NCBI RefSeq assembly: GCF_017916365.1
Contig: NZ_JAFMSU010000001.1
Span: 1,302,001 to 1,366,000, forward strand
Origin: Rufibacter roseolus
GTDB lineage: Bacteria > Bacteroidota > Bacteroidia > Cytophagales > Hymenobacteraceae
Length of the DNA stretch: 64,000 nucleotides
Reading direction: 5' to 3'
Positions 1 through 64,000 of the stretch are shown here, piece by piece (within the stretch, counting starts at the first letter, position 1; each line of letters begins with the position of its first letter). Below the pieces are notes generated by a model that worked only from the letters and a program-made list of their open reading frames with translations, did not search any database and had not been told where the DNA came from. Made by a program: the position numbers and the translations under genes.

Positions 1-372
1 AACAGCTCTTTCACCTCAGACCAGTTCAACTACTACAGCCGGCGCATTGAGAAAGCGTTTGAGTATATGCAGACCTACTATGACAAAGAGGTTTCCCTCG
101 CCGATGTGGCCAAGGTAGTGAACATGCCCGAGGTCTCTTTCAGCCGGTTTATTAAAAAACGGACCGGAAAAACGTTTATCGAGAGCCTGAACGAGATTCG
201 GCTGGGGCACGCCTCGCGCATGCTCATAGACACCACCGAGACCATCTCGGAGGTGTCCTTCAAGTGCGGGTTCAACAACCTGTCTTACTTCAACCGTATT
301 TTCCGGCGCAAGAACGGCTGTACGCCCAAAGAATTCCGGCAGAACTACTCCGGTTCACGGGTTTTCATTTAA
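1..372 (+). CDS. AraC-family transcriptional regulator (C-terminal part)
   Basis: The frame is open from base 1, so this is the last 123 residues of a longer gene cut by the window edge. Both helix-turn-helix motifs of an AraC/XylS DNA-binding domain are visible: 'VSLADVAKVVNMPEVSFSR' is the first and 'TISEVSFKCGFNNLSYFNR' the second, followed by the family ending 'TPKEFRQNY'. The internal ATG at 67 is not the true start because homology to the domain begins before it. The missing N-terminus would carry the effector-binding part (often a cupin), so the ligand cannot be inferred. A 10-base gap separates it from the next gene. The family assignment is firm; the regulated target is unknown. Confidence 0.93.
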   Translation, partial: NSSFTSDQFNYYSRRIEKAFEYMQTYYDKEVSLADVAKVVNMPEVSFSRFIKKRTGKTFIESLNEIRLGHASRMLIDTTETISEVSFKCGFNNLSYFNRIFRRKNGCTPKEFRQNYSGSRVFI

Positions 373-382
373 GGGTGTAAGT

Positions 383-694
383 ATGAAATATAGGCTTTTG
401 CTCAACCTTGGAATCTGCTTAATCTATTTTTGGCTAATCATCAAATGGACTTGGAACACTTCAGGTGGTGACATAGCAGCAATGTTCTTCTTTACAGTTC
501 TATTTCTTCTGCATCTTACAGTTGTATTGATTTTTGTAGTAAAAGGTAAAGGCCCCACAAAATTTAGTTATCTCTATGGACTTTTACTTGGATTGGCCTT
601 GAATGTCTTGTCCTTTCAACTACTATCGGCATATAGAACTTTTAGATTTGAGAAAGAAGGCGATATTAGAGTTGTGATAGAAGAAGGGATTTGA
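383..694 (+). CDS. Small hypothetical membrane protein
   Basis: A 103-residue protein I do not recognise. About three hydrophobic segments are visible (roughly residues 5-21, 33-54 and 64-83), followed by a short charged tail, so it is probably an inner-membrane protein. It starts with ATG 10 bases after the stop of the AraC gene and could be co-transcribed with it. Its base composition is clearly more A/T-rich than the flanking genes, with many AAA, TTT and ATT codons, which suggests recent acquisition or weak constraint. It could be spurious, but the hydrophobic pattern and the following terminator support a real gene. Confidence 0.55.
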   Translation: MKYRLLLNLGICLIYFWLIIKWTWNTSGGDIAAMFFFTVLFLLHLTVVLIFVVKGKGPTKFSYLYGLLLGLALNVLSFQLLSAYRTFRFEKEGDIRVVIEEGI

Positions 695-740
695 TGAGTA
701 ACACTAATAGGAAGACTTGCCAATGAAAACCATTGTCTAC

Positions 741-775
741 CTAAGGCCGATTTCTGAAAAACAGGCTCTAAACGC
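741..775. repeat. Dispersed palindrome, copy 1 (decayed left arm)
   Basis: Core 'GGCCGATTTCTGAAAAACAG' followed by GCTCTAAACG. It lies between the 3' ends of the converging genes 383-694 and 868-1890. It belongs to the window-wide family of about 40-bp imperfect palindromes (see findings). Confidence 0.65.
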
Positions 776-802
776 CTCTCTAAATTTGAGTCCTGCAAAA
801 GT

Positions 803-840
803 AGAAATCCCCGCGTAAAATGGTTTACGCGGGGATTTCT
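803..840. terminator. Bidirectional hairpin terminator
   Basis: A perfect 17-bp inverted repeat (803-819 with 824-840) around a 4-base loop. AGAAA lies on the left edge and TTTCT on the right, so a short U-tract forms in either direction. It sits between the converging membrane-protein gene and the GH5 gene and probably serves both. It is unrelated in sequence to the dispersed palindromes. Confidence 0.85.
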
Positions 841-867
841 GTTGTAAAGCTGGTTTGAACACCCAGG

Positions 868-1890
868 CTAAGGCTGTGTTTTCTCTTGTTTGGCTTTCTC
901 CAGAAGTTGCTGCCTAACCAGCTGACCGGAGGCGCTGATGCTGGCTTCGGGCCACTGGCCGGGGGCGTTGGTGCCGGGTTTCAGGGCCGAGGCTGCTTCG
1001 TCTTTGTTTGCCACGGACCAGTTGCACCACGAGATCTGGTGCTGGTCCAGGAAAGCCCACCAAGCTTTGGCTTCGGCCTCGTCTACCTTTCCGTTGCCGT
1101 CGGCGGCGCAGGTCCCGAACTCGGTCACGAACAGCGGTGCGCCTTTTGCAATGGCTTTGGAAGCGATGTTGCGGAGTTCCTGTTTGTGGGTGGCGGCGTA
1201 GTAGTGCAGGGTGTAGGCAATGTTGCGGGCGTTGATGGGGTTCTCCGCCGCCTCGTCTACCCGCTGTGACCACATTCTGGTGCCGCAGACAATAACGTTA
1301 TCGGGATCGTGCTTCCGGATTTCTGCAATGATGGTCTCGTGGTAAGGTTTGATCTGGGTGGCCCAGTCAGCGTCTTGCAGGGGCTCGTTATACGGCTCGT
1401 AGATCACGTTGGGGTACTCTCCGTAGCGCTGGGCCATCTCCCCGAAGAACGCTTTGGCGGCCTCGGTGTGCTTGTGCGCCTCATGGTCGTGCCAGTCAAT
1501 GATGACGTAAATGCCCTCTTTGATGGCGGCTTCCACCACCGTGATCACCTTCTGCTTCTCGGCTTCGGGGTTCTTGAGGTATCCGCCCATGTCCACGCCC
1601 ATGGCGGCCCGCACCACGGTATTCTGCCAATCGTCTTTCAGCCATTTCACCGTGGCCGGATGATAGAAACTGCCCTGCCACTGGCTCCAGAAAAAAGACA
1701 TACCCCTGAGTTGCACCGCTTTCCCGTTCTGGTCTACCAGGTGCGTCCCCACAATGCTCAGTTGTCCGTGTTGCTCCACCGGCGTCTGTACCGCGGCAGG
1801 TTTATCCGGTACGGTGCTTTTGCACCCAAAACAAACTACCGCCGCCAGTAACACGGCGATGGTAAGGTACAGGAAATGCTTATTATTCAT
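868..1890 (-). CDS. GH5 endoglucanase, lipoprotein
   Basis: A 340-residue glycoside hydrolase family 5 enzyme, probably an endo-beta-1,4-glucanase (retaining mechanism). The N-terminus is a lipoprotein signal with the probable acylated Cys at 23 ('CFGC'). The catalytic barrel follows from about residue 40. Visible family motifs are 'VIIDWHDH' (129-136), the acid/base Glu169 in 'YEPYNEP', 'LHYYA' (228-232) and the nucleophile Glu257 in 'FVTEFGT'. The length fits a single GH5 domain without a CBM. As a lipoprotein it probably sits on the outer membrane. It lies next to a GH3 glucosidase on the same strand and near a GH9 and a sugar importer, which together suggest cellulose or mixed beta-glucan degradation. 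Mannanase activity is possible but less likely. Confidence 0.9.
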   Translation of the reverse strand: MNNKHFLYLTIAVLLAAVVCFGCKSTVPDKPAAVQTPVEQHGQLSIVGTHLVDQNGKAVQLRGMSFFWSQWQGSFYHPATVKWLKDDWQNTVVRAAMGVDMGGYLKNPEAEKQKVITVVEAAIKEGIYVIIDWHDHEAHKHTEAAKAFFGEMAQRYGEYPNVIYEPYNEPLQDADWATQIKPYHETIIAEIRKHDPDNVIVCGTRMWSQRVDEAAENPINARNIAYTLHYYAATHKQELRNIASKAIAKGAPLFVTEFGTCAADGNGKVDEAEAKAWWAFLDQHQISWCNWSVANKDEAASALKPGTNAPGQWPEASISASGQLVRQQLLEKAKQEKTQP

Positions 1891-1930
1891 AGAAGGAGGT
1901 GAGGTTTGGTTCTGAGAAAGGTTGGCTTTT

Positions 1931-1965
1931 TTAAGGCTGATTTCCGGAAAACGGCCCCTAAACAG
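1931..1965. repeat. Dispersed palindrome, copy 2
   Basis: 'AAGGCTGATTTCCGGAAAAC' followed by GGCCCCTAAAC. It lies 5' of the GH5 gene, just beyond the terminator hairpin of the GH3 gene. Family member, imperfect. Confidence 0.7.
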
Positions 1966-1995
1966 CTTGTCAACAAAGATTTTTTAAGCCAAAAG

Positions 1996-2057
1996 AAACA
2001 AGCTTTCCGTTTCGGGGCTGCTTTTGGGAAAGTGGGCCCTAAACGGAAAGCTTGTTT
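1996..2057 (-). terminator. Terminator hairpin of the GH3 gene; dispersed palindrome, copy 3
   Basis: The outer arms form a perfect 17-bp inverted repeat (1996-2012 with 2041-2057). They enclose a degenerate family core, GGGGCTGCTTTT-ggg-AAAGTGGGCCC. It begins 13 bases after the GH3 stop and ends in a T-rich tract on the minus strand (after position 1996), so it should act as a terminator. Confidence 0.75.
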
Positions 2058-2069
2058 ACAGGATATCGG

Positions 2070-4376
2070 TTATTGCAGGGTCACCACGGTTTTCTGGTCG
2101 CCTACCATCAGGTCGAAGGCGCCGGGCTCGGTTACCCATTTGCCGGCCTCGTTCACGAAAGCCAGGTCTTTGGCGGAGATGGTGAAGCTCACTTCTTTCT
2201 CCTCGCCGGGCTGCAGAGACACTTTGGAGAAAGCTCTCAGGCGTTTGGCAGACGGGGTGATGCTGGCGTACTGGTCGTGGCTGTAGAGTTCCACTGCTTT
2301 CTTGCCGGCCTTGCTGCCGGTGTTCCGCACCCGCACAGTTACCTTTAGGTTGTCATTGTTACCGAAGGTGGTTTTGTCTACGCGCAGGTCAGAGAAAGCG
2401 AAAGTGGTGTAGCTCAAACCGTGCCCGAACGGCCACTGCGGGTTGAAGCCACGGTTTCCGGCGGCGTTAGGAATGTCCTCGCGGATGATCTCGGTGCCTT
2501 TGTGGTCATAGGTCAGCACGTCGCCGGAGAATCTTGGGTAAGTGAAAGGCAATACGCCGTCTGGGTTATAGTCTCCGAACAGCACATCGGCAATCGCCGC
2601 GGCCCCGAAGGTAGCCGGACGGTAAGCCATCACAATTGCATCGGCCAACGGCTCCACTGAAGAAAGCACACGTGGTCTGCCTTCCAGCAATACAATGATT
2701 ACCGGTTTGCCGGTTTCTTTGGCGGCTCTTACCAGGGCTAGTTGGTTTTCCTCCAGGTCAAGGTCATCAATCACACCAGGGCTCTCGGCGTAGGCTTTCT
2801 CGCCTAGGCAAAGCACGATGGCCTGGGCCTGGGCAGCGTCTCTTTTCAGCTGGGCCACGCTGTAGTTGGCGGCGTTGCTGAATTCAGCCACAGAACGGGA
2901 GATCACATTGTTCTTCCCGATTTCGGCCACTAGGCCTTGGATCACGGTTTTGGCTTTGGCTGGGTACTGGGTCTCATCGGTTCCTTGCCAGATGTAAGAC
3001 CAGCTGCCGTGTAATGCCGCCAGGGTGTTGGCCGTAGGGCCGGCTACCACAATCTTGGAAGTCTTTTTAAGCGGCAGTACCTGGTTGTTGTTTTTCAATA
3101 GGGTGATGCTTTCCAGGGCCGACTGCAGTGATACCTGGTCAAACTCTGCTTTGTGAATGGTGGTTTTCAAGGCTGCTTTTGGTCTCACCTGCTCAAACAA
3201 GCCTAATTTCTTCTTTAGGGCCAGGATGCGGCGCACCGAGGTGTTGATACGGTCCTCAGTGATGGTGCCTTCTTTCACCAGGGCCACCAGGTGGTCATAG
3301 AAAGACAAATCCATAGGCACCATGCTCATGTCCAGGCCGGCATCCACGGCCATGCGCACCGCTTCTTTAGGCGTGGCGGCTACTTTGTGGCGGGTGTGCA
3401 GACGGATTACGTCTTCCCAGTCAGACACGGCCACGCCTTCAAAGCCCAGTTCGTTCCGCAGGATTTGGGTCAGGTAGTACTTGCTGCCGTGCACCGGTAC
3501 GCCGTTGATCTCGCCGGAGTTGATCATGACAGTAGAAGCGCCGGCTTCCACGGCCGCTTTGAACGGCGGCAGGAAAATCTCGCGCAGCATCTGCTCCGGA
3601 ATGTAAGAAGGCGTGCGGTCTTTACCGGTAGAAGGGTAGGAGTAGCCCAGGAAGTGCTTCATACAGGCGGCCACCGTGAAATCCGGACCTTTGCCGTTCT
3701 GCTCATAGCCTCTGATGGCGGCGGCGCCCATGGTTTTCACAACAAACACGTCTTCGCCGAAGGTTTCCTCGAAACGCGGCCACAGCGGCTGACGGCCCAC
3801 GTCCAATACCGGGTCAAAATTCCACGGAATACCGGCGGCACGCGTTTCCAGGGCGGTGATCTGGGCCAGGCGGTTCACCAACTCGGGGTTACGGGTGGCG
3901 GCCATGCCGATGTTGTGCGGGTAAAGGGTGGTGCCGGCCAGGTAGTTGTTCCCGTGGATGGCGTCAATGCCGTAGATCACCGGGATTTTCAGGCGGGTTT
4001 TGTCGGTCACGTCATGGATGGCGTTCAGGACGGTGTGCCACTCGTCAATGGTGTAAGCCCGGCCTTTCACGTTCAGAATGGAGCCGATATGGTGGTTCAC
4101 CAGCACATTCCGCAGCTTGGCGGTGTCTACGGTGGCCGCTTCGCTGTCTTTCAGGATAAGGTCAATGGTGAGCTGCGTCATCTGCCCTACTTTTTCCTCC
4201 ACGGTCATTCTGGAGAGCAGGTCCTCAATCTGCTGGTCGCGGGCCTGGGTGGCCGGGGCGGTGCTGGTGGCCGCAGACATGGAAGCTTCTGGTTTGGCTG
4301 ACTGTCCCGTCTGGGTAGAACTGCAGGCCTGCAGCCCTAGCGCCAACACCAAAGCCATTGGGGTAAGGTATCTCAT
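2070..4376 (-). CDS. GH3 beta-glucosidase (beta-glucan exohydrolase type), lipoprotein
   Basis: A 768-residue family 3 glycoside hydrolase releasing glucose from beta-linked gluco-oligosaccharides. I chose the ATG at 4376 because it begins a clean lipoprotein signal (acylated Cys18 in 'LQAC'); the frame is open to 4508 but the extra residues are not signal-like. The N-terminal barrel has 'IPVIYGIDAIHG' (131-142), 'KHF' (240-242) and the nucleophile Asp319 in 'GVAVSDWED'. The alpha/beta domain and a fibronectin-III-like C-terminal domain follow. The 'YGIDAIHGNNY' signature is that of the plant-ExoI/cellodextrinase branch rather than BglX. It is divergent from the HTCS at 4958 and followed on the same strand by the GH5, which fits a role as the terminal glucosidase of the cellulose cluster. 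Confidence 0.93.
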   Translation of the reverse strand: MRYLTPMALVLALGLQACSSTQTGQSAKPEASMSAATSTAPATQARDQQIEDLLSRMTVEEKVGQMTQLTIDLILKDSEAATVDTAKLRNVLVNHHIGSILNVKGRAYTIDEWHTVLNAIHDVTDKTRLKIPVIYGIDAIHGNNYLAGTTLYPHNIGMAATRNPELVNRLAQITALETRAAGIPWNFDPVLDVGRQPLWPRFEETFGEDVFVVKTMGAAAIRGYEQNGKGPDFTVAACMKHFLGYSYPSTGKDRTPSYIPEQMLREIFLPPFKAAVEAGASTVMINSGEINGVPVHGSKYYLTQILRNELGFEGVAVSDWEDVIRLHTRHKVAATPKEAVRMAVDAGLDMSMVPMDLSFYDHLVALVKEGTITEDRINTSVRRILALKKKLGLFEQVRPKAALKTTIHKAEFDQVSLQSALESITLLKNNNQVLPLKKTSKIVVAGPTANTLAALHGSWSYIWQGTDETQYPAKAKTVIQGLVAEIGKNNVISRSVAEFSNAANYSVAQLKRDAAQAQAIVLCLGEKAYAESPGVIDDLDLEENQLALVRAAKETGKPVIIVLLEGRPRVLSSVEPLADAIVMAYRPATFGAAAIADVLFGDYNPDGVLPFTYPRFSGDVLTYDHKGTEIIREDIPNAAGNRGFNPQWPFGHGLSYTTFAFSDLRVDKTTFGNNDNLKVTVRVRNTGSKAGKKAVELYSHDQYASITPSAKRLRAFSKVSLQPGEEKEVSFTISAKDLAFVNEAGKWVTEPGAFDLMVGDQKTVVTLQ

Positions 4377-4619
4377 TGTTTTCGGTTGGTTGATTTTGGT
4401 CGGAAGATGCCCTGCCCCGGAGTGCCCGAAACAGGGATTGTACAAGTATAAAGCATCTTTTTGAGGAGACCTTCGGCCATGGGCCATTCTTAACAAATGG
4501 ACCACCAAAAGGAAACATTTGATACTTCAGGGGCGCTGCCAAAGCCGCTACCTTTGACCACAGTGGGAGTTTGGCGCCTGCCTCTATGGTTAACATTCTT
4601 TCGCCGGTCCAGTCAAAAA

Positions 4620-4650
4620 TTGGGGTTCTGTTAGCAAAGTCGTAACTTTT
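4620..4650 (+). promoter_or_regulatory. Possible Bacteroidota promoter for the HTCS gene
   Basis: TTGG (4620-4623), a 19-base spacer, then TAACTTTT (4643-4650), which matches TAnnTTTG except for the last base. If used, transcription would start near 4657 and leave a leader of about 300 nt that contains both dispersed palindromes of this region. Confidence 0.35.
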
Positions 4651-4680
4651 GGGAGTTTAAACCTCAAAATGGCAAGCATC

Positions 4681-4716
4681 CGTTTCAAGGCAGTTTTCTA
4701 CAAAACGGCTTAAAAG
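4681..4716. repeat. Dispersed palindrome, copy 4
   Basis: CGTTTCAAGGCAGTTTT, loop CTAC, then AAAACGGCTTAAAAG. Imperfect stem. It lies in the divergent GH3/HTCS region, so it cannot be a simple 3'-end terminator. Confidence 0.65.
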
Positions 4717-4812
4717 CTTTCCTTGATTAGGGAACGTTTTGCAGGATTGGTCTGTGTTGGAGGGGTTAGAATGATAACTGCCTCATTGGGTTTTAGTTAA
4801 TTCTGAAAGGCC

Positions 4813-4850
4813 CCGTTTTAGTGCCGGTTTTCTGAAAATAGGCCTCAAAG
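4813..4850. repeat. Dispersed palindrome, copy 5
   Basis: CCGTTTTAGTGCCGGTTTT, loop CTG, then AAAATAGGCCTCAAAG. Second copy in the divergent region, about 110 bases upstream of the HTCS start. Confidence 0.65.
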
Positions 4851-4957
4851 ACAAAGGAAAATAAAGGTGGGTTCCGCCTGCCGGTGAAACATCAAATAAA
4901 TGGCCCCAGCCCATGGCAAGGGGTGGGTTTAAGATAAATTTCCACTGAAGATCAGGT

Positions 4958-7900
4958 ATGGGAGTAAAAAGATGGGTAGTGGTAGTGCTGGTGCTGCTGG
5001 GGTCGTTGGCCCAACAGAGTCAGGCGCAGGCGCCGGGGCAGTTCAGGTTTTCGTCTATAGACATGGACCAGGGCTTGTCCAGCAACCAGGTGAAGTGTTT
5101 CCTTAAAGACAGCCGCGGCTACCTGTGGGTGGGCACCGTCTCGGGTGGTCTGAACCGCTATGACGGCAATAAACTCAAGGTCTACAAGTCCCAGTCCAAC
5201 GACACCACTTCGCTCATCAGCAATGATGTGACCAAGCTGCTGGAAGGCCCCGACGGGCGCATCTGGGTACAGACCTTCCAGGGCAATTGCATCTTTGACC
5301 CGCAGACCGAGCGGTTCCACCGAAACCCCCAGGCCTTTTATAAACAATATAAACTGCCGGCATCCAGCGTGGTGCAGGATATCCTCAAAGACCGGGAAGG
5401 TAACTTCTGGTTTGTAGTGTCGGGCCAGGGACTGGTGAAGTACAATGTGCGCAATAAAAGCTCTGTGCACCTCAAGCACGCTTTCTCTGCCAAAAGCAGC
5501 CTGAGCACGAACAATATATCGTCCATCGGCCAGACTTCCCGCGGCGATATCTGGATGGTGCACCAAAATGGCCTCCTGGAGCGGCTGGACGGCAAAACCC
5601 TCAAAGTAGTAGAGCGCAACGACGACATCTACCGCAAATACAGCCAGGAAACGCAGGACTACGCCCTCACCGTGGACACTAATAATGACCTGTGGCTCTA
5701 CGTGCGCGAAAGGGAAGGAGGCGTTTACTTTTACTCCAGCGCAGGTAAAACGCTCCAGCATTTCCACAAAGACTCTCCGGGACTGCAGCTCAACAACAAC
5801 CTGGTGCGCGGCATCATTGAAGGCGCCCCGGGCAAGATCTGGGTGGGCACCGATCACGGCGGCATCAACGTCATTGACAAGAAGAACCTCACGGTCCAGT
5901 ACATCCGGCACGACAAGGAGTCTGACCAGAGCTTGGTGGATAACAGCATCCACTCTCTGTACAAAGACAACCAGGGCATTATCTGGGTGGGTACCTTCAA
6001 GAAAGGCATCAACTACTACCACCAGAACATCATCCGGTTTCCGCATGTCAAGTCCCAGTCCTCGGTGCCGGGCAGCCTGCCGTTTGATGATGTGAACGCC
6101 TTTGCCGAAGACGCTAAAGGCAATCTCTGGATTGGCACGAACGGTGCCGGTCTGCTTTATTTAGACCGGGCCACCGGCCAGTACACCCGCTACACGCATA
6201 ACCCCAAAGACGCTGCCAGCCTCTCCAGCGACATCATTGTGAGCCTGCTCATTGACCGCAACCAGAAACTGTGGGTGGGCACCTACCTTGGCGGGCTTTC
6301 GCGGCTGGAGGGCCAGAAGTTCGTGCATTATAAAAATGAGCCGGGAAATCCCCACAGCCTCTCTGACAACAACATCTGGGAACTGTACGAAGACACCAAG
6401 GGCAACCTCTGGATTGGCACGCTCAGGGGCGGGCTGGAACTCTTTGATCCGAAGCTGAACGGGTTCATCCACTCCAAAGGCGGTGCAGGCAAATTCCCCA
6501 ACCACTGCGATTACATCAGCTCCATCACCGAGGACCGGCAGGGGAATCTCTGGGTGGGCGGCGGCTACGGTATTGACGTCTTCAACAAGGAAACGGGCAA
6601 GAGTACTTTTTTCCTCCATGATCCCAAGAACCCCAAGAGCCTCCTTAGCAACAACATCACCTATATAAAAAGAGACAGCCGGAATAACATTTGGATCGCG
6701 ACCACCGAGGGGCTGGACCTGTACAATGAGCGTGATAACTCTTTCACCCATTTCACGGTCAAAGACGGGCTGCCCAACAACACCATCACCACCATTCTAG
6801 AAGACAAAAGCGGTAACCTGTGGGTGAGCACCCATAACGGCATCGCCAACGTCATTGTCAAGCAACAGGGAAAGGGGTACCGCTATGATTTCGTAAGCTA
6901 CGATGAGCAGGACGGCTTGCAGGGCAAAGCCTTCAATGAGAACGCGGCCCTGAGTACCCGCCGGGGGGAACTGATCTTTGGCGGCTCAAACGGTTTCAAC
7001 ATTTTCACCCCTAGCCGGATTGAGAAGAACAAGGTACCGCCCAAGGTGGTGTTCACAGATTTTCAGTTGTTCAACCGGAGCCTGGTGCCCAACCAACCCG
7101 TTGATGACCGCGTGATTCTGGAAAAGTCCATCTCTGATACCCGCGAAATAACCCTGCAACATGACGAGAACGTGTTCTCCATTGAGTTTGCGGCCCTGAA
7201 CTACATTCACCCGGAGAAGAACCGCTACCGCTACAAACTGGAAGGCTTTGACAAAGAGTGGCACCCTATCACTGACGGAAACCGGAAGATCACCTACACC
7301 AACCTGGACCCAGGTGAGTATAAGTTCAAGGTGATGGCCGCTAACAATGACGGCGTCTGGACCCCCACCCCGGCCACCATGAAGATTACTGTGCTGGCAC
7401 CTTTCTGGCAAACGCCCCTGGCTTTTCTGCTCTATGCGGCGGTAGTAGTGGTGGGGCTGGTTATGATCCGGCGGATAGAGCTCAAAAAGGCCATTGCCAG
7501 GTTTGAGATGGAGCAGGAGAGAAGGGAGGCCCGGCAGTTGCACGAGCTGGATATCCTGAAAATCAAGTTCTTCACCAACGTGAGCCATGAGTTCCGGACG
7601 CCGCTTACCCTCATTCTGGCGCCTATCGAGAAACTGCTAAAAACCACCACTGACCCCGAGGTGCATCAGCAGTACCAGATGATCAACAAGAATGCCCGGC
7701 GCCTCCTGAACATGGTGAACCAGCTGCTTGATTTCAAAAAGATGGACGTGGAGGACATTAAACTCTCGCCGTCTGAGGGCAATGTGGTGGCTTTTGTGGA
7801 AGAAACTGTCCATTCCTTCGGGGACCTTTCTGATAAGAAGCATATTTCCCTTTCCTTCCAGACCGAGGTGCCCGAACTGCACACGTCCTTCGACAAGGAT

Positions 7901-9136
7901 AAACTGGAGAAGATCCTGTTCAACCTGCTCTCCAACGCCTTTAAGTTCACCCCGGAGCACGGCCGAATCTCGGTGGAGCTCAACTGCCATAACAATGACT
8001 CCTCTTCAGAGGGGATTAAGATCCTTGAGATCAAAGTCAAAGACAGCGGCATTGGCATTGCCAAAGAAAACCACAAAAAGATCTTTGAGCGCTTCTTCCG
8101 CGACACCGTGCCCAGCCACATGGTGAACCAGGGCAGCGGCATCGGGTTGGCGTTGGTGCAGGAGTTTGTGCACCTGCACGGGGGCGTGATCTCCGTGGAG
8201 AGTGCCCCTGGCCAAGGAAGCTCCTTTACCGTGACCATTCCGGTGAAAGAACTAAGCAAGGCGCAGGCAAGCGAGGAGATTCCGGTGGAAGAAATCAAGG
8301 AGCCAAGCCAGCCGGTGCAGGCAGAACCTGTGAAACCCCAGAAACCGGTGTTCGCCGACAACAAACCCGTAGTGCTGGTGGTGGAAGACAACGACGATTT
8401 CAGGTTCTACCTCAAAGACAGCCTGAAGCCGCATTTCAACATACTGGAGGCCCGTGACGGCAAGGAGGGCTGGCAAAAAGCGCTCTTCCACCTGCCAGAC
8501 CTCATTGTGAGCGACCTCATGATGCCTGAGGTAGACGGCATGGAGTTCTGCCAGAAGATAAAGGCCGACCCCAGAACCTCGCAGATCCCGTTTGTGCTGC
8601 TTACCGCCCACGCCTCAGACGAGAAGAAACTCAAAGGCCTGGACGTGGGCGCCAATGATTACCTAACCAAGCCCTTCAACTTTGATATGCTATTGTCCCG
8701 CATCCGGAACCTGATTTCCCAGCGGGCGCTTTTGCAGAAGGTGTTTGAGAAGAAGATTAGCGTGCAGGCCAGCGAGAACGAGATTGTGTCCCTGGACGAT
8801 AAACTCATCCGGAAAGCCATCAAGTACGTGGAGGACAACCTGTCCAACCCAGACCTGTCGGTGGAGGAGATGAGCAGGGAACTGGGCGTGAGTCGGGTGC
8901 ACCTGTATAAGAAGATGATGGCCATCACGGGGCAGTCGCCGGTGGAATTCATCCGGAAGATTCGCCTGCAGCATGCGGCCCAGTTCCTGGAGAAAAGCCA
9001 GCTTACGGTGGCCGAGGTGGCTTACAAGGTGGGCTTCAACAACCGGAAATACTTCACCAAGTACTTCAAGGAGGAGTACAACATACTGCCCTCTAATTAC
9101 GCCGAAAGTCTGCATAACGAGAAAAAGGAATCTTAA
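4958..9136 (+). CDS. Hybrid two-component system sensor/regulator (HTCS)
   Basis: A 1392-residue single-polypeptide sensor typical of Bacteroidota glycan regulation. The order of domains is: signal peptide (1-25); periplasmic two-component-regulator propeller repeats ending in 'LWVGT/IWVGT' motifs (about 30-720); a Y_Y_Y domain (about 725-805); one membrane segment (about 818-838); histidine kinase with phospho-acceptor His877 in 'NVSHEFRTPLTLIL'; ATPase with N-box 'LLSNAFKF' and G-boxes 'DSGIGIA' and 'GSGIGLAL'; a receiver with Asp1186 in 'VSDLMMPEVDG' and a downstream 'LTKPF'; and an AraC-type double HTH (about 1285-1388). All catalytic residues are present, so it should be functional. It lies between GH3/GH5 and GH9/MFS genes and presumably induces them in response to a beta-gluco-oligosaccharide. 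No SusCD pair is adjacent, which is unusual for an HTCS. Confidence 0.96.
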   Translation: MGVKRWVVVVLVLLGSLAQQSQAQAPGQFRFSSIDMDQGLSSNQVKCFLKDSRGYLWVGTVSGGLNRYDGNKLKVYKSQSNDTTSLISNDVTKLLEGPDGRIWVQTFQGNCIFDPQTERFHRNPQAFYKQYKLPASSVVQDILKDREGNFWFVVSGQGLVKYNVRNKSSVHLKHAFSAKSSLSTNNISSIGQTSRGDIWMVHQNGLLERLDGKTLKVVERNDDIYRKYSQETQDYALTVDTNNDLWLYVREREGGVYFYSSAGKTLQHFHKDSPGLQLNNNLVRGIIEGAPGKIWVGTDHGGINVIDKKNLTVQYIRHDKESDQSLVDNSIHSLYKDNQGIIWVGTFKKGINYYHQNIIRFPHVKSQSSVPGSLPFDDVNAFAEDAKGNLWIGTNGAGLLYLDRATGQYTRYTHNPKDAASLSSDIIVSLLIDRNQKLWVGTYLGGLSRLEGQKFVHYKNEPGNPHSLSDNNIWELYEDTKGNLWIGTLRGGLELFDPKLNGFIHSKGGAGKFPNHCDYISSITEDRQGNLWVGGGYGIDVFNKETGKSTFFLHDPKNPKSLLSNNITYIKRDSRNNIWIATTEGLDLYNERDNSFTHFTVKDGLPNNTITTILEDKSGNLWVSTHNGIANVIVKQQGKGYRYDFVSYDEQDGLQGKAFNENAALSTRRGELIFGGSNGFNIFTPSRIEKNKVPPKVVFTDFQLFNRSLVPNQPVDDRVILEKSISDTREITLQHDENVFSIEFAALNYIHPEKNRYRYKLEGFDKEWHPITDGNRKITYTNLDPGEYKFKVMAANNDGVWTPTPATMKITVLAPFWQTPLAFLLYAAVVVVGLVMIRRIELKKAIARFEMEQERREARQLHELDILKIKFFTNVSHEFRTPLTLILAPIEKLLKTTTDPEVHQQYQMINKNARRLLNMVNQLLDFKKMDVEDIKLSPSEGNVVAFVEETVHSFGDLSDKKHISLSFQTEVPELHTSFDKDKLEKILFNLLSNAFKFTPEHGRISVELNCHNNDSSSEGIKILEIKVKDSGIGIAKENHKKIFERFFRDTVPSHMVNQGSGIGLALVQEFVHLHGGVISVESAPGQGSSFTVTIPVKELSKAQASEEIPVEEIKEPSQPVQAEPVKPQKPVFADNKPVVLVVEDNDDFRFYLKDSLKPHFNILEARDGKEGWQKALFHLPDLIVSDLMMPEVDGMEFCQKIKADPRTSQIPFVLLTAHASDEKKLKGLDVGANDYLTKPFNFDMLLSRIRNLISQRALLQKVFEKKISVQASENEIVSLDDKLIRKAIKYVEDNLSNPDLSVEEMSRELGVSRVHLYKKMMAITGQSPVEFIRKIRLQHAAQFLEKSQLTVAEVAYKVGFNNRKYFTKYFKEEYNILPSNYAESLHNEKKES

Positions 9137-9139
9137 AGT

Positions 9140-9175
9140 CGTTTTGAGGCTGTTTTCTGAAAATCAGGCCGCAAT
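9140..9175. repeat. Dispersed palindrome, copy 6
   Basis: CGTTTTGAGGCTGTTTT, loop CTG, then AAAATCAGGCCGCAATC. It begins 4 bases after the HTCS stop codon. Confidence 0.7.
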
Positions 9176-9368
9176 CATTCGGTTTGATAGGCACGGGTTA
9201 ACCGGAGAGGGACAGATTTGAAACATTTGGTGTACCCCGGCGCGAGTGGGCTTGCCTATCTTAGCCAACCAGAAAACAGCCTTTCTGAAGGGTATAAATG
9301 TCCCATCCAGAAGGCTATTCCTCCATGTCTTTGTCCTTGGGCAAAGAAATAAATTGAAAAGAACAACC

Positions 9369-11162
9369 ATGCGTCATCTCTACAAAACCTTGGGCGGAGC
9401 CCTGCTCTGCCTTTCTTTCTCCTGTGCCCAGGCGCAGAAACCCTTGTCAAGCCAGGAAACCATCCGGCTGAATCAGATCGGTTTTTACCCGAATGCCTCC
9501 AAAATAGCCGTGGTGGTGGGCGAGAACAAAGGCGGCAAGTTCTTCGTGAAAACCGCCGATGGATCTAAAACGGTCTTTACCGGCCAACTCACCGATGCCA
9601 AAGCGGCCGAACTTTCCGGCAAACCCACGCGGTTAGCGGATTTCAGCGGTTTCAGCGGGACTGGGTCTTACGTGCTGGAGATTCCGGGGGTAGGCAAGTC
9701 CTATCCGTTTGACATAAAGCCACAGGTGCACGGACCAGTGGCGGCCGCGGCCATCAAGGGCTTTTACTTCCAGCGTACGGCCATTGAACTGCCGGAGAAA
9801 TACGCCGGGAAATGGCATCGGCCGGCTGGCCACCCAGATGATAAGGTATTAGTGCACCCTTCGGCAGCCTCGGCCCAGCGCCCGGCCGGCACGGTGATTT
9901 CCTCTCCCAAAGGGTGGTATGATGCCGGTGACTACAACAAATACATTGTGAACAGCGGCATCACCATGGGCACGCTGCTCTCGTCTTACGAGGATTTCCC
10001 TAAGTTCTACGCCGCCCAGAAACTGAACATCCCCGAGAGCGGGAACGCCGTGCCGGATCTGCTGGATGAGGCCCTCTGGAACCTGCGGTGGATGCTGACC
10101 ATGCAAGACCCCAACGATGGCGGCGTGTACCACAAACTGACCAACCCTGCATTTGACGGCATGGTGATGCCCCACGAGGCCACCAAACCCCGGTACGTGG
10201 TGCAGAAAGGAACCGGCGCAGCCCTGAACTTCGCGGCCGTGATGGCGCAGGCCAGCCGCGTGTACAAGAACTTTCCCAAAGAGTTTCCGGGTTTGTCTGA
10301 TTCCTGCCTCACCGCCGCCACCAAAGCTTGGGAATGGGCCCAGAAAAACCCCAACGTGGCCTACGAGCAGGATGACATGAACAAGAGCTTCGACCCGGAT
10401 GTGACCACCGGCGCCTATGGCGACAAGGACTTCAACGATGAACGTCTGTGGGCCGCCGCCGAGCTCTACACCACTACCCAGAAAGACAGCTACTACCAGG
10501 CCGTGAACGTGCTGCCCGATGCCAGGATGCCGCTGCCCAGCTGGGCACAGGTGCGTCTGCTAGGCTACTATACCCTGCTGCGGAACAAGAACCAGAAAGG
10601 CGCCGCCCAGAAGGACCTGCCGGAGATCAGAAAAAGGCTGTTGCAGTCCGCCGATGACATGGTGACGGGCGCCGCCAACGCTTCTTACAGAATGGTCATA
10701 GGCCGGGCCAAGGAAGATTACGTGTGGGGCAGCTCCTCGGTGGCCGCGAACCAGGGCATTCTGCTCGTGCAGGCGTACCAACTCACCGGCGACAAGAAAT
10801 ACCTGCAGGCCGCGCTCTCCAACCTGGATTACCTCCTGGGCCGCAATGCCGTGGGCTACTCCTTTGTGACCGGCTTTGGGGAGAAAAGCACCATGCACCC
10901 ACATCACCGTCCTTCCATCGCCGATGGCGTGGCGGAGCCGGTGCCGGGTTTGTTGTCCGGCGGTACCAACAGCAATGCCAACAAGCAGGATAAGTGCGAA
11001 GGCTACACCGCCACCTCCCCAGATGAGATGTACCTGGACGTGGATTGCTCTTACGCCTCCAATGAAATCGCCATCAACTGGAACGCCCCGCTGGTGTATT
11101 TGACCGGTGCCATGGAGGCCCTGCAGCAACAGGCCGGTTTTGCCGCGAAAAGCACGAAGTAA
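9369..11162 (+). CDS. GH9 cellulase (endo- or processive glucanase)
   Basis: A 597-residue inverting family 9 glycoside hydrolase cutting beta-1,4-glucan. I chose ATG 9369 because it starts a signal peptide ending near 'SCAQAQ' (residues 18-23); the frame is open from 9246 but the extra N-terminus is not signal-like. An Ig-like CelD_N domain follows (about 30-118, starting 'IRLNQIGFYP'), then the (alpha/alpha)6 catalytic domain. 'GWYDAGDYNKYI' carries the paired catalytic Asp185/Asp188. 'HHRPS' and the final 'SNEIAINWNAPLVYL' with the acid Glu566 complete the active site. There is no CBM and no type IX sorting domain. It lies downstream of the HTCS and upstream of the sugar importer on the same strand, making it the probable main chain-cutting enzyme of the cluster. 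Confidence 0.95.
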   Translation: MRHLYKTLGGALLCLSFSCAQAQKPLSSQETIRLNQIGFYPNASKIAVVVGENKGGKFFVKTADGSKTVFTGQLTDAKAAELSGKPTRLADFSGFSGTGSYVLEIPGVGKSYPFDIKPQVHGPVAAAAIKGFYFQRTAIELPEKYAGKWHRPAGHPDDKVLVHPSAASAQRPAGTVISSPKGWYDAGDYNKYIVNSGITMGTLLSSYEDFPKFYAAQKLNIPESGNAVPDLLDEALWNLRWMLTMQDPNDGGVYHKLTNPAFDGMVMPHEATKPRYVVQKGTGAALNFAAVMAQASRVYKNFPKEFPGLSDSCLTAATKAWEWAQKNPNVAYEQDDMNKSFDPDVTTGAYGDKDFNDERLWAAAELYTTTQKDSYYQAVNVLPDARMPLPSWAQVRLLGYYTLLRNKNQKGAAQKDLPEIRKRLLQSADDMVTGAANASYRMVIGRAKEDYVWGSSSVAANQGILLVQAYQLTGDKKYLQAALSNLDYLLGRNAVGYSFVTGFGEKSTMHPHHRPSIADGVAEPVPGLLSGGTNSNANKQDKCEGYTATSPDEMYLDVDCSYASNEIAINWNAPLVYLTGAMEALQQQAGFAAKSTK

Positions 11163-11192
11163 CCAAAGCAGTTTTCCCGTTAGGGTTTTTAT

Positions 11193-11235
11193 GAGGCTTC
11201 AAGGATAGAAATTGCTTTCTGCCTTTGAAGCTTTT
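11193..11235 (+). terminator. Terminator of the GH9 gene
   Basis: Hairpin with outer arms GCTTCAAGG and CCTTTGAAGC (one bulge) and a perfect inner stem AGAAA/TTTCT around TTGC, followed by TTTTC. It lies 30 bases after the GH9 stop. Confidence 0.65.
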
Positions 11236-11402
11236 CATTTATAAATCTGCTAAATTGTTTTACTAAGCTGCAAACGGATTTTCTGACGGCTTTTATGGCT
11301 AAAATCTGAAGATAAAGCAGTATACTTGAAGATTCTATGGACAGAAAGCCGCTACTACCTATCGGTTGCTTTTCTGAAGGGTAGAGGCAATACGGCGGCG
11401 GC

Positions 11403-11441
11403 TGGTTTTGGGCTTGTTTTTGCAAAAATCGACCTGAAACA
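11403..11441. repeat. Dispersed palindrome, copy 7 (degenerate)
   Basis: TGGTTTTGGGCTTGTTTTT, loop GC, then AAAAATCGACCTGAAACAG. The weakest match among the numbered copies, but arm order and spacing are those of the family. Confidence 0.5.
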
Positions 11442-11590
11442 GAAACCGCCGGGGGGAGAATTGGTGAAGTACTATTGCCGATGCCTCGCTGTCCGTAATG
11501 CCTAACCCTTCCCGAGGAAAAGCTTGGGTAGCCCGCTTCTGAAAACCAGAACTTTAACGTTTCATCCCCTTACCAAACAAAACAAACCAT

Positions 11591-13018
11591 ATGGCAGGAA
11601 TTTCCAGCAGCGCGGCCTCGGCTCCCGCGGTAACAGAGCCCGGTACCACCAGCAAGAGCTACACCGGTGCCTTGATGACGGTGACCATGCTCTTCTTCAT
11701 GTGGGGCTTCATCACATGCATGAATGACATCCTCATCCCCAAATTGCAGCAGGTTTTCACGCTGCAGAACTGGCAGGCCATGCTCATCCAGACGGCCTTC
11801 TTCGGGGCTTATTTCATTGTCTCCCTTCTGTACTTTATCTTCTCGGTGACCAAAGGCGACCCTATCCTGAAGATCGGATACAAGAACGGGATCATTGTGG
11901 GATTGGCGGTGACGGCCATCGGCTGCCTGCTGTTCCTGCCTGCCGCCGATTCTCATTCCTACGGCTTGTTCCTGGCCGCTTTGTTCGTGCTGGCCTCGGG
12001 CATCACGGTGCTGCAGATCACGGCCAACCCGTACGTGTCCATCCTAGGTCCGCCGGAGTCTTCCTCCAGCCGCATGAACATGACCCAGGCCCTGAACTCT
12101 TTCGGGACGACCATTGCGCCTATCATCGGGGGATATCTTATTTTCGATCAGGTGTCTAATGATGCCGCCACCGCGGATTCAGTGAAGATGCCGTACATCG
12201 GCCTGGCCATTACTTTGATTGTGATTGCGGTGATTATCAAACTGGCCCGTTTGCCCCGCCTCACCGGCGATGGTACCGCGGTGGTGGCCGGCTCTGGCGC
12301 CCTGCAGCACAAGCACCTGGTGCTGGGGATTATCTGTATTTTCATGTACGTGGGCGGCGAGGTGGCCGTGGGCAGCATGCTCATCAACTACTTCAAACTG
12401 CCGCAGATTGCGGGTCTGGACGAGTCTGAGGCCAAGCACTTCCTGTCGTTTTACTGGGGCGGGGCCATGATCGGCCGTTTCTTCGGGGCTGTGGCGCTGG
12501 CGCAGTTCCGCAACAACTCGCTTAAGTACGTGATCATGGCCGTGATCGCGGCCGTGACCTTCGGGACCGTGTACGCCATCTATGACCTGAACCAGGCGCT
12601 CATCATCCTGGGGCTGATTGCCGCCAACTTTGTGGTGTTGCTGCTGGGTGGTTTCATCCCGAACCGCACGGTGGGTCTTTACGCCACCGCTGTGATCGTG
12701 CTGCTTCTGATCGGTACCTTCGGCCAAGGCGCCGTGGCCATGTGGGCGGTGATCGGCATCGGGTTGTTCAACTCCATCATGTTCCCTACCATCTTCGACT
12801 TAGCCATCAAAGGCTTGGGCGTGCACACGAGCCAGGGTTCGTCGCTGCTGGTGATGGCCATCGTGGGCGGGGCTATTGTGCCGCCGCTGCAGGGCGCCGT
12901 GGCCGATGTGACGGGCAACGTGCAGCTCTCCTTCATTGTGCCCCTGCTCTGCTACCTCTACATTGTTTTCTACGGCTTCCGAGGCTACCGCACCCGCGAC
13001 CACAGGTTGGTAGACTAG
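11591..13018 (+). CDS. Sugar MFS transporter (FucP/GluP-type)
   Basis: A 475-residue inner-membrane proton-coupled sugar importer of the major facilitator superfamily, FHS branch (FucP, GluP, NagP). About 12 hydrophobic helices can be traced. The first carries the branch signature 'FFMWGFITCMNDILIP' (near residues 35-51), and 'ANPYVSILGPPESSSSRMN' follows the fourth. Known members import L-fucose, glucose/galactose or N-acetylglucosamine. Its position beside GH5, GH3 and GH9 genes suggests glucose or a short cello-oligosaccharide, but this is inference. It replaces a SusCD pair as the only transporter of this cluster. A dispersed palindrome begins at the base after its stop codon. Confidence 0.9.
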   Translation: MAGISSSAASAPAVTEPGTTSKSYTGALMTVTMLFFMWGFITCMNDILIPKLQQVFTLQNWQAMLIQTAFFGAYFIVSLLYFIFSVTKGDPILKIGYKNGIIVGLAVTAIGCLLFLPAADSHSYGLFLAALFVLASGITVLQITANPYVSILGPPESSSSRMNMTQALNSFGTTIAPIIGGYLIFDQVSNDAATADSVKMPYIGLAITLIVIAVIIKLARLPRLTGDGTAVVAGSGALQHKHLVLGIICIFMYVGGEVAVGSMLINYFKLPQIAGLDESEAKHFLSFYWGGAMIGRFFGAVALAQFRNNSLKYVIMAVIAAVTFGTVYAIYDLNQALIILGLIAANFVVLLLGGFIPNRTVGLYATAVIVLLLIGTFGQGAVAMWAVIGIGLFNSIMFPTIFDLAIKGLGVHTSQGSSLLVMAIVGGAIVPPLQGAVADVTGNVQLSFIVPLLCYLYIVFYGFRGYRTRDHRLVD

Positions 13019-13059
13019 GCGTTTAGGGGCTGGTTTCAGGAAAACAGGCTCAAAACACC
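13019..13059. repeat. Dispersed palindrome, copy 8
   Basis: GCGTTTAGGGGCTGGTTT, loop CAGG, then AAAACAGGCTCAAAACACC. It directly abuts the transporter stop codon (13016-13018). Its loop reads CAGG where most copies read CTG or CCTG, so it appears inverted relative to most others. Confidence 0.7.
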
Positions 13060-13068
13060 TCCCTTTTT

Positions 13069-13116
13069 AAAGCAATCGGCCCGGGAAGATTTACTTCCTC
13101 CCGGGCCGATTGCTTT
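13069..13116 (+). terminator. Terminator of the MFS transporter gene
   Basis: Perfect 17-bp stem (13069-13085 with 13100-13116) with a GGCCCGGG centre and a 14-base loop, followed by TGTTTTTTG. A strong rho-independent terminator sitting just beyond the palindrome copy. Confidence 0.85.
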
Positions 13117-13155
13117 TGTTTTTTGTGGTTGAAAATGTATACCTTGGCCGCACGT

Positions 13156-13551
13156 ATGAATACAAAAATTGTCATGTCGGGCAGCGCGGTGGTGATGGCT
13201 GTTTTAGGGTTAACGGCTTCCTTTCTGCCGCAGGAGGTGCTGGCGTCCCTGGGCGCCGAGGCCACCGGAATGGCCCCGTTGCTGGTGCAGTTGCTGGGCG
13301 CGCTGTACCTGGGCTTCGCCATCCTGAACTGGATGGCCAAGGGTATCCTTATCGGTGGGATCTACGCCCGTCCACTGGCCATGGGCAATTTCCTGCATTT
13401 CTTCTCCGGGGCCATGGCGCTCCTGAAAGGCCTGCAGGCCGGTCATCAGCACCAAATTACCTTGGCTTTGGCAGTGGTGTATGCCTCGCTGGCGCTGCTT
13501 TTCGGCCTGATTTCGTTCCGTCATCCGGCCAAGGCCTCGCTGGCGGGCTAA
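13156..13551 (+). CDS. Small four-helix membrane protein, hypothetical
   Basis: A 131-residue protein with four hydrophobic segments, at about residues 5-22, 37-60, 65-86 and 98-118 from the chosen start. I used ATG 13156 ('MNTKIVMSGSAVV') because it opens directly into the first helix; ATG 13135 is an alternative. The general look is that of small DoxX/DUF4345-like integral membrane proteins, but I see no diagnostic motif and assign no function. It has its own upstream terminator boundary and is probably transcribed alone. Confidence 0.65.
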   Translation: MNTKIVMSGSAVVMAVLGLTASFLPQEVLASLGAEATGMAPLLVQLLGALYLGFAILNWMAKGILIGGIYARPLAMGNFLHFFSGAMALLKGLQAGHQHQITLALAVVYASLALLFGLISFRHPAKASLAG

Positions 13552-13579
13552 ATGATCTCTGCGGAGAAAGCCGCCGGTT

Positions 13580-13619
13580 CATTTTCAAGCCAATTTTAGA
13601 AAACCGGGCCTGAAATGCC
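13580..13619. repeat. Dispersed palindrome, copy 9
   Basis: CATTTTCAAGCCAATTTT, loop AG, then AAAACCGGGCCTGAAATGCC. It lies 29 bases after the membrane-protein stop. Confidence 0.65.
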
Positions 13620-13732
13620 TCCTCACGAATCTTCCATTAGGCGTTTTTTTACGGGAAAGTGCTCCTCAGATTCATCAATTTGGGTTATCTTCATGCTATG
13701 TGAACCGGTTGTTGAAAGTAAACACCAGCGAT

Positions 13733-14170
13733 ATGGAAGCGGACGAAATCCAGAAGTTTGACACCGTGGAGGAGCTGTTGGCTTTTCTGCCCTTGGAAGA
13801 ACGGAAACTGGTGGCCGAGCTGCGGCACCTGGTGCTGGAGTGTCTGCCGTTCTGCGCTGAGAAGCTTTCCTACAACGTGCCGTTCTACGTGGGCCATACC
13901 CGAATCTGTTTTATCTGGCCCGGCGCTTTGCCTTGGGGGCCCGTGAAGCAGGAAGGTGTACAGCTGGGTTTCTGCAACGGAAACCTGCTGCAGGACGAGA
14001 CCGATTACCTGGAAAAAGGCAAACGAAAACAGGTGTTCACCAAAACCTTCCTGCATGTTCAGGACCTGGATTATGACCTGATCAGGATGCTGCTCTACGA
14101 TGCCGGGGAGGTGGATGCCAGGCTGTTTGCCCAGAAGAAAGAGCGCAGCAAAGTCCGCCGGAAAGCCTAA
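13733..14170 (+). CDS. DUF1801 domain protein
   Basis: A 145-residue soluble protein of the DUF1801 (YdhG-like) family. The family pattern is seen in 'ELRHLVLECLPFCAEKLSYNVPFY' (read in two parts: residues about 30-41 and 42-53) followed by a short beta-rich half with 'ICFIWPG' and 'VQLGFCNG'. I chose ATG 13733; a GTG at 13700 would add 11 residues. The biochemical role of the family is not established. It lies 87 bases upstream of a WYL-domain regulator on the same strand, so the two may share a transcript. Confidence 0.75.
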   Translation: MEADEIQKFDTVEELLAFLPLEERKLVAELRHLVLECLPFCAEKLSYNVPFYVGHTRICFIWPGALPWGPVKQEGVQLGFCNGNLLQDETDYLEKGKRKQVFTKTFLHVQDLDYDLIRMLLYDAGEVDARLFAQKKERSKVRRKA

Positions 14171-14257
14171 CCAAAGGCTTTTGTGAAAGGCAGCAGGTGA
14201 GAGGCTGCATTGTTCCAGAAAGAACCTTTTCCTATCATTGGCAAAACAACTGAACTT

Positions 14258-14947
14258 ATGAACCGGGTAGACAGGCTTTTCGGTATATTGACCTTGCTGC
14301 AGTCCAAGAAATACGTGACCGCCGAGAAGATTGCCGAGGCATTTGACATCAGTGTTCGCACCGTGTACCGCGATGTGAAGGCGCTGGGCGAGCAGGGCGT
14401 ACCCGTGGGCTTTGAGCCGCACAAAGGTTATTTTGTGGTGCAGGGCTACTTTCTGCCGCCCGTCTCCTTCACCTCCGAGGAAGCCAACGCCCTGCTGTTG
14501 ATGGAGGCCATGGTCTTCGGGTTCACCGATAAATCCATCCACACGCACTATGCCTCGGCGCTGAACAAGGTGAAAGCCGTGTTGCGCACGACCCAGAAAG
14601 AGAAACTTGATTTCCTTAATAACCACATCAAGCTGCAACTGCCGCCCTGCCTCAACAATGACTACGAGTACCTGGCGCTTATTCAGCAGGCCATCTCAGA
14701 CAGAACCATCCTGGAGATCGGCTATAAAAACAAAAACGAGGAAGTCAGTAAACGGCAACTGGAGCCCATCGGACTGATTTTCTACGCCTACAGTTGGCAC
14801 CTTATCGGTTGGTGTCACCACCGCCAAGACTACCGCGATTTCAAAGTCTCCCGCATCCTCACCATCAGGAACACCGGCCTGCCTTTCCTCAAAACCGAGC
14901 ACCTGCCGGTAAGCGAGTACATGAAGCAATTGCCCGTGCCGTATTGA
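14258..14947 (+). CDS. YafY-type HTH/WYL-domain transcriptional regulator
   Basis: A 229-residue regulator. The N-terminal winged HTH (residues 1-60) reads 'RVDRLFGILTLLQSKKYVTA', then 'EKIAEAFDISVRTVYRDV'. The C-terminal WYL ligand-sensing domain is marked by 'YSWHLIGWCHHR' and 'FKVSRI'. ATG 14258 is preferred because the HTH starts right there; an upstream TTG at 14210 only adds a non-conserved tail. Members sense small ligands or nucleic acid and often control neighbouring genes, but the neighbours here (DUF1801, DinB) do not reveal the regulon. Confidence 0.9.
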   Translation: MNRVDRLFGILTLLQSKKYVTAEKIAEAFDISVRTVYRDVKALGEQGVPVGFEPHKGYFVVQGYFLPPVSFTSEEANALLLMEAMVFGFTDKSIHTHYASALNKVKAVLRTTQKEKLDFLNNHIKLQLPPCLNNDYEYLALIQQAISDRTILEIGYKNKNEEVSKRQLEPIGLIFYAYSWHLIGWCHHRQDYRDFKVSRILTIRNTGLPFLKTEHLPVSEYMKQLPVPY

Positions 14948-14966
14948 TAAAGCCTCGTTTGGTAAA

Positions 14967-15004
14967 CCGTTTTGAAGCTGTTTTTTAGAAAACAGGCTTA
15001 ACGC
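14967..15004. repeat. Dispersed palindrome, copy 10
   Basis: CCGTTTTGAAGCTGTTTT, loop TTAG, then AAAACAGGCTTAACGC. It lies 19 bases after the WYL-regulator stop. Confidence 0.7.
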
Positions 15005-15102
15005 AGGACATCAAAAAATAATTTACACTTCCTGAAAGTAGACTGCCATAGGGTTGTCAGTGGGTGACGGTTTCTTTGTGTCATCACTAAACCACTAACC
15101 TT

Positions 15103-15630
15103 ATGTCAGAGATGCACACCTCCATCGCCACTACTACCATCCTGGATCTGCTCGCCAAAGAAATGGAGCAGGAAGCTGTTACCACCCGTAAAATGCTGGA
15201 GCGCATTCCAGATGACAAGTTCGACTGGAGACCCCACCTCAGAAGCATGGACATCCGCACGCTGGCCACGCACATCGCGAACTTGCCGTCTTGGGTAGGC
15301 ATGACCTTAAGCACCAGCGAACTGGATTTCGCCCAAAACCCGTACCGGCCTAAAGTTGTAAATACCACCGCTGAGGTGCTGGCCTATTTTGAGGAAATGC
15401 TGGAAGACGCCAGAAAGTATTTAGCCGAAGGCTCTGATGAACAACTAGACGAGTCCTGGACTCTCAGAGAAGGAGATACCATCTATCTCACCTCCACCAA
15501 ATACGATGTGCTGCGCATGACCATGAGCCAGATCATCCACCACCGGGCGCAATTGGGCGTGTTCCTGCGTCTGCTCGACATACCTATCCCTGGCAGCTAC
15601 GGCCCCAGCGCCGATGAACCGGGAATGTAA
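15103..15630 (+). CDS. DinB-family protein
   Basis: A 175-residue four-helix-bundle protein of the DinB/YfiT superfamily. These proteins bind a divalent metal through three histidines. Here the candidates are His57 in 'ATHIANLP' and His146/His147 in 'IIHHRAQL', which is the usual spacing of the family. Members are thiol-dependent transferases or unknown stress proteins, and no substrate can be assigned. It appears monocistronic, with the MITE-like element starting about 60 bases downstream. Confidence 0.88.
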   Translation: MSEMHTSIATTTILDLLAKEMEQEAVTTRKMLERIPDDKFDWRPHLRSMDIRTLATHIANLPSWVGMTLSTSELDFAQNPYRPKVVNTTAEVLAYFEEMLEDARKYLAEGSDEQLDESWTLREGDTIYLTSTKYDVLRMTMSQIIHHRAQLGVFLRLLDIPIPGSYGPSADEPGM

Positions 15631-15692
15631 GTAATAACCTGCAAGTAACATCAAGGTGGCTGTTCACCTGAACTTATCTACCTTAATTGTCA

Positions 15693-15890
15693 CGCATTCC
15701 GTCCCCCTTTGAAGGGGGTAGGGAGATGATTACTCTTGCTGATCACACACATTCCCGATTTGGTAGGGGCAATCCTTTGAGGTTGCCCTAGGTGAGGAGC
15801 ACCATCAAGTTCCCTGCACTGTAGTAAAGTCTCTGGTTCTTGAAACGACCTTGTCATCCCCCTACCCCCTTCAAAGGGGGACGAAAGGCG
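15693..15890. mobile_element. MITE-like inverted-repeat element (non-coding)
   Basis: Terminal inverted repeats of 38 bases (15693-15730 and 15853-15890) match at about 34 positions. The strongest part is GTCCCCCTTTGAAGGGGGTA against its reverse complement, and that motif is itself a short palindrome. Inside lies a second inverted repeat, TAGGGGCAA ... TTGCCCTA (about 15762-15790). There is no open reading frame and no obvious target-site duplication. It could be a miniature element moved in trans, or a long structured intergenic RNA. Confidence 0.6.
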
Positions 15891-15996
15891 TGTAAAACTT
15901 TGGAAGATTAGACTTAAAATCGGGATTGTCGTTTCGCAGATGTTAAGGTGTTTCTGAACAGTTGCTGCCACTTCCCGAGCCAAGGTCGTTCATAGG

Positions 15997-16037
15997 AACA
16001 AAACGCCCCGCTGGACATTCCAGCGGGGCGTTTTGTT
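15997..16037 (-). terminator. Terminator of the first GH97 gene
   Basis: Perfect 18-bp stem (15997-16014 with 16020-16037) with a 5-base loop and a CGCCCCGCTGG core. AACAAAA on its left side gives a U-rich tail in the minus-strand transcript. It lies 20 bases past the GH97 stop. Confidence 0.88.
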
Positions 16038-16056
16038 ATATCAGGTAATAAGCACT

Positions 16057-18262
<2,206 letters not shown>

Positions 18263-18340
18263 TTTTCTCTTTCCAGCCATCGGCTTGTAAGCCTGAAGCC
18301 AAAACGGAGAAAGTTTACCGCAAGTTAAATGCTCCTTTCT

Positions 18341-18378
18341 GATTTCCGGCTGATTTTCTGAAAATGCCTCTTAAACGC
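18341..18378. repeat. Dispersed palindrome, copy 12
   Basis: GATTTCCGGCTGATTTT, loop CTG, then AAAATGCCTCTTAAACGC. Second copy in the gap between the two GH97 genes. Confidence 0.65.
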
Positions 18379-18411
18379 AAATAGAGTTAAGGAAATAGTA
18401 TGGGAAAAAAG

Positions 18412-18449
18412 AGAAACGGGTTGGCCGGAAAACCCGCCAACCCGTTTCT
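18412..18449 (-). terminator. Terminator of the second GH97 gene
   Basis: Perfect 14-bp stem (18412-18425 with 18436-18449; AGAAACGGGTTGGC) with a 10-base loop. On the minus strand it is followed by TCTTTTTTCCC. It lies 30 bases past the stop of GH97 copy B. Confidence 0.88.
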
Positions 18450-18478
18450 GCTTTATTTTATGGAATTTGGACCTGAAA

Positions 18479-20668
<2,190 letters not shown>

Positions 20669-20708
20669 TTAAAAGTAAAAGCGGTTGTTTGAATGATGAG
20701 TTTGGGTT

Positions 20709-20748
20709 CTGTTTTGGCCCTGCTTTCTATATTTCAGGCTGAAAACGG
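20709..20748. repeat. Dispersed palindrome, copy 13
   Basis: CTGTTTTGGCCCTGCTTT, loop CTAT, then ATTTCAGGCTGAAAACGG. It lies between the six-hairpin gene 3' end and GH97 copy B. Confidence 0.65.
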
Positions 20749-20915
20749 AAAGCTGGAATACCGGATGACAGAAAACGCCAGAAAAGGGTACCATTGCTTT
20801 CCGCAGGTAAAGCTAACGCCTATTTACCGATTTTTAATACTTAGGCTCAGCCGGTTTCCTGTAGTTTAAGTTAAGAAATGTTGTCCGTTTTGCCTTGGGT
20901 TTATGGTTACTTCTT

Positions 20916-23645
20916 TTACTCTATCCTGGTCAGCCGCAGGTAGTCCAGCAGAGCGCGGTTGATCTCACCGTTCATGTTCTCGTTGGCCGGTTCAAACGCC
21001 AGGGTCAATTCGCGGGTGCCTTTCTCCAGTTTCACCTGCACGGCATTGGTGAAGCCCCAGTCTGACCACTCATTTGTGCCTCGCTGCGGCAGCACGACCG
21101 TTCCCAGGAAAGCGTCGCCTTGCCTAAAGGTCCGGATGGCGCATTTGTTCTCGGTGTTGATAGGGCCCTCGCCGTTGGCGTACCGGAAGTCAATGGCGTA
21201 TATGCCGGTTTCCGGCACCTGTACCTTGAACGTGACCTGCGTGTTCTGGGTCTTGCTGATTTCCACGAAGCCCTTCCCGCTGAATCCTTTGTAGGGCAGG
21301 CTGGCCTTGGTGGCACTATTTTCGACTTCCTGGATGATTTGCTTTCCAGTGGGCACCACCACTACCGGTTCATTCGCGAAGGACTCGTGGCCTCTGGTAT
21401 GCACGGCAATGACCTGGTACTCGGCGTAGGCACCTTTGTTTACCTGAAGTTGGGTTTTATTGGTTTTCTCTATCTGTTCCCCGTTTTTAAGGACTTTGAA
21501 GTGTTTTACTCCGTTGCCAGCCGTCCAGGAGAGGGTGCCGTTGGCGTAGGTGACCACCGGGGTTGCCGGGGCGAACTCCACCGCTACCCGGTTCACTTTG
21601 TTCTCTCCCAAAGGATTATTGGCCAGCACTATCTTCACGGCGTGTTGCCCGGTGAGGGCACCCGGAATCTCCGCGTTGGGAAGCGGCTTCCCGTCCAGGG
21701 TGATAGATTGGATCTGGTCGCCGTGGCCTTCCATTTCTATGTCCAGCACGGCGCTCCGGTATCTGAAATTGGTGAGCTGGCGCTTGCCCCCGAAGGCCTG
21801 CGGCACCACCGGTTGAAAGACCAGGTTGTTGGCCCGGTACTCCATCCCGAAGATGACTTTGTAGGTCATGCTCAGGTTGCCCGCCAGGCTCCAGAGCATG
21901 TTGCTGGAGTTGATCTGGGTGCCGGCATAGTCGCCGCTAATAGCCACGAAGTTCTCTTTGTTCGTCAGAAACAAGGCGGCAGGCCGATAAATGGCACTCA
22001 TGCTTTCCAGCAGGGCTTCTTCGTTCTTTACCTTGGCAGCGGCAAGTGACCAGTAAGACTGCACAAAGGGCCAGGTGGCGTTATTGTGGTAAGGCGGAAT
22101 ATTGGGGATCTGCGGGTAGATAGTAGGGATACCGAACGGCGCGACCGGCGTGTTACCTACAATCTGCTTCTGTTTTTCTGCATCAGCGATGCCGAACAAT
22201 ACGGTAAGGGCCTCGCCGAGCGCCTCTGCCTTGGGTGACAAAGTTTTGTAGTTGCGGCCGTATAGATATTGCCCATAGTAACCTTTATCCGACATCCAGA
22301 GGTGTTCGTTAATGCCTTTTTTTACTTTCTCGGCAAGGGCTTGGAATCTGGTGGCGGAGGTACCATCATTCAGGAGCGTGGCCATTTGCGAGAGAATGCT
22401 GGTGGCTTGGTAGAAGACCGCGTTGGTGCCCAGGTTCTCAGATTCATAGATGTCCACGGGTTGCATCCACTCGGGATAGGTTTGTTCTCGCCAGTCCAGG
22501 AACGAGGACTCACCTTTGAACAGCCCGGTTTTGGGGTCATACACGTTCTTCAGGTCATCTTCCAGCGTGTTTTTGACGATCTGGAAAGATTCCTTGAGCC
22601 AGTTCTGATCTCCCGTCACCTTGTAGAGTTCCCAAGCCGCCACGGCCCATATGATGCGGTCTGACGAGACGGGGTACGCGCCGCCCGTGCCGGTGTCTTG
22701 TACAATGCGGCCGTTCTTCACTTTCCGCATGAGACTGTTGTAGGCAACTTTGGGCTGTAGGGCCGCCATGGACAGGATGATGCTGTAGCTGATGTCACGG
22801 GTCCAGACGCCGGCCCATTCTTTTCCCGTCCTGAAGGTGCTATCCGGCTCCACGGCGTTCACCATCTCCTCCAGGGAAAGGTTGTACAGGGCATCCACCA
22901 TGGGGTAACCTGATCTGTATTGCGGGAAGGCGGCTACGTTCTTGGACAGTTTCCAGGTGGAGGCCGTGACGGTTTCATCCCCAGAGGGATTCAGCACCAG
23001 GTCCAGTTCATAGATGCCATCTTCGTCAGCGTCTTTCAGCTCCAGATTTTTGAAGTTGTGCAGGTTGTCAAAGTCCCAGGTGAGTGGAGCGGTGCCGCCC
23101 GCCACGAATACGCCTTTGAAGTCCTCTTTGTAGATTTTGTCGCCGTTGAAAGCCGTATAGAAGCCTTTTTTGGAAAACGCCTCCAAAACGTGCCGCATGT
23201 CCAGCCTGATCTTCAGTCTGGTATTGGGCGCCAGGTACGTGTTGGCCGGCACCTTGGAGCTGATGTTGTTCTGCGTCCCGAATACAATCAACGGTGTCTC
23301 ACAGCTGCCATTTTCTGCCATGCAGGCAAAGGTATGGTCCCGACCGGAAAGCATTTCGTTGTCCTTGCCATTGATACTGAACTTGAACTTGAGCTCGGGG
23401 CTCAGGAACTCCTTGGCCATGCTTCTGTAGTTGGAGACCAGTTCTGTGGGAGAAAGTGCCTTGGCTTCAAAGGAGCCCTGCACCACCCGGTTGGGGTAGA
23501 TGGCGTACTGCTCCGATTTGAAAATAGGCTCTTCTTGCATAACGGGGGTAGTTACAGAGGCCAGGCTATTTCCTTTCTGCGTTTGGCAGCTCCCTAAAAG
23601 CAGGAGGGAAAGCGCCAGGCTTATTTGTAAAGGTTTAGTACTCAT
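20916..23645 (-). CDS. Six-hairpin (alpha/alpha)6 glycosidase with C-terminal carbohydrate-binding modules, lipoprotein
   Basis: A 909-residue lipoprotein (acylated Cys20 in 'LLGSC'). An N-terminal beta-rich domain (about 40-235) precedes an (alpha/alpha)6 barrel (about 240-640) resembling the MGH1-like / GH63-GH37-GH15 superfamily. Visible landmarks are 'WAGVWTRDISYS' (277-288), 'SSDRIIWAVAAWELY' (327-341), 'SSFLDWREQTYPEW' (380-393) and 'YHNNATWPFVQSYW' later in the barrel. A beta-domain follows, and the last about 140 residues look like a CBM35/CBM6-type module ending in 'ALLDYLRLTRIE'. I cannot assign a GH family or catalytic pair with certainty. Beside a GH66 dextranase and GH97 glucosidases it probably acts on alpha-gluco-oligosaccharides (glucoamylase- or isomaltase-like). 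It may be transcribed apart from the susCD operon because a 256-bp gap with a palindrome copy precedes it. Confidence 0.75.
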   Translation of the reverse strand: MSTKPLQISLALSLLLLGSCQTQKGNSLASVTTPVMQEEPIFKSEQYAIYPNRVVQGSFEAKALSPTELVSNYRSMAKEFLSPELKFKFSINGKDNEMLSGRDHTFACMAENGSCETPLIVFGTQNNISSKVPANTYLAPNTRLKIRLDMRHVLEAFSKKGFYTAFNGDKIYKEDFKGVFVAGGTAPLTWDFDNLHNFKNLELKDADEDGIYELDLVLNPSGDETVTASTWKLSKNVAAFPQYRSGYPMVDALYNLSLEEMVNAVEPDSTFRTGKEWAGVWTRDISYSIILSMAALQPKVAYNSLMRKVKNGRIVQDTGTGGAYPVSSDRIIWAVAAWELYKVTGDQNWLKESFQIVKNTLEDDLKNVYDPKTGLFKGESSFLDWREQTYPEWMQPVDIYESENLGTNAVFYQATSILSQMATLLNDGTSATRFQALAEKVKKGINEHLWMSDKGYYGQYLYGRNYKTLSPKAEALGEALTVLFGIADAEKQKQIVGNTPVAPFGIPTIYPQIPNIPPYHNNATWPFVQSYWSLAAAKVKNEEALLESMSAIYRPAALFLTNKENFVAISGDYAGTQINSSNMLWSLAGNLSMTYKVIFGMEYRANNLVFQPVVPQAFGGKRQLTNFRYRSAVLDIEMEGHGDQIQSITLDGKPLPNAEIPGALTGQHAVKIVLANNPLGENKVNRVAVEFAPATPVVTYANGTLSWTAGNGVKHFKVLKNGEQIEKTNKTQLQVNKGAYAEYQVIAVHTRGHESFANEPVVVVPTGKQIIQEVENSATKASLPYKGFSGKGFVEISKTQNTQVTFKVQVPETGIYAIDFRYANGEGPINTENKCAIRTFRQGDAFLGTVVLPQRGTNEWSDWGFTNAVQVKLEKGTRELTLAFEPANENMNGEINRALLDYLRLTRIE

Positions 23646-23788
23646 TGCGGAAAGCGGAGGTTATGGTATTGGGAAGGGTTTGGCTCAGGAAAGAGGGGGC
23701 GATCCTGAACCGGGGGAATCAAATGGAATGTCATGAAAGCTTTGCCCAGGTGCACCGTTTTAGGTTCTGGGGCAGGTTGTGCCAAGAT

Positions 23789-23829
23789 CTTGTTTTGGGG
23801 CTCTTTTCTGAGAAACAGGATTAAAACGG
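23789..23829. repeat. Dispersed palindrome, copy 14
   Basis: CTTGTTTTGGGGCTCTTTT, loop CTG, then AGAAACAGGATTAAAACGG. It lies between the GH66 3' end and the six-hairpin gene. Confidence 0.65.
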
Positions 23830-23858
23830 CGGCGGCTAAAACCGGGTGAAACCAGAAA

Positions 23859-23884
23859 CTGCCCTGCAAAGGACACAAGGGCAG
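23859..23884 (-). terminator. Weak hairpin after the GH66 gene
   Basis: CTGCCCT (23859-23865) pairs with AGGGCAG (23878-23884) across a 12-base loop, followed on the minus strand by TTTCTGG. A modest terminator candidate 18 bases past the GH66 stop. Confidence 0.4.
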
Positions 23885-23901
23885 CTTCCGGTGACAGGTT
23901 T

Positions 23902-25680
23902 CTAATACTCTACCACAATCATGCTCCAGTACTGCAGCTCGGGCAGGGTGAAGCTGACGGTATTGCCGCTTTGGGCAAAATTCAAGGAGCGGGAGGCGCC
24001 GCCGATATTATCCGGGGAGGCGCACCACACTTTCTTCACCGGGCCTGTGGCCGTGAAGGACAGCTTGGCATCCTTTACCTGAACCGGGGCTGTCTGGATG
24101 CCGTTGGTGTCGCGCCAGTTCTGGGTTTTGGAGTTCTTGAAGTTGATAAGGTGGATGACCTGACTGTTTCCTGCCTGTTTTCCGAAAACGGCCACAGAAC
24201 CGGCCGTGGCAGGCCAGTTGGCAATGGCCAGTTTATTATCCTTTGAAGAGAGGGTGACGTTGTTGAACGTGCCACCGTCGCGCAGCAGGTTCTGGTAAGC
24301 CACCAAAAAGTCATAGTAGTTTACCAGGGCATTCTTGAGGTCCTGCTTCATCTCCAGTTTGCTGTGCGGGAAATACTCCTTGGAGAGCATGTGCTCGCCC
24401 ATTTCCAGGTGCGAGCCGCCAAACGCAAAGATCACCGCATTGGTCATCAGCACCGAGGAAGTGTTGAAATAGCCGTTGTTGTTGGACAGGTCATAGTTCA
24501 TATACGCAGTCAGGACCGTGTTCTTGGTGTTGTTGCTGAGGGTGTTGTTCTGCTTGATGAGGTTGGCCAGATCATTGAAGGTGTCAAATGGAGCCCAGAC
24601 CTCGGTGTACAGGAAATCAGCGTTAGACTCAGCAATGCCTTGTTGTCCATATTGCGCCACGGCATTCATGACCGCGTACTTGTTAGGGGCCTGGGCTTTC
24701 ACCGCGTTGATGAAGGGTTTATACGTCTGGGAAAGGTTCAGGGCGTTGCCGTTGTACGCGTAGGTGGTGCCCCGGTCGCCTAGTTGGTCCATGTGGAAAC
24801 CATCGAATGCCAGGTGCTGGTACACTTTCCGGTTTTCATTGATGAGGTAGTTCTGCCAGGCGGTGTTGGCGGGATCCACCAGGTAAATGTTGCTCAGGAA
24901 CGGCGGCGTAGGCAAGGGGTGGAAATCGCGGTTGGTGCGGGTGTTGTCTTTAAAGACGTACCATTCTTTCTGGACGCCGTCTGCCTCGGCATTGTCCCAG
25001 GCCCCGTAGACCAGGTTGTACTGCATGGCTTTCATGTTGAAGCTATGGGCGCTGCTGATGTATTTCTGCACGGTGCTGAAATAGATGTCCCGGTTCATGA
25101 TGTCTTTCCAGGAACTGGCCGGGGTGCCGCCGGAAACCGGAAGCGGCTGGTGGTGCTTGTTATGCCAGTCATAGAACTGGATGCCGTTGATATGGTGACG
25201 GTTTAAGTTAGAAATGACCCCGTTCACCTCGGCCTCGCTCAGCTGGGGGAATTTGGAGAGGAAACCATAGCGGGGAAATTTCTTCCAGTCTGAGGAAACG
25301 TCTACCCCAATGGTGGCGTGGATGGTCTCCGTGGCATTGACCGTGCTGAATACCTCGGCCAGGTAGCCCCGGAAATCAGTGGCGGGCGCTTTCCAGGTCC
25401 AGGTGCCCGATGTAATAGCTGCTTCACCTAACACCTGGTTCAGGTACTTGTACCGCACCTTGGCCCCGGCCGGTAGTTTGGCGAAGTCAACCGTAAAGGT
25501 CACGTCACTGCCCGGGCTGTAAGCGGCTTTATCAATGGAAAGGGACACGTTGCCATAGGCGGGAGTGCCCGGATTGGCTGGCACCTCGGTAGGCGAAGGG
25601 TCAGAACTGGCATTGCTGTCTTTACAGCCCAATCCTGTAAAAAGAACCAAAAAACACGAAAATAGAATCCTGAAAGTCAT
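23902..25680 (-). CDS. GH66 dextranase, lipoprotein
   Basis: A 592-residue endo-dextranase cutting alpha-1,6-glucan with retention. I chose the ATG at 25680 because it starts a lipoprotein signal (Cys19 in 'GLGC'); the longer frame to 25791 would overlap the preceding gene. An Ig-like N domain (about 40-125) is followed by the barrel: 'RYGFLSKFP' (137-145), 'NGIQFYDWHNKHHQPL' (165-180), the nucleophile Asp298 in 'FDGFHMDQLGDRG' and the acid/base Glu360 in 'YTEVWAPF'. These are the diagnostic GH66 motifs. The C-terminal beta-domain ends in 'LPELQYWSMIVVEY'. It is probably exposed on the outer membrane beside the SusCD pair, with which it shares an operon (70-base gap to the SusE-like gene). 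It fixes the substrate of this locus as dextran or a similar alpha-1,6-glucan. Confidence 0.93.
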   Translation of the reverse strand: MTFRILFSCFLVLFTGLGCKDSNASSDPSPTEVPANPGTPAYGNVSLSIDKAAYSPGSDVTFTVDFAKLPAGAKVRYKYLNQVLGEAAITSGTWTWKAPATDFRGYLAEVFSTVNATETIHATIGVDVSSDWKKFPRYGFLSKFPQLSEAEVNGVISNLNRHHINGIQFYDWHNKHHQPLPVSGGTPASSWKDIMNRDIYFSTVQKYISSAHSFNMKAMQYNLVYGAWDNAEADGVQKEWYVFKDNTRTNRDFHPLPTPPFLSNIYLVDPANTAWQNYLINENRKVYQHLAFDGFHMDQLGDRGTTYAYNGNALNLSQTYKPFINAVKAQAPNKYAVMNAVAQYGQQGIAESNADFLYTEVWAPFDTFNDLANLIKQNNTLSNNTKNTVLTAYMNYDLSNNNGYFNTSSVLMTNAVIFAFGGSHLEMGEHMLSKEYFPHSKLEMKQDLKNALVNYYDFLVAYQNLLRDGGTFNNVTLSSKDNKLAIANWPATAGSVAVFGKQAGNSQVIHLINFKNSKTQNWRDTNGIQTAPVQVKDAKLSFTATGPVKKVWCASPDNIGGASRSLNFAQSGNTVSFTLPELQYWSMIVVEY

Positions 25681-25750
25681 AGTGAGGGGATTTGATCCCA
25701 GCCTCCGGACATCTCGCGGAAGCTGGAATTGAATGAAATGGAAAGGAGGA

Positions 25751-27223
25751 TTATTGCTTTTGGAACTGGATGGTTTCGTGCAGCACATCAATGGTGATTT
25801 TGTAATTGCCCGCCTGGTCTGCGGAGATTCTCCATTTATTGTCTGGCTGCCCGCCGGGAACGAACTTCATCTCGGTACTGGTAGCGTCTTCGTTGGGCGT
25901 GACCGGCATGTAGTAGTCCCCTGTGAAGTCTTTCTGCAGCGGGAACTTGAACTCACCCGCTTTCAACGCCCCGGTGTAAGTGAAGACATTGGGATTGGCG
26001 GCATCACGCACTAACGGTGTGGCGTTCCCGATATCCCAGCCGTTAGGCGTGGCATCCCCCACGAGCCAGATCTGGGTGGGCGGCGTAAAGGGTCTAATCT
26101 CGATCTTCATGGTTTCCAGATCCAGTTTGATCTTGTAAGCGCCCGGCGTGGTGATCTTCCATTTGAGGTCTGGGATTCCGCCGCGCACCAGTTGCACCCC
26201 GGTGGAGCTCAAGTCTGGGTTGTTCACCAGGGGCATATAAAAGTCGCCGGCCCACCCATTCCCGGTAAAAGTGGGGATCTTGAACTCGCCGGCCTTCAGC
26301 ACTTCATTGTAGGTGAACACGTAGGGGTTTGATCGGTCTACCCGCAGTTTATTGGGGTTGTCAATATTCCAGCCGTTAGGCGTGGCGTCGCCTACAATCC
26401 ATAGCTCAGAGTAAGGAGGGGCGGAGCCCTCTACAATGGAAACGGTCATGTCCAGCAGGTTCACCGAGATGGCGTACAAACCGGCTTTGGTGATGGTGAA
26501 CTTGCCATCTGGCTGCGCATCTGCGGTGCGGTACACCAATTGCGTGGGAGAGGTCCCTTTGTTGTAGGATGGCAGGAAGGCGCCTTTGGTAGTGATGAAC
26601 TTGAACTCACCGGCCTTCAATCTGCCTTGCCAGGTGAATCTTCCCGGGGCCGAAGGGTTCAACGTAAGGGGCGTGGCCTCGTCGGCGTTCCAGTCATTGG
26701 GCGCAGCGTCGCCTATCAGGAACAGAGTGGTGGTTACCGGTTGGTAAGGGGTTACTTTCAGCGTGGTTATGGTAGAGTCTGACAAATCCGTGCCCGAAAC
26801 CCTGGAGACTACTTTGGCTTCCAGGGTGGATTCCACGCCTGGCATCAAGTTCAGCCCCAGCAGCAGGTCATTGAGTTCCTTCACGCTGTACTTCTTCTGG
26901 AAGCTGGCTTTGCCCATATCCGTTGCCACGGCGTTCTGGAAGTTGTTTCCCTGGCGGTCAAGGTACAGGGTGTAGGAAATAGAATTGTTGGTGCCGTAGT
27001 TGGAGCCGGTGGTCCAGTTGAAGGCCACGGCTTCGCTGGCGGCCAGGCTTTCCTGCAGCACTACTGCGTCTTTGCTGGTGGAGATAGCCAGTGGCGCATT
27101 GACGCTTTGGTCAAACTCGTCGTAAATATCGGTTTTACAGGAAACCCCCAGTAAGGTCACCAGCAGGAGCAGCAGGGCGTTTAGCCAGTTTACTCCTTTA
27201 GAGAGGTTATATATGTTTTCCAT
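25751..27223 (-). CDS. SusE/SusF-like glucan-binding lipoprotein with three tandem modules
   Basis: A 490-residue surface lipoprotein (acylated Cys29 in 'LGVSC'). The N-terminal SusE-type Ig-like domain (about 35-155) is followed by three tandem starch-binding-like modules. Each module opens with a variant of 'LWIVGDATPNGWNI' (167-180, 274-287, 385-398), carries 'LKAGEFKF' about 30 residues later, and ends in 'GxYKIxxD'. Modules 2 and 3 also share 'FYMP'. The first module reads 'GDAAPNDWNA' and is the most diverged. The role is to bind alpha-glucan at the cell surface and hand it to the dextranase and SusCD. It lies in operon order susC-susD-susE-GH66 with short gaps. Confidence 0.92.
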   Translation of the reverse strand: MENIYNLSKGVNWLNALLLLLVTLLGVSCKTDIYDEFDQSVNAPLAISTSKDAVVLQESLAASEAVAFNWTTGSNYGTNNSISYTLYLDRQGNNFQNAVATDMGKASFQKKYSVKELNDLLLGLNLMPGVESTLEAKVVSRVSGTDLSDSTITTLKVTPYQPVTTTLFLIGDAAPNDWNADEATPLTLNPSAPGRFTWQGRLKAGEFKFITTKGAFLPSYNKGTSPTQLVYRTADAQPDGKFTITKAGLYAISVNLLDMTVSIVEGSAPPYSELWIVGDATPNGWNIDNPNKLRVDRSNPYVFTYNEVLKAGEFKIPTFTGNGWAGDFYMPLVNNPDLSSTGVQLVRGGIPDLKWKITTPGAYKIKLDLETMKIEIRPFTPPTQIWLVGDATPNGWDIGNATPLVRDAANPNVFTYTGALKAGEFKFPLQKDFTGDYYMPVTPNEDATSTEMKFVPGGQPDNKWRISADQAGNYKITIDVLHETIQFQKQ

Positions 27224-27249
27224 ATCAGTCTAGAATGAAGGGCTAATGA

Positions 27250-28764
27250 TTAGTAACCGGGGTTTTGGACAAGGTTTGGGTTCGCGGTGACCTCCTGCTG
27301 CGGAATGGGCAAGAGCATGTGCCTGGTGCTGGCGTTGGTCTTGCCCAGGGAATGCAGGTAAGGCACGAAATACTGGCCGTTGTCATACCGAATGATGTCA
27401 AACCAGTGGTGTCCTTCAAAGGCTAATTCAAGGCGGCGCTCTTTTCTGATGGCTGTTCTCAAGGCAGCCTGGTTAAGGTCGATGAGGTTGGGCAATCCGG
27501 CTCTTAATCTTACCCGGTTCAAAGGTCCTCCATTGTTAATGCTGGTAGCGGGGGCCTGGGCCTCGGCGGTTCTGCCCAGTTCATTCAGGGCTTCGGCCTG
27601 CATCAGGAGCACATCGGCGTAGCGCAGTACCGGGAAGTTGGCCGGGTTGGTGTTGTATTCGGGAGAAATGGATTTTGGCACCAGGAACTTGCGCAGGTTA
27701 TAGCCCGTCACGGAGTAAGATTTCTTGTACGCCTGCCCGTCAAAGTCAGGGCCGCCCTCGTACAGGATGGTTTTGTCTTTTCTGAGGTCACCGGGTTCAT
27801 ATTGGTTCACGAACTCCTGGGTAGGCTGGTTCCAGCCATAGCCCCCGGCCACCATGTTGGCGTTTCTTGGTCCGGTGAAGGTGCTCACCCAGGAAGCCAT
27901 CTGCTCATTGCCCCCGAAGAAATCGGCGGTGTTCACTTTGCCGGCGTACTGTACCTCAAACAGCGATTCGGGGCCGTTTTCAGATAAAGGGGTGAAATTC
28001 GCGCTGTAGTCCGGGTTCAGGGTATATCCCAAAGAAGTCACCTGTTCGCACAACTCCACGGTTTTGGCATAGTCACCTAGGGTTAAATATACCTTAGCCA
28101 GCAATCCGGTGGCAGCACCTTTAGAGGCGCGTCCAATGTCAGAGCCGGAGTAAGTTTCTCTGGTGGGCAGTAACTCAATGGCCTCGGTTAAATCCTGCAC
28201 AATCTGGGCATACACCTGGTCTTTGGGCGTGCGTGAAGGGTAGAGGTATTCCTGGGTTGGGGTGTCGGGGGCATCGGTAATCAGGGGTACATCGCCGAAG
28301 GCCCTTACCAGAATGAAATAGTACAGGCCCCGCAGGAATTTGGCCTCACCCAGGATGCGGTTCTTCAGACCTTCTTCCATTTCAATGGCCGGTACATACT
28401 TCAGCACCACATTGGCCCGCAGAATTCCGGGGGAAGGACCGCGCCATAGATCCAGGGCGGCCTCATTGGCGGTGGTGAGCACAAAGTTGGAGACATCCTG
28501 CGTCCCAATCCCGTCCGTACCGCCCCCGGCGCCCACAATACTGTTACCCGCCCAGATGTCTGAGGTCCAGATCTGGAAGTTGTACAGCTTGGGCCACATC
28601 AAAGGCTGGTAGGCCCCGTTGATGGCGGCAATGGCATCTTTCTCGGTTTTATAGAAGTTAGAAGGGTTGATGGTGTCCAGCGGAGTTCTGTCCAGGTAAT
28701 CGTCGCAGCTGCCAAGCCCCAAGGTGAGCAACAGGGCCGCGGTATATTTGATGAATGATTTCAT
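27250..28764 (-). CDS. SusD/RagB-family glycan-binding lipoprotein (dextran locus)
   Basis: A 504-residue outer-membrane lipoprotein that caps the SusC transporter. ATG 28764 gives a clean lipoprotein signal (Cys20 in 'LGSCDDYLD'). It lies 19 bases after the susC stop; an upstream start would overlap susC. TPR-like helices of SusD are visible ('RNRILGEAKFLRGLYYF'-type segment near residue 120-135 and 'ADVLLMQAEALNELG'). The family ending 'IRKERRLELAFEGHHWFDI', then 'PIPQQEVTANPNLVQNPGY', is intact. It acts with the SusC gene directly upstream to import alpha-gluco-oligosaccharides. Confidence 0.97.
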   Translation of the reverse strand: MKSFIKYTAALLLTLGLGSCDDYLDRTPLDTINPSNFYKTEKDAIAAINGAYQPLMWPKLYNFQIWTSDIWAGNSIVGAGGGTDGIGTQDVSNFVLTTANEAALDLWRGPSPGILRANVVLKYVPAIEMEEGLKNRILGEAKFLRGLYYFILVRAFGDVPLITDAPDTPTQEYLYPSRTPKDQVYAQIVQDLTEAIELLPTRETYSGSDIGRASKGAATGLLAKVYLTLGDYAKTVELCEQVTSLGYTLNPDYSANFTPLSENGPESLFEVQYAGKVNTADFFGGNEQMASWVSTFTGPRNANMVAGGYGWNQPTQEFVNQYEPGDLRKDKTILYEGGPDFDGQAYKKSYSVTGYNLRKFLVPKSISPEYNTNPANFPVLRYADVLLMQAEALNELGRTAEAQAPATSINNGGPLNRVRLRAGLPNLIDLNQAALRTAIRKERRLELAFEGHHWFDIIRYDNGQYFVPYLHSLGKTNASTRHMLLPIPQQEVTANPNLVQNPGY

Positions 28765-28783
28765 GCTTGTTCGTTTTTGATGA

Positions 28784-31700
28784 TTAAAAACCAATGTTGA
28801 TGCCGGCGCTCAGGGTTCTGGCCAAAGGATACACACTCAGGTCCACGCCGCTGGTACCTACCTCCGGGTCAAAGCCGGTGTAATCTGTGAAGGTGAACAG
28901 GTTCTGGCCCGAGACATAGATTCTGGCAGAGCTCATCTTCACTTTCTGGGTGAGGCTTTGCGGCAGGGTATAGCCCAGGGTCACGTTCTTCACCCGCAGG
29001 TAAGAACCGTCCTCAATGAAGCGGGTAGAGTTTCTGGTGTTTTTGTTAGGATCATTGAAGACCGCCCGCGGCATGGTGGTGCTTGGGTTGGACTCGGTCC
29101 AGCGGTTCAGGGTAGCGGTAGTCTGGTTCTGCGCCACGGCCATGCCTTCTTGGAAAACCCTATTGGCGTTGAAGATGTCGTTGCCCTCTACCCCTTGCAG
29201 GAACAAGGTGAAATCAAAGCCTTTCCAGGCCAGGGTGTTGTTCAAGGCAAAGGTGAACCGAGGGTTAGGGTCGCCAATGTACGTGCGGTCTGCGTCGGTG
29301 ATCTGTCCGTCGTTGTTGATGTCCAGGAACTTTACGTCGCCGGGTCTGGTGCTGTTGAAAGGGTCAGCGCCCTGTTGCTGGCGGGCATAGTTGTCAACCT
29401 CTTCCTGGGTCTGGAAAATGCCGTTCATGATGAAGCCGTAGAATGAGTTGATGGGATAACCCACTTTCTGCCGGTTAATCTGCCCTATACCGCCGTACAA
29501 AGGCACATCGCCGTTCAGGTTCAAGACCTCGTTCTTATTGATGGAAAAGTTGAAGTTGGTGCTCCACTCCAGGGCCCCCGTCAGGTTCTGGGAGTTCACG
29601 GCGAACTCAAGCCCTTTGTTCCGCACTTTCCCGAAGTTGATGCTGGGCACGAAGATGTCTGAATATCCCGTAGTCACCGGCACGTTCATGGGCACCAGCA
29701 TGTCATTGGTGTTTTTCAGATAGGCATCTACGGTCACGTTTACGCGGCCGTTTAGGAAAGCAAGGTCTAAACCAAGGTTGGATTGCTCCACCTCTTCCCA
29801 GCGTACATCGGCGTTAGGCAGCACCACCGGTACCACCGAGTTGACCACGGTATTATTAAAGTTGGCTTCGCCGATGGCTAGCCGGGACGCATAGGCGTAG
29901 TTCCCAATGTTCTGGTTACCGGTGATGCCGTATCCCACCCGCAGTGACAGATCGCTCAGCCAGCCTATTTCCTTGAAGAATCCTTCTTCTGAGATGCGCC
30001 ATTTGGCTGAGGCCGAAGGGAAGGTGCCGTAACGGTTATTGGGTCCGAAGCGGCTGCTGCCGTCGCGGCGGATGTTGGCCGTGAGCAAATACTTGTCATT
30101 GTAGTTGTAGTTCACCCGGCCCAGAAGCGAGAACAGAGCCCAGTCGCTGGCGTTTCCGCCGGAAGGAAGCATCAGGGTGGCGTTGTCCAGTTGCTGGGCA
30201 TCATCACTGACGAAATCCTGGCCGGCGGCATTCATCTGGTCGTAGCGGTTGTCCTGGGCGCTGGTTCCGGCCAGAATGGTGAGGTGGTGCTTCTCCCCGA
30301 AGGTGGCATCATAGGTAAGGTAATTGTCCCAAAGTTTGGTGATGCTCTTGTTGGAGCCCTGGTAGAGGGTGCTGAACTCATTGGCGATGGGTTTCCAGGC
30401 GTATTGCGGGCTCCAGTTGCGGTTATCCCAGAAGGCCGCCTGAATACCCACGGTGGTTTTGAAGGTCAGCTGCGGCAGGAGGGTGAACTCCCCGCTGAGG
30501 TTGCCCAGCACATTGTAACCCGTGGTGGTGTTGTCATTGAGCAATGCCTGCCCGATGGGGTTGCGCACATCGCCGTACCAGTTGCTTTGGCCCTCGGGGC
30601 CAGCCCAGGTACCGTCTGGGTTGCGGATGGGCTGCACGGGAAGCGCCGCCATGGCATTGCGGATATCCACGGTGCCGCTGCTCTTCTTGTCATGGCTCAA
30701 AAGCAGGTTATTGGAAAGCTTGAACCACGGGAAGAAGTTGTTGTTGCTGTTGAGCGTGAGGGTATACCGTTTGTAGCGGTTATTGATCACAATCCCCTCC
30801 TGGTCTGTATAGGTGCCCGAAGCATAGAAATTAGACTTCTCCGTACCACCAGAGTAAGACAATGAGTAGTTCTGCTGCGGAGCCGATTGGAAATATTCGC
30901 CTAGCCAATCTGTGTTGGTAGAGATGGAAGCCGGGTCTGCGTAGGCCGGGTTCTGGATTTGACCGTTGTTGGCCATGATCTCGTTGTGCAACGCCGCGAA
31001 CTGGGCCGAGTTCAACATCTTCACCGTGCTGGTGGCCTGCTGCACCGCAGTATACGCCTTGAACTCCAGACGCCCTTTCTCAGAACCTCTTCTGGTGGTG
31101 ATCTGTACCACCCCGTTGGCGCCCCTTGAACCATAAATAGCGGTGGCGGAGGCATCTTTCAGGATATCCATGGTGGCGATGTCATCCGGGTTGATGGCAT
31201 TCAAAGGTAAGTCGGTGGGTACGCCATCAATCACGATCAGCGGGTCACTGTTCCCGATGGTACCGGTGCCCCTCACCCTGATGGTCACGTTGCTGCCCGG
31301 AGCCCCTGAGCCCACCACCTGCACCCCTGCGGCGCGCCCCTGCAAGGCCTGGCCCGCATCGGGTACCGGCAGCGAACGGGTTTCCTCCATGTTCACGGAG
31401 GAAACTGCTCCCGTCACTTCTCTTCTGTTTTGGGTGCCATAACCTACCACTACCACCTCGTCCAGGGCTTTGGCGTCTTCCAGCAGCACCACGTCTATAT
31501 TGGTCTGTGTGGTTACCGGTATTTCTTGGTTTAGGTACCCGATGTACGTGATTTGCAAGGTGCCCCCCGTTTCTGGTACCGAGATTTTGAACTTTCCTTC
31601 CACGTCCGTAGCCGCACCAATGGTGGTTCCTTTTACCACCACAGACACTCCGGGAAGCCCGGTGCCCGCAGCATCTTTCACAGTGCCAGACACAGCACGG

Positions 31701-31852
31701 GTACCTTGGGCCTGGGCGGATACTGCCAGGAGGAGGAAGCCAACCATTACCACCATCTGGCGATATCCGTTGGACCATAATCCATCTCTGCAGAATACGC
31801 AGGCCACAAAAGAACTAAGCTTTGGTGGCCATTGAGTTAAATGTTTGGTCAT
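28784..31852 (-). CDS. SusC/RagA-family TonB-dependent outer-membrane transporter (dextran locus)
   Basis: A 1022-residue TonB-dependent transporter. A long signal peptide (1-49, ending 'SAQAQ') is followed by a carboxypeptidase-regulatory-like beta-sandwich (about 53-123) and the SusC signature 'LDEVVVVGYGTQ' (130-141) at the TonB-box position. Next come the plug (about 145-250, with 'IDGVP' and 'DATAIYGSRGANGVV') and a 22-strand barrel ending in 'LSAGINIGF'. It is the first gene of the apparent operon susC-susD-susE-GH66. The SusR-type regulator gene lies just upstream on the same strand. It should import oligosaccharides released by the GH66 enzyme. Confidence 0.97.
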   Translation of the reverse strand: MTKHLTQWPPKLSSFVACVFCRDGLWSNGYRQMVVMVGFLLLAVSAQAQGTRAVSGTVKDAAGTGLPGVSVVVKGTTIGAATDVEGKFKISVPETGGTLQITYIGYLNQEIPVTTQTNIDVVLLEDAKALDEVVVVGYGTQNRREVTGAVSSVNMEETRSLPVPDAGQALQGRAAGVQVVGSGAPGSNVTIRVRGTGTIGNSDPLIVIDGVPTDLPLNAINPDDIATMDILKDASATAIYGSRGANGVVQITTRRGSEKGRLEFKAYTAVQQATSTVKMLNSAQFAALHNEIMANNGQIQNPAYADPASISTNTDWLGEYFQSAPQQNYSLSYSGGTEKSNFYASGTYTDQEGIVINNRYKRYTLTLNSNNNFFPWFKLSNNLLLSHDKKSSGTVDIRNAMAALPVQPIRNPDGTWAGPEGQSNWYGDVRNPIGQALLNDNTTTGYNVLGNLSGEFTLLPQLTFKTTVGIQAAFWDNRNWSPQYAWKPIANEFSTLYQGSNKSITKLWDNYLTYDATFGEKHHLTILAGTSAQDNRYDQMNAAGQDFVSDDAQQLDNATLMLPSGGNASDWALFSLLGRVNYNYNDKYLLTANIRRDGSSRFGPNNRYGTFPSASAKWRISEEGFFKEIGWLSDLSLRVGYGITGNQNIGNYAYASRLAIGEANFNNTVVNSVVPVVLPNADVRWEEVEQSNLGLDLAFLNGRVNVTVDAYLKNTNDMLVPMNVPVTTGYSDIFVPSINFGKVRNKGLEFAVNSQNLTGALEWSTNFNFSINKNEVLNLNGDVPLYGGIGQINRQKVGYPINSFYGFIMNGIFQTQEEVDNYARQQQGADPFNSTRPGDVKFLDINNDGQITDADRTYIGDPNPRFTFALNNTLAWKGFDFTLFLQGVEGNDIFNANRVFQEGMAVAQNQTTATLNRWTESNPSTTMPRAVFNDPNKNTRNSTRFIEDGSYLRVKNVTLGYTLPQSLTQKVKMSSARIYVSGQNLFTFTDYTGFDPEVGTSGVDLSVYPLARTLSAGINIGF

Positions 31853-32417
31853 AAAGGTGTGAAGTAAGTTATGTTAGCTATTAAGAATTGCCATTTTGTT
31901 AATTATGAGGGTTTGGCCCCAAGAGGAGAAGAGCAGGACAGGATAGAATGAGATGGCTGCTTATTCCCTGTTTACAAATTTGAGATTCTTATCAGCCAAG
32001 AAGAAGAAAGTGAAATGGAAAGTAAATGTTTTCACAAAGGGTTTATTTGTATTGTATTGATTTTCAGATAGTTGTTTTTGTTTTTTGGCTTAATTGGGTA
32101 GGTGAAAAAGTAAATGATTTGGAGCGAACAGGTGGTGTTTTAAGGTGAATTTCCCTGTTGGCTCCCTGTTTTGACTCGGGCAATCCCAAGCGAAGGCTGA
32201 ATAGATCCTTTTTGGAATATTGACAAAATGTCAAAAGAAGTCCTTGGGTCTGCGCGCGGGAGTTGGATGAGAAGGCGGGAAGAAAGAATGGTAAGTGGGG
32301 CTGGAACGGGGCGTAAAAAGAAAACCCTTTTGGGGCTCTTTTTGCGAAAAGAGCCCCAAAAGGGAAATGCTGAACTTCGGGGAGGACCGGCAAGGGACTA
32401 CACGTCTCTAGGCCTGC
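31853..32417. other. 565-bp region upstream of susC (dextran locus)
   Basis: It carries the susC promoter region and the 3' end of the SusR-like regulator. The terminator hairpin of the regulator is at 32325-32364. Between 31860 and 32120 the sequence is unusually A/T-rich. I could not find a complete TTTG/TAnnTTTG pair for susC, which would fit an activator-dependent promoter. No gene seen. Confidence 0.5.
32325..32364 (-). terminator. Terminator of the SusR-like gene; dispersed palindrome, copy 15 (perfect)
   Basis: Perfect 18-bp stem: CCCTTTTGGGGCTCTTTT (32325-32342), loop TGCG, and its exact complement (32347-32364). Followed by TTTTCTTTTTAC on the minus strand. It lies 53 bases past the regulator stop and belongs to the dispersed palindrome family. 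Confidence 0.85.
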
Positions 32418-34130
32418 CTAAAAGGCTTTGATCTCCATGATCTTCTCCTCAAAATCGTCGTTGGGCAGGATGGACCGGTTCTTAACCTTGGTTTTGTAGT
32501 TGTAGATGGTCCGCACGGAGTAGTCCAGGAACTGGGCCACCTGCTCGTGGTCGGTAATGCCCAGGCGCAGGAGCGCGAAGATGCGGAGTTCTATGTTGAG
32601 GGAGTTCTTGTCTTTGAGCCTGATCCGGTCCTCTTCCTTGAAGTACGAGTTGAAGGTGGAAACGAAGTTGGGGAAAAGCTTCAGGAAGGTCTGGTCAAAG
32701 CTCTGGAACAACAGCTCGCGCTCGTTCTGCACGTTGATGCTCTTCATGGCGTGCCCAATCTCGTCATACTTCTTGGCCATGAGTTTGCGGTCAATAGACT
32801 TCTTGAACTTGTCTATCTTGTCCAGGTACGTAGACTGGAAATTGAAAGAGTAGCCAATGTACTCCTCCTTGATCACGTTGGCCTCAATCAGTTTTTCGTT
32901 TGTTTCCCGAAGTTTGTCATAGGCATCGGTAAGCGTCTGCTTGGCTTCCACCAGCTCATCATTGGTTTGCTGCAGCTTGTCAAACGCCTCAGTGAGGGTA
33001 CGTTTCGCCTCCCGCAGCTGCTTCAATTGCCGGAAGATGATGTAAGCAAACACCAATACCAGCAAGGACAGCACCGTCACCACGATGGCGTAAATGTAGA
33101 GCCGCTGGCGCTGCCCTTCCACGGTAGAGAGACGCTCGCCTTCAATAATGGGCAGGATCGCCGCCACCTGGATGGTCCGTTGTTTGGCCCCATAAAAGGT
33201 AGCGTCCCGTAAAGCCTGCTTGATGTATTCGTAGGCCCGTACCTCGTCTCCGGTCTTGTACAGGAACTCCGCCAGGGTCATAAGCGCCACCCCCTCCTTC
33301 ACCGATCCTTTCATATCCGCGATGGCGGCTTTGGCCATCATCTCAATGGCTTTGTCCACGTTTCCTTTTTTGTAGTAGATATTGCCCAGGGAGTTGGCCG
33401 CCATGGCATATTGGTTCAGCGTGGGATTGAACCGGTCCAGGATTGTCTGGAAATAGCCCCGGGCCTCATCTGGTTTCTGCGCGATCTCTGCCCGCATTCC
33501 CTTCATGGCATGGAACTGCAGCTTGCTCTCATCCAGCAACGCCAGCGCGGAGTCGGCGTAAATCTCGCCTTTCTTAGAATAGCGCGAGGAGTAAAAGATG
33601 TCCTGGGTATAGCCGGAGAGGTCATAGTACGCCCGCGATTTCAAGGCATAATAATCTAACCGCACACTGTCTGGCAAGTTGGTTGCCCTGATGTTTTCCA
33701 GGGAGTCCAGCGCCTCGTTGTACATGCCTGAGGAGACCAGGATAAAGCTCAGTTTCAGTTTGGCGTGCGTAACTCTCACCGGATCATTCATCTTTCTGGC
33801 TACTTCCTGCAGTTTTAAGGCATAGGCAAAAGCGGAGTCATACTTAAAGGCGCGGTATTGGTAGACAAGTTTGTCATACACGGTGAACTGGTGCAGGAGT
33901 GACCCTGAGTTCCCGTTTTTCAAGGAGTTCTTCAGTTGGTCAAGCTGTCGGTTTTTCCCCTCAATATAACTTTCATTGTTTTTAATGGTCTGGCTAAGCT
34001 CCGTGAGTAAGCTGTCAGTCACCGGAGATGCCTGGCCGTTGGAGGGGCAGACCACGCAAGAAAGCAACAGGGCAAGTGCGACCCAAAGATTCTTGCCGGT
34101 TGGAAACAAAATGGGATTCAAGTTCTTCAA
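32418..34130 (-). CDS. SusR-like membrane-spanning transcriptional regulator (TPR - TM - coiled coil - HTH)
   Basis: A regulator of the SusR/DUF6377 type. I propose the TTG at 34130 as start (570 residues). It opens a normal signal peptide ('KNLNPILFPTGKNLWVALAL') and lies about 70 bases after a well-matched promoter. The longest frame (TTG 34196) would start only about 8 bases from the expected transcript start. Periplasmic TPR-like helices (about 40-335) are followed by one membrane segment (about 345-368), a cytoplasmic coiled coil (371-425) and an HTH near the C-terminus (about 510-555, 'ITDHEQVAQFLDYSVRTIY'). The coiled coil contains a 21-residue (three-heptad) tandem duplication. SusR-type proteins activate starch- or dextran-type loci in response to an alpha-gluco-oligosaccharide, and its place directly upstream of susC fits that. 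Family assignment good; start uncertain. Confidence 0.85.
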   Translation of the reverse strand: MKNLNPILFPTGKNLWVALALLLSCVVCPSNGQASPVTDSLLTELSQTIKNNESYIEGKNRQLDQLKNSLKNGNSGSLLHQFTVYDKLVYQYRAFKYDSAFAYALKLQEVARKMNDPVRVTHAKLKLSFILVSSGMYNEALDSLENIRATNLPDSVRLDYYALKSRAYYDLSGYTQDIFYSSRYSKKGEIYADSALALLDESKLQFHAMKGMRAEIAQKPDEARGYFQTILDRFNPTLNQYAMAANSLGNIYYKKGNVDKAIEMMAKAAIADMKGSVKEGVALMTLAEFLYKTGDEVRAYEYIKQALRDATFYGAKQRTIQVAAILPIIEGERLSTVEGQRQRLYIYAIVVTVLSLLVLVFAYIIFRQLKQLREAKRTLTEAFDKLQQTNDELVEAKQTLTDAYDKLRETNEKLIEANVIKEEYIGYSFNFQSTYLDKIDKFKKSIDRKLMAKKYDEIGHAMKSINVQNERELLFQSFDQTFLKLFPNFVSTFNSYFKEEDRIRLKDKNSLNIELRIFALLRLGITDHEQVAQFLDYSVRTIYNYKTKVKNRSILPNDDFEEKIMEIKAF

Positions 34131-34209
34131 AGAAGCTTCTGATCTGATATGAATAAAGCAAAATGAGCTGCCAAAGCTAAGGGGAGGCAGATGCAACGCT
34201 AAAGATACC

Positions 34210-34239
34210 CAAATATAGAACCTTATGCCGGGTGACAGA
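34210..34239 (-). promoter_or_regulatory. Promoter of the SusR-like gene
   Basis: On the minus strand TATATTTG (34217-34210) is an exact TAnnTTTG -7 box. TCTG (34239-34236), one mismatch from TTTG, lies 18 bases upstream. The expected transcript start is near 34203. Confidence 0.5.
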
Positions 34240-34310
34240 ACTAAAACTGTGAAAGGCGGCGCACCTCTGGGCAGGGAAAAGCAGTGAAGGTCAGAAAGGG
34301 CTTTAACGCT

Positions 34311-34358
34311 AATCGGGTTTAGGGGCTGTTTTGCGGAAAACAGCCCCTAAACCCGATT
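34311..34358 (-). terminator. Terminator of bglX; dispersed palindrome, copy 16 (perfect)
   Basis: Perfect 22-bp stem (34311-34332 with 34337-34358) with loop GCGG. The core GGGGCTGTTTT / AAAACAGCCCC is that of the dispersed family, extended by TTTA/TAAA and CGGG/CCCG. It lies 24 bases past the bglX stop. Confidence 0.88.
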
Positions 34359-34382
34359 CAATATATCTGATTATAAGTCCTG

Positions 34383-36773
34383 TTACGGATTACCCGCTGA
34401 GGCGCCCGAAGCAGTGAGCGTAAATGGCGCGGACTTCACGTCACGAGAGTTAGAGCCTACGTACACCATGAAATCGCCGGGCTCGGCTACGTACTTCATG
34501 TTGATGTCGTAGAACTTGAGGTCGTTCTCGGTGAGGGTGAAGGTCACGGTCTGCGTCTCGCCTTTTTTGAGGAAGACCTTCCTGAAGTTCTTCAGTTCCT
34601 TCACCGGCCGGGAGACGGTGCCCACCAAATCCTGCACGTACAGCTGCACCACTTCCTCGCCGTCATAGTTGCCGGTATTCTGCACCTGCACGCTCACCGT
34701 CATATTGCCGCCCGGTTGAAGGTTGGCGGTGCTCAGCGTAGGGGCCGAGATGGAGAAGGTGGTATAGCTCAACCCAAACCCGAACGGATACAGCGGATCA
34801 TTGGACACGTCCAGGTAGCGGGATTTGTACTTGTCCAGCTGCTGCCCGCCGTATGGCCGACCCGTCATTTTGGCATTGTAGTAAATAGGCACCTGCCCCA
34901 CGTTCTGCGGGAAAGTAGCCGTGATTTTGCCGGACGGATTATAGTTCCCGAACAGCACATCGGCGATGGCGTTGCCGCCCTCGGTACCAGGGAACCAGGC
35001 TTCCAGCATGGCGTCTACGTTGTCGTTTTCCCACTTCAGCGCCATAGGCCGGCCGTTCATGAGCACCACCACCAAGGGCTTACCGGTGGCTTTCAAGGCT
35101 TTGAGCAGATCCAACTGGCGGCCCGGCAAGGTGATGTCTGAGCGGCTGGAGGCCTCACCGGTCATGCCCTGCGATTCACCTACCACTGCCACCACTACAT
35201 CGGCCCGGCGAGCGACCTGCACCGCCTCCCTGATCATAGCTTCCGCGGAGCGTGGGTCAACTTCAATGTTGCCACCGTGGGCGTTCAACCGGCGCAGCAT
35301 GAGCGTATCATCGGCGATGTTCGCTCCTTTGGCGTAGGTGATTTTCAAGCCCGGTCCGGCTACGTTCCGGATGCCCTGTTCTACACTTATGGCCTGTTTC
35401 CAGTCACCGGCGCCGTTCCAGTTGCCTAATTGGTCTACCTGGCTTTTCACCAGCGGGCCCACGAGCGCAATGGAACCTGTTTTCTTGAGGGGCAAGGTCT
35501 GGTTCCGGTTTTTGAGCAACACCATGGTACGGCGGGCGATGTCACGGGAGGCATCACGGTACTCTTTTTTCAGGAGCGTTTCTTTGGCGCGCTGCTCGTT
35601 CGCGTAGCGGTACGGGTCTTCAAACAAGCCCAGTTTGTACTTGGCCTCCAGGATGCGCCGGCAGGCGACGTTGATCTGGTCCTCGGTTACTTTTTTGTCC
35701 TTCACCAGTTGACCCAGGTGTTTCAGGAAGACTTCGCCCACCATGTCCATGTCAATGCCGGCGTCCAGGGCTACCTTGGCTACCTCGTACTCGTTTTTGC
35801 CCAGCCCGTGCGGAATCAGCTCATTGATGGCGGTGTAGTCGGTGACCACCATTCCATCGAAGCCCCACTGGTTCCGGAGCAGTTCGGTCATGAGCCAACG
35901 GTTACCGGTAGCGGCCACGCCGTTGATGTCGTTGAACGAGGACATGACGCTGGCGGCTCCCGCATCCAGGGCGGCTTTGTAGGGCGGCAGATACTCTTCC
36001 ATCATGCGGCGCTCGCTCATATCAGTAGTGTTGTAGTCGCGGCCGGCCTCGGCGGCGCCGTACAGCGCGAAGTGCTTCACGCAGGCCATCACCGTGTTGT
36101 TAGCCGACAGGTCATTGCCCTGGTAGCCGCGCACCATGGCCTTGGCGATCTGGCAACCCAGCCAGGTGTCCTCGCCGGCACCCTCGGCAATGCGGCCCCA
36201 ACGCGGATCACGGGCGATGTCTACCATGGGCGAGAAAACCCAGTTCAAACCATCCGCTGAGGCTTCGTCGGCGGCGATGCGGGCGCTGCGTTCAATGGCG
36301 GCCAAGTCCCAGGATGCGGCCAGGGCAATGGGCATCGGGAAGATGGTGCGGTGCCCGTGGATGACGTCGTACCCAAAGAGGAGCGGGATTTTGAGACGCG
36401 ATTGGGTGATGGCTTTCTCCTGCAGTTTACGCACGGCAATAGGTGTAAAGGTGTTGAACACGCCGCCCACCAGCCCTTTGGTGATGTTCTCGTCCACGTT
36501 TTCGCTCACCACCGGACCCGTCACTGTAAAGCCCACCGATACCAGGTTCAGCTGCCCGATTTTCTCCTCCAGCGTCATCTTGCCCATGAGGTCGTCAATA
36601 AAGGCTTTCATCTTGGGGTCCTGCGGTCGGGTGGGGATTGAGTTAGTGGCGGTGGCCGCAGTCTGGTTTTGTCCGGTACCGGTGGAGGCAGTTTCCGGGG
36701 TTTTCTGCGGAGGCATCTGCGTGCAGCCTCCACTTATCAGCAGGATCAAGGCAAGGGTAAAATTTCTCATCAT
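34383..36773 (-). CDS. bglX: GH3 beta-glucosidase, BglX type, lipoprotein
   Basis: A 797-residue (or 796 from the adjacent second ATG) family 3 enzyme with a lipoprotein signal (Cys17 in 'ISGGC'). I chose the twin ATGs at 36773/36770 over the frame start at 36836. BglX-branch motifs are present: 'LLFGYDVIHGHRTIFP' (131-146), 'DPRWGRIAEGAGEDTWL' (189-205), 'KHFALYGA' (233-240) and the nucleophile Asp312 in 'MVVTDYTAIN'. A C-terminal FN3-like domain completes it. BglX-type enzymes remove glucose from beta-linked gluco-oligosaccharides. One Bacteroides member beside a GH144 gene prefers sophoro- (beta-1,2) oligosaccharides. Here it follows GH43 and two GH144 genes on the same strand, so the same role is likely. 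It is separated from them by a 218-bp gap holding two palindrome copies. Confidence 0.94.
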   Translation of the reverse strand: MMRNFTLALILLISGGCTQMPPQKTPETASTGTGQNQTAATATNSIPTRPQDPKMKAFIDDLMGKMTLEEKIGQLNLVSVGFTVTGPVVSENVDENITKGLVGGVFNTFTPIAVRKLQEKAITQSRLKIPLLFGYDVIHGHRTIFPMPIALAASWDLAAIERSARIAADEASADGLNWVFSPMVDIARDPRWGRIAEGAGEDTWLGCQIAKAMVRGYQGNDLSANNTVMACVKHFALYGAAEAGRDYNTTDMSERRMMEEYLPPYKAALDAGAASVMSSFNDINGVAATGNRWLMTELLRNQWGFDGMVVTDYTAINELIPHGLGKNEYEVAKVALDAGIDMDMVGEVFLKHLGQLVKDKKVTEDQINVACRRILEAKYKLGLFEDPYRYANEQRAKETLLKKEYRDASRDIARRTMVLLKNRNQTLPLKKTGSIALVGPLVKSQVDQLGNWNGAGDWKQAISVEQGIRNVAGPGLKITYAKGANIADDTLMLRRLNAHGGNIEVDPRSAEAMIREAVQVARRADVVVAVVGESQGMTGEASSRSDITLPGRQLDLLKALKATGKPLVVVLMNGRPMALKWENDNVDAMLEAWFPGTEGGNAIADVLFGNYNPSGKITATFPQNVGQVPIYYNAKMTGRPYGGQQLDKYKSRYLDVSNDPLYPFGFGLSYTTFSISAPTLSTANLQPGGNMTVSVQVQNTGNYDGEEVVQLYVQDLVGTVSRPVKELKNFRKVFLKKGETQTVTFTLTENDLKFYDINMKYVAEPGDFMVYVGSNSRDVKSAPFTLTASGASAGNP

Positions 36774-36858
36774 GCGCGCGTGTTTAGTGGCTTCTAATGG
36801 TATTCTCTCATATTCTTTTCGGCCAACCGATGACATCTCACCGGCGAAATCTGACCTA

Positions 36859-36898
36859 CCGTTTTATGGCAGTTTTGGTAAAATCAGCCATAAAACGG
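36859..36898. repeat. Dispersed palindrome, copy 17
   Basis: The outer arms CCGTTTTATGGC (36859-36870) and GCCATAAAACGG (36887-36898) pair perfectly over 12 bp. The inner arms AGTTTT/AAAATC pair partly. It lies between GH43 and bglX. Confidence 0.75.
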
Positions 36899-36948
36899 AA
36901 CTGTACTTTGGGCACTTTTCATCTGCTGTTTCACCTGAATTCAGGCGA

Positions 36949-36990
36949 GGCGTTTCGGGCCTGTTTTCCTGAAATCGGCTTCAAAACACC
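36949..36990. repeat. Dispersed palindrome, copy 18
   Basis: GGCGTTTCGGGCCTGTTTT, loop CCTG, then AAATCGGCTTCAAAACACC. It ends two bases before the GH43 stop codon and may serve as its terminator. Confidence 0.7.
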
Positions 36991-36991
36991 T

Positions 36992-38752
36992 TTATTTCGA
37001 TTCTATCACTTTGCTTCTTTCCGAGACGCCGTTTTCGTTGATGGCCTCAATCTGGAAGTAGTAGGGCAGTTCTTTGTCCATGCCTTTGAAGTAGTACTCG
37101 CCGCCGCCGTGCACCATGATGCAGTTGTAGAGCTTGTCGGGGGCCACGCCCACGTAGAGGTTGTAGGCGTAGGCATCGCTCACCTGCGACCACTTGATCC
37201 AGGCGCTGCGTTTGTCTTTCTCGGTGCGCAGAATGGTGAGGTCTTTCACGGCCTGGGGCTTTTTGCCGTTCCCGCTGCCGAACACCCGGAAACCGCTAAT
37301 GGCGAATTTGCCGGTGGGCATGTGCAGGTTCTCCAGCTTGAGGTAACGCGCCTGCACCGGCTTAGCCAGCTCAATGTAGTCATGCGGCACATCGGTTTTG
37401 TTCTGGCTTTTGTCTACCAGCACCTTCCAGGTTTTGCCGTCCAGGGAACTGTACAGTTTGTACTGGTGGTAGATGTTCGTTTGCTTGCCCAGGAAGGTCA
37501 CGTCCTGATCGGCGTAGTTGAGTTGGATGGCGTTCACGGTGCTGGGTTGGCCCAGATCGGTCTGGATCCATTCGCCTTTGTTGCCCGTGGCGGCGCTCCA
37601 GTAGGTTTTGATGCTCTCGTCCACGGCGTAGTTGGGAGCGTAGGCAGCCAGCGTGGAGGAAACCGTCACGGGCTTGTTGTAGTTGAGGAGCATCCAGCCA
37701 GTGAAACGGCTTTTGAGGTGATCGGCGGAGCCGTTGGGCAGGTAATGCGGGTAATCCCCGAAGGTGGTGTTGCAGTACATGACACCGTCTTTGTCAAACC
37801 CGGCGGGCCACACGCCCAGGCGGCGCTCAAAGTTGTTTTTCACCGAGATCACCACCGTGGAGACGTGCCACCAGTTGCCCCATTTGTCTTTGAACGAGTT
37901 GCCGTGCCCCGCCCCGCGCGCGAACCCGCCGGGCTTGTAGGCGAACGGATTGTGGGCCTGCGGTTTGAACGGCCCCAGCGGACTGTCGCCTACCTGCACG
38001 CCATCGGCGTAGCCGCTGAATTCAGTGCCGGGGGCGCCGTACTGCAGGTAATACTTGCCGTTGTGCTTGTCCATCCAGGCGCCTTCCATGAACGGGTCCA
38101 GGAAGGTGTTGTCCAGGTACTCCCCGAAACGCTGCCACCCAAACCGCTCGTGGTTGAGCCCGATCATCTCCTTCTTTTCACCTATTGGTTCAAAGGTTTT
38201 CCGGTTGATCTCGATGCCGTACATAGGGTACACGTTGCTGCTGCCCCAGTAGAGGTACAGGCGGTTGTCATCGTCCAGGAAAAAGGCAGGGTCCCAGGCG
38301 CCCACCTGGAACGGCTCCACAGCCTCTTTCCACTGGTTGGCTTTGGGGTTGGTGCTCATCCAGAGCGGGAAATTCTTCTCGTGCGTGGACCCGAAGACCA
38401 GCAAGGTATCGCCCAGCACGAACACCGCCGGGGCGCACAGATCGTCGTAGACTTTGTGGTGCGGCTTCAGGAAGGACTTGGAGACGAAGTTCCAGTTGTA
38501 GAGGTTGTTGCTCCACCAGTATCCCCACTGATTTGTGGAAAACAGGTAATAATCGCCTTTGTACATGACAATGACCGGATCTGCGGTGGCGCGGTGCTTG
38601 CCAGATTCCGTGAAGTTGGGGATGGGCGTGTAGCCGTAATCCAGGTTCATGGGGTTGCAGTAGGTGCGCTGCGGTTTGGGTTGGCCGGTAGCAGGCAGGT
38701 GCATCAGCCAGGCGATGAGCAGGAGTAGGCCCAGGTGTAGGACTGTTTTCAT
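36992..38752 (-). CDS. GH43-type five-bladed propeller hydrolase with discoidin and FN3 domains
   Basis: A 586-residue secreted enzyme with a signal peptide (1-23). The propeller carries the GH43 catalytic triad in order: Asp58 in 'ATADPV', Asp154 in 'AWDPAFF' and Glu223 in 'FMEGAWM'. 'GHGNSF' later supplies the usual His. A discoidin (F5/8 type C, CBM32-like) domain (about 350-480, 'YWSAATGNKGEWIQTDLG') and a C-terminal fibronectin-III domain (about 490-580) follow. Its ATG overlaps the stop of the upstream GH144 gene in an ATGA, so the two are translationally coupled. GH43 enzymes usually attack arabinose, xylose or galactose linkages, so its presence in a beta-1,2-glucan-type locus is unexpected. 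It may remove a decoration or act on another polymer. Confidence 0.88.
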   Translation of the reverse strand: MKTVLHLGLLLLIAWLMHLPATGQPKPQRTYCNPMNLDYGYTPIPNFTESGKHRATADPVIVMYKGDYYLFSTNQWGYWWSNNLYNWNFVSKSFLKPHHKVYDDLCAPAVFVLGDTLLVFGSTHEKNFPLWMSTNPKANQWKEAVEPFQVGAWDPAFFLDDDNRLYLYWGSSNVYPMYGIEINRKTFEPIGEKKEMIGLNHERFGWQRFGEYLDNTFLDPFMEGAWMDKHNGKYYLQYGAPGTEFSGYADGVQVGDSPLGPFKPQAHNPFAYKPGGFARGAGHGNSFKDKWGNWWHVSTVVISVKNNFERRLGVWPAGFDKDGVMYCNTTFGDYPHYLPNGSADHLKSRFTGWMLLNYNKPVTVSSTLAAYAPNYAVDESIKTYWSAATGNKGEWIQTDLGQPSTVNAIQLNYADQDVTFLGKQTNIYHQYKLYSSLDGKTWKVLVDKSQNKTDVPHDYIELAKPVQARYLKLENLHMPTGKFAISGFRVFGSGNGKKPQAVKDLTILRTEKDKRSAWIKWSQVSDAYAYNLYVGVAPDKLYNCIMVHGGGEYYFKGMDKELPYYFQIEAINENGVSERSKVIESK

Positions 38753-40089
38753 TTGCTAGCATTTACAGGTAACTGAGGACTCTCAAACCCGAGTTTCCGG
38801 AGGCCGTTCTGCACATCGGGGATGCTCATGAACAGTTTCCAGAGCAGACCGGTCCGGTGGTTCTCGATCATGACGATAATGGGCCCCTGGTCGATGGCCA
38901 GGTGCGAGTTGGCGTACCAGTTGTGGTGCTCACTGAAGGCATCCACGAAGCCGTACTCGCTCCAGATTTTATCACCCAGGGTGTCATAGAAGTACCGCAT
39001 CGCTTTCATGGAAAACTCGGGCGTGTAGGGGAACGAAGACAGGGCCGCGGTGGGAGTGATCACCCCTAAATCCTCAGTAGGCGAGTGGGCGGCGTAGCCC
39101 CGGTAACTGTCGCTGGCGGTGAGGCCCCAGGAGTTCTCTGAGTAGCCTTTGTATTTCTTGGGGTTGTCAATGCAGTAAGCCCGGTTAATGAGCGTGTGGC
39201 GCTTGTTCTGCTCCCAGTAATCGGCGTACTGGTCTTTGAGGCCGCGTGGATCTAAGCCTAAAAAGGAATAATGGGCGAAAAACAGCGGCCCGCCGTAGTC
39301 AAAGCCTAGCGGCAGCTTGATGCCGTAGAATTCGCGGTCGTTGCGGAAGTAGTTGTTCGTGGTCCAGCCTTGGTGATACACCTGCGGAGGGATGCTGAAG
39401 CGCGGTGAGGAAGCCGCCAACACGTAGGTGATCAGCCCTTCGTTCCAGCCGCGGAGCTGGTGGTTCATGCTCCAGCCGTTGTTTGGGCTCCAGTGCCAGT
39501 ACAGCACGTTCTGTCCGCCCTGGGTGTGCCAGTTCCACTCAATGCCCTCCCACATCCAGAGGATTTTGTTGCGTAATTGGCTTTCGGTGGGATTGTCCTG
39601 GTTGAAGTACTGGCGGGCGCAGAGCAGACCCTGGAACAGGAAAGAAGTTTCCACCAAATCGCCGCCGTCGTCTTTGGGGCTGAAGCGAATCACCTTGCCC
39701 GTTGCGCCGTCGAGCCAGTGCGGGAACACACCGTGGAACTGATCGGCTTTCCAGAGGAAATTCACGATTTTGAGCATCCGCTCGGCGGCCTGCTGGCGGG
39801 TGATCCACTTGCGCTCGGCGGCCACAATGATGCCCATCACCCCGAATCCGGTGCCGCCGGTGGTCACTACCTCGTCGCCGTAGTCAAAGCTCCGGTTGCT
39901 GCGCTCGCGGGCCATGCCGCTGACCGGGTGCCCAAAATCCCAGAAATACCGGAAGGTCTGCCGCTGCACCAGCTCCATCAGTTGTTCATCGGAGAGGTTT
40001 TTGGGGCGTTTCACGGTGCCTTTCTTCTGGGCTTGTACGCAGCCGCAGAAGAGAATCAGGAGAAGTGCTATGGTGTAAAATTGCTTCAT
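38749..40089 (-). CDS. GH144-family enzyme (endo-beta-1,2-glucanase type), copy A
   Basis: A 446-residue protein of the 'glucoamylase family' now known as GH144. Characterised members such as the Chitinophaga pinensis enzyme are endo-beta-1,2-glucanases. The signal region is 'LLILFCGCVQAQ' (either lipobox at Cys17 or signal peptidase I after 'VQA'). Family landmarks are 'RYFWDFGHPVSGMARERSN' (47-65), 'TTGGTGFGVMGI' (72-83), 'WHWSPNNGWSMN', 'GLTASD' with 'YAAHSPTED', and the final 'HLAIDQGPIIVMIENHRTG'. The length matches a single (alpha/alpha)6 domain. It is transcribed 47 bases downstream of its paralogue and overlaps the GH43 gene by 4 bases. Confidence 0.9.
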   Translation of the reverse strand: MKQFYTIALLLILFCGCVQAQKKGTVKRPKNLSDEQLMELVQRQTFRYFWDFGHPVSGMARERSNRSFDYGDEVVTTGGTGFGVMGIIVAAERKWITRQQAAERMLKIVNFLWKADQFHGVFPHWLDGATGKVIRFSPKDDGGDLVETSFLFQGLLCARQYFNQDNPTESQLRNKILWMWEGIEWNWHTQGGQNVLYWHWSPNNGWSMNHQLRGWNEGLITYVLAASSPRFSIPPQVYHQGWTTNNYFRNDREFYGIKLPLGFDYGGPLFFAHYSFLGLDPRGLKDQYADYWEQNKRHTLINRAYCIDNPKKYKGYSENSWGLTASDSYRGYAAHSPTEDLGVITPTAALSSFPYTPEFSMKAMRYFYDTLGDKIWSEYGFVDAFSEHHNWYANSHLAIDQGPIIVMIENHRTGLLWKLFMSIPDVQNGLRKLGFESPQLPVNASK

Positions 40090-40136
40090 AGTTCGTTGGT
40101 ATGTGGTGTGCAGTTCTGTTTTGGAGCCGTTTTTCC

Positions 40137-41759
40137 TTATCGGAGGTAAACCGGCAGTTCTTTGTTAAGCGTGGTATGGGTGAGTTTGAGTTTATAGGCG
40201 CCTGGGGGCAAGCCTGTCCCAAAATTGACTTGATACAGCCCGTTGGCTTTGGCCTCATGGTTCCAGAGCGTCTCCATGACGGTTCCGTCTGGTTTCTCCA
40301 CCGTGAGGGTCACCGTGCCGGCATTCTTGAGAGCGACATCAATCTGGTAGGTTTCCACATCGGGGTGTTTGAGCAGGTCGTAGAGCCCGGTTCTCACCTC
40401 CGGAATGGCCAGGTAAAAGCCCGTCTCGTACTCCGGTTTCTGGATGCCGACCTTCGCCAGGGCTGCCTGAATTTCCGGGAGATCGGTAAACAGTTTCCAC
40501 AAGAGTCCGCTGCGGTAGTTCTCAATCATAGCCACGATTGGTCCCTGGTCAATGGCCAGGTAATCTTTGCCCACCCAGTTCTGTGGTTTGTTGTAGGCAT
40601 CATAAGGCCCGTAGGTCCCGATCATCTGTCCGCTGAGGTTGCCGTACAGGTTCCGGAGCACCTGCATGGAGTAGTAGGGCGTGTAAGGGAAAGAACTGAG
40701 TGCCGCAGTGGGCGTCACGGTGCCGTTGTCGTTGGTGGGGCTGTGCGCCGAGTAGCCGTTGGGTTCATCAGAGGCGGTCAAACCCCACAGGTGCTCTGAG
40801 TACCCGTAGGCTTTGGGCGCCAGGTAGATGCTGTAAGACCGGTTAATGAGCGTGTGCTTCACGTTATGTTGCCAATAGTTCACGTACTGATCCTGCATCT
40901 GGCGCGGATCAAGGCTCAAAAACGAATAATGGGCAAAGAACAGCGGTCCGCCATAAGGTGGACCGATCTCCAGCTTATAGCCTTCCAGAGTTTGGGAACT
41001 CCTGAAGCCGCTTCCTTGCCATGAGGTTTGGTAAACCGCCGGTGAGATGGCGTGCGTGGGGGAGGCCAGGGCCAATACATAGGCAATCAAACCCTCGTTC
41101 CAGCCCTGGATGGGCATGTTCATTTCCCAACCATAGTTGGGGCTCCAGTGCCAGTAAAGTTTGTTGTCGCCGCGGGAGGCGTACCAGTCCCATTCCACGG
41201 TTTCCCAGAGTTGGGTGATCTTGTTCCGCAGTTCGGTTTCCCTGACATCGGCGCCGTTGAAGTAAGCCCGGGCAGTAAGCAGCCCGTTCACCAAAAAGGC
41301 AGTCTCTATCACATCGCCGCCGTTGTCTTTGGCGCTGAAGGGAATCACCTTGCCGTTGCTGCCATTGAGCCAGTGCGGCCATACCCCGTGGAACCTATCA
41401 GCGGAGGCCAGAAAGTTGCAAAGCTTCAGTAAGCGGTCAGTAGCTTCTTGCCGGGTGATGAACTTGCGGTGCACCCCCACAATGATGGCCTGCACCCCAA
41501 ATCCGGTGCCGCCGCTGGTGACTGTTTCGCCGGAATTGGTTCTTTCCCGGGCCATGCCCGAGGCCGGGTGCGCATACTCCCAGAAATACTTGAAGGCAGA
41601 CTCCTGTACCTTGTTCAGCAACTCCCGGTCCGAGGCTGTGCTCACCGGGTTCTCCGGTGGGTACAACGAGGTGTCATCTGCCTCGTTTTTATCCTCCTTG
41701 CAGGCGAGGGTAGCCCATGCGAACAGAAGGCAGAAGATATAAAACGTCGGTTTGGTCAT
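40137..41759 (-). CDS. GH144-family enzyme with extra C-terminal beta-domain, copy B, lipoprotein
   Basis: A 540-residue paralogue of the neighbouring GH144 with a lipoprotein signal (Cys20 in 'ATLACKED'). The same landmarks occur: 'KYFWEYAHPASGMARERTN', 'TSGGTGFGVQAI', 'WHWSPNYGWEMN', 'GLTASDEPNGYSAHSP' and 'LAIDQGPIVAMIENYRSG'. Unlike copy A it carries about 100 additional C-terminal residues (about 440-540) that look like an Ig-like beta-sandwich ('GTVTLTVEKPDG ... GLPPGAYKLKL'). The lipoprotein form suggests surface attack on polymer while copy A may work in the periplasm; this is inference. It is first in the run GH144B-GH144A-GH43, 181 bases downstream of the susD stop. Confidence 0.9.
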   Translation of the reverse strand: MTKPTFYIFCLLFAWATLACKEDKNEADDTSLYPPENPVSTASDRELLNKVQESAFKYFWEYAHPASGMARERTNSGETVTSGGTGFGVQAIIVGVHRKFITRQEATDRLLKLCNFLASADRFHGVWPHWLNGSNGKVIPFSAKDNGGDVIETAFLVNGLLTARAYFNGADVRETELRNKITQLWETVEWDWYASRGDNKLYWHWSPNYGWEMNMPIQGWNEGLIAYVLALASPTHAISPAVYQTSWQGSGFRSSQTLEGYKLEIGPPYGGPLFFAHYSFLSLDPRQMQDQYVNYWQHNVKHTLINRSYSIYLAPKAYGYSEHLWGLTASDEPNGYSAHSPTNDNGTVTPTAALSSFPYTPYYSMQVLRNLYGNLSGQMIGTYGPYDAYNKPQNWVGKDYLAIDQGPIVAMIENYRSGLLWKLFTDLPEIQAALAKVGIQKPEYETGFYLAIPEVRTGLYDLLKHPDVETYQIDVALKNAGTVTLTVEKPDGTVMETLWNHEAKANGLYQVNFGTGLPPGAYKLKLTHTTLNKELPVYLR

Positions 41760-41818
41760 CAGGGGAATGGGAGTGGGTTTCCTGTTAAAATAGCCTGAAA
41801 GTTTGGGGTACAGTAAGG

Positions 41819-41859
41819 CTGATTTCAGGCCGTTTTCCTGAAAACGGGCCTAAAAAGCC
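41819..41859. repeat. Dispersed palindrome, copy 19
   Basis: CTGATTTCAGGCCGTTTT, loop CCTG, then AAAACGGGCCTAAAAAGCC. One of the better inner stems (AGGCCGTTTT against AAAACGGGCCT, one bulge). It lies between susD and the GH144 genes. Confidence 0.72.
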
Positions 41860-41896
41860 AGAGGCGATTACACAAGAAAGAAGCGGTTTTAAAGGA

Positions 41897-41925
41897 AGGG
41901 CCGAGGCGTTAAAACCCCGGCCTTT
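41897..41925 (-). terminator. Terminator of the susCD pair (beta-glucan locus)
   Basis: AGGGCCGAGG and CCCCGGCCTT form a stem with one mismatch around CGTTAAAA, followed on the minus strand by CCTTTAAAAC. It lies about 16 bases past the susD stop. Confidence 0.6.
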
Positions 41926-41940
41926 TGCCTGTTCTAGTAG

Positions 41941-43407
41941 TTAATACCCTGGGTTCTGCACCAGCTTGCCGCCGCTGAGGGTGATTTGGTTGAGTGGAAT
42001 AGGGAAGACCTCGTTTTTGCCGGTGGTGAAGTTCTTGCCGTGGGCTCTCAGTACCTGTTCTGCCCGGCCTTGGCGTACCAGGTCATAGAACCGTTCGCCG
42101 TTTTCCAACGCTAGTTCTACCCGACGCTCATGCCAGATTCTCATGCGCATTTCTTCTTTGGTGGTGAAGGTGATGGGATCCAGACCTGCGCGTTCCCGGA
42201 CCATGTTCAAAGAACTTTCCGCTTTGCCGGTTTGCCCAAGTTCGTTCGCGGCCTCGGCGTGCATGAGCAGTATCTCCGCGTAGCGCAGAATGCGGATATT
42301 TTGATCTTTGCCATACCCGCACGCCTGGGTTACGCTGGAAGGCACGTAGGCTTTCTGGTTATAGCGTGGATTGGGAGCATTGGGGTTGATAAGGTCGCCT
42401 TCAGGAGTGGTTTCGCCTCGGAACAGAATGGTGGCCTCCTTCCGTACGTCACCAGGTTCAAAGGCGTTGACCAGGTCCTCGGTGGGAGTGAAGAAGCCCC
42501 AACCGAATTGCTCCCTTACGGCTTGTACTTCTGCCCACTGGCTGTTGGATGCGTCACAGTTTCCGGGTATAGTCTGGGCTTGGATCTCAAAGATGGACTC
42601 GCTGTTGTTTTCGCCCGAAATCCGGAAAATCTGGTAGAAATCTGGGGTAAGGCTATAGCCTAAGCCCATTACCTGCTCGGTGAGGGAAAGCACATCCTGC
42701 CATTCGCTTTGGTAGAGTTTTACCTTAGCCAACATGCCCAGAGCAGCTCCTTTAGTAGCCCTCCCAATGTCTGCGGCTCCGTAAGCAGTGGGCAAAACAG
42801 CAGCGGCATCGGTCAGGTTCTGTTCAATGAAGGCATAGGTTTCTTCGCGGGTGGCCCTAGCAGGGTTAAGTTCTTCCGGGGTTTCAGGTACTTTACTTAC
42901 AATTGGTACGCCACCAAAAGCCCTCACCAAGTTGAAATAATGATAGGCCCGTAAGAACTTGGCTTCCGCTAAAAGCCGGGTTTTTAGAGCTTCATCCATT
43001 TCAATGTTTGGCACGTTGTCTAATACCCGATTGGCCAGGTTGATGCCTTGGTATTGGCCTACCCAGTAGCCGTTTAATTGTCCTTCTGTGGGGGTGACGG
43101 TGAACTGGTCATACAGGTTCATGAAGCCGGCATCGCCGGGCACGCTGCCTTTGTCAGCATCATCTGAGGAAACAGTGGTTAATGCCAGGTGTGCAAACGC
43201 AATATTATTCCATTCCCGCAGGTTGCCGTAAATGGAGTTTACCGCCTGTAATGCATGAGCTTGGGTTTGGAAGAATTGGGATTCCACTGCCTGACCTTCC
43301 GGTGGAACATCCAGAAAATCGTCGCTGCAAGAGTAAAAAACACCAAACGTCAAGGCTCCTGCCAAGAGCCAGAACTTATGCTTCTTCTGATATAGTCTAT
43401 TTTTCAT
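41941..43407 (-). CDS. SusD/RagB-family glycan-binding lipoprotein (beta-glucan locus)
   Basis: A 488-residue outer-membrane lipoprotein (acylated Cys27 in 'VFYSC'). ATG 43407 lies 13 bases after the susC stop; the longer frame to 43434 would overlap it. SusD helices are visible ('RLLAEAKFLRAYHYFNLVR') and the family ending is intact ('MRIWHERRVELALENGERF', 'PLNQITLSGGKLVQNPGY'). It pairs with the SusC upstream. The substrate is inferred from the adjacent GH144 and GH3 genes as beta-1,2-glucan oligomers. Confidence 0.97.
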   Translation of the reverse strand: MKNRLYQKKHKFWLLAGALTFGVFYSCSDDFLDVPPEGQAVESQFFQTQAHALQAVNSIYGNLREWNNIAFAHLALTTVSSDDADKGSVPGDAGFMNLYDQFTVTPTEGQLNGYWVGQYQGINLANRVLDNVPNIEMDEALKTRLLAEAKFLRAYHYFNLVRAFGGVPIVSKVPETPEELNPARATREETYAFIEQNLTDAAAVLPTAYGAADIGRATKGAALGMLAKVKLYQSEWQDVLSLTEQVMGLGYSLTPDFYQIFRISGENNSESIFEIQAQTIPGNCDASNSQWAEVQAVREQFGWGFFTPTEDLVNAFEPGDVRKEATILFRGETTPEGDLINPNAPNPRYNQKAYVPSSVTQACGYGKDQNIRILRYAEILLMHAEAANELGQTGKAESSLNMVRERAGLDPITFTTKEEMRMRIWHERRVELALENGERFYDLVRQGRAEQVLRAHGKNFTTGKNEVFPIPLNQITLSGGKLVQNPGY

Positions 43408-43420
43408 GGTCTTTGTCTGC

Positions 43421-46396
43421 TTAGAAGGTGACATTTACGCCCAGATTGTAAGTGGCTGAAAGTGGGTAGACGTTGCGGTCAATGCCGTAACTAACTGGTG
43501 AAGGACCTCCCACTTCTGGCGAAAAGCCGTTGTAATCAAAGATGGTAAGCGGGTTCTGCGCGTTCAGGAAGATTCTGAGGCCTTGCATTTTCAACCGACT
43601 GATAGTTGTAGTAGGGAAAGTATAGCCCAGTTGCAGGTTCCGGATCCGGATGTAATCTCCGCTTTCTACATAGAAACTGTTAGGGTCTAAGTTGGAGCCT
43701 GTTAGGTCAGCAGAGGGATAGGTGTTTGATGTGCCTGGCCCTCTCCAACGGTTGTCATAAAAGTCCTGGTCATAGTTCTCATTCCCGAAACGGATGTTCC
43801 GATTACCGTTATAGATGTCTACGTCAGCAACCCCCTGAATATCAATTTGCAAGTCTATGTTCTTATACGTAAAACTAGTGTTGATGCCGTACAGGATGCC
43901 AGGATTAGGGTTGCCCAAAACCGCTTTGTCTCGTTCATCAATTGTGTTGTCTCCGTTTAAATCCCGGTACCTGAAATCACCGGCAGAGGCGTTGGGTTGG
44001 GCAGACTCGTCTGCTTCTACATCTGATTGGAAAATGCCATCCACTATGTACCCATAAAAAGAACCAATAGGGAGGCCCACCCGGGAAATAGTGGAAAAGT
44101 ATCCGCCAAGACCTAAGTCACCAGCAGCCAAGGAGGTGTTGCCTGTAGCCAGGCCAATTACTTCGTTCTTGTTTTTGGCAAAGTTCACTCCAATGCTATA
44201 AGAGAAGTCGTTGCCTATGTTGGTGTTCCAACGAGCGGCAAGCTCAATGCCTCGGTTTCTGAATGTGGCGTAATTACCAGTGATGGAACTGTTCTCAGCA
44301 CCCGCAGTACCAATTAAGGGAATGGTGAAAACACCATTCTCTGTTTCCTTATTGTACCAATCTGCCTCAAAGGTTAACCGGTTGTTTAGGAAGGCAAACT
44401 CAACCCCAATGTCTGTTTCTTTAACTACCTCCCAGAGCAGGGTGGGTGGTGGAACGTAAGTAACGTTGCTACCAGAGTTTGGTATACCGTTAAAGAATGC
44501 AATGTACCTGGGTAAATTAGAGACTGGGGTTGACGTGATGTTAGGCTGTACGTTGTTGTTGCCTAATTTGCCCCAACTGGCCCGCAGTTTCAAGAAGTTG
44601 ATGACCTCCTGGTTCTTCATAAAGGATTCTTCTGAAAGTACCCAACCTAAGCCAATAGAAGGGAAGTAGTCATACTGATCGCTTTTGGGGTATTTAGAGG
44701 AACCATCATACCGGAGGGTAGCCGTCAACAGGTATTTCCCCATGAAAGAGTAATTAATCCGTCCGAAATAGGAAAGGAACTTCTCTCTACCCGCTGAATT
44801 AAACGCTCTGAGGGTTGTTTGATTTCCGTTTTCTAGATAGAGGTTGGCCTCAGTCTCATAGGTGACACCTTCTACAGTACCTCCTAAGGTCTCATTGAAT
44901 GCCTCCTGTGAGGATGTACCAGCCAACACGGTGAGTTCATGATCTCCGAACGTCTTCTGGAAGGTAAGGGTGTTTTCCCATAGCCAACTATTGGCTTTGC
45001 TTCTGCTTCTCCTTAAAAAGCTCGTTTCTGATTTTTGAATTGTGGTCAAAGAGTCTTCAGATCTGAAGTTCCTGAACTCGTTGATTGCATAATCCAGGCC
45101 AAGGCTGGTTCGGAAAGTGAATGCATTAAGGAAATTCCATTCGCCAAAGGCGTTACCAGTTAACCGTTGGCCATTTGAACGTTGATTATACCAATCTAAT
45201 GAAGCCTGCGGATTGGCAAAATTACCAATCGGGAAGTTTGCCGGGTCCCCATAGAATCCATTCGGTTTTCTTACTGGTACAATGGGAGGTAAAACAAAGG
45301 CTTCGTAGAAGATACTTCCAGGTATGTCTCTGGACCTGAATCCATAAAAGATACCGCTATAGCCTACTTTTATTCTGCTGGATAGATTCAAATCTTGTTG
45401 AGCGCGGGCAGTGATCCGCTCGTATTTGTGACCTTCCACAATCCCCTCCTGATTCAGATAACCAGCGCTTACGCTGTAGGTCATTTTTTCAGAACCGCCA
45501 GACGCAGATACCTGGTGGTTGTTGATCATGGCCGTGCGCAGGATCTGGTCATACCAATCGGTGCTTGGCAGGTTGGGAGTTAGCGTGTTAGGAGCATTTT
45601 TTTCATTGTACAACTCGGTATACTCACGTGCATCAGTCATTTCCAGTTTATTGGTTACCCGCTGCACGCCCACAAACCCATTGTAGTTGATTCTAGCCTG
45701 ACCAGCTTTCCCACGCTTGGTAGTTACAATGACTACCCCGTTGGCCGCCCTAATGCCGTAGATAGAGGCACTGGAGGCATCTTTCAGGATCTCCATAGAC
45801 TCAATATCCGCTGGGTTCAGGAAGCTTAGGTCAGACACGAAGGTTCCGTCTACCACATAGAGGGGTTCTACCCCGCCCTGGGCGGAGCCCACGCCCCTCA
45901 CCCTGATCTGCGGAGAAGCTCCTGGTGCTCCCGAGTTGGTTACCTGCACCCCGGCCACTTTCCCCTGGATGGAGCTCACCGGGTTTTGAGACGATTGCCG
46001 TTCAAATTCTTGGCTTTTTACGGAGGAAATGGAGCCAGTCACATCTCGTTTCTGTTGTGTGCCATAGCCTACTACCACTACTTGCTGAAGTTCAGTAGAG
46101 GCCGGTTGCAGTTGAATGTTGATGCTGGTTTGGCCGTTCACGGCAATGGTCTGGTCTATATAGCCAATGTAGCTCACAACCAAGGTAGCATCTGAAGGCA
46201 CGTTGGCAATGGTGAAGCCACCATTGGCGTCGGTCTGGGCACCAAGGGTGGTGCCCCTTACCTGTATACTCGCTCCAATAAGGGGATCGTTGTTCCCGGC
46301 ATCGGTGACCCGACCGGCTACCGTGACGGTGCCCTGGGCGTGAACGAGCGTGAATGTTAACAGGTAAAATAGGAATAGGAGTAGGGGTTGTTTCAT
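43421..46396 (-). CDS. SusC/RagA-family TonB-dependent transporter (beta-glucan locus)
   Basis: A 991-residue TonB-dependent outer-membrane transporter. I chose the ATG at 46396 because it starts a compact signal peptide (1-21, ending 'LVHAQ'); the frame start at 46459 only adds a charged tail. A beta-sandwich domain (about 23-98) is followed by 'QVVVVGYGTQ' (105-114) and the plug with 'VDGTFVSD' and 'DASSASIYGIRAANGVV'. The barrel ends in 'YNLGVNVTF'. It is the first gene of a susCD pair with its own promoter candidate 77 bases upstream of the ATG. Confidence 0.97.
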   Translation of the reverse strand: MKQPLLLFLFYLLTFTLVHAQGTVTVAGRVTDAGNNDPLIGASIQVRGTTLGAQTDANGGFTIANVPSDATLVVSYIGYIDQTIAVNGQTSINIQLQPASTELQQVVVVGYGTQQKRDVTGSISSVKSQEFERQSSQNPVSSIQGKVAGVQVTNSGAPGASPQIRVRGVGSAQGGVEPLYVVDGTFVSDLSFLNPADIESMEILKDASSASIYGIRAANGVVIVTTKRGKAGQARINYNGFVGVQRVTNKLEMTDAREYTELYNEKNAPNTLTPNLPSTDWYDQILRTAMINNHQVSASGGSEKMTYSVSAGYLNQEGIVEGHKYERITARAQQDLNLSSRIKVGYSGIFYGFRSRDIPGSIFYEAFVLPPIVPVRKPNGFYGDPANFPIGNFANPQASLDWYNQRSNGQRLTGNAFGEWNFLNAFTFRTSLGLDYAINEFRNFRSEDSLTTIQKSETSFLRRSRSKANSWLWENTLTFQKTFGDHELTVLAGTSSQEAFNETLGGTVEGVTYETEANLYLENGNQTTLRAFNSAGREKFLSYFGRINYSFMGKYLLTATLRYDGSSKYPKSDQYDYFPSIGLGWVLSEESFMKNQEVINFLKLRASWGKLGNNNVQPNITSTPVSNLPRYIAFFNGIPNSGSNVTYVPPPTLLWEVVKETDIGVEFAFLNNRLTFEADWYNKETENGVFTIPLIGTAGAENSSITGNYATFRNRGIELAARWNTNIGNDFSYSIGVNFAKNKNEVIGLATGNTSLAAGDLGLGGYFSTISRVGLPIGSFYGYIVDGIFQSDVEADESAQPNASAGDFRYRDLNGDNTIDERDKAVLGNPNPGILYGINTSFTYKNIDLQIDIQGVADVDIYNGNRNIRFGNENYDQDFYDNRWRGPGTSNTYPSADLTGSNLDPNSFYVESGDYIRIRNLQLGYTFPTTTISRLKMQGLRIFLNAQNPLTIFDYNGFSPEVGGPSPVSYGIDRNVYPLSATYNLGVNVTF

Positions 46397-46479
46397 AGGT
46401 AGTTTGGTATAAGGGTACACACTCTTCTGAACTGACCTAAAAGTCCTGACATTATTCACTAAAGGCTAAAAATCTGCCT

Positions 46480-46511
46480 CAACAATACTACATCAATTAC
46501 GAAATTTTCAA
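46480..46511 (-). promoter_or_regulatory. Promoter candidate for susC (beta-glucan locus)
   Basis: On the minus strand TTG (46511-46509), a 21-base spacer, then TATTGTTG (46487-46480), one mismatch from TAnnTTTG. The predicted transcript start near 46473 gives a leader of about 77 nt. Confidence 0.4.
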
Positions 46512-46894
46512 TATTCTTGTTTAAATGCAGCTTGAATCTAATGAATAGGCATTTTTATAGCTTTTAAGATGTGAAATTCATAAGGCTTAAACAGGTGTGT
46601 ACACCCTATGAGAGGTAATGATGTAGTGGGAAAAGCCTCTTTCCTCTCAGATTGTACTAAGCGAAAGGCATGAAGAACCCTTGATAGGCCTCCTGGCCTC
46701 TGACAAGTAGGGAGAACTAGGGCTTTCTGCGATCAGAAGCGGCGGTAAGTTGCAAGGGGCAAGGGAAGAGTGCAGGCTCCTATCAAGGGAGATGAGAGGT
46801 GGAAAAGTAAGTTGTAGAGGCAGGCTTTCCGCAAGAATCAGGATGAGAAACCCTGGAAAAGGAATGTTCCGGTGGGCGCGAAGGGAAGGAAGGT

Positions 46895-46933
46895 GCTGTT
46901 TTAAGGCTGTTTTTGAAAAATCAATCCAAAAGC
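46895..46933. repeat. Dispersed palindrome, copy 20
   Basis: GCTGTTTTAAGGCTGTTTTT, loop G, then AAAAATCAATCCAAAAGC. It lies within the 848-bp gap, well away from any gene end. Confidence 0.6.
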
Positions 46934-47090
46934 GCATCCCAGGTTTGAGCTGTTTTGGCCCAAGGATTGGAATAATGGAAGCTGCCAGGTGTGCGGAAAA
47001 CTGGTTTCGCTTCACTAATGGTCGGGCAGTACCAAGAGTCGGCTTAGTGCGTATCTGTAGAACAATGAAAAGGGTAAAAACCAGGGAGTT

Positions 47091-47132
47091 GGTGTTGAGA
47101 GGCTGCTTTTTAGAAAAGAGGCTCTAAACACC
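47091..47132. repeat. Dispersed palindrome, copy 21
   Basis: GGTGTTGAGAGGCTGCTTTT, loop TAG, then AAAAGAGGCTCTAAACACC. The outer arms GGTGTT/AACACC pair. It lies about 110 bases past the stop of the LuxR-type regulator. Confidence 0.65.
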
Positions 47133-47244
47133 AGCTTACTTTTGAGAGTTAGAGGAAACATTCCAACACTGGTAAGAGGCGCAGGCAAATCTTGGGGGTG
47201 AGGGTTTCATGGTTTCTCCGCTACTCTCAGGTAGTGGAAAGGAC

Positions 47245-50145
47245 CTATACATCCATGAGAAACTCCACCAGGTTCTTTTCATGGTCAAGGTTCAGTTTGC
47301 GGCGGAGGCGGTAGCGCCTGATCTCCACACCCCGCAGGGTGATGTTGAGCAGCGAGGCGATCTCTTTGCTGTTCATGTTCATGCGCAGGTAGGCGCACAA
47401 TTTCAGGTCGTTGGGCGTGAGGTCAAGGTGGCGGCATTTGAGTTTCTTGAAGTAGTTCTCGTGCGCCTCATTGAAACTAGACTCAAACAGGTTCCAGTCA
47501 TAGTCCTCGGTCATGCCATCTTTGATCACCTTCTGAATTTTCTTCAGTTGGTTATCGCCCAGTTTTTTGCCGCCCTGGTCTTTCAGTTGCAGAATCTCTT
47601 CTTTGATGTTGAGTAGCAGTTCATTCTTGGAGACAATGTTCAACGCAGAGTTGGCCAGTTCGCGGCTTTTGGCCGCCAGTTCTGACTGTAGCTGCTCGTT
47701 CCTGAGCTTGATCAGCTTCTGTTCATTGATAATGGCTTCCTGCCGCAGGAACTCTTCTTTCTCTTTCTCTAGCTTCAGCCTGATGCGTTCTTTGTCTTTC
47801 TGCAGCTTCAGGAGGTACAGGTGCCGGCATAGCAAGAGCAAGATACCGCCTATGAGCACGTAAACGATGCCCGCCCAGTAAGTGGCGTACCAGGGCGGCG
47901 CCACTGTGAAGGCAAACTCCGTGACCGGCGACTCGGCCTCGTTGTCAATGCGGGCTTTCACCAGCAGCCGGTAATCGCCTTGCTCCAGGTTAATGAATTC
48001 CTTCTGTGTGGCGCTGCCCCAGTCTGACCATTTCTCAGAGAATCCTTCCAGAAAGTACCGGAACTGCGGCCGGGCCTGGCTGTAGTAGGGCAGAGAAAAC
48101 GCCACGCTGATGTTGTTCCGGCTGAAGGGGAGCCTCAGGTCCCGGCTGCCCCGCTCCGTAAGGATAACTGAGCCGTCTGCGGCGTTCTGGACCCTTCGCA
48201 CCAACACCGGCGGCAGCGTTTTGTTACGCTGCGGCGATACCTCGGTGTTGTACACTACAAAACCATCGTCAATACTGATGAGGTAAATGGAATTGCTTAT
48301 CCGGCTGATGTTCTCATTCTGCTGTACCATGCGCCCGTTGAGCAGGCTGAACGGACTGGAACTGATTTCCAGCGCGCCAGGGCTGGCCAGGTTCACCAGC
48401 GCCACTTTGCCGTGGTTGATAAACCAGTACTTGTTTCCGGCGGCTTTGATAATGCGGTTAGAACCCGCAAAAGGCCCCAGCATTTTGTTCAGCTCGGTGT
48501 AGCCAGAGAACCGATCGCTGATCTCGTCATAGACCTGGAAACCTTCAGTAGAGGAAAACACCACGCGGCTGCCCAGCCTGAACACGTTGATCTGGTTGTT
48601 CCTGGGCAGGCCATTCCCTTTCTCATAGTACCTGGAGCTTTTCACGGTTCTCAGGTCACTGCTCAGGGCCAGGCGGTACAGGCCTTTGTAGGCGTGGCTC
48701 ACCCAGAAATGCCCTGAGTTGTCCTGCTCCACGTACCTTGACGGCTCCCCGAAACCCGTTACCTGATGCGAGAAAACCCAGTTGCCCGTCGGGTCTTTTT
48801 TGTAGATGACCAGCCCTGTGTAGGTTCCTTGCACCAGCAGATGGGGGTGAGAGGCCAGGCGCTTGATGGTCCAGCCGCCTTTGAAATCAGATAGTTTCTG
48901 GATGCGGTCGCCCTCTACCCTGAAAGTGCCTTCGTTATGGCCGCAGAGGAGTTGCCCGTCTACCAGAATGAGTTCCCATACCTGGCCTTGGGAGCCTTCA
49001 ATGATCTTGAAATCCAGCGATTGGAAAGACTGCGCGTTGTTGGCGGTCCAGTTGCTGTAAAAGATGCCCTGGTTTGTGCCCAGGTAGATCTTGCCGTCAT
49101 GAACAATGCTGGAGTAGACCGTGCCAAAAGTGCCGGTTTTGTCAAAGTAGAAGTACAGCGGCGAGTTGACTTCAATACGGTCCACGCCGTTGTCCAGGCC
49201 GGTCCAGAGGTTCTGCTCCTTATCGGTGAAAAGGCTGAGGACGGTGTTGTTCAGCAGGCCGCTGGCTTTGTTTATCCGGTGGGTGATGTTGCCCTGGCGG
49301 TCCAGGATGATGAGGCCGTTGAGGATGGTGCCGTAGGCGAATTGCCCATGCGGCAGCACCGCGCCGTTGTTCAGTTGGTTTGTTTTGAGAAAAGCATTGG
49401 CCGCCGGCGAGCCCCAGGGCGAGATGGAAGTGCCGTCATACAGGAAAAGGCCGCTCTTGGCACTGCCCACCAGGAACGAATCCTTCTGGAAAGGCAGCAC
49501 CGACAACACCCCCGCCTCTCCCAGGCCGTCGCTGCCTTTGATGTACTCCAGCTTGTTGCCCTTCAGTTCATACAATCCTTTGGAAATCACCTCCACAAAA
49601 TACCGGTCATGGGCCTTGAGCAGGAACAGCAGGGTGTTAGGGCCTTTCACTACCTCCACCTTGCCTTTCTCATAGATGTAGATGGCCGAGAAAGATTGGA
49701 AAAGCACCCGGTCTTTCTCAACGTAGATTTTCCAGATCTCATCTTTGAGGGCGTTGTCGCGGGGGATAAGCTTGGAGAGGGAATGGTAGGTGAACTGGCC
49801 CTTGTCATTATGGCTCCAGTACCCAAACTCCCCGAAACCTCCGGCGTAGATGCGGTCCTTCTCCTGGTCGGCGGCTACGGCCCGCACAATGATTTTCTCC
49901 GGCATGCGGTAGAGTTGCCAGTACTGCCCGTCATAGGCCATGAGGCCGTCTGAGTTGCCGAAGTACATGACCCGGTTTTTCCCCTCGGTAATGGACCAGT
50001 TCTGGTTACCGGCCTGGTAAAGCAGTTTTGAGTAATTCTGGACAAACGGAAAACTGGCACGCTCGCTCATTTGGGCCGTGGAGACCGCCGTGCAAAACAG
50101 CATCACCCAGCCTAAAACCAAACAGATTTTGCTCTTCACTCTCAT
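47245..50145 (-). CDS. Transmembrane propeller sensor with cytoplasmic LuxR-type HTH (kinase-less)
   Basis: A 966-residue regulator with a signal peptide (1-24). Periplasmic two-component-regulator propeller repeats (about 45-640) and a Y_Y_Y domain (about 680-750) precede one membrane segment (about 757-779). A cytoplasmic coiled coil follows (about 780-860), and the C-terminal LuxR/GerE-like HTH (about 908-960) contains 'MNSKEIASLLNITLRGVEIRR'-type helices (residues about 924-944). There is no histidine kinase, ATPase or receiver domain, so it would pass the ligand signal directly across the membrane to its DNA-binding end. It lies upstream of the susCD-GH144 locus on the same strand, in the usual place of a PUL regulator. 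The target is inference from position. Confidence 0.88.
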   Translation of the reverse strand: MRVKSKICLVLGWVMLFCTAVSTAQMSERASFPFVQNYSKLLYQAGNQNWSITEGKNRVMYFGNSDGLMAYDGQYWQLYRMPEKIIVRAVAADQEKDRIYAGGFGEFGYWSHNDKGQFTYHSLSKLIPRDNALKDEIWKIYVEKDRVLFQSFSAIYIYEKGKVEVVKGPNTLLFLLKAHDRYFVEVISKGLYELKGNKLEYIKGSDGLGEAGVLSVLPFQKDSFLVGSAKSGLFLYDGTSISPWGSPAANAFLKTNQLNNGAVLPHGQFAYGTILNGLIILDRQGNITHRINKASGLLNNTVLSLFTDKEQNLWTGLDNGVDRIEVNSPLYFYFDKTGTFGTVYSSIVHDGKIYLGTNQGIFYSNWTANNAQSFQSLDFKIIEGSQGQVWELILVDGQLLCGHNEGTFRVEGDRIQKLSDFKGGWTIKRLASHPHLLVQGTYTGLVIYKKDPTGNWVFSHQVTGFGEPSRYVEQDNSGHFWVSHAYKGLYRLALSSDLRTVKSSRYYEKGNGLPRNNQINVFRLGSRVVFSSTEGFQVYDEISDRFSGYTELNKMLGPFAGSNRIIKAAGNKYWFINHGKVALVNLASPGALEISSSPFSLLNGRMVQQNENISRISNSIYLISIDDGFVVYNTEVSPQRNKTLPPVLVRRVQNAADGSVILTERGSRDLRLPFSRNNISVAFSLPYYSQARPQFRYFLEGFSEKWSDWGSATQKEFINLEQGDYRLLVKARIDNEAESPVTEFAFTVAPPWYATYWAGIVYVLIGGILLLLCRHLYLLKLQKDKERIRLKLEKEKEEFLRQEAIINEQKLIKLRNEQLQSELAAKSRELANSALNIVSKNELLLNIKEEILQLKDQGGKKLGDNQLKKIQKVIKDGMTEDYDWNLFESSFNEAHENYFKKLKCRHLDLTPNDLKLCAYLRMNMNSKEIASLLNITLRGVEIRRYRLRRKLNLDHEKNLVEFLMDV

Positions 50146-50477
50146 CCCTTATCACAAATGAACCTGATACTCTTTCTCCAGGTCCGGCCATCCCAAGAAA
50201 AGAAATAGAAAATGCCGGGCTGAAGTACGCTAAGCGGTGGCTGTCCGTCTGTTCCCTTTTTAGAGATGAAGAGGAGCAAGCCAAAGAAAAGGGGGCAGCC
50301 AAAAAAGAGGCAGGCCGCAAGATGACCTTAATTTCCTGTAATTTTCTCTAATTCTGAAATATTCAGGCCAGAAATATAAGGTGTCATCATGCTCCCGTGC
50401 GGTTCAGGCTATAAAGCAAAGTCTTTTGGAAGGGCGTGTATGCCACGCCGGAAGCGCGGGAGAGGAGAAGCAGCGTT
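50146..50477. other. 332-bp intergenic region upstream of the LuxR-type regulator
   Basis: It contains the regulator promoter region and part of dispersed palindrome copy 22, which reaches into the acr3 gene. A near-consensus minus-strand -7 box lies at 50378-50371 (TATATTTC), but without a matching -33 box. No gene seen. Confidence 0.45.
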
Positions 50478-50516
50478 TTAAGCCTGATTTTCCTGAAACT
50501 TGCCCTTTTCAGGCGC
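50473..50516. repeat. Dispersed palindrome, copy 22, overlapping the acr3 3' end
   Basis: GCGTTTTAAGCCTGATTTT, loop CCTG, then AAACTTGCCCTTTTCAGGCGC. It covers the last 12 codons of acr3 and supplies its TAA stop (50480-50478 on the minus strand). Confidence 0.7.
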
Positions 50517-51587
50517 AGAGGTGAGCAGTGGTTCGGTTCCGTAGTATCTTCTCCTGAACCAGTAGGCCACGTTTACCAGCGCAATGAGTGCCGGAACCTC
50601 TATGAGCGGACCAACTACCCCGGCGAAAGCCTGCCCCGAGTTAAGCCCGAATACCCCAATGGCCACGGCAATAGCCAGTTCAAAGTTGTTGCCTGTAGCG
50701 GTGAAAGCCACCGAGGCGTTCTGCGCGTAATTCGCTCCCAAAGCTTTGCCCATGTAAATGCTTACCAGAAACATCACGGCAAAGTAGATCACCAGCGGCA
50801 CGGCAATGCGCAGCACATCCAGCGGAATGGTCACAATCAGGTTGCCTTTCAAACTGAACATCACCACAATGGTAAACAGCAGGGCCACCAACGTGATGGG
50901 GCTGATAGCCGGGATGAACTTCTGCGTGTACCAGGCATCGCCTTTGATACGGCGCAGGATGAGGCGCGATAAGAAGCCCAGCAGGAACGGAATACCCAGG
51001 TAAGTGAAAACGCTCTGCGCGATATCACCCATGCTGATGTCTACCACCTTGCCCTCCAGCCCGAACCAGGTGGGCAGCACCGTGATAAAAACGAAGGCGA
51101 ACACGCTGTAGAACAGCACCTGGAAAATGCTGTTGAAGGCCACCAGCCCGGCCGCGTACTCCCGGTCCCCCTCGGCCAGTTCATTCCAGACCAGCACCAT
51201 GGCAATGCAGCGGGCCAGCCCGATTAAGATAATCCCGATCATGTACTCGGGGTAGTCCCGCAGGAAAATGATGGCCAACAGAAACATAAGCACCGGCCCG
51301 ATGATCCAGTTCAGCACCAGCGACAGGGTAATGACTTTCACGTTGTCAAACACCCGGCCCAATTGCTCATACCGCACTTTCGCCAAGGGCGGATACATCA
51401 TCAGAATCAGGCCCGCCGCGATGGGTACGTTCACGGTACCCACCTGGAAGGTATTGATGACTTCCTCGGTGCCGGGGTACAGGTACCCCAGGAGCACCCC
51501 CGCGCCCATGGCCACAAAAATCCAGAGGGTAAGAAAGCGGTCCAGGGTGGAAAGCTTTTTCCTTTTATCTACAGTGCATTGGCTCAT
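50478..51587 (-). CDS. acr3: Arsenite efflux transporter, ACR3 family
   Basis: A 369-residue inner-membrane arsenite/proton antiporter of the ACR3 (BART superfamily) type, with about ten hydrophobic helices. The essential Cys is Cys127 in '[13 protein letters not shown]', and the conserved Glu sits in '[13 protein letters not shown]'. Both residues are required in studied Acr3 proteins. It is the last gene of the arsR-metallophosphoesterase-acr3 operon, 151 bases after the phosphoesterase gene with a palindrome copy in between. The last twelve residues are encoded by a copy of the dispersed palindrome, so the native C-terminus may have been rewritten by insertion or expansion of that element. 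Confidence 0.95.
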
Positions 51588-51650
51588 TTACGTGTGATAT
51601 TTGATTTGATGAATGAAGTTATCGGGATGGGTCCTGGGTTAAACCCAAGA

Positions 51651-51695
51651 TTTCGTTTCAGGGCAGTTTTCCTCAAAATGGCCCCGAAACCGAAA
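51651..51695. repeat. Dispersed palindrome, copy 23
   Basis: TTTCGTTTCAGGGCAGTTTT, loop CCTC, then AAAATGGCCCCGAAACCGAAA. The outer arms TTTCG.TTTC / GAAAC.CGAAA pair. It lies between the metallophosphoesterase and acr3 genes. Confidence 0.7.
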
Positions 51696-51738
51696 ACCAG
51701 CTACAGGCCTGAAGGGAAAGTTAAACCAGATGTCTGGC

Positions 51739-52518
51739 TCAGGCCGTGCGTAGCATCTGGGCAAACGCGTTGGGCAGGGGACTCGCCTCTATGGCTTGGG
51801 CGGCTTTCTCCACCTCATAAGGCACCCTGATGAACTCTACTTTGATGCTTTCCGGCTTACGGAGGTTGCTGTCTGGATTGAGTTCCAGGATCACGTAGCC
51901 CGCCCTGGGGTCTCCGTCCTTCGGTTTTCCCACCGACCCGATGTTGATGGCGTGCCGGTACCTGGTCTGGCTCTGGTGCTCGTAAGCCATGGCGCGGTGG
52001 TAGGGCTTATGCGTGTGCCCGAAGAACAAAAGATCCGCTTGGGCTTCTTCCATCATCTTCAGGAAGCTCTTTTCGGGCCGGTCTTCAAAAAGGTACTCGT
52101 TTATTTTGCGGGGGCTGCCGTGCACCAGCAGGATTTCCATTCTGTTTTCCTCCTTAGACTCGTCCAGGAAGGTGAGCCGAAGGTGGCGCGGCAGCATGCG
52201 CAGGTACTGGCGGGTCTTCGGGGTGACCACCTGATTTGTAAAATCAATGGACTGCTGGCCCAGGTCTTTCTCCTGGTCGGTTTTATAGGCACAGCCGCAG
52301 TTGGGACTTCCCAGGCCCACGCCTTCGTCATAATTCCCCGCAATGGTGGGAATCCTTCTTTTCCTGATTTCCGCCACTACCTCGTTGGGCCAGGGCGCGT
52401 ACCCCACCAGGTCTCCCAGGCAGTAAATGGCATCTAATTGTTGGGTGTCCATGTGGGCCAGCACTGCCTCCAGGGCAGGAAGGTTGGCGTGGATATCGGA
52501 GAAAAAGGCGATTCTCAT
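51739..52518 (-). CDS. Metallophosphoesterase of the arsenic operon
   Basis: A 259-residue calcineurin-like phosphoesterase of the YfcE/MJ0936 type. The dinuclear-metal ligands are visible: Asp8 and His10 in 'FFSDIHAN', Asp36 in 'CLGDLVGY', Asn62 in 'AGNYDEG', then 'VHGSP' and the closing 'FGHTHKP'. A Cys-x-Cys pair (Cys74, Cys76 in 'SPNCGCAYKT') right after the Asn motif is not part of the usual fold core and could bind a soft metal or arsenite. The gene lies 34 bases after arsR and upstream of acr3. The substrate is unknown. Confidence 0.9.
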   Translation of the reverse strand: MRIAFFSDIHANLPALEAVLAHMDTQQLDAIYCLGDLVGYAPWPNEVVAEIRKRRIPTIAGNYDEGVGLGSPNCGCAYKTDQEKDLGQQSIDFTNQVVTPKTRQYLRMLPRHLRLTFLDESKEENRMEILLVHGSPRKINEYLFEDRPEKSFLKMMEEAQADLLFFGHTHKPYHRAMAYEHQSQTRYRHAINIGSVGKPKDGDPRAGYVILELNPDSNLRKPESIKVEFIRVPYEVEKAAQAIEASPLPNAFAQMLRTA

Positions 52519-52552
52519 ACTTGGGTTATGTAACGATGAAGGAAGTGGATTT

Positions 52553-52885
52553 TTAGCAACAGTTGTCCTGGCAGGACACCGGGCTGGAGAACAACTGCAG
52601 GAACATATCGCGGGCTTCTTCCCAGTTTTGCTTGTCTATGCAGTAGCACACGCTGGTGCCTTCTACGGTGCCTTTAATCAGCCCCACCGCTTTAAGTTCT
52701 TTCAGGTGCTGTGATACCGTGGCCTGCGCCAGCGGAAGTTCGCTTACCAGATCGCCGCAGATACAGGTCTGTTGTTTGAGCAGGTGCTGCAGAATGGCTA
52801 TCCGGGCCGGGTGCCCCAGGGCCTTGGCCAAAGCCGCCAGCCTGTTCTGCTCCCCGGTGAAGTGCTGAGTTTTGGTAACGCCCAT
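52553..52885 (-). CDS. arsR: Arsenic-responsive repressor, ArsR family
   Basis: A 110-residue winged-helix repressor. I prefer ATG 52885 because the ATG at 52906 overlaps the operator and lies upstream of the expected transcript start; if that ATG were used, the protein would have 117 residues. '[18 protein letters not shown]' opens the HTH, with recognition helix '[11 protein letters not shown]'. The arsenite-binding thiols are probably the pair in 'QTCICGDL' at the start of the DNA-binding helix. Further cysteines ('VCYC' and the C-terminal 'SCQDNCC') may add ligands. It derepresses itself, the phosphoesterase and acr3 when arsenite binds. No arsC arsenate reductase is nearby. Confidence 0.94.
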
Positions 52886-52904
52886 GGTTCTGGTTTCTAA
52901 ATTC

Positions 52905-52920
52905 ATCGCAATACTACGAT
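52905..52920 (-). promoter_or_regulatory. arsR: ArsR operator (imperfect palindrome)
   Basis: ATCGTAGTATTGCGAT on the minus strand is a 16-base near-palindrome with ATCG/CGAT half-sites, as in typical ArsR boxes. It covers the -7 box of the promoter, so bound repressor would block transcription. Confidence 0.65.
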
Positions 52921-52939
52921 AAAGCCAAGTGAAATCAAA
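52909..52939 (-). promoter_or_regulatory. Promoter of the ars operon
   Basis: On the minus strand TTTG (52939-52936), exactly 19 bases, then TAGTATTG (52916-52909), one mismatch from TAnnTTTG. This is the best-matched complete promoter in the window. The expected transcript start near 52902 leaves a leader of about 17 nt before ATG 52885. Confidence 0.65.
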
Positions 52940-53305
52940 TGGGTCAGGTGCAACCCGCCGAGATTCAATGGTGCTTTGTAGTTCTTGGGGTTCCTTTACT
53001 GGACCAGTGGAAGAGTTTTCCCTGATCGCCAAACTTATGGCTGTCTGGGTTGGCGACCGGTGGCCTCTTGGCTGTACAAGTGGTTTTGCATGTTCTGGGT
53101 CACGCCTCCGCCGAAGTCCTTCTGTAACTTCTACAGCCTTTGGGTAAGCTTGTTATTCTTGTATCTGGTGGTATCTTAGAGCCATAATGAAAGCCTGCTC
53201 AGTTGATATTATTTTCCCTGTAAGGACTGCCTTCAAGCCTATTGCCAGGTTTGATCTCCAATCAAACAACCTGGCTTTACCTACTAGAAAACGCATCATG
53301 TCTTA

Positions 53306-53461
53306 ATGAAAGGCTTCCTCTGTTTCTTCCTGCTGATTTACTGTAGCTTTATTACCTACGCCCAGGCTGTTGCGCCAAAGACCAGCTATGCCCTTATTCC
53401 TTATCCTGCTTCCCTGGTAGAAAAGGAGGGAAGCTTTACCGAAAGCTGGCTTAAACACTAA
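53306..53461 (+). pseudogene. Remnant of a GH20 beta-hexosaminidase gene (N-terminus only)
   Basis: ATG 53306 opens a 51-codon frame with a perfect signal peptide (1-20, ending 'TYAQ') followed by 'ALIPYPASLVEKEGSF'. That motif begins the N-terminal domain of GH20 beta-N-acetylhexosaminidases. After 'GSFT' the resemblance stops and a TAA follows at 53459. The same frame then continues for eight codons ('PGVYWPEI') to a second stop at 53486-53488, possibly a scrap of the old 3' end. About 600-700 residues are missing, so this is a deletion remnant. It stands directly upstream of the GH92 gene on the same strand, which suggests an ancestral GH20-GH92 glycan operon. Confidence 0.65.
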
Positions 53462-53471
53462 CCTGGCGTTT

Positions 53472-53504
53472 ATTGGCCCGAAATTTAAAATACTGATAAA
53501 TCTG
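53472..53504 (+). promoter_or_regulatory. Promoter candidate for the GH92 gene
   Basis: ATTG (53472-53475), a 21-base spacer, then TAAATCTG (53497-53504), one mismatch from TAnnTTTG. The predicted start near 53511 gives a leader of about 48 nt. It lies at the end of the GH20 remnant. Confidence 0.4.
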
Positions 53505-53558
53505 AGTTGGAATAGATTCCTTTCCATGACACCTGAACCCTCATTTTAACGGCCCACC

Positions 53559-55859
53559 ATGAAAGATCAATCAACACCCCTCCTCAAGTCCTTTGCTGCG
53601 CTGGCATTGGGCCTAAGCATTTTTATAGGATGTAAAAGTGTGAAGGAGGAAACCAGGGCAACCCTCACCGACAGCCTTACCCAATTTGTTGATCCCTACA
53701 TAGGTACTAGTTTCCACGGCCACGTTTTCATGGGGGCCAACGTTCCCTTTGGCGCGGTGCAATTAGGCCCAACCAACATAACTGAAGGGTGGGACTGGTG
53801 CTCTGGCTACCATTACTCAGACTCCACCATTGTGGGTTTCGCGCACACCCATTTGAGTGGCACCGGCATCGGGGATCTGGGCGACATTGCGGTGATGCCC
53901 ACCACCGGCCCAGTGAAGGTGATGGAAGGATCAGTTAAGAACCCCGAGAAAGGCTTTGTGTCTCTGTTCTCGCACCGGGATGAGCGCGTCAAGCCCGGCT
54001 ATTATGCCGTAAAACTAAAACGGTATAACATCCAGGCGGAACTGACGGCCTCAGAACGGGTGGGTTTTCATCAATACACTTTTCCGGCCTCAGAAGAAGC
54101 CCACATTGTGGTGGATCTGCAATCGGGTATAGGATGGGACCAGCCCACCGAGACTTTCATTGAGCAATTGAATGACAGCACGCTGGCGGGTTATCGTTTT
54201 TCAAAGGGTTGGGCAGCGGACCAACGCATCTATTTCGCGGCCGTTTTTTCTAAACCCATCCAAAACTTCAAAAGCTATCAACTGCTGGATTCCCTGGGGA
54301 ACACAGCCCCGGCCTACAAAGGAAACAGAATCAAAGGAGTAGTCAGCTTTACTACTTCCAATGGCGAAAAGGTAAAACTGAAAGTGGGCATTTCACCGGT
54401 GAGTACCCAGAATGCCGTGGCGAATATCAGGGCAGAGATCCCGCACTGGAACTTTGACAAAGTAGTGGCCGATGCCGATGCCGCCTGGAACAAGGAACTG
54501 CAGAAAGTGAGCATCCAAACGGATGATCCCAAACAGCTGAAGACTTTCTACACTGCACTGTACCACACTTTGATTGCGCCTTCCATTTTCAACGACCATA
54601 ACGGCGATTACCTGGGCACGGATAAAAAGGTGTACAAGAATGCGCCTTTCACCAACCTCACCACCTTCTCGCTTTGGGATACCTACCGGGCGGCGCATCC
54701 GCTGTTTACCATCCTGCAGAAAGAACGGGTAAGTGATATGATCAACTCCATGCTGGCCGTGTACAAGCAACAGGGTAAATTACCGGTATGGCACCTGATG
54801 GGCAACGAGACCAACACCATGGTGGGCTACAGCGCCGTACCAGTGGTCGCCGATGCCATTCTCAAAGGCTTTGATGGGTTTGACAAAGACCTGGCGTATG
54901 AGGCCATGAAAGCCACGGCCATGCGAGACGACAAAGGGCTGGATCAGGTAAAAGCCAAGGGCTACATCCCCGCCAACATCACGGTAGAATCAGTGGCCAT
55001 GGGGTTGGAGTACGCCATTGACGATTGGTGCCTGGCGCAAGTCGCCAAGCAGAGAGGCGCTACTGAAGACTACGCCTACTTCAGCAAACGAGGCCGGAAC
55101 TATGAGAACTACTTTGACAAACAAACGCGTTTCATGCGCGGTCGGATCTCTGACCAGGAATGGCGCACCCCGTTCAGTCCGTTTGTATCGCGGCACCGCA
55201 ATGATGATTTCTGCGAAGGAAACTCCTGGCAATACACCTGGCTCGTACCCCAGGATGTGGAAGGCCTGATCAACTTACAAGGCGGCGAGAAACAATTCAG
55301 CCAGAAACTTGACTCATTGTTTGTGGCCCAAGGGGACATGGGAGAGGAAGCCTCTAATGACATCTCGGGGTTGATTGGCCAGTACGCCCACGGCAACGAG
55401 CCTAGTCACCACATCACCTATCTGTACAGCTATGTAGGCCAGCCCTGGAAAACCGCGGACAAAGTACGGTTCATCCTCAGCCACTTCTACACCGATAAAC
55501 CCGATGGCATCATTGGGAACGAAGATGTGGGTCAGATGTCTGCCTGGTATATTTTCTCATCCCTTGGCTTCTACCCGGTGAATCCAGCCAACGGCGCTTA
55601 CGTCTTCGGGAGCCCAGCCGTGAAGGAGGCCACGCTGAACCTAGCTGATGGCAAAAAACTGGTGATAAAGGCGCCCAACAACAGCCCTGAAAACAAATAC
55701 ATCCAGAAAGTCACCCTGAACGGCAAGCCTTACACCAAATCCTATATCCTGCACAAAGACCTGATGCAGGGCGGCGAACTGGTTTTTGAAATGGGCAACA
55801 CGCCAGGTGCTACCTGGGGAGTGGCGCAAAAAGACAGACCCAGATCCGTAACCAGGTAG
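53559..55859 (+). CDS. GH92 alpha-mannosidase, lipoprotein
   Basis: A 766-residue calcium-dependent, inverting exo-alpha-mannosidase. Lipoprotein signal with Cys25 ('IFIGC'). The N-terminal beta-sandwich opens 'FVDPYIGTSFHGHVF' (43-57) and contains 'GAVQLGPTNITEGWDWCSGY', a GH92 hallmark. In the (alpha/alpha)6 half the acid Glu553 lies in 'DDFCEGNSWQYTW', the metal site in 'HGNEPSHHITYLY' and the base Asp656 in 'GNEDVGQMSAWY'. The linkage preference (alpha-1,2, 1,3 or other) cannot be read safely. It is preceded by a GH20 remnant and followed by a perfect hairpin terminator, so it is now monocistronic. It probably trims mannose from N-glycans or yeast mannan. Confidence 0.94.
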   Translation: MKDQSTPLLKSFAALALGLSIFIGCKSVKEETRATLTDSLTQFVDPYIGTSFHGHVFMGANVPFGAVQLGPTNITEGWDWCSGYHYSDSTIVGFAHTHLSGTGIGDLGDIAVMPTTGPVKVMEGSVKNPEKGFVSLFSHRDERVKPGYYAVKLKRYNIQAELTASERVGFHQYTFPASEEAHIVVDLQSGIGWDQPTETFIEQLNDSTLAGYRFSKGWAADQRIYFAAVFSKPIQNFKSYQLLDSLGNTAPAYKGNRIKGVVSFTTSNGEKVKLKVGISPVSTQNAVANIRAEIPHWNFDKVVADADAAWNKELQKVSIQTDDPKQLKTFYTALYHTLIAPSIFNDHNGDYLGTDKKVYKNAPFTNLTTFSLWDTYRAAHPLFTILQKERVSDMINSMLAVYKQQGKLPVWHLMGNETNTMVGYSAVPVVADAILKGFDGFDKDLAYEAMKATAMRDDKGLDQVKAKGYIPANITVESVAMGLEYAIDDWCLAQVAKQRGATEDYAYFSKRGRNYENYFDKQTRFMRGRISDQEWRTPFSPFVSRHRNDDFCEGNSWQYTWLVPQDVEGLINLQGGEKQFSQKLDSLFVAQGDMGEEASNDISGLIGQYAHGNEPSHHITYLYSYVGQPWKTADKVRFILSHFYTDKPDGIIGNEDVGQMSAWYIFSSLGFYPVNPANGAYVFGSPAVKEATLNLADGKKLVIKAPNNSPENKYIQKVTLNGKPYTKSYILHKDLMQGGELVFEMGNTPGATWGVAQKDRPRSVTR

Positions 55860-55905
55860 GGCCGAAGGCAAGCCACAGCTTATTCATCATTGCCCTCAAA
55901 TAAAA

Positions 55906-55955
55906 GCGCTCAGTTTAGGGGCTGTTTTCCAGAAAACAGCCCCTAAACTGAGCGC
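55906..55955 (+). terminator. Terminator of GH92; dispersed palindrome, copy 24 (perfect)
   Basis: Perfect 23-bp stem (55906-55928 with 55933-55955) with loop CCAG, the longest perfect copy in the window. The core GGGGCTGTTTT / AAAACAGCCCC is flanked by CAGTTTA/TAAACTG. No long T-tract follows (AAAATGAG), so termination would rely on stem strength. Confidence 0.8.
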
Positions 55956-56095
55956 AAAATGAGTCTATTTGCAGGCTTGAGACTTACCCGAGATGTGGCC
56001 TGTATCTACTTTAAGGGAGCTCCGGGGTTTCTTGGAATGAAATACCTGACAATTTAAAATGACAGAAGTTGCTTTAGGTGGCTTACTTTTAAGGC

Positions 56096-56317
56096 ATGAA
56101 CAAGGAAAACAAGAAAGTAGCAAGAGTAGTCATATTTTTCATGCTGGTTTTTCTAGGTTTAATCACAAACCTTGCAGCTTCCATCTCTTTGCGTGATGAC
56201 AATGCGGTCAAAGTGCCTTTGCTTGTTATAGGATTCTTCACTGCCGTTTTTAGTTTCATTTTCCTAATTGGCGCTATCTTGTCTTTGATTATGAGTGGAA
56301 AGGATAGGAGTAAGTAA
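56096..56317 (+). CDS. Small two-helix membrane protein, hypothetical
   Basis: A 73-residue protein with two hydrophobic segments (about 10-28 and 43-65), a basic N-terminus ('MNKENKKVAR') and a charged tail, which fits a small inner-membrane protein. A/T-rich coding compared with neighbours. I do not recognise a family. It lies alone between the GH92 terminator and the GH43 gene. Confidence 0.5.
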   Translation: MNKENKKVARVVIFFMLVFLGLITNLAASISLRDDNAVKVPLLVIGFFTAVFSFIFLIGAILSLIMSGKDRSK

Positions 56318-56447
56318 ATCAGCATCAATCCTCCTCAGCATCTTTAGCAGTTAATTTAATTCTTTGACTAACGCTCACTTTTGGCCAACAGAGCATTGGA
56401 GTGTCGGTGTAGGAATCTGCAACAGGTAATAAGGTTTACCTCTCTTT

Positions 56448-56487
56448 AACTTAAAACAGGCTCAAACTTAAAACAGGCTCAAAACGC
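56448..56487. repeat. Tandem half-copies of the dispersed palindrome
   Basis: AACTTAAAACAGGCTCA occurs twice in direct tandem (56448-56464 and 56465-56481), then AAACGC. The unit is the right arm of the dispersed palindrome (AAAACAGGCTCAAAACG), and no left arm is present. Confidence 0.65.
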
Positions 56488-56550
56488 ATTAGGGTGATCA
56501 GACATGCCTCTCAATTAAGTTAAAGCCCATCCAAGTCTTTCCCATACTCC

Positions 56551-57627
56551 TTAGAACTTCATTTTTAGTTTCCAGTGCTTTGCCAACCGTTTAGCTTCTT
56601 TTCTGGTGAGGTGCACAACGGCTCCGTGTTTGGGCGACGAAAAGTTGGTGGTCTTCATCACGCCCTCATTGAAATGGCCAATAGGGGTGAAGTTCACGAA
56701 GTCTGAGGTCTCACTGAACCCGAAATTATGAGGGTTGATGCCGTAGATGTCATAGATGAGCACCCATTTATCCTGACCAATACGCTTGAAAACGGTGGGT
56801 GCTTCGCAGGCCTGAGGCTCGGGGTCAATCCATTGGGGAGCATACTGGTACCCGATGTGGATAGAATCTGATACCGCCTGCTTGATCCCGGGAACCCCGT
56901 CATGCGGCACATAGAACATGTGGTACCTGTTTCCTACTTTGGTGATATCCGCGTCAATGTAGGTGATGTCTTTGGGGTACTGGAATAGGAGTTGAGGCGC
57001 TGTTTCCATGGCGGTAAAGGCATCGTTCATGTAGGTGTAGTACAGCTTATTATTGCCATTCCCGAACCGCATGGTAAAATACAGCATCAGCTTTTTCTTG
57101 CTCTCGTCATAGATGGTCTGGGGCGCCCAGGCACATCCAATCTCCTCCAGTCCTGGGAACGCTTGGTCTACCCGCAGGATAGTCCGTGACCAATGGATGA
57201 GGTCCCTGGATTTCATAAGTACCAGGGATCGGTTGTTTCCCCAGCCGTACAGTTTGCCGTCGCGTTCCCACTCGGTGTCGCGGTAGCCCGCTTTCTGGGC
57301 AAAGATGTGCAGGTCCGTCATGGCCAGGTAGAACATTCCATCGGGTCCGCGAGTGATGTGCGGGTCCCTGATGCCTTTCTGCAGGGCAATGGTATCTCCG
57401 GCCATGACCTGGTTTCCAGAATTGATATCCGTAAAGGTGTACCCATCCGGGCTGAGGGCCATGTGTAACCCGTGGGTAGCATCCTTGAAATACACCAGCA
57501 GGTACGCCTTCATATCCTTTTCCTGAGGAGCTCCAGATTTTCTTTGAGCTTGAACTCCACCGGTGGTAAGTCCCAGTATCACAAACAGGGCCATAGCTGC
57601 CCGCCTAAATTCCTTATTGTACTTCAT
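56551..57627 (-). CDS. GH43-type five-bladed propeller hydrolase
   Basis: A 358-residue secreted protein. ATG 57627 starts a signal peptide ending 'GVQAQ' (24-28). A single five-bladed propeller follows with a GH43-like triad: Asp88 in 'GIRDPHITRG', Asp225 or Asp227 in 'TYIDADITK' and Glu275 in 'ACEAPTVF'. GH43 members are arabinofuranosidases, xylosidases or galactosidases, and I cannot decide between them. The gene is divergent from the third PUL (susC at 58164) across a 536-bp region and may belong to its regulon. Confidence 0.82.
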   Translation of the reverse strand: MKYNKEFRRAAMALFVILGLTTGGVQAQRKSGAPQEKDMKAYLLVYFKDATHGLHMALSPDGYTFTDINSGNQVMAGDTIALQKGIRDPHITRGPDGMFYLAMTDLHIFAQKAGYRDTEWERDGKLYGWGNNRSLVLMKSRDLIHWSRTILRVDQAFPGLEEIGCAWAPQTIYDESKKKLMLYFTMRFGNGNNKLYYTYMNDAFTAMETAPQLLFQYPKDITYIDADITKVGNRYHMFYVPHDGVPGIKQAVSDSIHIGYQYAPQWIDPEPQACEAPTVFKRIGQDKWVLIYDIYGINPHNFGFSETSDFVNFTPIGHFNEGVMKTTNFSSPKHGAVVHLTRKEAKRLAKHWKLKMKF

Positions 57628-58163
57628 GCATGATGAGTGAGATAGCCGCAAGTGTAGGTTGCCAATATACTCGTAGATTTTGCTTATATGTGTAAAATTA
57701 ACATTTATTTAAGCATCTGCGCGAAAAAGCGGCGATTATTGAAATTTTAATCCAAATACAGCTAAATGGACCTTTCTAATTAGCAAAAATTTATTTTACT
57801 AAAATGTGGTTGCAGATTTTGCAAATTCTGAATTAAAGAGTAGGTTTATCCCCAAGTGAATAAGTGTACAAACAACGCTTATTTTTAAGCCGAAAGCTAC
57901 CCAGTAAAAATTGGTATTTAAATGTGGCTCCTGTTTGAATATAGGATGACCAATATACCAGCATGGAGAAGCTTATCATTGACAGAATGCAGTCGATAGA
58001 TACCATCACAAATTCCCGTCCCCCCTACGGGTATGATAGGTTTGGTTAATCCTGAACCAGGATTTTCAAGAAGTTAAACGCTGCGATAGTTCCATGGGCT
58101 AGACTCATGGTCATGAGGCAGTTATTGATACTCTTTTAAAATTTTAAACCAACTATTTTACCT
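57628..58163. other. 536-bp divergent region between GH43 and the third susC
   Basis: Strongly A/T-rich between about 57680 and 57860. It has a short hairpin (AATCCTG-aac-CAGGATT, about 58047-58064) just after an exact -7 box at 58037. No open frame of note and no copy of the dispersed palindrome. Confidence 0.5.
58037..58044 (+). promoter_or_regulatory. -7 box of the third susC promoter
   Basis: TAGGTTTG is an exact TAnnTTTG. No TTTG lies 19-21 bases upstream (CCCGTCCCC instead), which fits an activator- or anti-sigma-controlled PUL promoter. The expected leader is about 113 nt and contains the small hairpin at 58047. Confidence 0.35.
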
Positions 58164-61100
58164 ATGAAGCACAATTACTCGGCTAAGGAGAACAGGTACG
58201 CTCTGGTTCTTCTACTTTACTTATCCACGCATTTCACTGGGTTGGCTCAGATGCTTCCGAAAAGTGAAATAAAGACCCCTGAGATTGGTTCTGTTTCCTC
58301 GAAAAGAGGCAATAAACCAACTACGCTTCTCGCCAGTAACAGGCAGCCAAGCCCAAGCGGCGCAGCAGAACGGCAAACCCAGTTCAAAGTAACGGGCAAG
58401 GTGGTATCCCAGGAAGACGGTTCCGGTCTTACAGGGGTAAGCGTTGTGTTGAAAGGCACCACCATTGGTACTAACACAGACATCAACGGAGACTTCACCT
58501 TGAACGCCCCGGACGGAAAAGGCATCCTGGTTTTCACCTACATAGGTTTTGTGACCCAAGAGGTGCCCCTGGAGAACAGAAGGGAAATCTCGGTGAAGCT
58601 GGTACCGGATACAAAAGCAATACAGGAAGTAGTGGTGGTGGGATTTGGCGAGCAGAAAAAGGCCAGCCTGGTAAGTTCTATCACCTCGGTAAGCGTGGCA
58701 GATCTGAAGACCCCAACCTCTAACTTAACCAATGCCATTGCCGGTAAAGTGGCCGGGGTTATCTCGTTTCAGCAAAGCGGCGAGCCTGGCCTGGGAACTG
58801 ATAACTCCACCTTCTACATCCGGGGTCTGTCCACCTTCGGAACCGGTAAACGCGATCCCTTGATCCTGATTGACGGCATAGAGTCCTCCCCAACGGATAT
58901 GGCCCGCCTGCAGCCAGATGATATCTCAGATTTCTCGGTATTAAAGGATGCCGCGGCTAGCTCTATCTATGGCGCCAGAGGAGCAAACGGCGTAGTCCTG
59001 ATCAACACCAAATCAGGGAAGGAGGGACCTATCAAAGTCAGCCTACGGGTGGAAAACCGCATCTCCACCAATACCAGGAACTTTCAATTGGCTGACAACA
59101 TCACCTACATGAACCTGGCGAATGATGCCACCTTGACGCGTTCTCCACTCGCCAAAGAGCCTTACTCCCAGAACAAAATCAACAGTACCAGAATGGGGGA
59201 GGATCCTTATCTGTTCCCTAACAACAACTGGGTTGATCAACTGATCAGGGACCATACCTTCAACCAGGGCTACAACATCAATTTAAGCGGGGGTACGAAC
59301 AAAGGCCGCTATTACCTGGCCATGACCTACAACAAGGATAATGGAATCCTGAAAGTAGACCCCATCAACAATTTCAACAGCAACATCAGTCTGAACAATT
59401 ACTCCATCCGGTCCAATATTGATTTTGACCTCACACCCACCACTGTATTGACTGCCCGGGTGTACGGTCAGTTTGATGATTACAACGGACCTATTGGAGG
59501 TGGGGCCACCACCTTTAGGAATGCCTTGAACACCAACCCGGTGATGTTTCCGGCGTTTTACCCCAAAGACAAACTGCCCTTCGTGGATCACCCGCTGTTT
59601 GGGTCTGCCCGCACCATCAATAGCGATGCCGTAGAGACCACCACGTTATTCGTGAATCCTTACGCTGAGATGGTGAAAGGGTACGAAACTTATAAAACCG
59701 CCAACCTGAACCCACAGTTGGAGATAAAGCAGGACCTGGGTTTCCTTACCAAAGGACTTAGTGCCAGGGCCATGACCTACCTCAAGAGAGTGTCTTTTGT
59801 GTCGCTCAACCGGTTCTACAACCCGTTCTACTACAGCTCAACCATCAACCCGGAAGACGGAAGCTATAAAATAGGGGTGCTGAATGATGGGTCCTCTACT
59901 TCCATCGGGTTGCCGGGAACAGAGTATCTGAACTACACCGAAGGAAACAAAGTAGTAGAGTCAACTTTCTGGCTGCAGGGAGCGGTGGATTATAACCGAA
60001 CCTTCGCTGACAAGCATGATGTAGGTGGATTGTTGGTGTCCTATATCTCCAACTACGAGGCCGGTAACCCCGGTACCCTCATCCGTTCCCTCCCCAACAG
60101 AAACCACGGCATTTCCGGCCGCTTCACCTACGGGTATGACCAGCGTTACCTTATTGAGATGAACTTTGGTTATAACGGATCTGAGCGCTTTGCCAAAAAG
60201 AACCGTTACGGCTTTTTCCCATCAGCGGGTATTGGATACCGCATCTCCAATGAGAAATTCTTTGAGCCTCTCAAAGGCATCATCTCTAACCTGAAATTCA
60301 GGGCCACCTACGGTATTGTAGGAAATGACCAGATCGGGAACAGAGACGAAAGATTCCTGTACATGTCCAACGTCAATCTTAATGACAATGGCTTTGGTTC
60401 TTCCTTCGGAAGAAATGACGGTACCGCTGTTTATTACCGACCAGGGGTTTCTATCTCAAGATATTCCAACGAGAGCATTACCTGGGAGAAATCAAAGCAG
60501 CTCAACTTAGGGATGGACCTGAACATAGGGTCTGCCCTTAACTCTGTGGAGCTGATTGTGGATGTGTTCAAACAACACAGATCCCAGATCTTACAGCCTA
60601 TTACCTACATAGACAACGTCTCTGGTTTAATGGCTACCCCGCTCTCCAACTACGGTAAGGCAGAGTCGCAGGGGGTTGATCTTTCTGCCAACTACAGCAA
60701 GACACTTTCCCAGAATCTGAATGTAGAGCTCAGGGGGACTTTCACCTACGCTACCAGCAAGGCAGTGAAGGTAGATGAACTGGCCTATGACAGTGACTTG
60801 GCCCACTTGTCCAGAGCCGGACGTCCACTCAGCCAAAGATGGGGCTATATCGCGGAGCGCTTGTTCGTGGACAACGAGGAGGTGGCCAACTCTCCGGTAC
60901 AGTTTGGCGACAGAGGCCTGCTGGCCGGTGACATCAAATACCGGGACATCAACAAGGACGGCGTGATCAACACCGATGACATGGTTCCCCTGGGCTATCC
61001 GCAGCAGCCGGAGATCATCTACGGCTTTGGTACCACCGTCAGATACAAGAAGTTTGACCTGAACCTGTACTTCCAGGGAGCAGCCCGCACCTCTTTCTTC

Positions 61101-61508
61101 ATTGATCCGTGGGCTATCCAGCCCTTCTACCAGTACCAGCTTCCTAACCAGGCAGGCGGTTACCAGACAGGTCTTTTACAGGCCATTGCAGATGACCATT
61201 GGTCTGAAGAGAATGGAAACCTGTATGCCTTCTGGCCACGCCTAAGCACCTGGCAGGTACCCTCTAACAACCAAACCTCTACCTGGTGGATGCGGAACGG
61301 AAGTTTCATCAGACTGAAGAATGTGGACTTTGGGTACAACATAGACAAGGTGAAAAGACTTGGGGTGCAGAGCGCCAGGATATACTTCTCGGCCACCAAC
61401 CTGTTGATGTTCAGCAAATTCAAGCTGTGGGATGTGGAAATGGGCGGCAATGGCTTGAACTATCCAATCCAGTCTGTTTACAATCTTGGTCTGTCTGTCA
61501 ATTTATAA
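58164..61508 (+). CDS. SusC/RagA-family TonB-dependent transporter (third PUL)
   Basis: An 1114-residue TonB-dependent transporter. The signal peptide (1-29, ending 'TGLAQ') is followed by an unusual low-complexity stretch of about 44 residues (30-73, rich in Ser, Pro, Lys). The beta-sandwich domain (74-148) comes next. 'IQEVVVVGFGEQ' (153-164) is at the usual TonB-box position. The plug has 'LIDGIESSP' and 'DAAASSIYGARGANGVV', and the barrel ends 'YNLGLSVNL'. It is first in the operon susC-susD-DUF4959. The substrate is unknown. Confidence 0.96.
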   Translation: MKHNYSAKENRYALVLLLYLSTHFTGLAQMLPKSEIKTPEIGSVSSKRGNKPTTLLASNRQPSPSGAAERQTQFKVTGKVVSQEDGSGLTGVSVVLKGTTIGTNTDINGDFTLNAPDGKGILVFTYIGFVTQEVPLENRREISVKLVPDTKAIQEVVVVGFGEQKKASLVSSITSVSVADLKTPTSNLTNAIAGKVAGVISFQQSGEPGLGTDNSTFYIRGLSTFGTGKRDPLILIDGIESSPTDMARLQPDDISDFSVLKDAAASSIYGARGANGVVLINTKSGKEGPIKVSLRVENRISTNTRNFQLADNITYMNLANDATLTRSPLAKEPYSQNKINSTRMGEDPYLFPNNNWVDQLIRDHTFNQGYNINLSGGTNKGRYYLAMTYNKDNGILKVDPINNFNSNISLNNYSIRSNIDFDLTPTTVLTARVYGQFDDYNGPIGGGATTFRNALNTNPVMFPAFYPKDKLPFVDHPLFGSARTINSDAVETTTLFVNPYAEMVKGYETYKTANLNPQLEIKQDLGFLTKGLSARAMTYLKRVSFVSLNRFYNPFYYSSTINPEDGSYKIGVLNDGSSTSIGLPGTEYLNYTEGNKVVESTFWLQGAVDYNRTFADKHDVGGLLVSYISNYEAGNPGTLIRSLPNRNHGISGRFTYGYDQRYLIEMNFGYNGSERFAKKNRYGFFPSAGIGYRISNEKFFEPLKGIISNLKFRATYGIVGNDQIGNRDERFLYMSNVNLNDNGFGSSFGRNDGTAVYYRPGVSISRYSNESITWEKSKQLNLGMDLNIGSALNSVELIVDVFKQHRSQILQPITYIDNVSGLMATPLSNYGKAESQGVDLSANYSKTLSQNLNVELRGTFTYATSKAVKVDELAYDSDLAHLSRAGRPLSQRWGYIAERLFVDNEEVANSPVQFGDRGLLAGDIKYRDINKDGVINTDDMVPLGYPQQPEIIYGFGTTVRYKKFDLNLYFQGAARTSFFIDPWAIQPFYQYQLPNQAGGYQTGLLQAIADDHWSEENGNLYAFWPRLSTWQVPSNNQTSTWWMRNGSFIRLKNVDFGYNIDKVKRLGVQSARIYFSATNLLMFSKFKLWDVEMGGNGLNYPIQSVYNLGLSVNL

Positions 61509-61530
61509 TCAAAGTTTGATGTACAATATC

Positions 61531-63543
61531 ATGGAAAAGAAGAGTTTCCTCTCAAAAATATATCCCTTTGGCAAAGGGCTTCCCAAAGCCCCGGCCAAAA
61601 AAGAATCCTCGCACAGAAGAAAGAAACCGTTCAGCTTCTTCCTGGTTCTTCTGGCTCTGGCTGCTTCTTCCTGCAAAGACTACCTGGATGTGGTGCCAGA
61701 CAACGTGGCTACCATAGAGCATGCCTTCAAACTGCGCAACGAGGCCGAAAAGTATCTGTTTACCTGTTATTCCTTTTTGCCTAAAAACGGGGATGGCTGG
61801 TACAATGCGGGATTGATGTCCGGCGATGAGATTTGGCTGCCCCAGGCAAGCCAAACCCATTGGCACCCGGCCTACAGAATTGCCCTGGGCCAGCAGACCA
61901 AAGATGCGCCTTTGTTTGATGAATGGGCCGGCATGCGCAAAGGCAACGGGGGCTGGAATGACCACCTGAAAATCTATAGAGGTATCCGCCACTGCAATAT
62001 CTTTCTGGCCAATGTAAAGGACCCGAACAAGGTGCCTGATCTCACTCCTGAAGAACGCATCCGGTGGATTGGGGAGGTAGAGTTCCTGAAGGCATTTTAC
62101 CACTTCTACTTATTCCGGATGTATGGGCCCATTCCGATTGTTGATGATATCCCTGCCACTGACGAGCCCAGCGCAAAGCGCATGCCGGTAGATGAGGTGG
62201 TGAACTACATCTCCAACCTGCTGGACCAATCCGTGGAGAAATTGCCCGCCCGGATTTTCGACGAGAACAAACAGATGGGCAGAATTACCCAACCTATTGC
62301 GCTGGCTGTAAAAGCAAAGCTCTGGCTGTATGCCGCCAGTCCTTTGTTCAATGGCAACGCTGATTATGCCGGCTTCACAGACAAACAGGGCGTTGCCTTA
62401 TTCAATCCTACCTATGACCAGAACAAATGGGTAAAAGCTGCAGCAGCAGCCAAAGCAGCCATTGAATCGGCGGAGCAAAACGGGCATGCGCTTTACAAGT
62501 ACACCACCGATGTGTACAACCTAAGCCAGGTCACCAAAACCCAGTTGAACATCAGAAACGCGGTTACCAACCGGTGGGGTACTGAGCATGTCTGGGCTTT
62601 GTCTAACAGTTATTTCATCAATGAAAGACTGTGCATGCCTCCTATGGAGAGAGGAAGCCAGAACAGTAGGTTTGAGTTGCAGGCTCCTTGGTCTGCTCCT
62701 ATCAAAATCGCCAAGATGTTCTACACCAAAAACGGCGTGCCTATTGAGGAAGACAAAACGCTGGACTTCACCAACTACTCAGCGGTGAAAGTGGCCGGGG
62801 CAGAGGAGAATTTCAACATAGAGGCCAACTACAAAACCGCTCGCCTGAATTTTGACCGTGAACCCCGTTTCTACGCCGATTTAGGTTTTGACGGCGGTAT
62901 CTGGTACATGAAGGATGGAAACCCAACCGGCAGTGATGTCAACACCTTCTATGTGAAATCTAAGAACGGAGATAAAGCAGGTTTCGGGGACTTTGTGAAC
63001 TGGAACGAGACCGGGTACTTCATCAAAAAGCTGGTGCACTGGGAGTCCACTACCAACGGCACCAATGCCCCCACCTGGAAATCTTACCCCTGGCCAGAAA
63101 TACGACTGGCAGATCTATACCTGATGTACGCCGAGGCCCTGAACGAGGTGCAGGCAGGTTCTCCTGTGGCCATTGAATACTTAGACAAGATCAGGGAAAG
63201 AGCCGGTTTGAAAGGCATTGTAGAGTCTTGGTCCAATTTCTCTAAAAACCCCTCAAAATACACTTCCCAGACCGGCCTGCGGGACATCATCAGACGTGAG
63301 CGCCTCATTGAGCTTGCTTTTGAGGGTCACCGTTTCTGGGACTTAAGAAGATGGAAACTGGCGGGCGAGGAGTTGAACAAAGATATCACGGGCTTTAACA
63401 TCATGGGTAAAACCCCTGAGACCTATAACAATGAAAGAGTGGTGTTTAGTCAGAAGTTTATCACCCCAAGAGACTATTTCTGGCCGGTGGGCAACTATGA
63501 CATCAGACGCAACCAGAATTTGGTAGAAAACCCTGGATGGTAA
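61531..63543 (+). CDS. SusD/RagB-family glycan-binding lipoprotein (third PUL)
   Basis: A 670-residue outer-membrane lipoprotein, longer than the two other SusD proteins here. I chose ATG 61531 (23 bases after the susC stop); ATG 61519 is possible. The lipoprotein Cys48 ('LAASSCKDYLDV') is preceded by an unusually long basic leader. SusD helices ('RIRWIGEVEFLKAFYHFYL') and the family ending ('IIRRERLIELAFEGHRFWD', 'NYDIRRNQNLVENPGW') are intact. The extra length lies in the middle (about 230-470), a region that in long SusD proteins forms the ligand-contact loops. Confidence 0.95.
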   Translation: MEKKSFLSKIYPFGKGLPKAPAKKESSHRRKKPFSFFLVLLALAASSCKDYLDVVPDNVATIEHAFKLRNEAEKYLFTCYSFLPKNGDGWYNAGLMSGDEIWLPQASQTHWHPAYRIALGQQTKDAPLFDEWAGMRKGNGGWNDHLKIYRGIRHCNIFLANVKDPNKVPDLTPEERIRWIGEVEFLKAFYHFYLFRMYGPIPIVDDIPATDEPSAKRMPVDEVVNYISNLLDQSVEKLPARIFDENKQMGRITQPIALAVKAKLWLYAASPLFNGNADYAGFTDKQGVALFNPTYDQNKWVKAAAAAKAAIESAEQNGHALYKYTTDVYNLSQVTKTQLNIRNAVTNRWGTEHVWALSNSYFINERLCMPPMERGSQNSRFELQAPWSAPIKIAKMFYTKNGVPIEEDKTLDFTNYSAVKVAGAEENFNIEANYKTARLNFDREPRFYADLGFDGGIWYMKDGNPTGSDVNTFYVKSKNGDKAGFGDFVNWNETGYFIKKLVHWESTTNGTNAPTWKSYPWPEIRLADLYLMYAEALNEVQAGSPVAIEYLDKIRERAGLKGIVESWSNFSKNPSKYTSQTGLRDIIRRERLIELAFEGHRFWDLRRWKLAGEELNKDITGFNIMGKTPETYNNERVVFSQKFITPRDYFWPVGNYDIRRNQNLVENPGW

Positions 63544-63568
63544 ATCAACATTTTAGCGGATTAAACTT

Positions 63569-64000
63569 ATGAACTTACATAAACTTAAAACATCGTTTTT
63601 CCTCATTTTTGGAATAATGGCCGTGGTTTCCTGCGAAGAGGATTTGCAGTTCCGGGAACCCATAGGAGGGGATAGCAGCGTGCCCAGCATGGTGTCAAAC
63701 GTTACCGTGGAGAACCTGGCGGGTAAGGCTAAACTGACCTATACCATACCCAAAGACCAGAATCTGCTGTACGTGAAGGCGGTGTATACCATTGCCACCG
63801 GTAAAACCCTGGAGGCGCAGACTTCTTACTACAACAACTCGCTCATAGTGGATGGCTTTGCAGACACAAATGAGCATGAGGTGCAGTTGTACACCGTGAG
63901 CCGGAGCAACATCAAATCCAACCCGGTTACGGTGAAGGTGAAGCCCCTGGAGGCGCCTATCTGGAAAGTCTACAAAAGCATTCAGGTGGCTACTGCCTTT
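63569..64000 (+). CDS. DUF4959-type PUL lipoprotein (partial, runs off the window)
   Basis: The first 144 codons of a gene cut by the right edge. A lipoprotein signal (Cys22 in 'MAVVSCEED') is followed by 'FREPIGGDSSVPSMVSNV' and two Ig-like strands sets ending in 'APIWKVYKSI'. This resembles the DUF4959/DUF5000/DUF5126 lipoproteins that follow SusCD pairs and are thought to bind glycan at the cell surface. It starts 25 bases after the susD stop and is clearly in the same operon. No stop codon is reached. Confidence 0.85.
   Translation, partial: MNLHKLKTSFFLIFGIMAVVSCEEDLQFREPIGGDSSVPSMVSNVTVENLAGKAKLTYTIPKDQNLLYVKAVYTIATGKTLEAQTSYYNNSLIVDGFADTNEHEVQLYTVSRSNIKSNPVTVKVKPLEAPIWKVYKSIQVATAF

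What the first reader, a model, noticed from the sequence alone, without database searches (positions are those of the whole stretch)
741..56487. A family of about 40-bp palindromes marks almost every transcription-unit boundary
Seen directly: 24 full-length copies plus one half-copy with the layout (C)GTTTnAGGGCTGnTTTT - 2-5 base loop - AAAACAGGCCnnAAACG. They are at 741, 1931, 1996, 4681, 4813, 9140, 11403, 13019, 13580, 14967, 18223, 18341, 20709, 23789, 32325, 34311, 36859, 36949, 41819, 46895, 47091, 50473, 51651, 55906 and 56448 (half). None lies inside an apparent operon (susC-susD-susE-GH66, GH144A-GH43, arsR-phosphoesterase), and only one touches a coding region. The family is not a known IS end. 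REP/BIME-type palindromes are known in other phyla, but I know of no described equivalent in this group. Possible roles are a terminator family, an mRNA 3'-end stabiliser, a nucleoid-protein site or a RAYT-mobilised element.
Basis: seen in the sequence. Interest (0 to 1): 0.78.

Follow-up and report, generated by a model that had tools for sequence, protein, structure and literature searches.

The report
Genus-wide palindromes at gene ends
Bacteria of the genus Rufibacter carry one to two and a half thousand copies of a 38-letter mirror-symmetric DNA mark, mostly behind genes, whose places and key letters are kept between species, probably as docking sites for a still unknown protein.

Summary
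The palindrome family is real: a 38-bp dyad (half-site near CGTTTTNGGSCTGTTTTC, 2-nt centre), about 0.47 copies/kb, some 2,300-2,550 in this genome, 0 in Markov controls. All 16 genus genomes have 186-1,561 strict matches; 134 other Hymenobacteraceae have 0-3. 174 of 200 copies are intergenic, clustered behind stop codons and in convergent gaps, but 20 of 53 divergent gaps and some genes hold one. Against R. hautae, 121 of 128 alignable copies keep their place and none is absent. RAYT genes have fewer copies close by than ordinary genes. Given consensus here, R. hautae keeps core T/A letters at 97.8%, other inner letters at 83.2%: selection. Arms pair barely above column expectation, so most copies are not conserved RNA hairpins; 20 of 98 ungapped orthologous sites pair well and show compensatory change, and some look like terminators. 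Best reading: recognition sites of an unidentified symmetric DNA-binding protein at transcription-unit ends. Weak pairing signals in the bulk keep the terminator rival open. Only open-licence texts were searched; no description was found.

The parts
737..774 (.). palindrome copy, convergent gap
   Evidence: 22.9 bits; listed by reader
1927..1964 (.). palindrome copy
   Evidence: 40.1 bits
2008..2045 (.). palindrome copy
   Evidence: 37.0 bits
4681..4718 (.). palindrome copy, divergent gap
   Evidence: 30.3 bits
4814..4851 (.). palindrome copy, divergent gap
   Evidence: 30.6 bits
9140..9177 (.). palindrome copy 3 bp after stop of the two-component hybrid gene 4958-9136
   Evidence: 37.0 bits; motif >=14 bits in 4 of 9 orthologous gaps
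11404..11441 (.). palindrome copy
   Evidence: 33.9 bits; motif in 6 of 7 orthologous gaps
13020..13057 (.). palindrome copy 1 bp after stop of MFS gene 11591-13018
   Evidence: 43.9 bits; motif in 5 of 5 orthologous gaps
13580..13617 (.). palindrome copy
   Evidence: 29.7 bits; motif in 2 of 2 orthologous gaps
14968..15005 (.). palindrome copy
   Evidence: 35.3 bits; motif in 9 of 10 orthologous gaps
18224..18261 (.). palindrome copy
   Evidence: 36.9 bits; counterpart in 2 of 2 species
18340..18377 (.). palindrome copy
   Evidence: 31.0 bits; counterpart in 2 of 2 species
18443..18480 (.). weak copy (not listed by reader), 2-bp overlap with called gene 18479-20632
   Evidence: 19.1 bits; counterpart in 2 of 2 species
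20710..20747 (.). palindrome copy
   Evidence: 28.3 bits
23153..23190 (.). copy inside called gene 20916-23645 (not listed)
   Evidence: 19.9 bits
23791..23828 (.). palindrome copy
   Evidence: 38.8 bits
24165..24202 (.). copy inside called gene 23902-25632 (not listed)
   Evidence: 22.3 bits; 30.8 bits in covariance model
25619..25656 (.). copy overlapping the 5' end of called gene 23902-25632 (not listed)
   Evidence: 20.2 bits
27964..28001 (.). copy inside called gene 27250-28764 (not listed)
   Evidence: 19.9 bits
32326..32363 (.). near-perfect palindrome (17 of 18 pairs)
   Evidence: 38.2 bits
34316..34353 (.). near-perfect palindrome (17 of 18 pairs), stem continues into the flanks
   Evidence: 38.4 bits; sequence
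36860..36897 (.). palindrome copy (15 pairs)
   Evidence: 35.8 bits
36951..36988 (.). palindrome copy
   Evidence: 42.2 bits
41820..41857 (.). palindrome copy in the 181-bp gap between called genes 40137-41759 and 41941-43407
   Evidence: 36.6 bits
46897..46934 (.). palindrome copy
   Evidence: 38.6 bits
47093..47130 (.). palindrome copy
   Evidence: 29.8 bits
50474..50511 (.). weak copy overlapping the 3' end of called gene 50478-51587
   Evidence: 16.9 bits
51654..51691 (.). palindrome copy
   Evidence: 33.3 bits
55912..55949 (.). perfect palindrome (18 pairs), stem continues into the flanks
   Evidence: 39.9 bits; sequence

Best explanation
The palindromes are a genus-specific family of symmetric DNA recognition sites. 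Each site holds four T/A tracts (TTT, TTT, AAA, AAA), two per half, that recur at roughly one helical turn. The simplest reading is that a dimeric or tetrameric protein, private to Rufibacter or newly specific there, binds some 2,300-2,550 such sites in this genome. Shown: the sites lie mainly behind the 3' ends of genes and in convergent gaps; most alignable ones persist at the same orthologous places; their core letters are under purifying selection; and pairing between the arms is not the main thing conserved in most copies. Inferred: that a protein binds them; that it works at transcription-unit ends, for example as a road-block, insulator or nucleoid anchor; and that the family spread in the genus ancestor and was then recruited. 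A minority of copies has in addition become a true hairpin and can serve as, or be fused to, an intrinsic terminator.
For: Genus restriction: 186-1,561 strict matches in each of 16 genus genomes, 0-3 in 134 others of the family, reversed control 0-2; of 109 genomes of other families in the order, 108 have 0-6 and one 72%-complete genome 15 with a control of 8. Density 0.50, 0.44 and 0.47 per kb in three regions, Markov controls 0; 187 sites in 397 kb of G001. Location: per kb of gap, convergent 4.0, co-directional 2.3, divergent 1.2; in co-directional gaps of 100-500 bp, 76 of 293 sites lie in the part next to the upstream stop and 11 next to the downstream start. Place kept: 121 of 128 alignable sites in R. 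hautae; gene pairs both/neither/discordant 83/65/14 with R. hautae and 70/42/12 with G009. Selection: given consensus here, R. hautae keeps core T/A at 807 of 825 against 775 of 931 at other inner positions (P 2e-27) and 335 of 391 at three other consensus T's (P 3e-15). Sequence rather than pairing: mean 11.0 Watson-Crick pairs of 18 against 10.6 with arms shuffled between 399 copies; strong half-sites are nearly always in full dyads (lone: 10 of 268 and 13 of 248 at >=16 bits, controls 2-5). AT content inside the site is periodic, strongest near 9.5-10 bp.
Against: No binding protein was identified; HU/IHF genes are not expanded. Pairing signals exist: positions 5, 6 and three of four flank positions covary (z 3.6-7.4), and copies with 17-18 pairs are 13 of 399 against 0.1% expected; even among 78 poorly paired orthologous sites 9 of 14 double changes keep a pair (P 0.02 against one third). 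G-U exceeds A-C in co-directional copies, 412 to 350 (P 0.03), though not clearly in the poorly paired ones, 388 to 343 (P 0.10). In convergent gaps classic terminators look rarer with a palindrome (34 of 58) than without (14 of 17), P 0.09, as if they could replace each other. 26 of 200 sites lie in called genes and 20 of 53 divergent gaps hold one. Whole-site identity to R. hautae (0.80) is no higher than the intergenic flank (0.81); only the core stands out. 76 of 204 sites had no alignable flanks and could include young copies; gaps beside genes without an R. hautae counterpart in the compared region hold palindromes as often (24 of 33) as others (102 of 159). Samples of three secondary contigs hold 2 sites in 45 kb.
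Confidence: 0.57

Rival explanations
1. The palindromes are RNA hairpins that terminate transcription or protect mRNA 3' ends, in both directions.
For: 3' location; 32 of 36 convergent gaps >=100 bp carry one. 26 of 226 co-directional copies in the two own regions have a strong hairpin abutting the upstream edge against 6 at the downstream edge; random gap positions 34 of 1200. In 20 well-paired orthologous sites 17 double changes, 14 pair-preserving, against 6.1 doubles expected. Some near-perfect copies have longer stems and T-rich tails. Weak bulk signals: G-U 412 to A-C 350, 9 of 14 doubles pair-preserving in poorly paired sites, fewer classic terminators beside palindromes in convergent gaps, P 0.09.
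Against: Across 399 copies pairing is close to column expectation at most positions. Doubles in 78 poorly paired sites 14 against 10.9 expected. No T-run directly after the site, only a slight T excess (up to 0.41) about 10-13 bases further on. In co-directional gaps classic terminators are commoner with a palindrome (54 of 159) than without (25 of 151), P 4e-4. Copies sit in called genes and divergent gaps.
Confidence: 0.2
2. A REP-like non-autonomous mobile element, still spread by a RAYT or another transposase, with location explained by removal from genes and promoters.
For: Thousands of similar extragenic copies; RAYT-like Y1 genes in 15 of 16 genus genomes; sharp genus boundary suggests an ancestral burst. 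6 of 11 near-perfect copies lack alignable flanks in R. hautae against 70 of 193 others.
Against: No site absent among 124, 138 and 89 aligned sites in three directed comparisons; in the fourth 7 of 94 are absent, each in a gap of 74-196 bases. RAYT genes are poorer in close copies than ordinary genes: stop side 0 of 18 against 48% within 200 bp, 39% against 55% within 500 bp; start side 1 of 18 against 32% within 200 bp, but 50% against 43% within 500 bp. G007 has no RAYT match at E<=0.001 but 607 strict copies. No GTAG/CGTC tag; profile symmetric. Core-only constraint is not expected of a decaying insert.
Confidence: 0.1
3. A topoisomerase (gyrase-type) loading site, as BIME-2 is in E. coli, relieving supercoils behind genes.
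For: Convergent > co-directional > divergent density; AT tracts near helical phase inside the site. In E. coli the gyrase motif shows phased GC changes and cleavage sites are enriched downstream of transcribed operons (PMC6379681, passages).
Against: The E. coli motif is about 130 bp with periodic flanks; here the flanks show no period (amplitude <=0.011 against 0.167 inside at 10 bp). Gyrase is universal (recalled), the motif is genus-only.
Confidence: 0.08

Closest known systems
REP / BIME elements, GTAG- and CGTC-tagged (PMC3733652, passages read)
   Same: Short extragenic palindromes, up to thousands of copies, mostly downstream of genes, some inside genes
   Different: No GTAG/CGTC tag, symmetric, 18-nt arms with 2-nt centre, core sequence rather than pairing conserved, places kept between species, RAYT genes not closely flanked
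REP-type repeats counted in Bacteroidota by RepRanger (PMC12306157, two passages seen)
   Same: High-copy palindromes reported in Flavobacterium species and Thermoflavifilum
   Different: Rufibacter and Hymenobacter do not occur in its main text; sequences of those repeats were not compared here
Bidirectional intrinsic terminators
   Same: Position at 3' ends and convergent gaps; a minority of copies pair well and some have T-rich tails
   Different: Most copies lack a direct U-tract and clear covariation; they also occur in divergent gaps and in called genes
HIP1 of cyanobacteria (PMC4390886, abstract start in listing only)
   Same: Interspersed palindrome at very high copy number in a lineage
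   Different: HIP1 is 8 bp (GCGATCGC) linked to orphan methyltransferases; ours is a 38-bp degenerate dyad, mostly intergenic
Chromosome-organising sites such as matS, parS, Noc and SlmA sites (recalled, from no call)
   Same: Dyad-symmetric, many sites, conserved contact letters
   Different: Those are far fewer per genome (recalled) and not tied to gene ends; cognate protein here unknown
DNA uptake sequences that form terminators (recalled; mentioned in PMC2267715, passage)
   Same: Very many copies, clade-specific, some used as terminators
   Different: Uptake words act singly (recalled); here lone half-sites are rare, 10 of 268 and 13 of 248

Membership tests
RAYT-associated REP element | Short palindrome, high copy, mostly extragenic | tested here: met
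   0.44-0.50 per kb, 174 of 200 intergenic
RAYT-associated REP element | Unpaired GTAG or CGTC tag at one end | tested here: not met
   Base profile symmetric, no tag on either side
RAYT-associated REP element | RAYT gene flanked by the same repeat | tested here: not met
   20 loci fetched of 45 matches, 18 measured: within 200 bp of stop 0 of 18 (genes 48%), of start 1 of 18 (genes 32%); within 500 bp of start 50% against 43%
RAYT-associated REP element | Copy turnover / clean empty sites between relatives | tested here: not met
   Absent 0 of 124, 0 of 138, 7 of 94, 0 of 89; the 7 in gaps of 74-196 bases. Sites without alignable flanks (75, 36, 105 and 55) untested
Intrinsic terminator | Stable hairpin kept by compensatory change | tested here: inconclusive
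   Weak in the bulk (78 sites), clear in 20 well-paired sites
Intrinsic terminator | U-tract directly after the hairpin | tested here: not met
   No T excess directly after the 3' arm in 226 co-directional copies; slight excess 10-13 bases on; a few extended copies have T-rich tails
Intrinsic terminator | Absent from promoter gaps and coding DNA | tested here: not met
   20 of 53 divergent gaps; 26, 21 and 24 fully coding sites in three regions, codon-shuffled mean 0 at the same score
Symmetric protein-binding DNA site | Half-site letters conserved independently, fixed spacing, as full dyad | tested here: met
   with weak pairing signals told under evidence against
Symmetric protein-binding DNA site | Purifying selection on contact letters | tested here: met
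   97.8% against 83.2% retention
Symmetric protein-binding DNA site | Known cognate protein | not tested
   Only HU/IHF copy number was looked at, no expansion; no proteome comparison was made
Gyrase/BIME-type site | Periodic GC pattern extending over about 130 bp | tested here: not met
   Flank amplitude <=0.011 over 56 bases
Rfam RNA family | Match at gathering score | tested here: not met
   0 matches in the window

The most novel reading that the evidence does not exclude
Rufibacter has evolved a genus-private chromosome-architecture system: a new abundant DNA-binding protein occupies over two thousand fixed dyad sites, placed behind many transcription-unit ends, and insulates neighbouring genes by blocking read-through and/or supercoil spread. 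The sites appeared in the genus ancestor and have been held in place by selection since.
Probability: 0.35. Interest if true: 0.85.

Novelty: new variant of a known kind. Interest (0 to 1): 0.66.

Why it matters
High-copy palindromes in bacteria are usually viewed as mobile or decaying repeats with occasional uses. Here many hundreds of copies per genome stay at the same places between species and their key letters are selected while the rest drifts. That is a testable case of a repeat family turned into a chromosome-wide regulatory or structural code within one genus, and it points to an undiscovered DNA-binding protein.

Tried and rejected
RAYT mobilisation: not supported for present copies. 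RNA hairpin as the main constraint: not supported for the bulk. An early covariation count on 22 window copies looked favourable and so did the double-change excess; split by pairing, most of it lies in the well-paired 20 of 98 sites, with a weak remainder. Uptake-type half-sites: lone halves are rare though slightly above control. A recent burst in G001: its copies are more uniform, but density is the same and no full copy occurs more than twice in 397 kb. Gyrase-type periodicity: not in the flanks. HU/IHF expansion: none. The second repeat CCCTTTGAAGGG as the RAYT partner: not within the 20 fetched RAYT loci. Gene pairs against G001 were too few (18: 9 both, 5 neither, 4 discordant) and against G017 only 2. 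Even spacing: more regular than the null in both own regions, not in G001, whose stretches are joined contigs. Simple terminator scan of window 1-20000: 25 found, 24.6 expected, uninformative. Whether plasmids lack the sites is left open. Of the 16 orthologous pieces fetched I used 12. Literature: no description of this family in searches; only open-licence full texts are covered.
Full report
OBSERVATION. The listed palindromes are present. A half-site matrix trained on the genome scores 23 of the 25 listed places at 22.9-43.9 bits; one (50474) is weak at 16.9, and the half-copy (56448) is below 14. The unit is 38 bp: CGTTTTNGGSCTGTTTTC-like, 2 free bases, and the reverse complement. Hits with a centre of 0, 1, 3 or 4 all coincide with 2-nt sites. 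Lone half-sites are rare: at >=16 bits 10 of 268 and 13 of 248 half-sites stand outside palindromes, against 2-5 in controls. A weak preference for TTC before and GAA after extends the symmetry. In 400 kb there are 200 sites >=20 bits and none in a Markov control; 204 in a further 464 kb and 187 in 400 kb of Rufibacter hautae, controls empty. With one common matrix the two own regions hold 399 sites, which gives 2,319 (from the strict-pattern count) to 2,547 (from density) for the 5.5-Mb genome; the same sums give 2,298-2,590 for G001 and, by the strict count, 1,217 for G009.

WHERE IT LIVES. The window lies in a Rufibacter genome. A search with the window's GH5 protein found R. hautae, R. glacialis, Sabulibacter ruber and R. 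roseus contigs whose lengths equal those of contigs in G004, G015, G012 and G008, so I take these handles to be those species (inference). A covariance model from 22 window copies hits all 16 genus genomes at E<=1e-6 (82-150 hits, with only 150 candidates scored per genome) and none of 13 other genomes. A strict core pattern (GTTT N9 TTT N4 AAA N9 AAAC) finds 186-1,561 matches in each of the 16 and 0-3 in 134 other Hymenobacteraceae of five other genera, the level of the reversed control, 0-2. Of 109 genomes of other families in the order, 108 have 0-6; a 72%-complete one has 15 (control 8), and its matches look like a different repeat.

POSITION. In 400 kb, 174 of 200 sites have their centre outside called genes although gaps are only 19.5% of the bases. 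Density per kb of gap is 4.0 in convergent, 2.3 in co-directional and 1.2 in divergent gaps; 32 of 36 convergent gaps of at least 100 bp hold one. In co-directional gaps of 100-500 bp (own regions, R. hautae and G001 pooled, sites >=18 bits) 76 of 293 sites lie in the part next to the upstream stop and 11 in the part next to the downstream start. Copies inside called genes are few but not chance: 26, 21 and 24 fully coding sites in three regions against a codon-shuffled mean of 0. So 'almost every boundary' is too strong, but the 3'-end preference is real. Genes were called by a simple script of mine, not by a standard annotator.

NO SIGN OF PRESENT MOBILITY. Using flanks only, 128 of 204 sites could be aligned to R. 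hautae; 121 have the palindrome at the aligned place, 7 fall below the score cut, none is absent. With a more sensitive search: 119 of 124 and 130 of 138 at the same place and none absent; against the more distant G009, 71 of 94 and 75 of 89 at the same place, with 7 absences in one direction, all inside gaps of 74-196 bases. Sites without alignable flanks (75, 36, 105 and 55 in the four scans) are untested and could include young copies. Gene-pair tables agree: both/neither/discordant 83/65/14 with R. hautae and 70/42/12 with G009 at median 88% protein identity. In the gaps of window 9.1-18.5 kb that hold a site here, orthologous gaps hold a motif >=14 bits in 4 of 9, 6 of 7, 5 of 5, 2 of 2, 9 of 10 and 2 of 2 cases; two gaps without a site here hold one in 3 of 4 and 2 of 3 relatives, one of those only at 16 bits. 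So gain and loss do occur. Gaps beside genes without an R. hautae counterpart in the compared region carry palindromes as often (24 of 33) as others (102 of 159), which I cannot yet explain by simple inheritance. RAYT-like genes occur in 15 of 16 genomes. Of 20 fetched RAYT loci 18 could be measured: 0 of 18 have a copy within 200 bp of the stop against 48% of genes, and 1 of 18 against 32% at the start; within 500 bp the figures are 39% against 55% at the stop and 50% against 43% at the start. G007 has no RAYT match at the cut used yet has 607 strict copies.

SELECTED LETTERS. In 108 intergenic orthologous sites the four core T/A pairs are 95-97% identical to R. hautae, the other positions 65-86%, the whole site 80%, the intergenic flank 81%. 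A fairer test conditions on the consensus letter in this genome: core kept 807 of 825, other inner positions 775 of 931 (P 2e-27), three other consensus T's 335 of 391 (P 3e-15). A decaying insert would lose letters evenly. At G009 distance the core is 90-93%, other positions 55-82%, nearby flank 75% (own to G009). Gaps inside the site are 2.8% against 8-9% beside it. In 17 coding copies identity is 94% against 84-91% in the adjoining sequence.

SEQUENCE MORE THAN PAIRING. If the hairpin were the main thing selected, the arms should covary. Over 399 copies the mean is 11.0 pairs of 18 against 10.6 after shuffling arms between copies; G001 13.5 against 13.3. Results on the other side: positions 5, 6 and three of four flank positions covary (z 3.6-7.4), and copies with 17-18 pairs are 13 of 399 against 0.1% expected. 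In gene orientation, G-U and A-C mismatches of co-directional copies are 412 and 350 (P 0.03); for poorly paired copies 162/150, 226/193, 172/155, 90/82 and 148/142 in five regions (own pooled P 0.10). The 31 double changes against 16 expected split into 17 against 6.1 in 20 well-paired sites and 14 against 10.9 in 78 others, where 9 of 14 keep a pair (sites with gaps, 30 of 128, were dropped). So about a fifth of these sites behave as hairpins and the rest at most weakly. Of 11 near-perfect copies in one region, several have longer stems and T-rich tails. In 26 of 226 co-directional copies of the own regions a strong hairpin ends at the upstream edge, so that the palindrome's own T's can be its U-tract, against 6 at the downstream edge and 34 of 1200 random gap positions. 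Classic terminators are commoner with a palindrome than without in co-directional gaps (54 of 159 against 25 of 151, P 4e-4) but look rarer in convergent gaps (34 of 58 against 14 of 17, P 0.09) (own regions); the latter leaves room for some replacement.

MECHANISM. Four T/A tracts recur with a strongest period near 9.5-10 bp within the site and none in the flanks. This suits a symmetric protein contacting one face of the helix. I infer a dimer or tetramer binding behind transcription units. Which protein, and whether it blocks polymerase, anchors the nucleoid or limits supercoil spread, is not shown. HU/IHF genes are not expanded in the genus. The E. coli gyrase motif is about 130 bp and periodic (PMC6379681, passages) and does not fit.

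KNOWN OR NEW. In the survey of tagged REPs, those of Bacteroidetes are CGTC-tagged (PMC3733652, passages); ours is untagged, symmetric and not closely tied to RAYT genes. A 2025 survey lists REP-type repeats in Flavobacterium and Thermoflavifilum but does not name Rufibacter or Hymenobacter in its main text (PMC12306157, term search and two passages). No paper on this family was found. I call it a new variant of the REP-like kind that works more like a protein-site family; membership in RAYT-associated REPs fails on three tested features.

Noticed in passing
window 15691-15893: A second dispersed repeat of about 200 bp with ends near CGTCCCCCTTTGAAGGGGGTAGG / CCTACCCCCTTCAAAGGGGGACG; whole or partial matches occur many times in this and several other Rufibacter-group genomes. 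It looks like a MITE; its core word was not found in the 20 fetched RAYT loci.
   Followed up: partly
L023-L042: RAYT-like Y1 transposase genes (PF01797) in 15 of 16 Rufibacter-group genomes, 1-6 per genome where present, with fewer palindromes close by than ordinary genes; their own partner repeat is unknown.
   Followed up: partly
L170 and L173: Small contigs of 7.5 and 7.3 kb in G009 and in this genome carry palindromes at matching spacings (3021/4299/5512 and 3132/4411/5624); in L173 at least two of them fall inside open frames. Nature of the contig not determined.
   Followed up: partly
G000:C1:1222001-1686000, 17 coding sites: Palindromes inside called genes are more conserved to R. hautae (94%) than the adjoining sequence (84-91%), hinting at selection on the DNA motif even within genes.
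   Followed up: partly
G252 (order sample): A different palindrome-like repeat, GTTTTGGGCAAATTTTGCCCAAAAC-like, in a 72%-complete genome of another family.
   Followed up: no
window 868-63543: The window looks like a polysaccharide-use region: GH5 cellulase, hybrid two-component regulator, GH92, SusD-type and TonB-plug proteins among nine ORFs tested.
   Followed up: no
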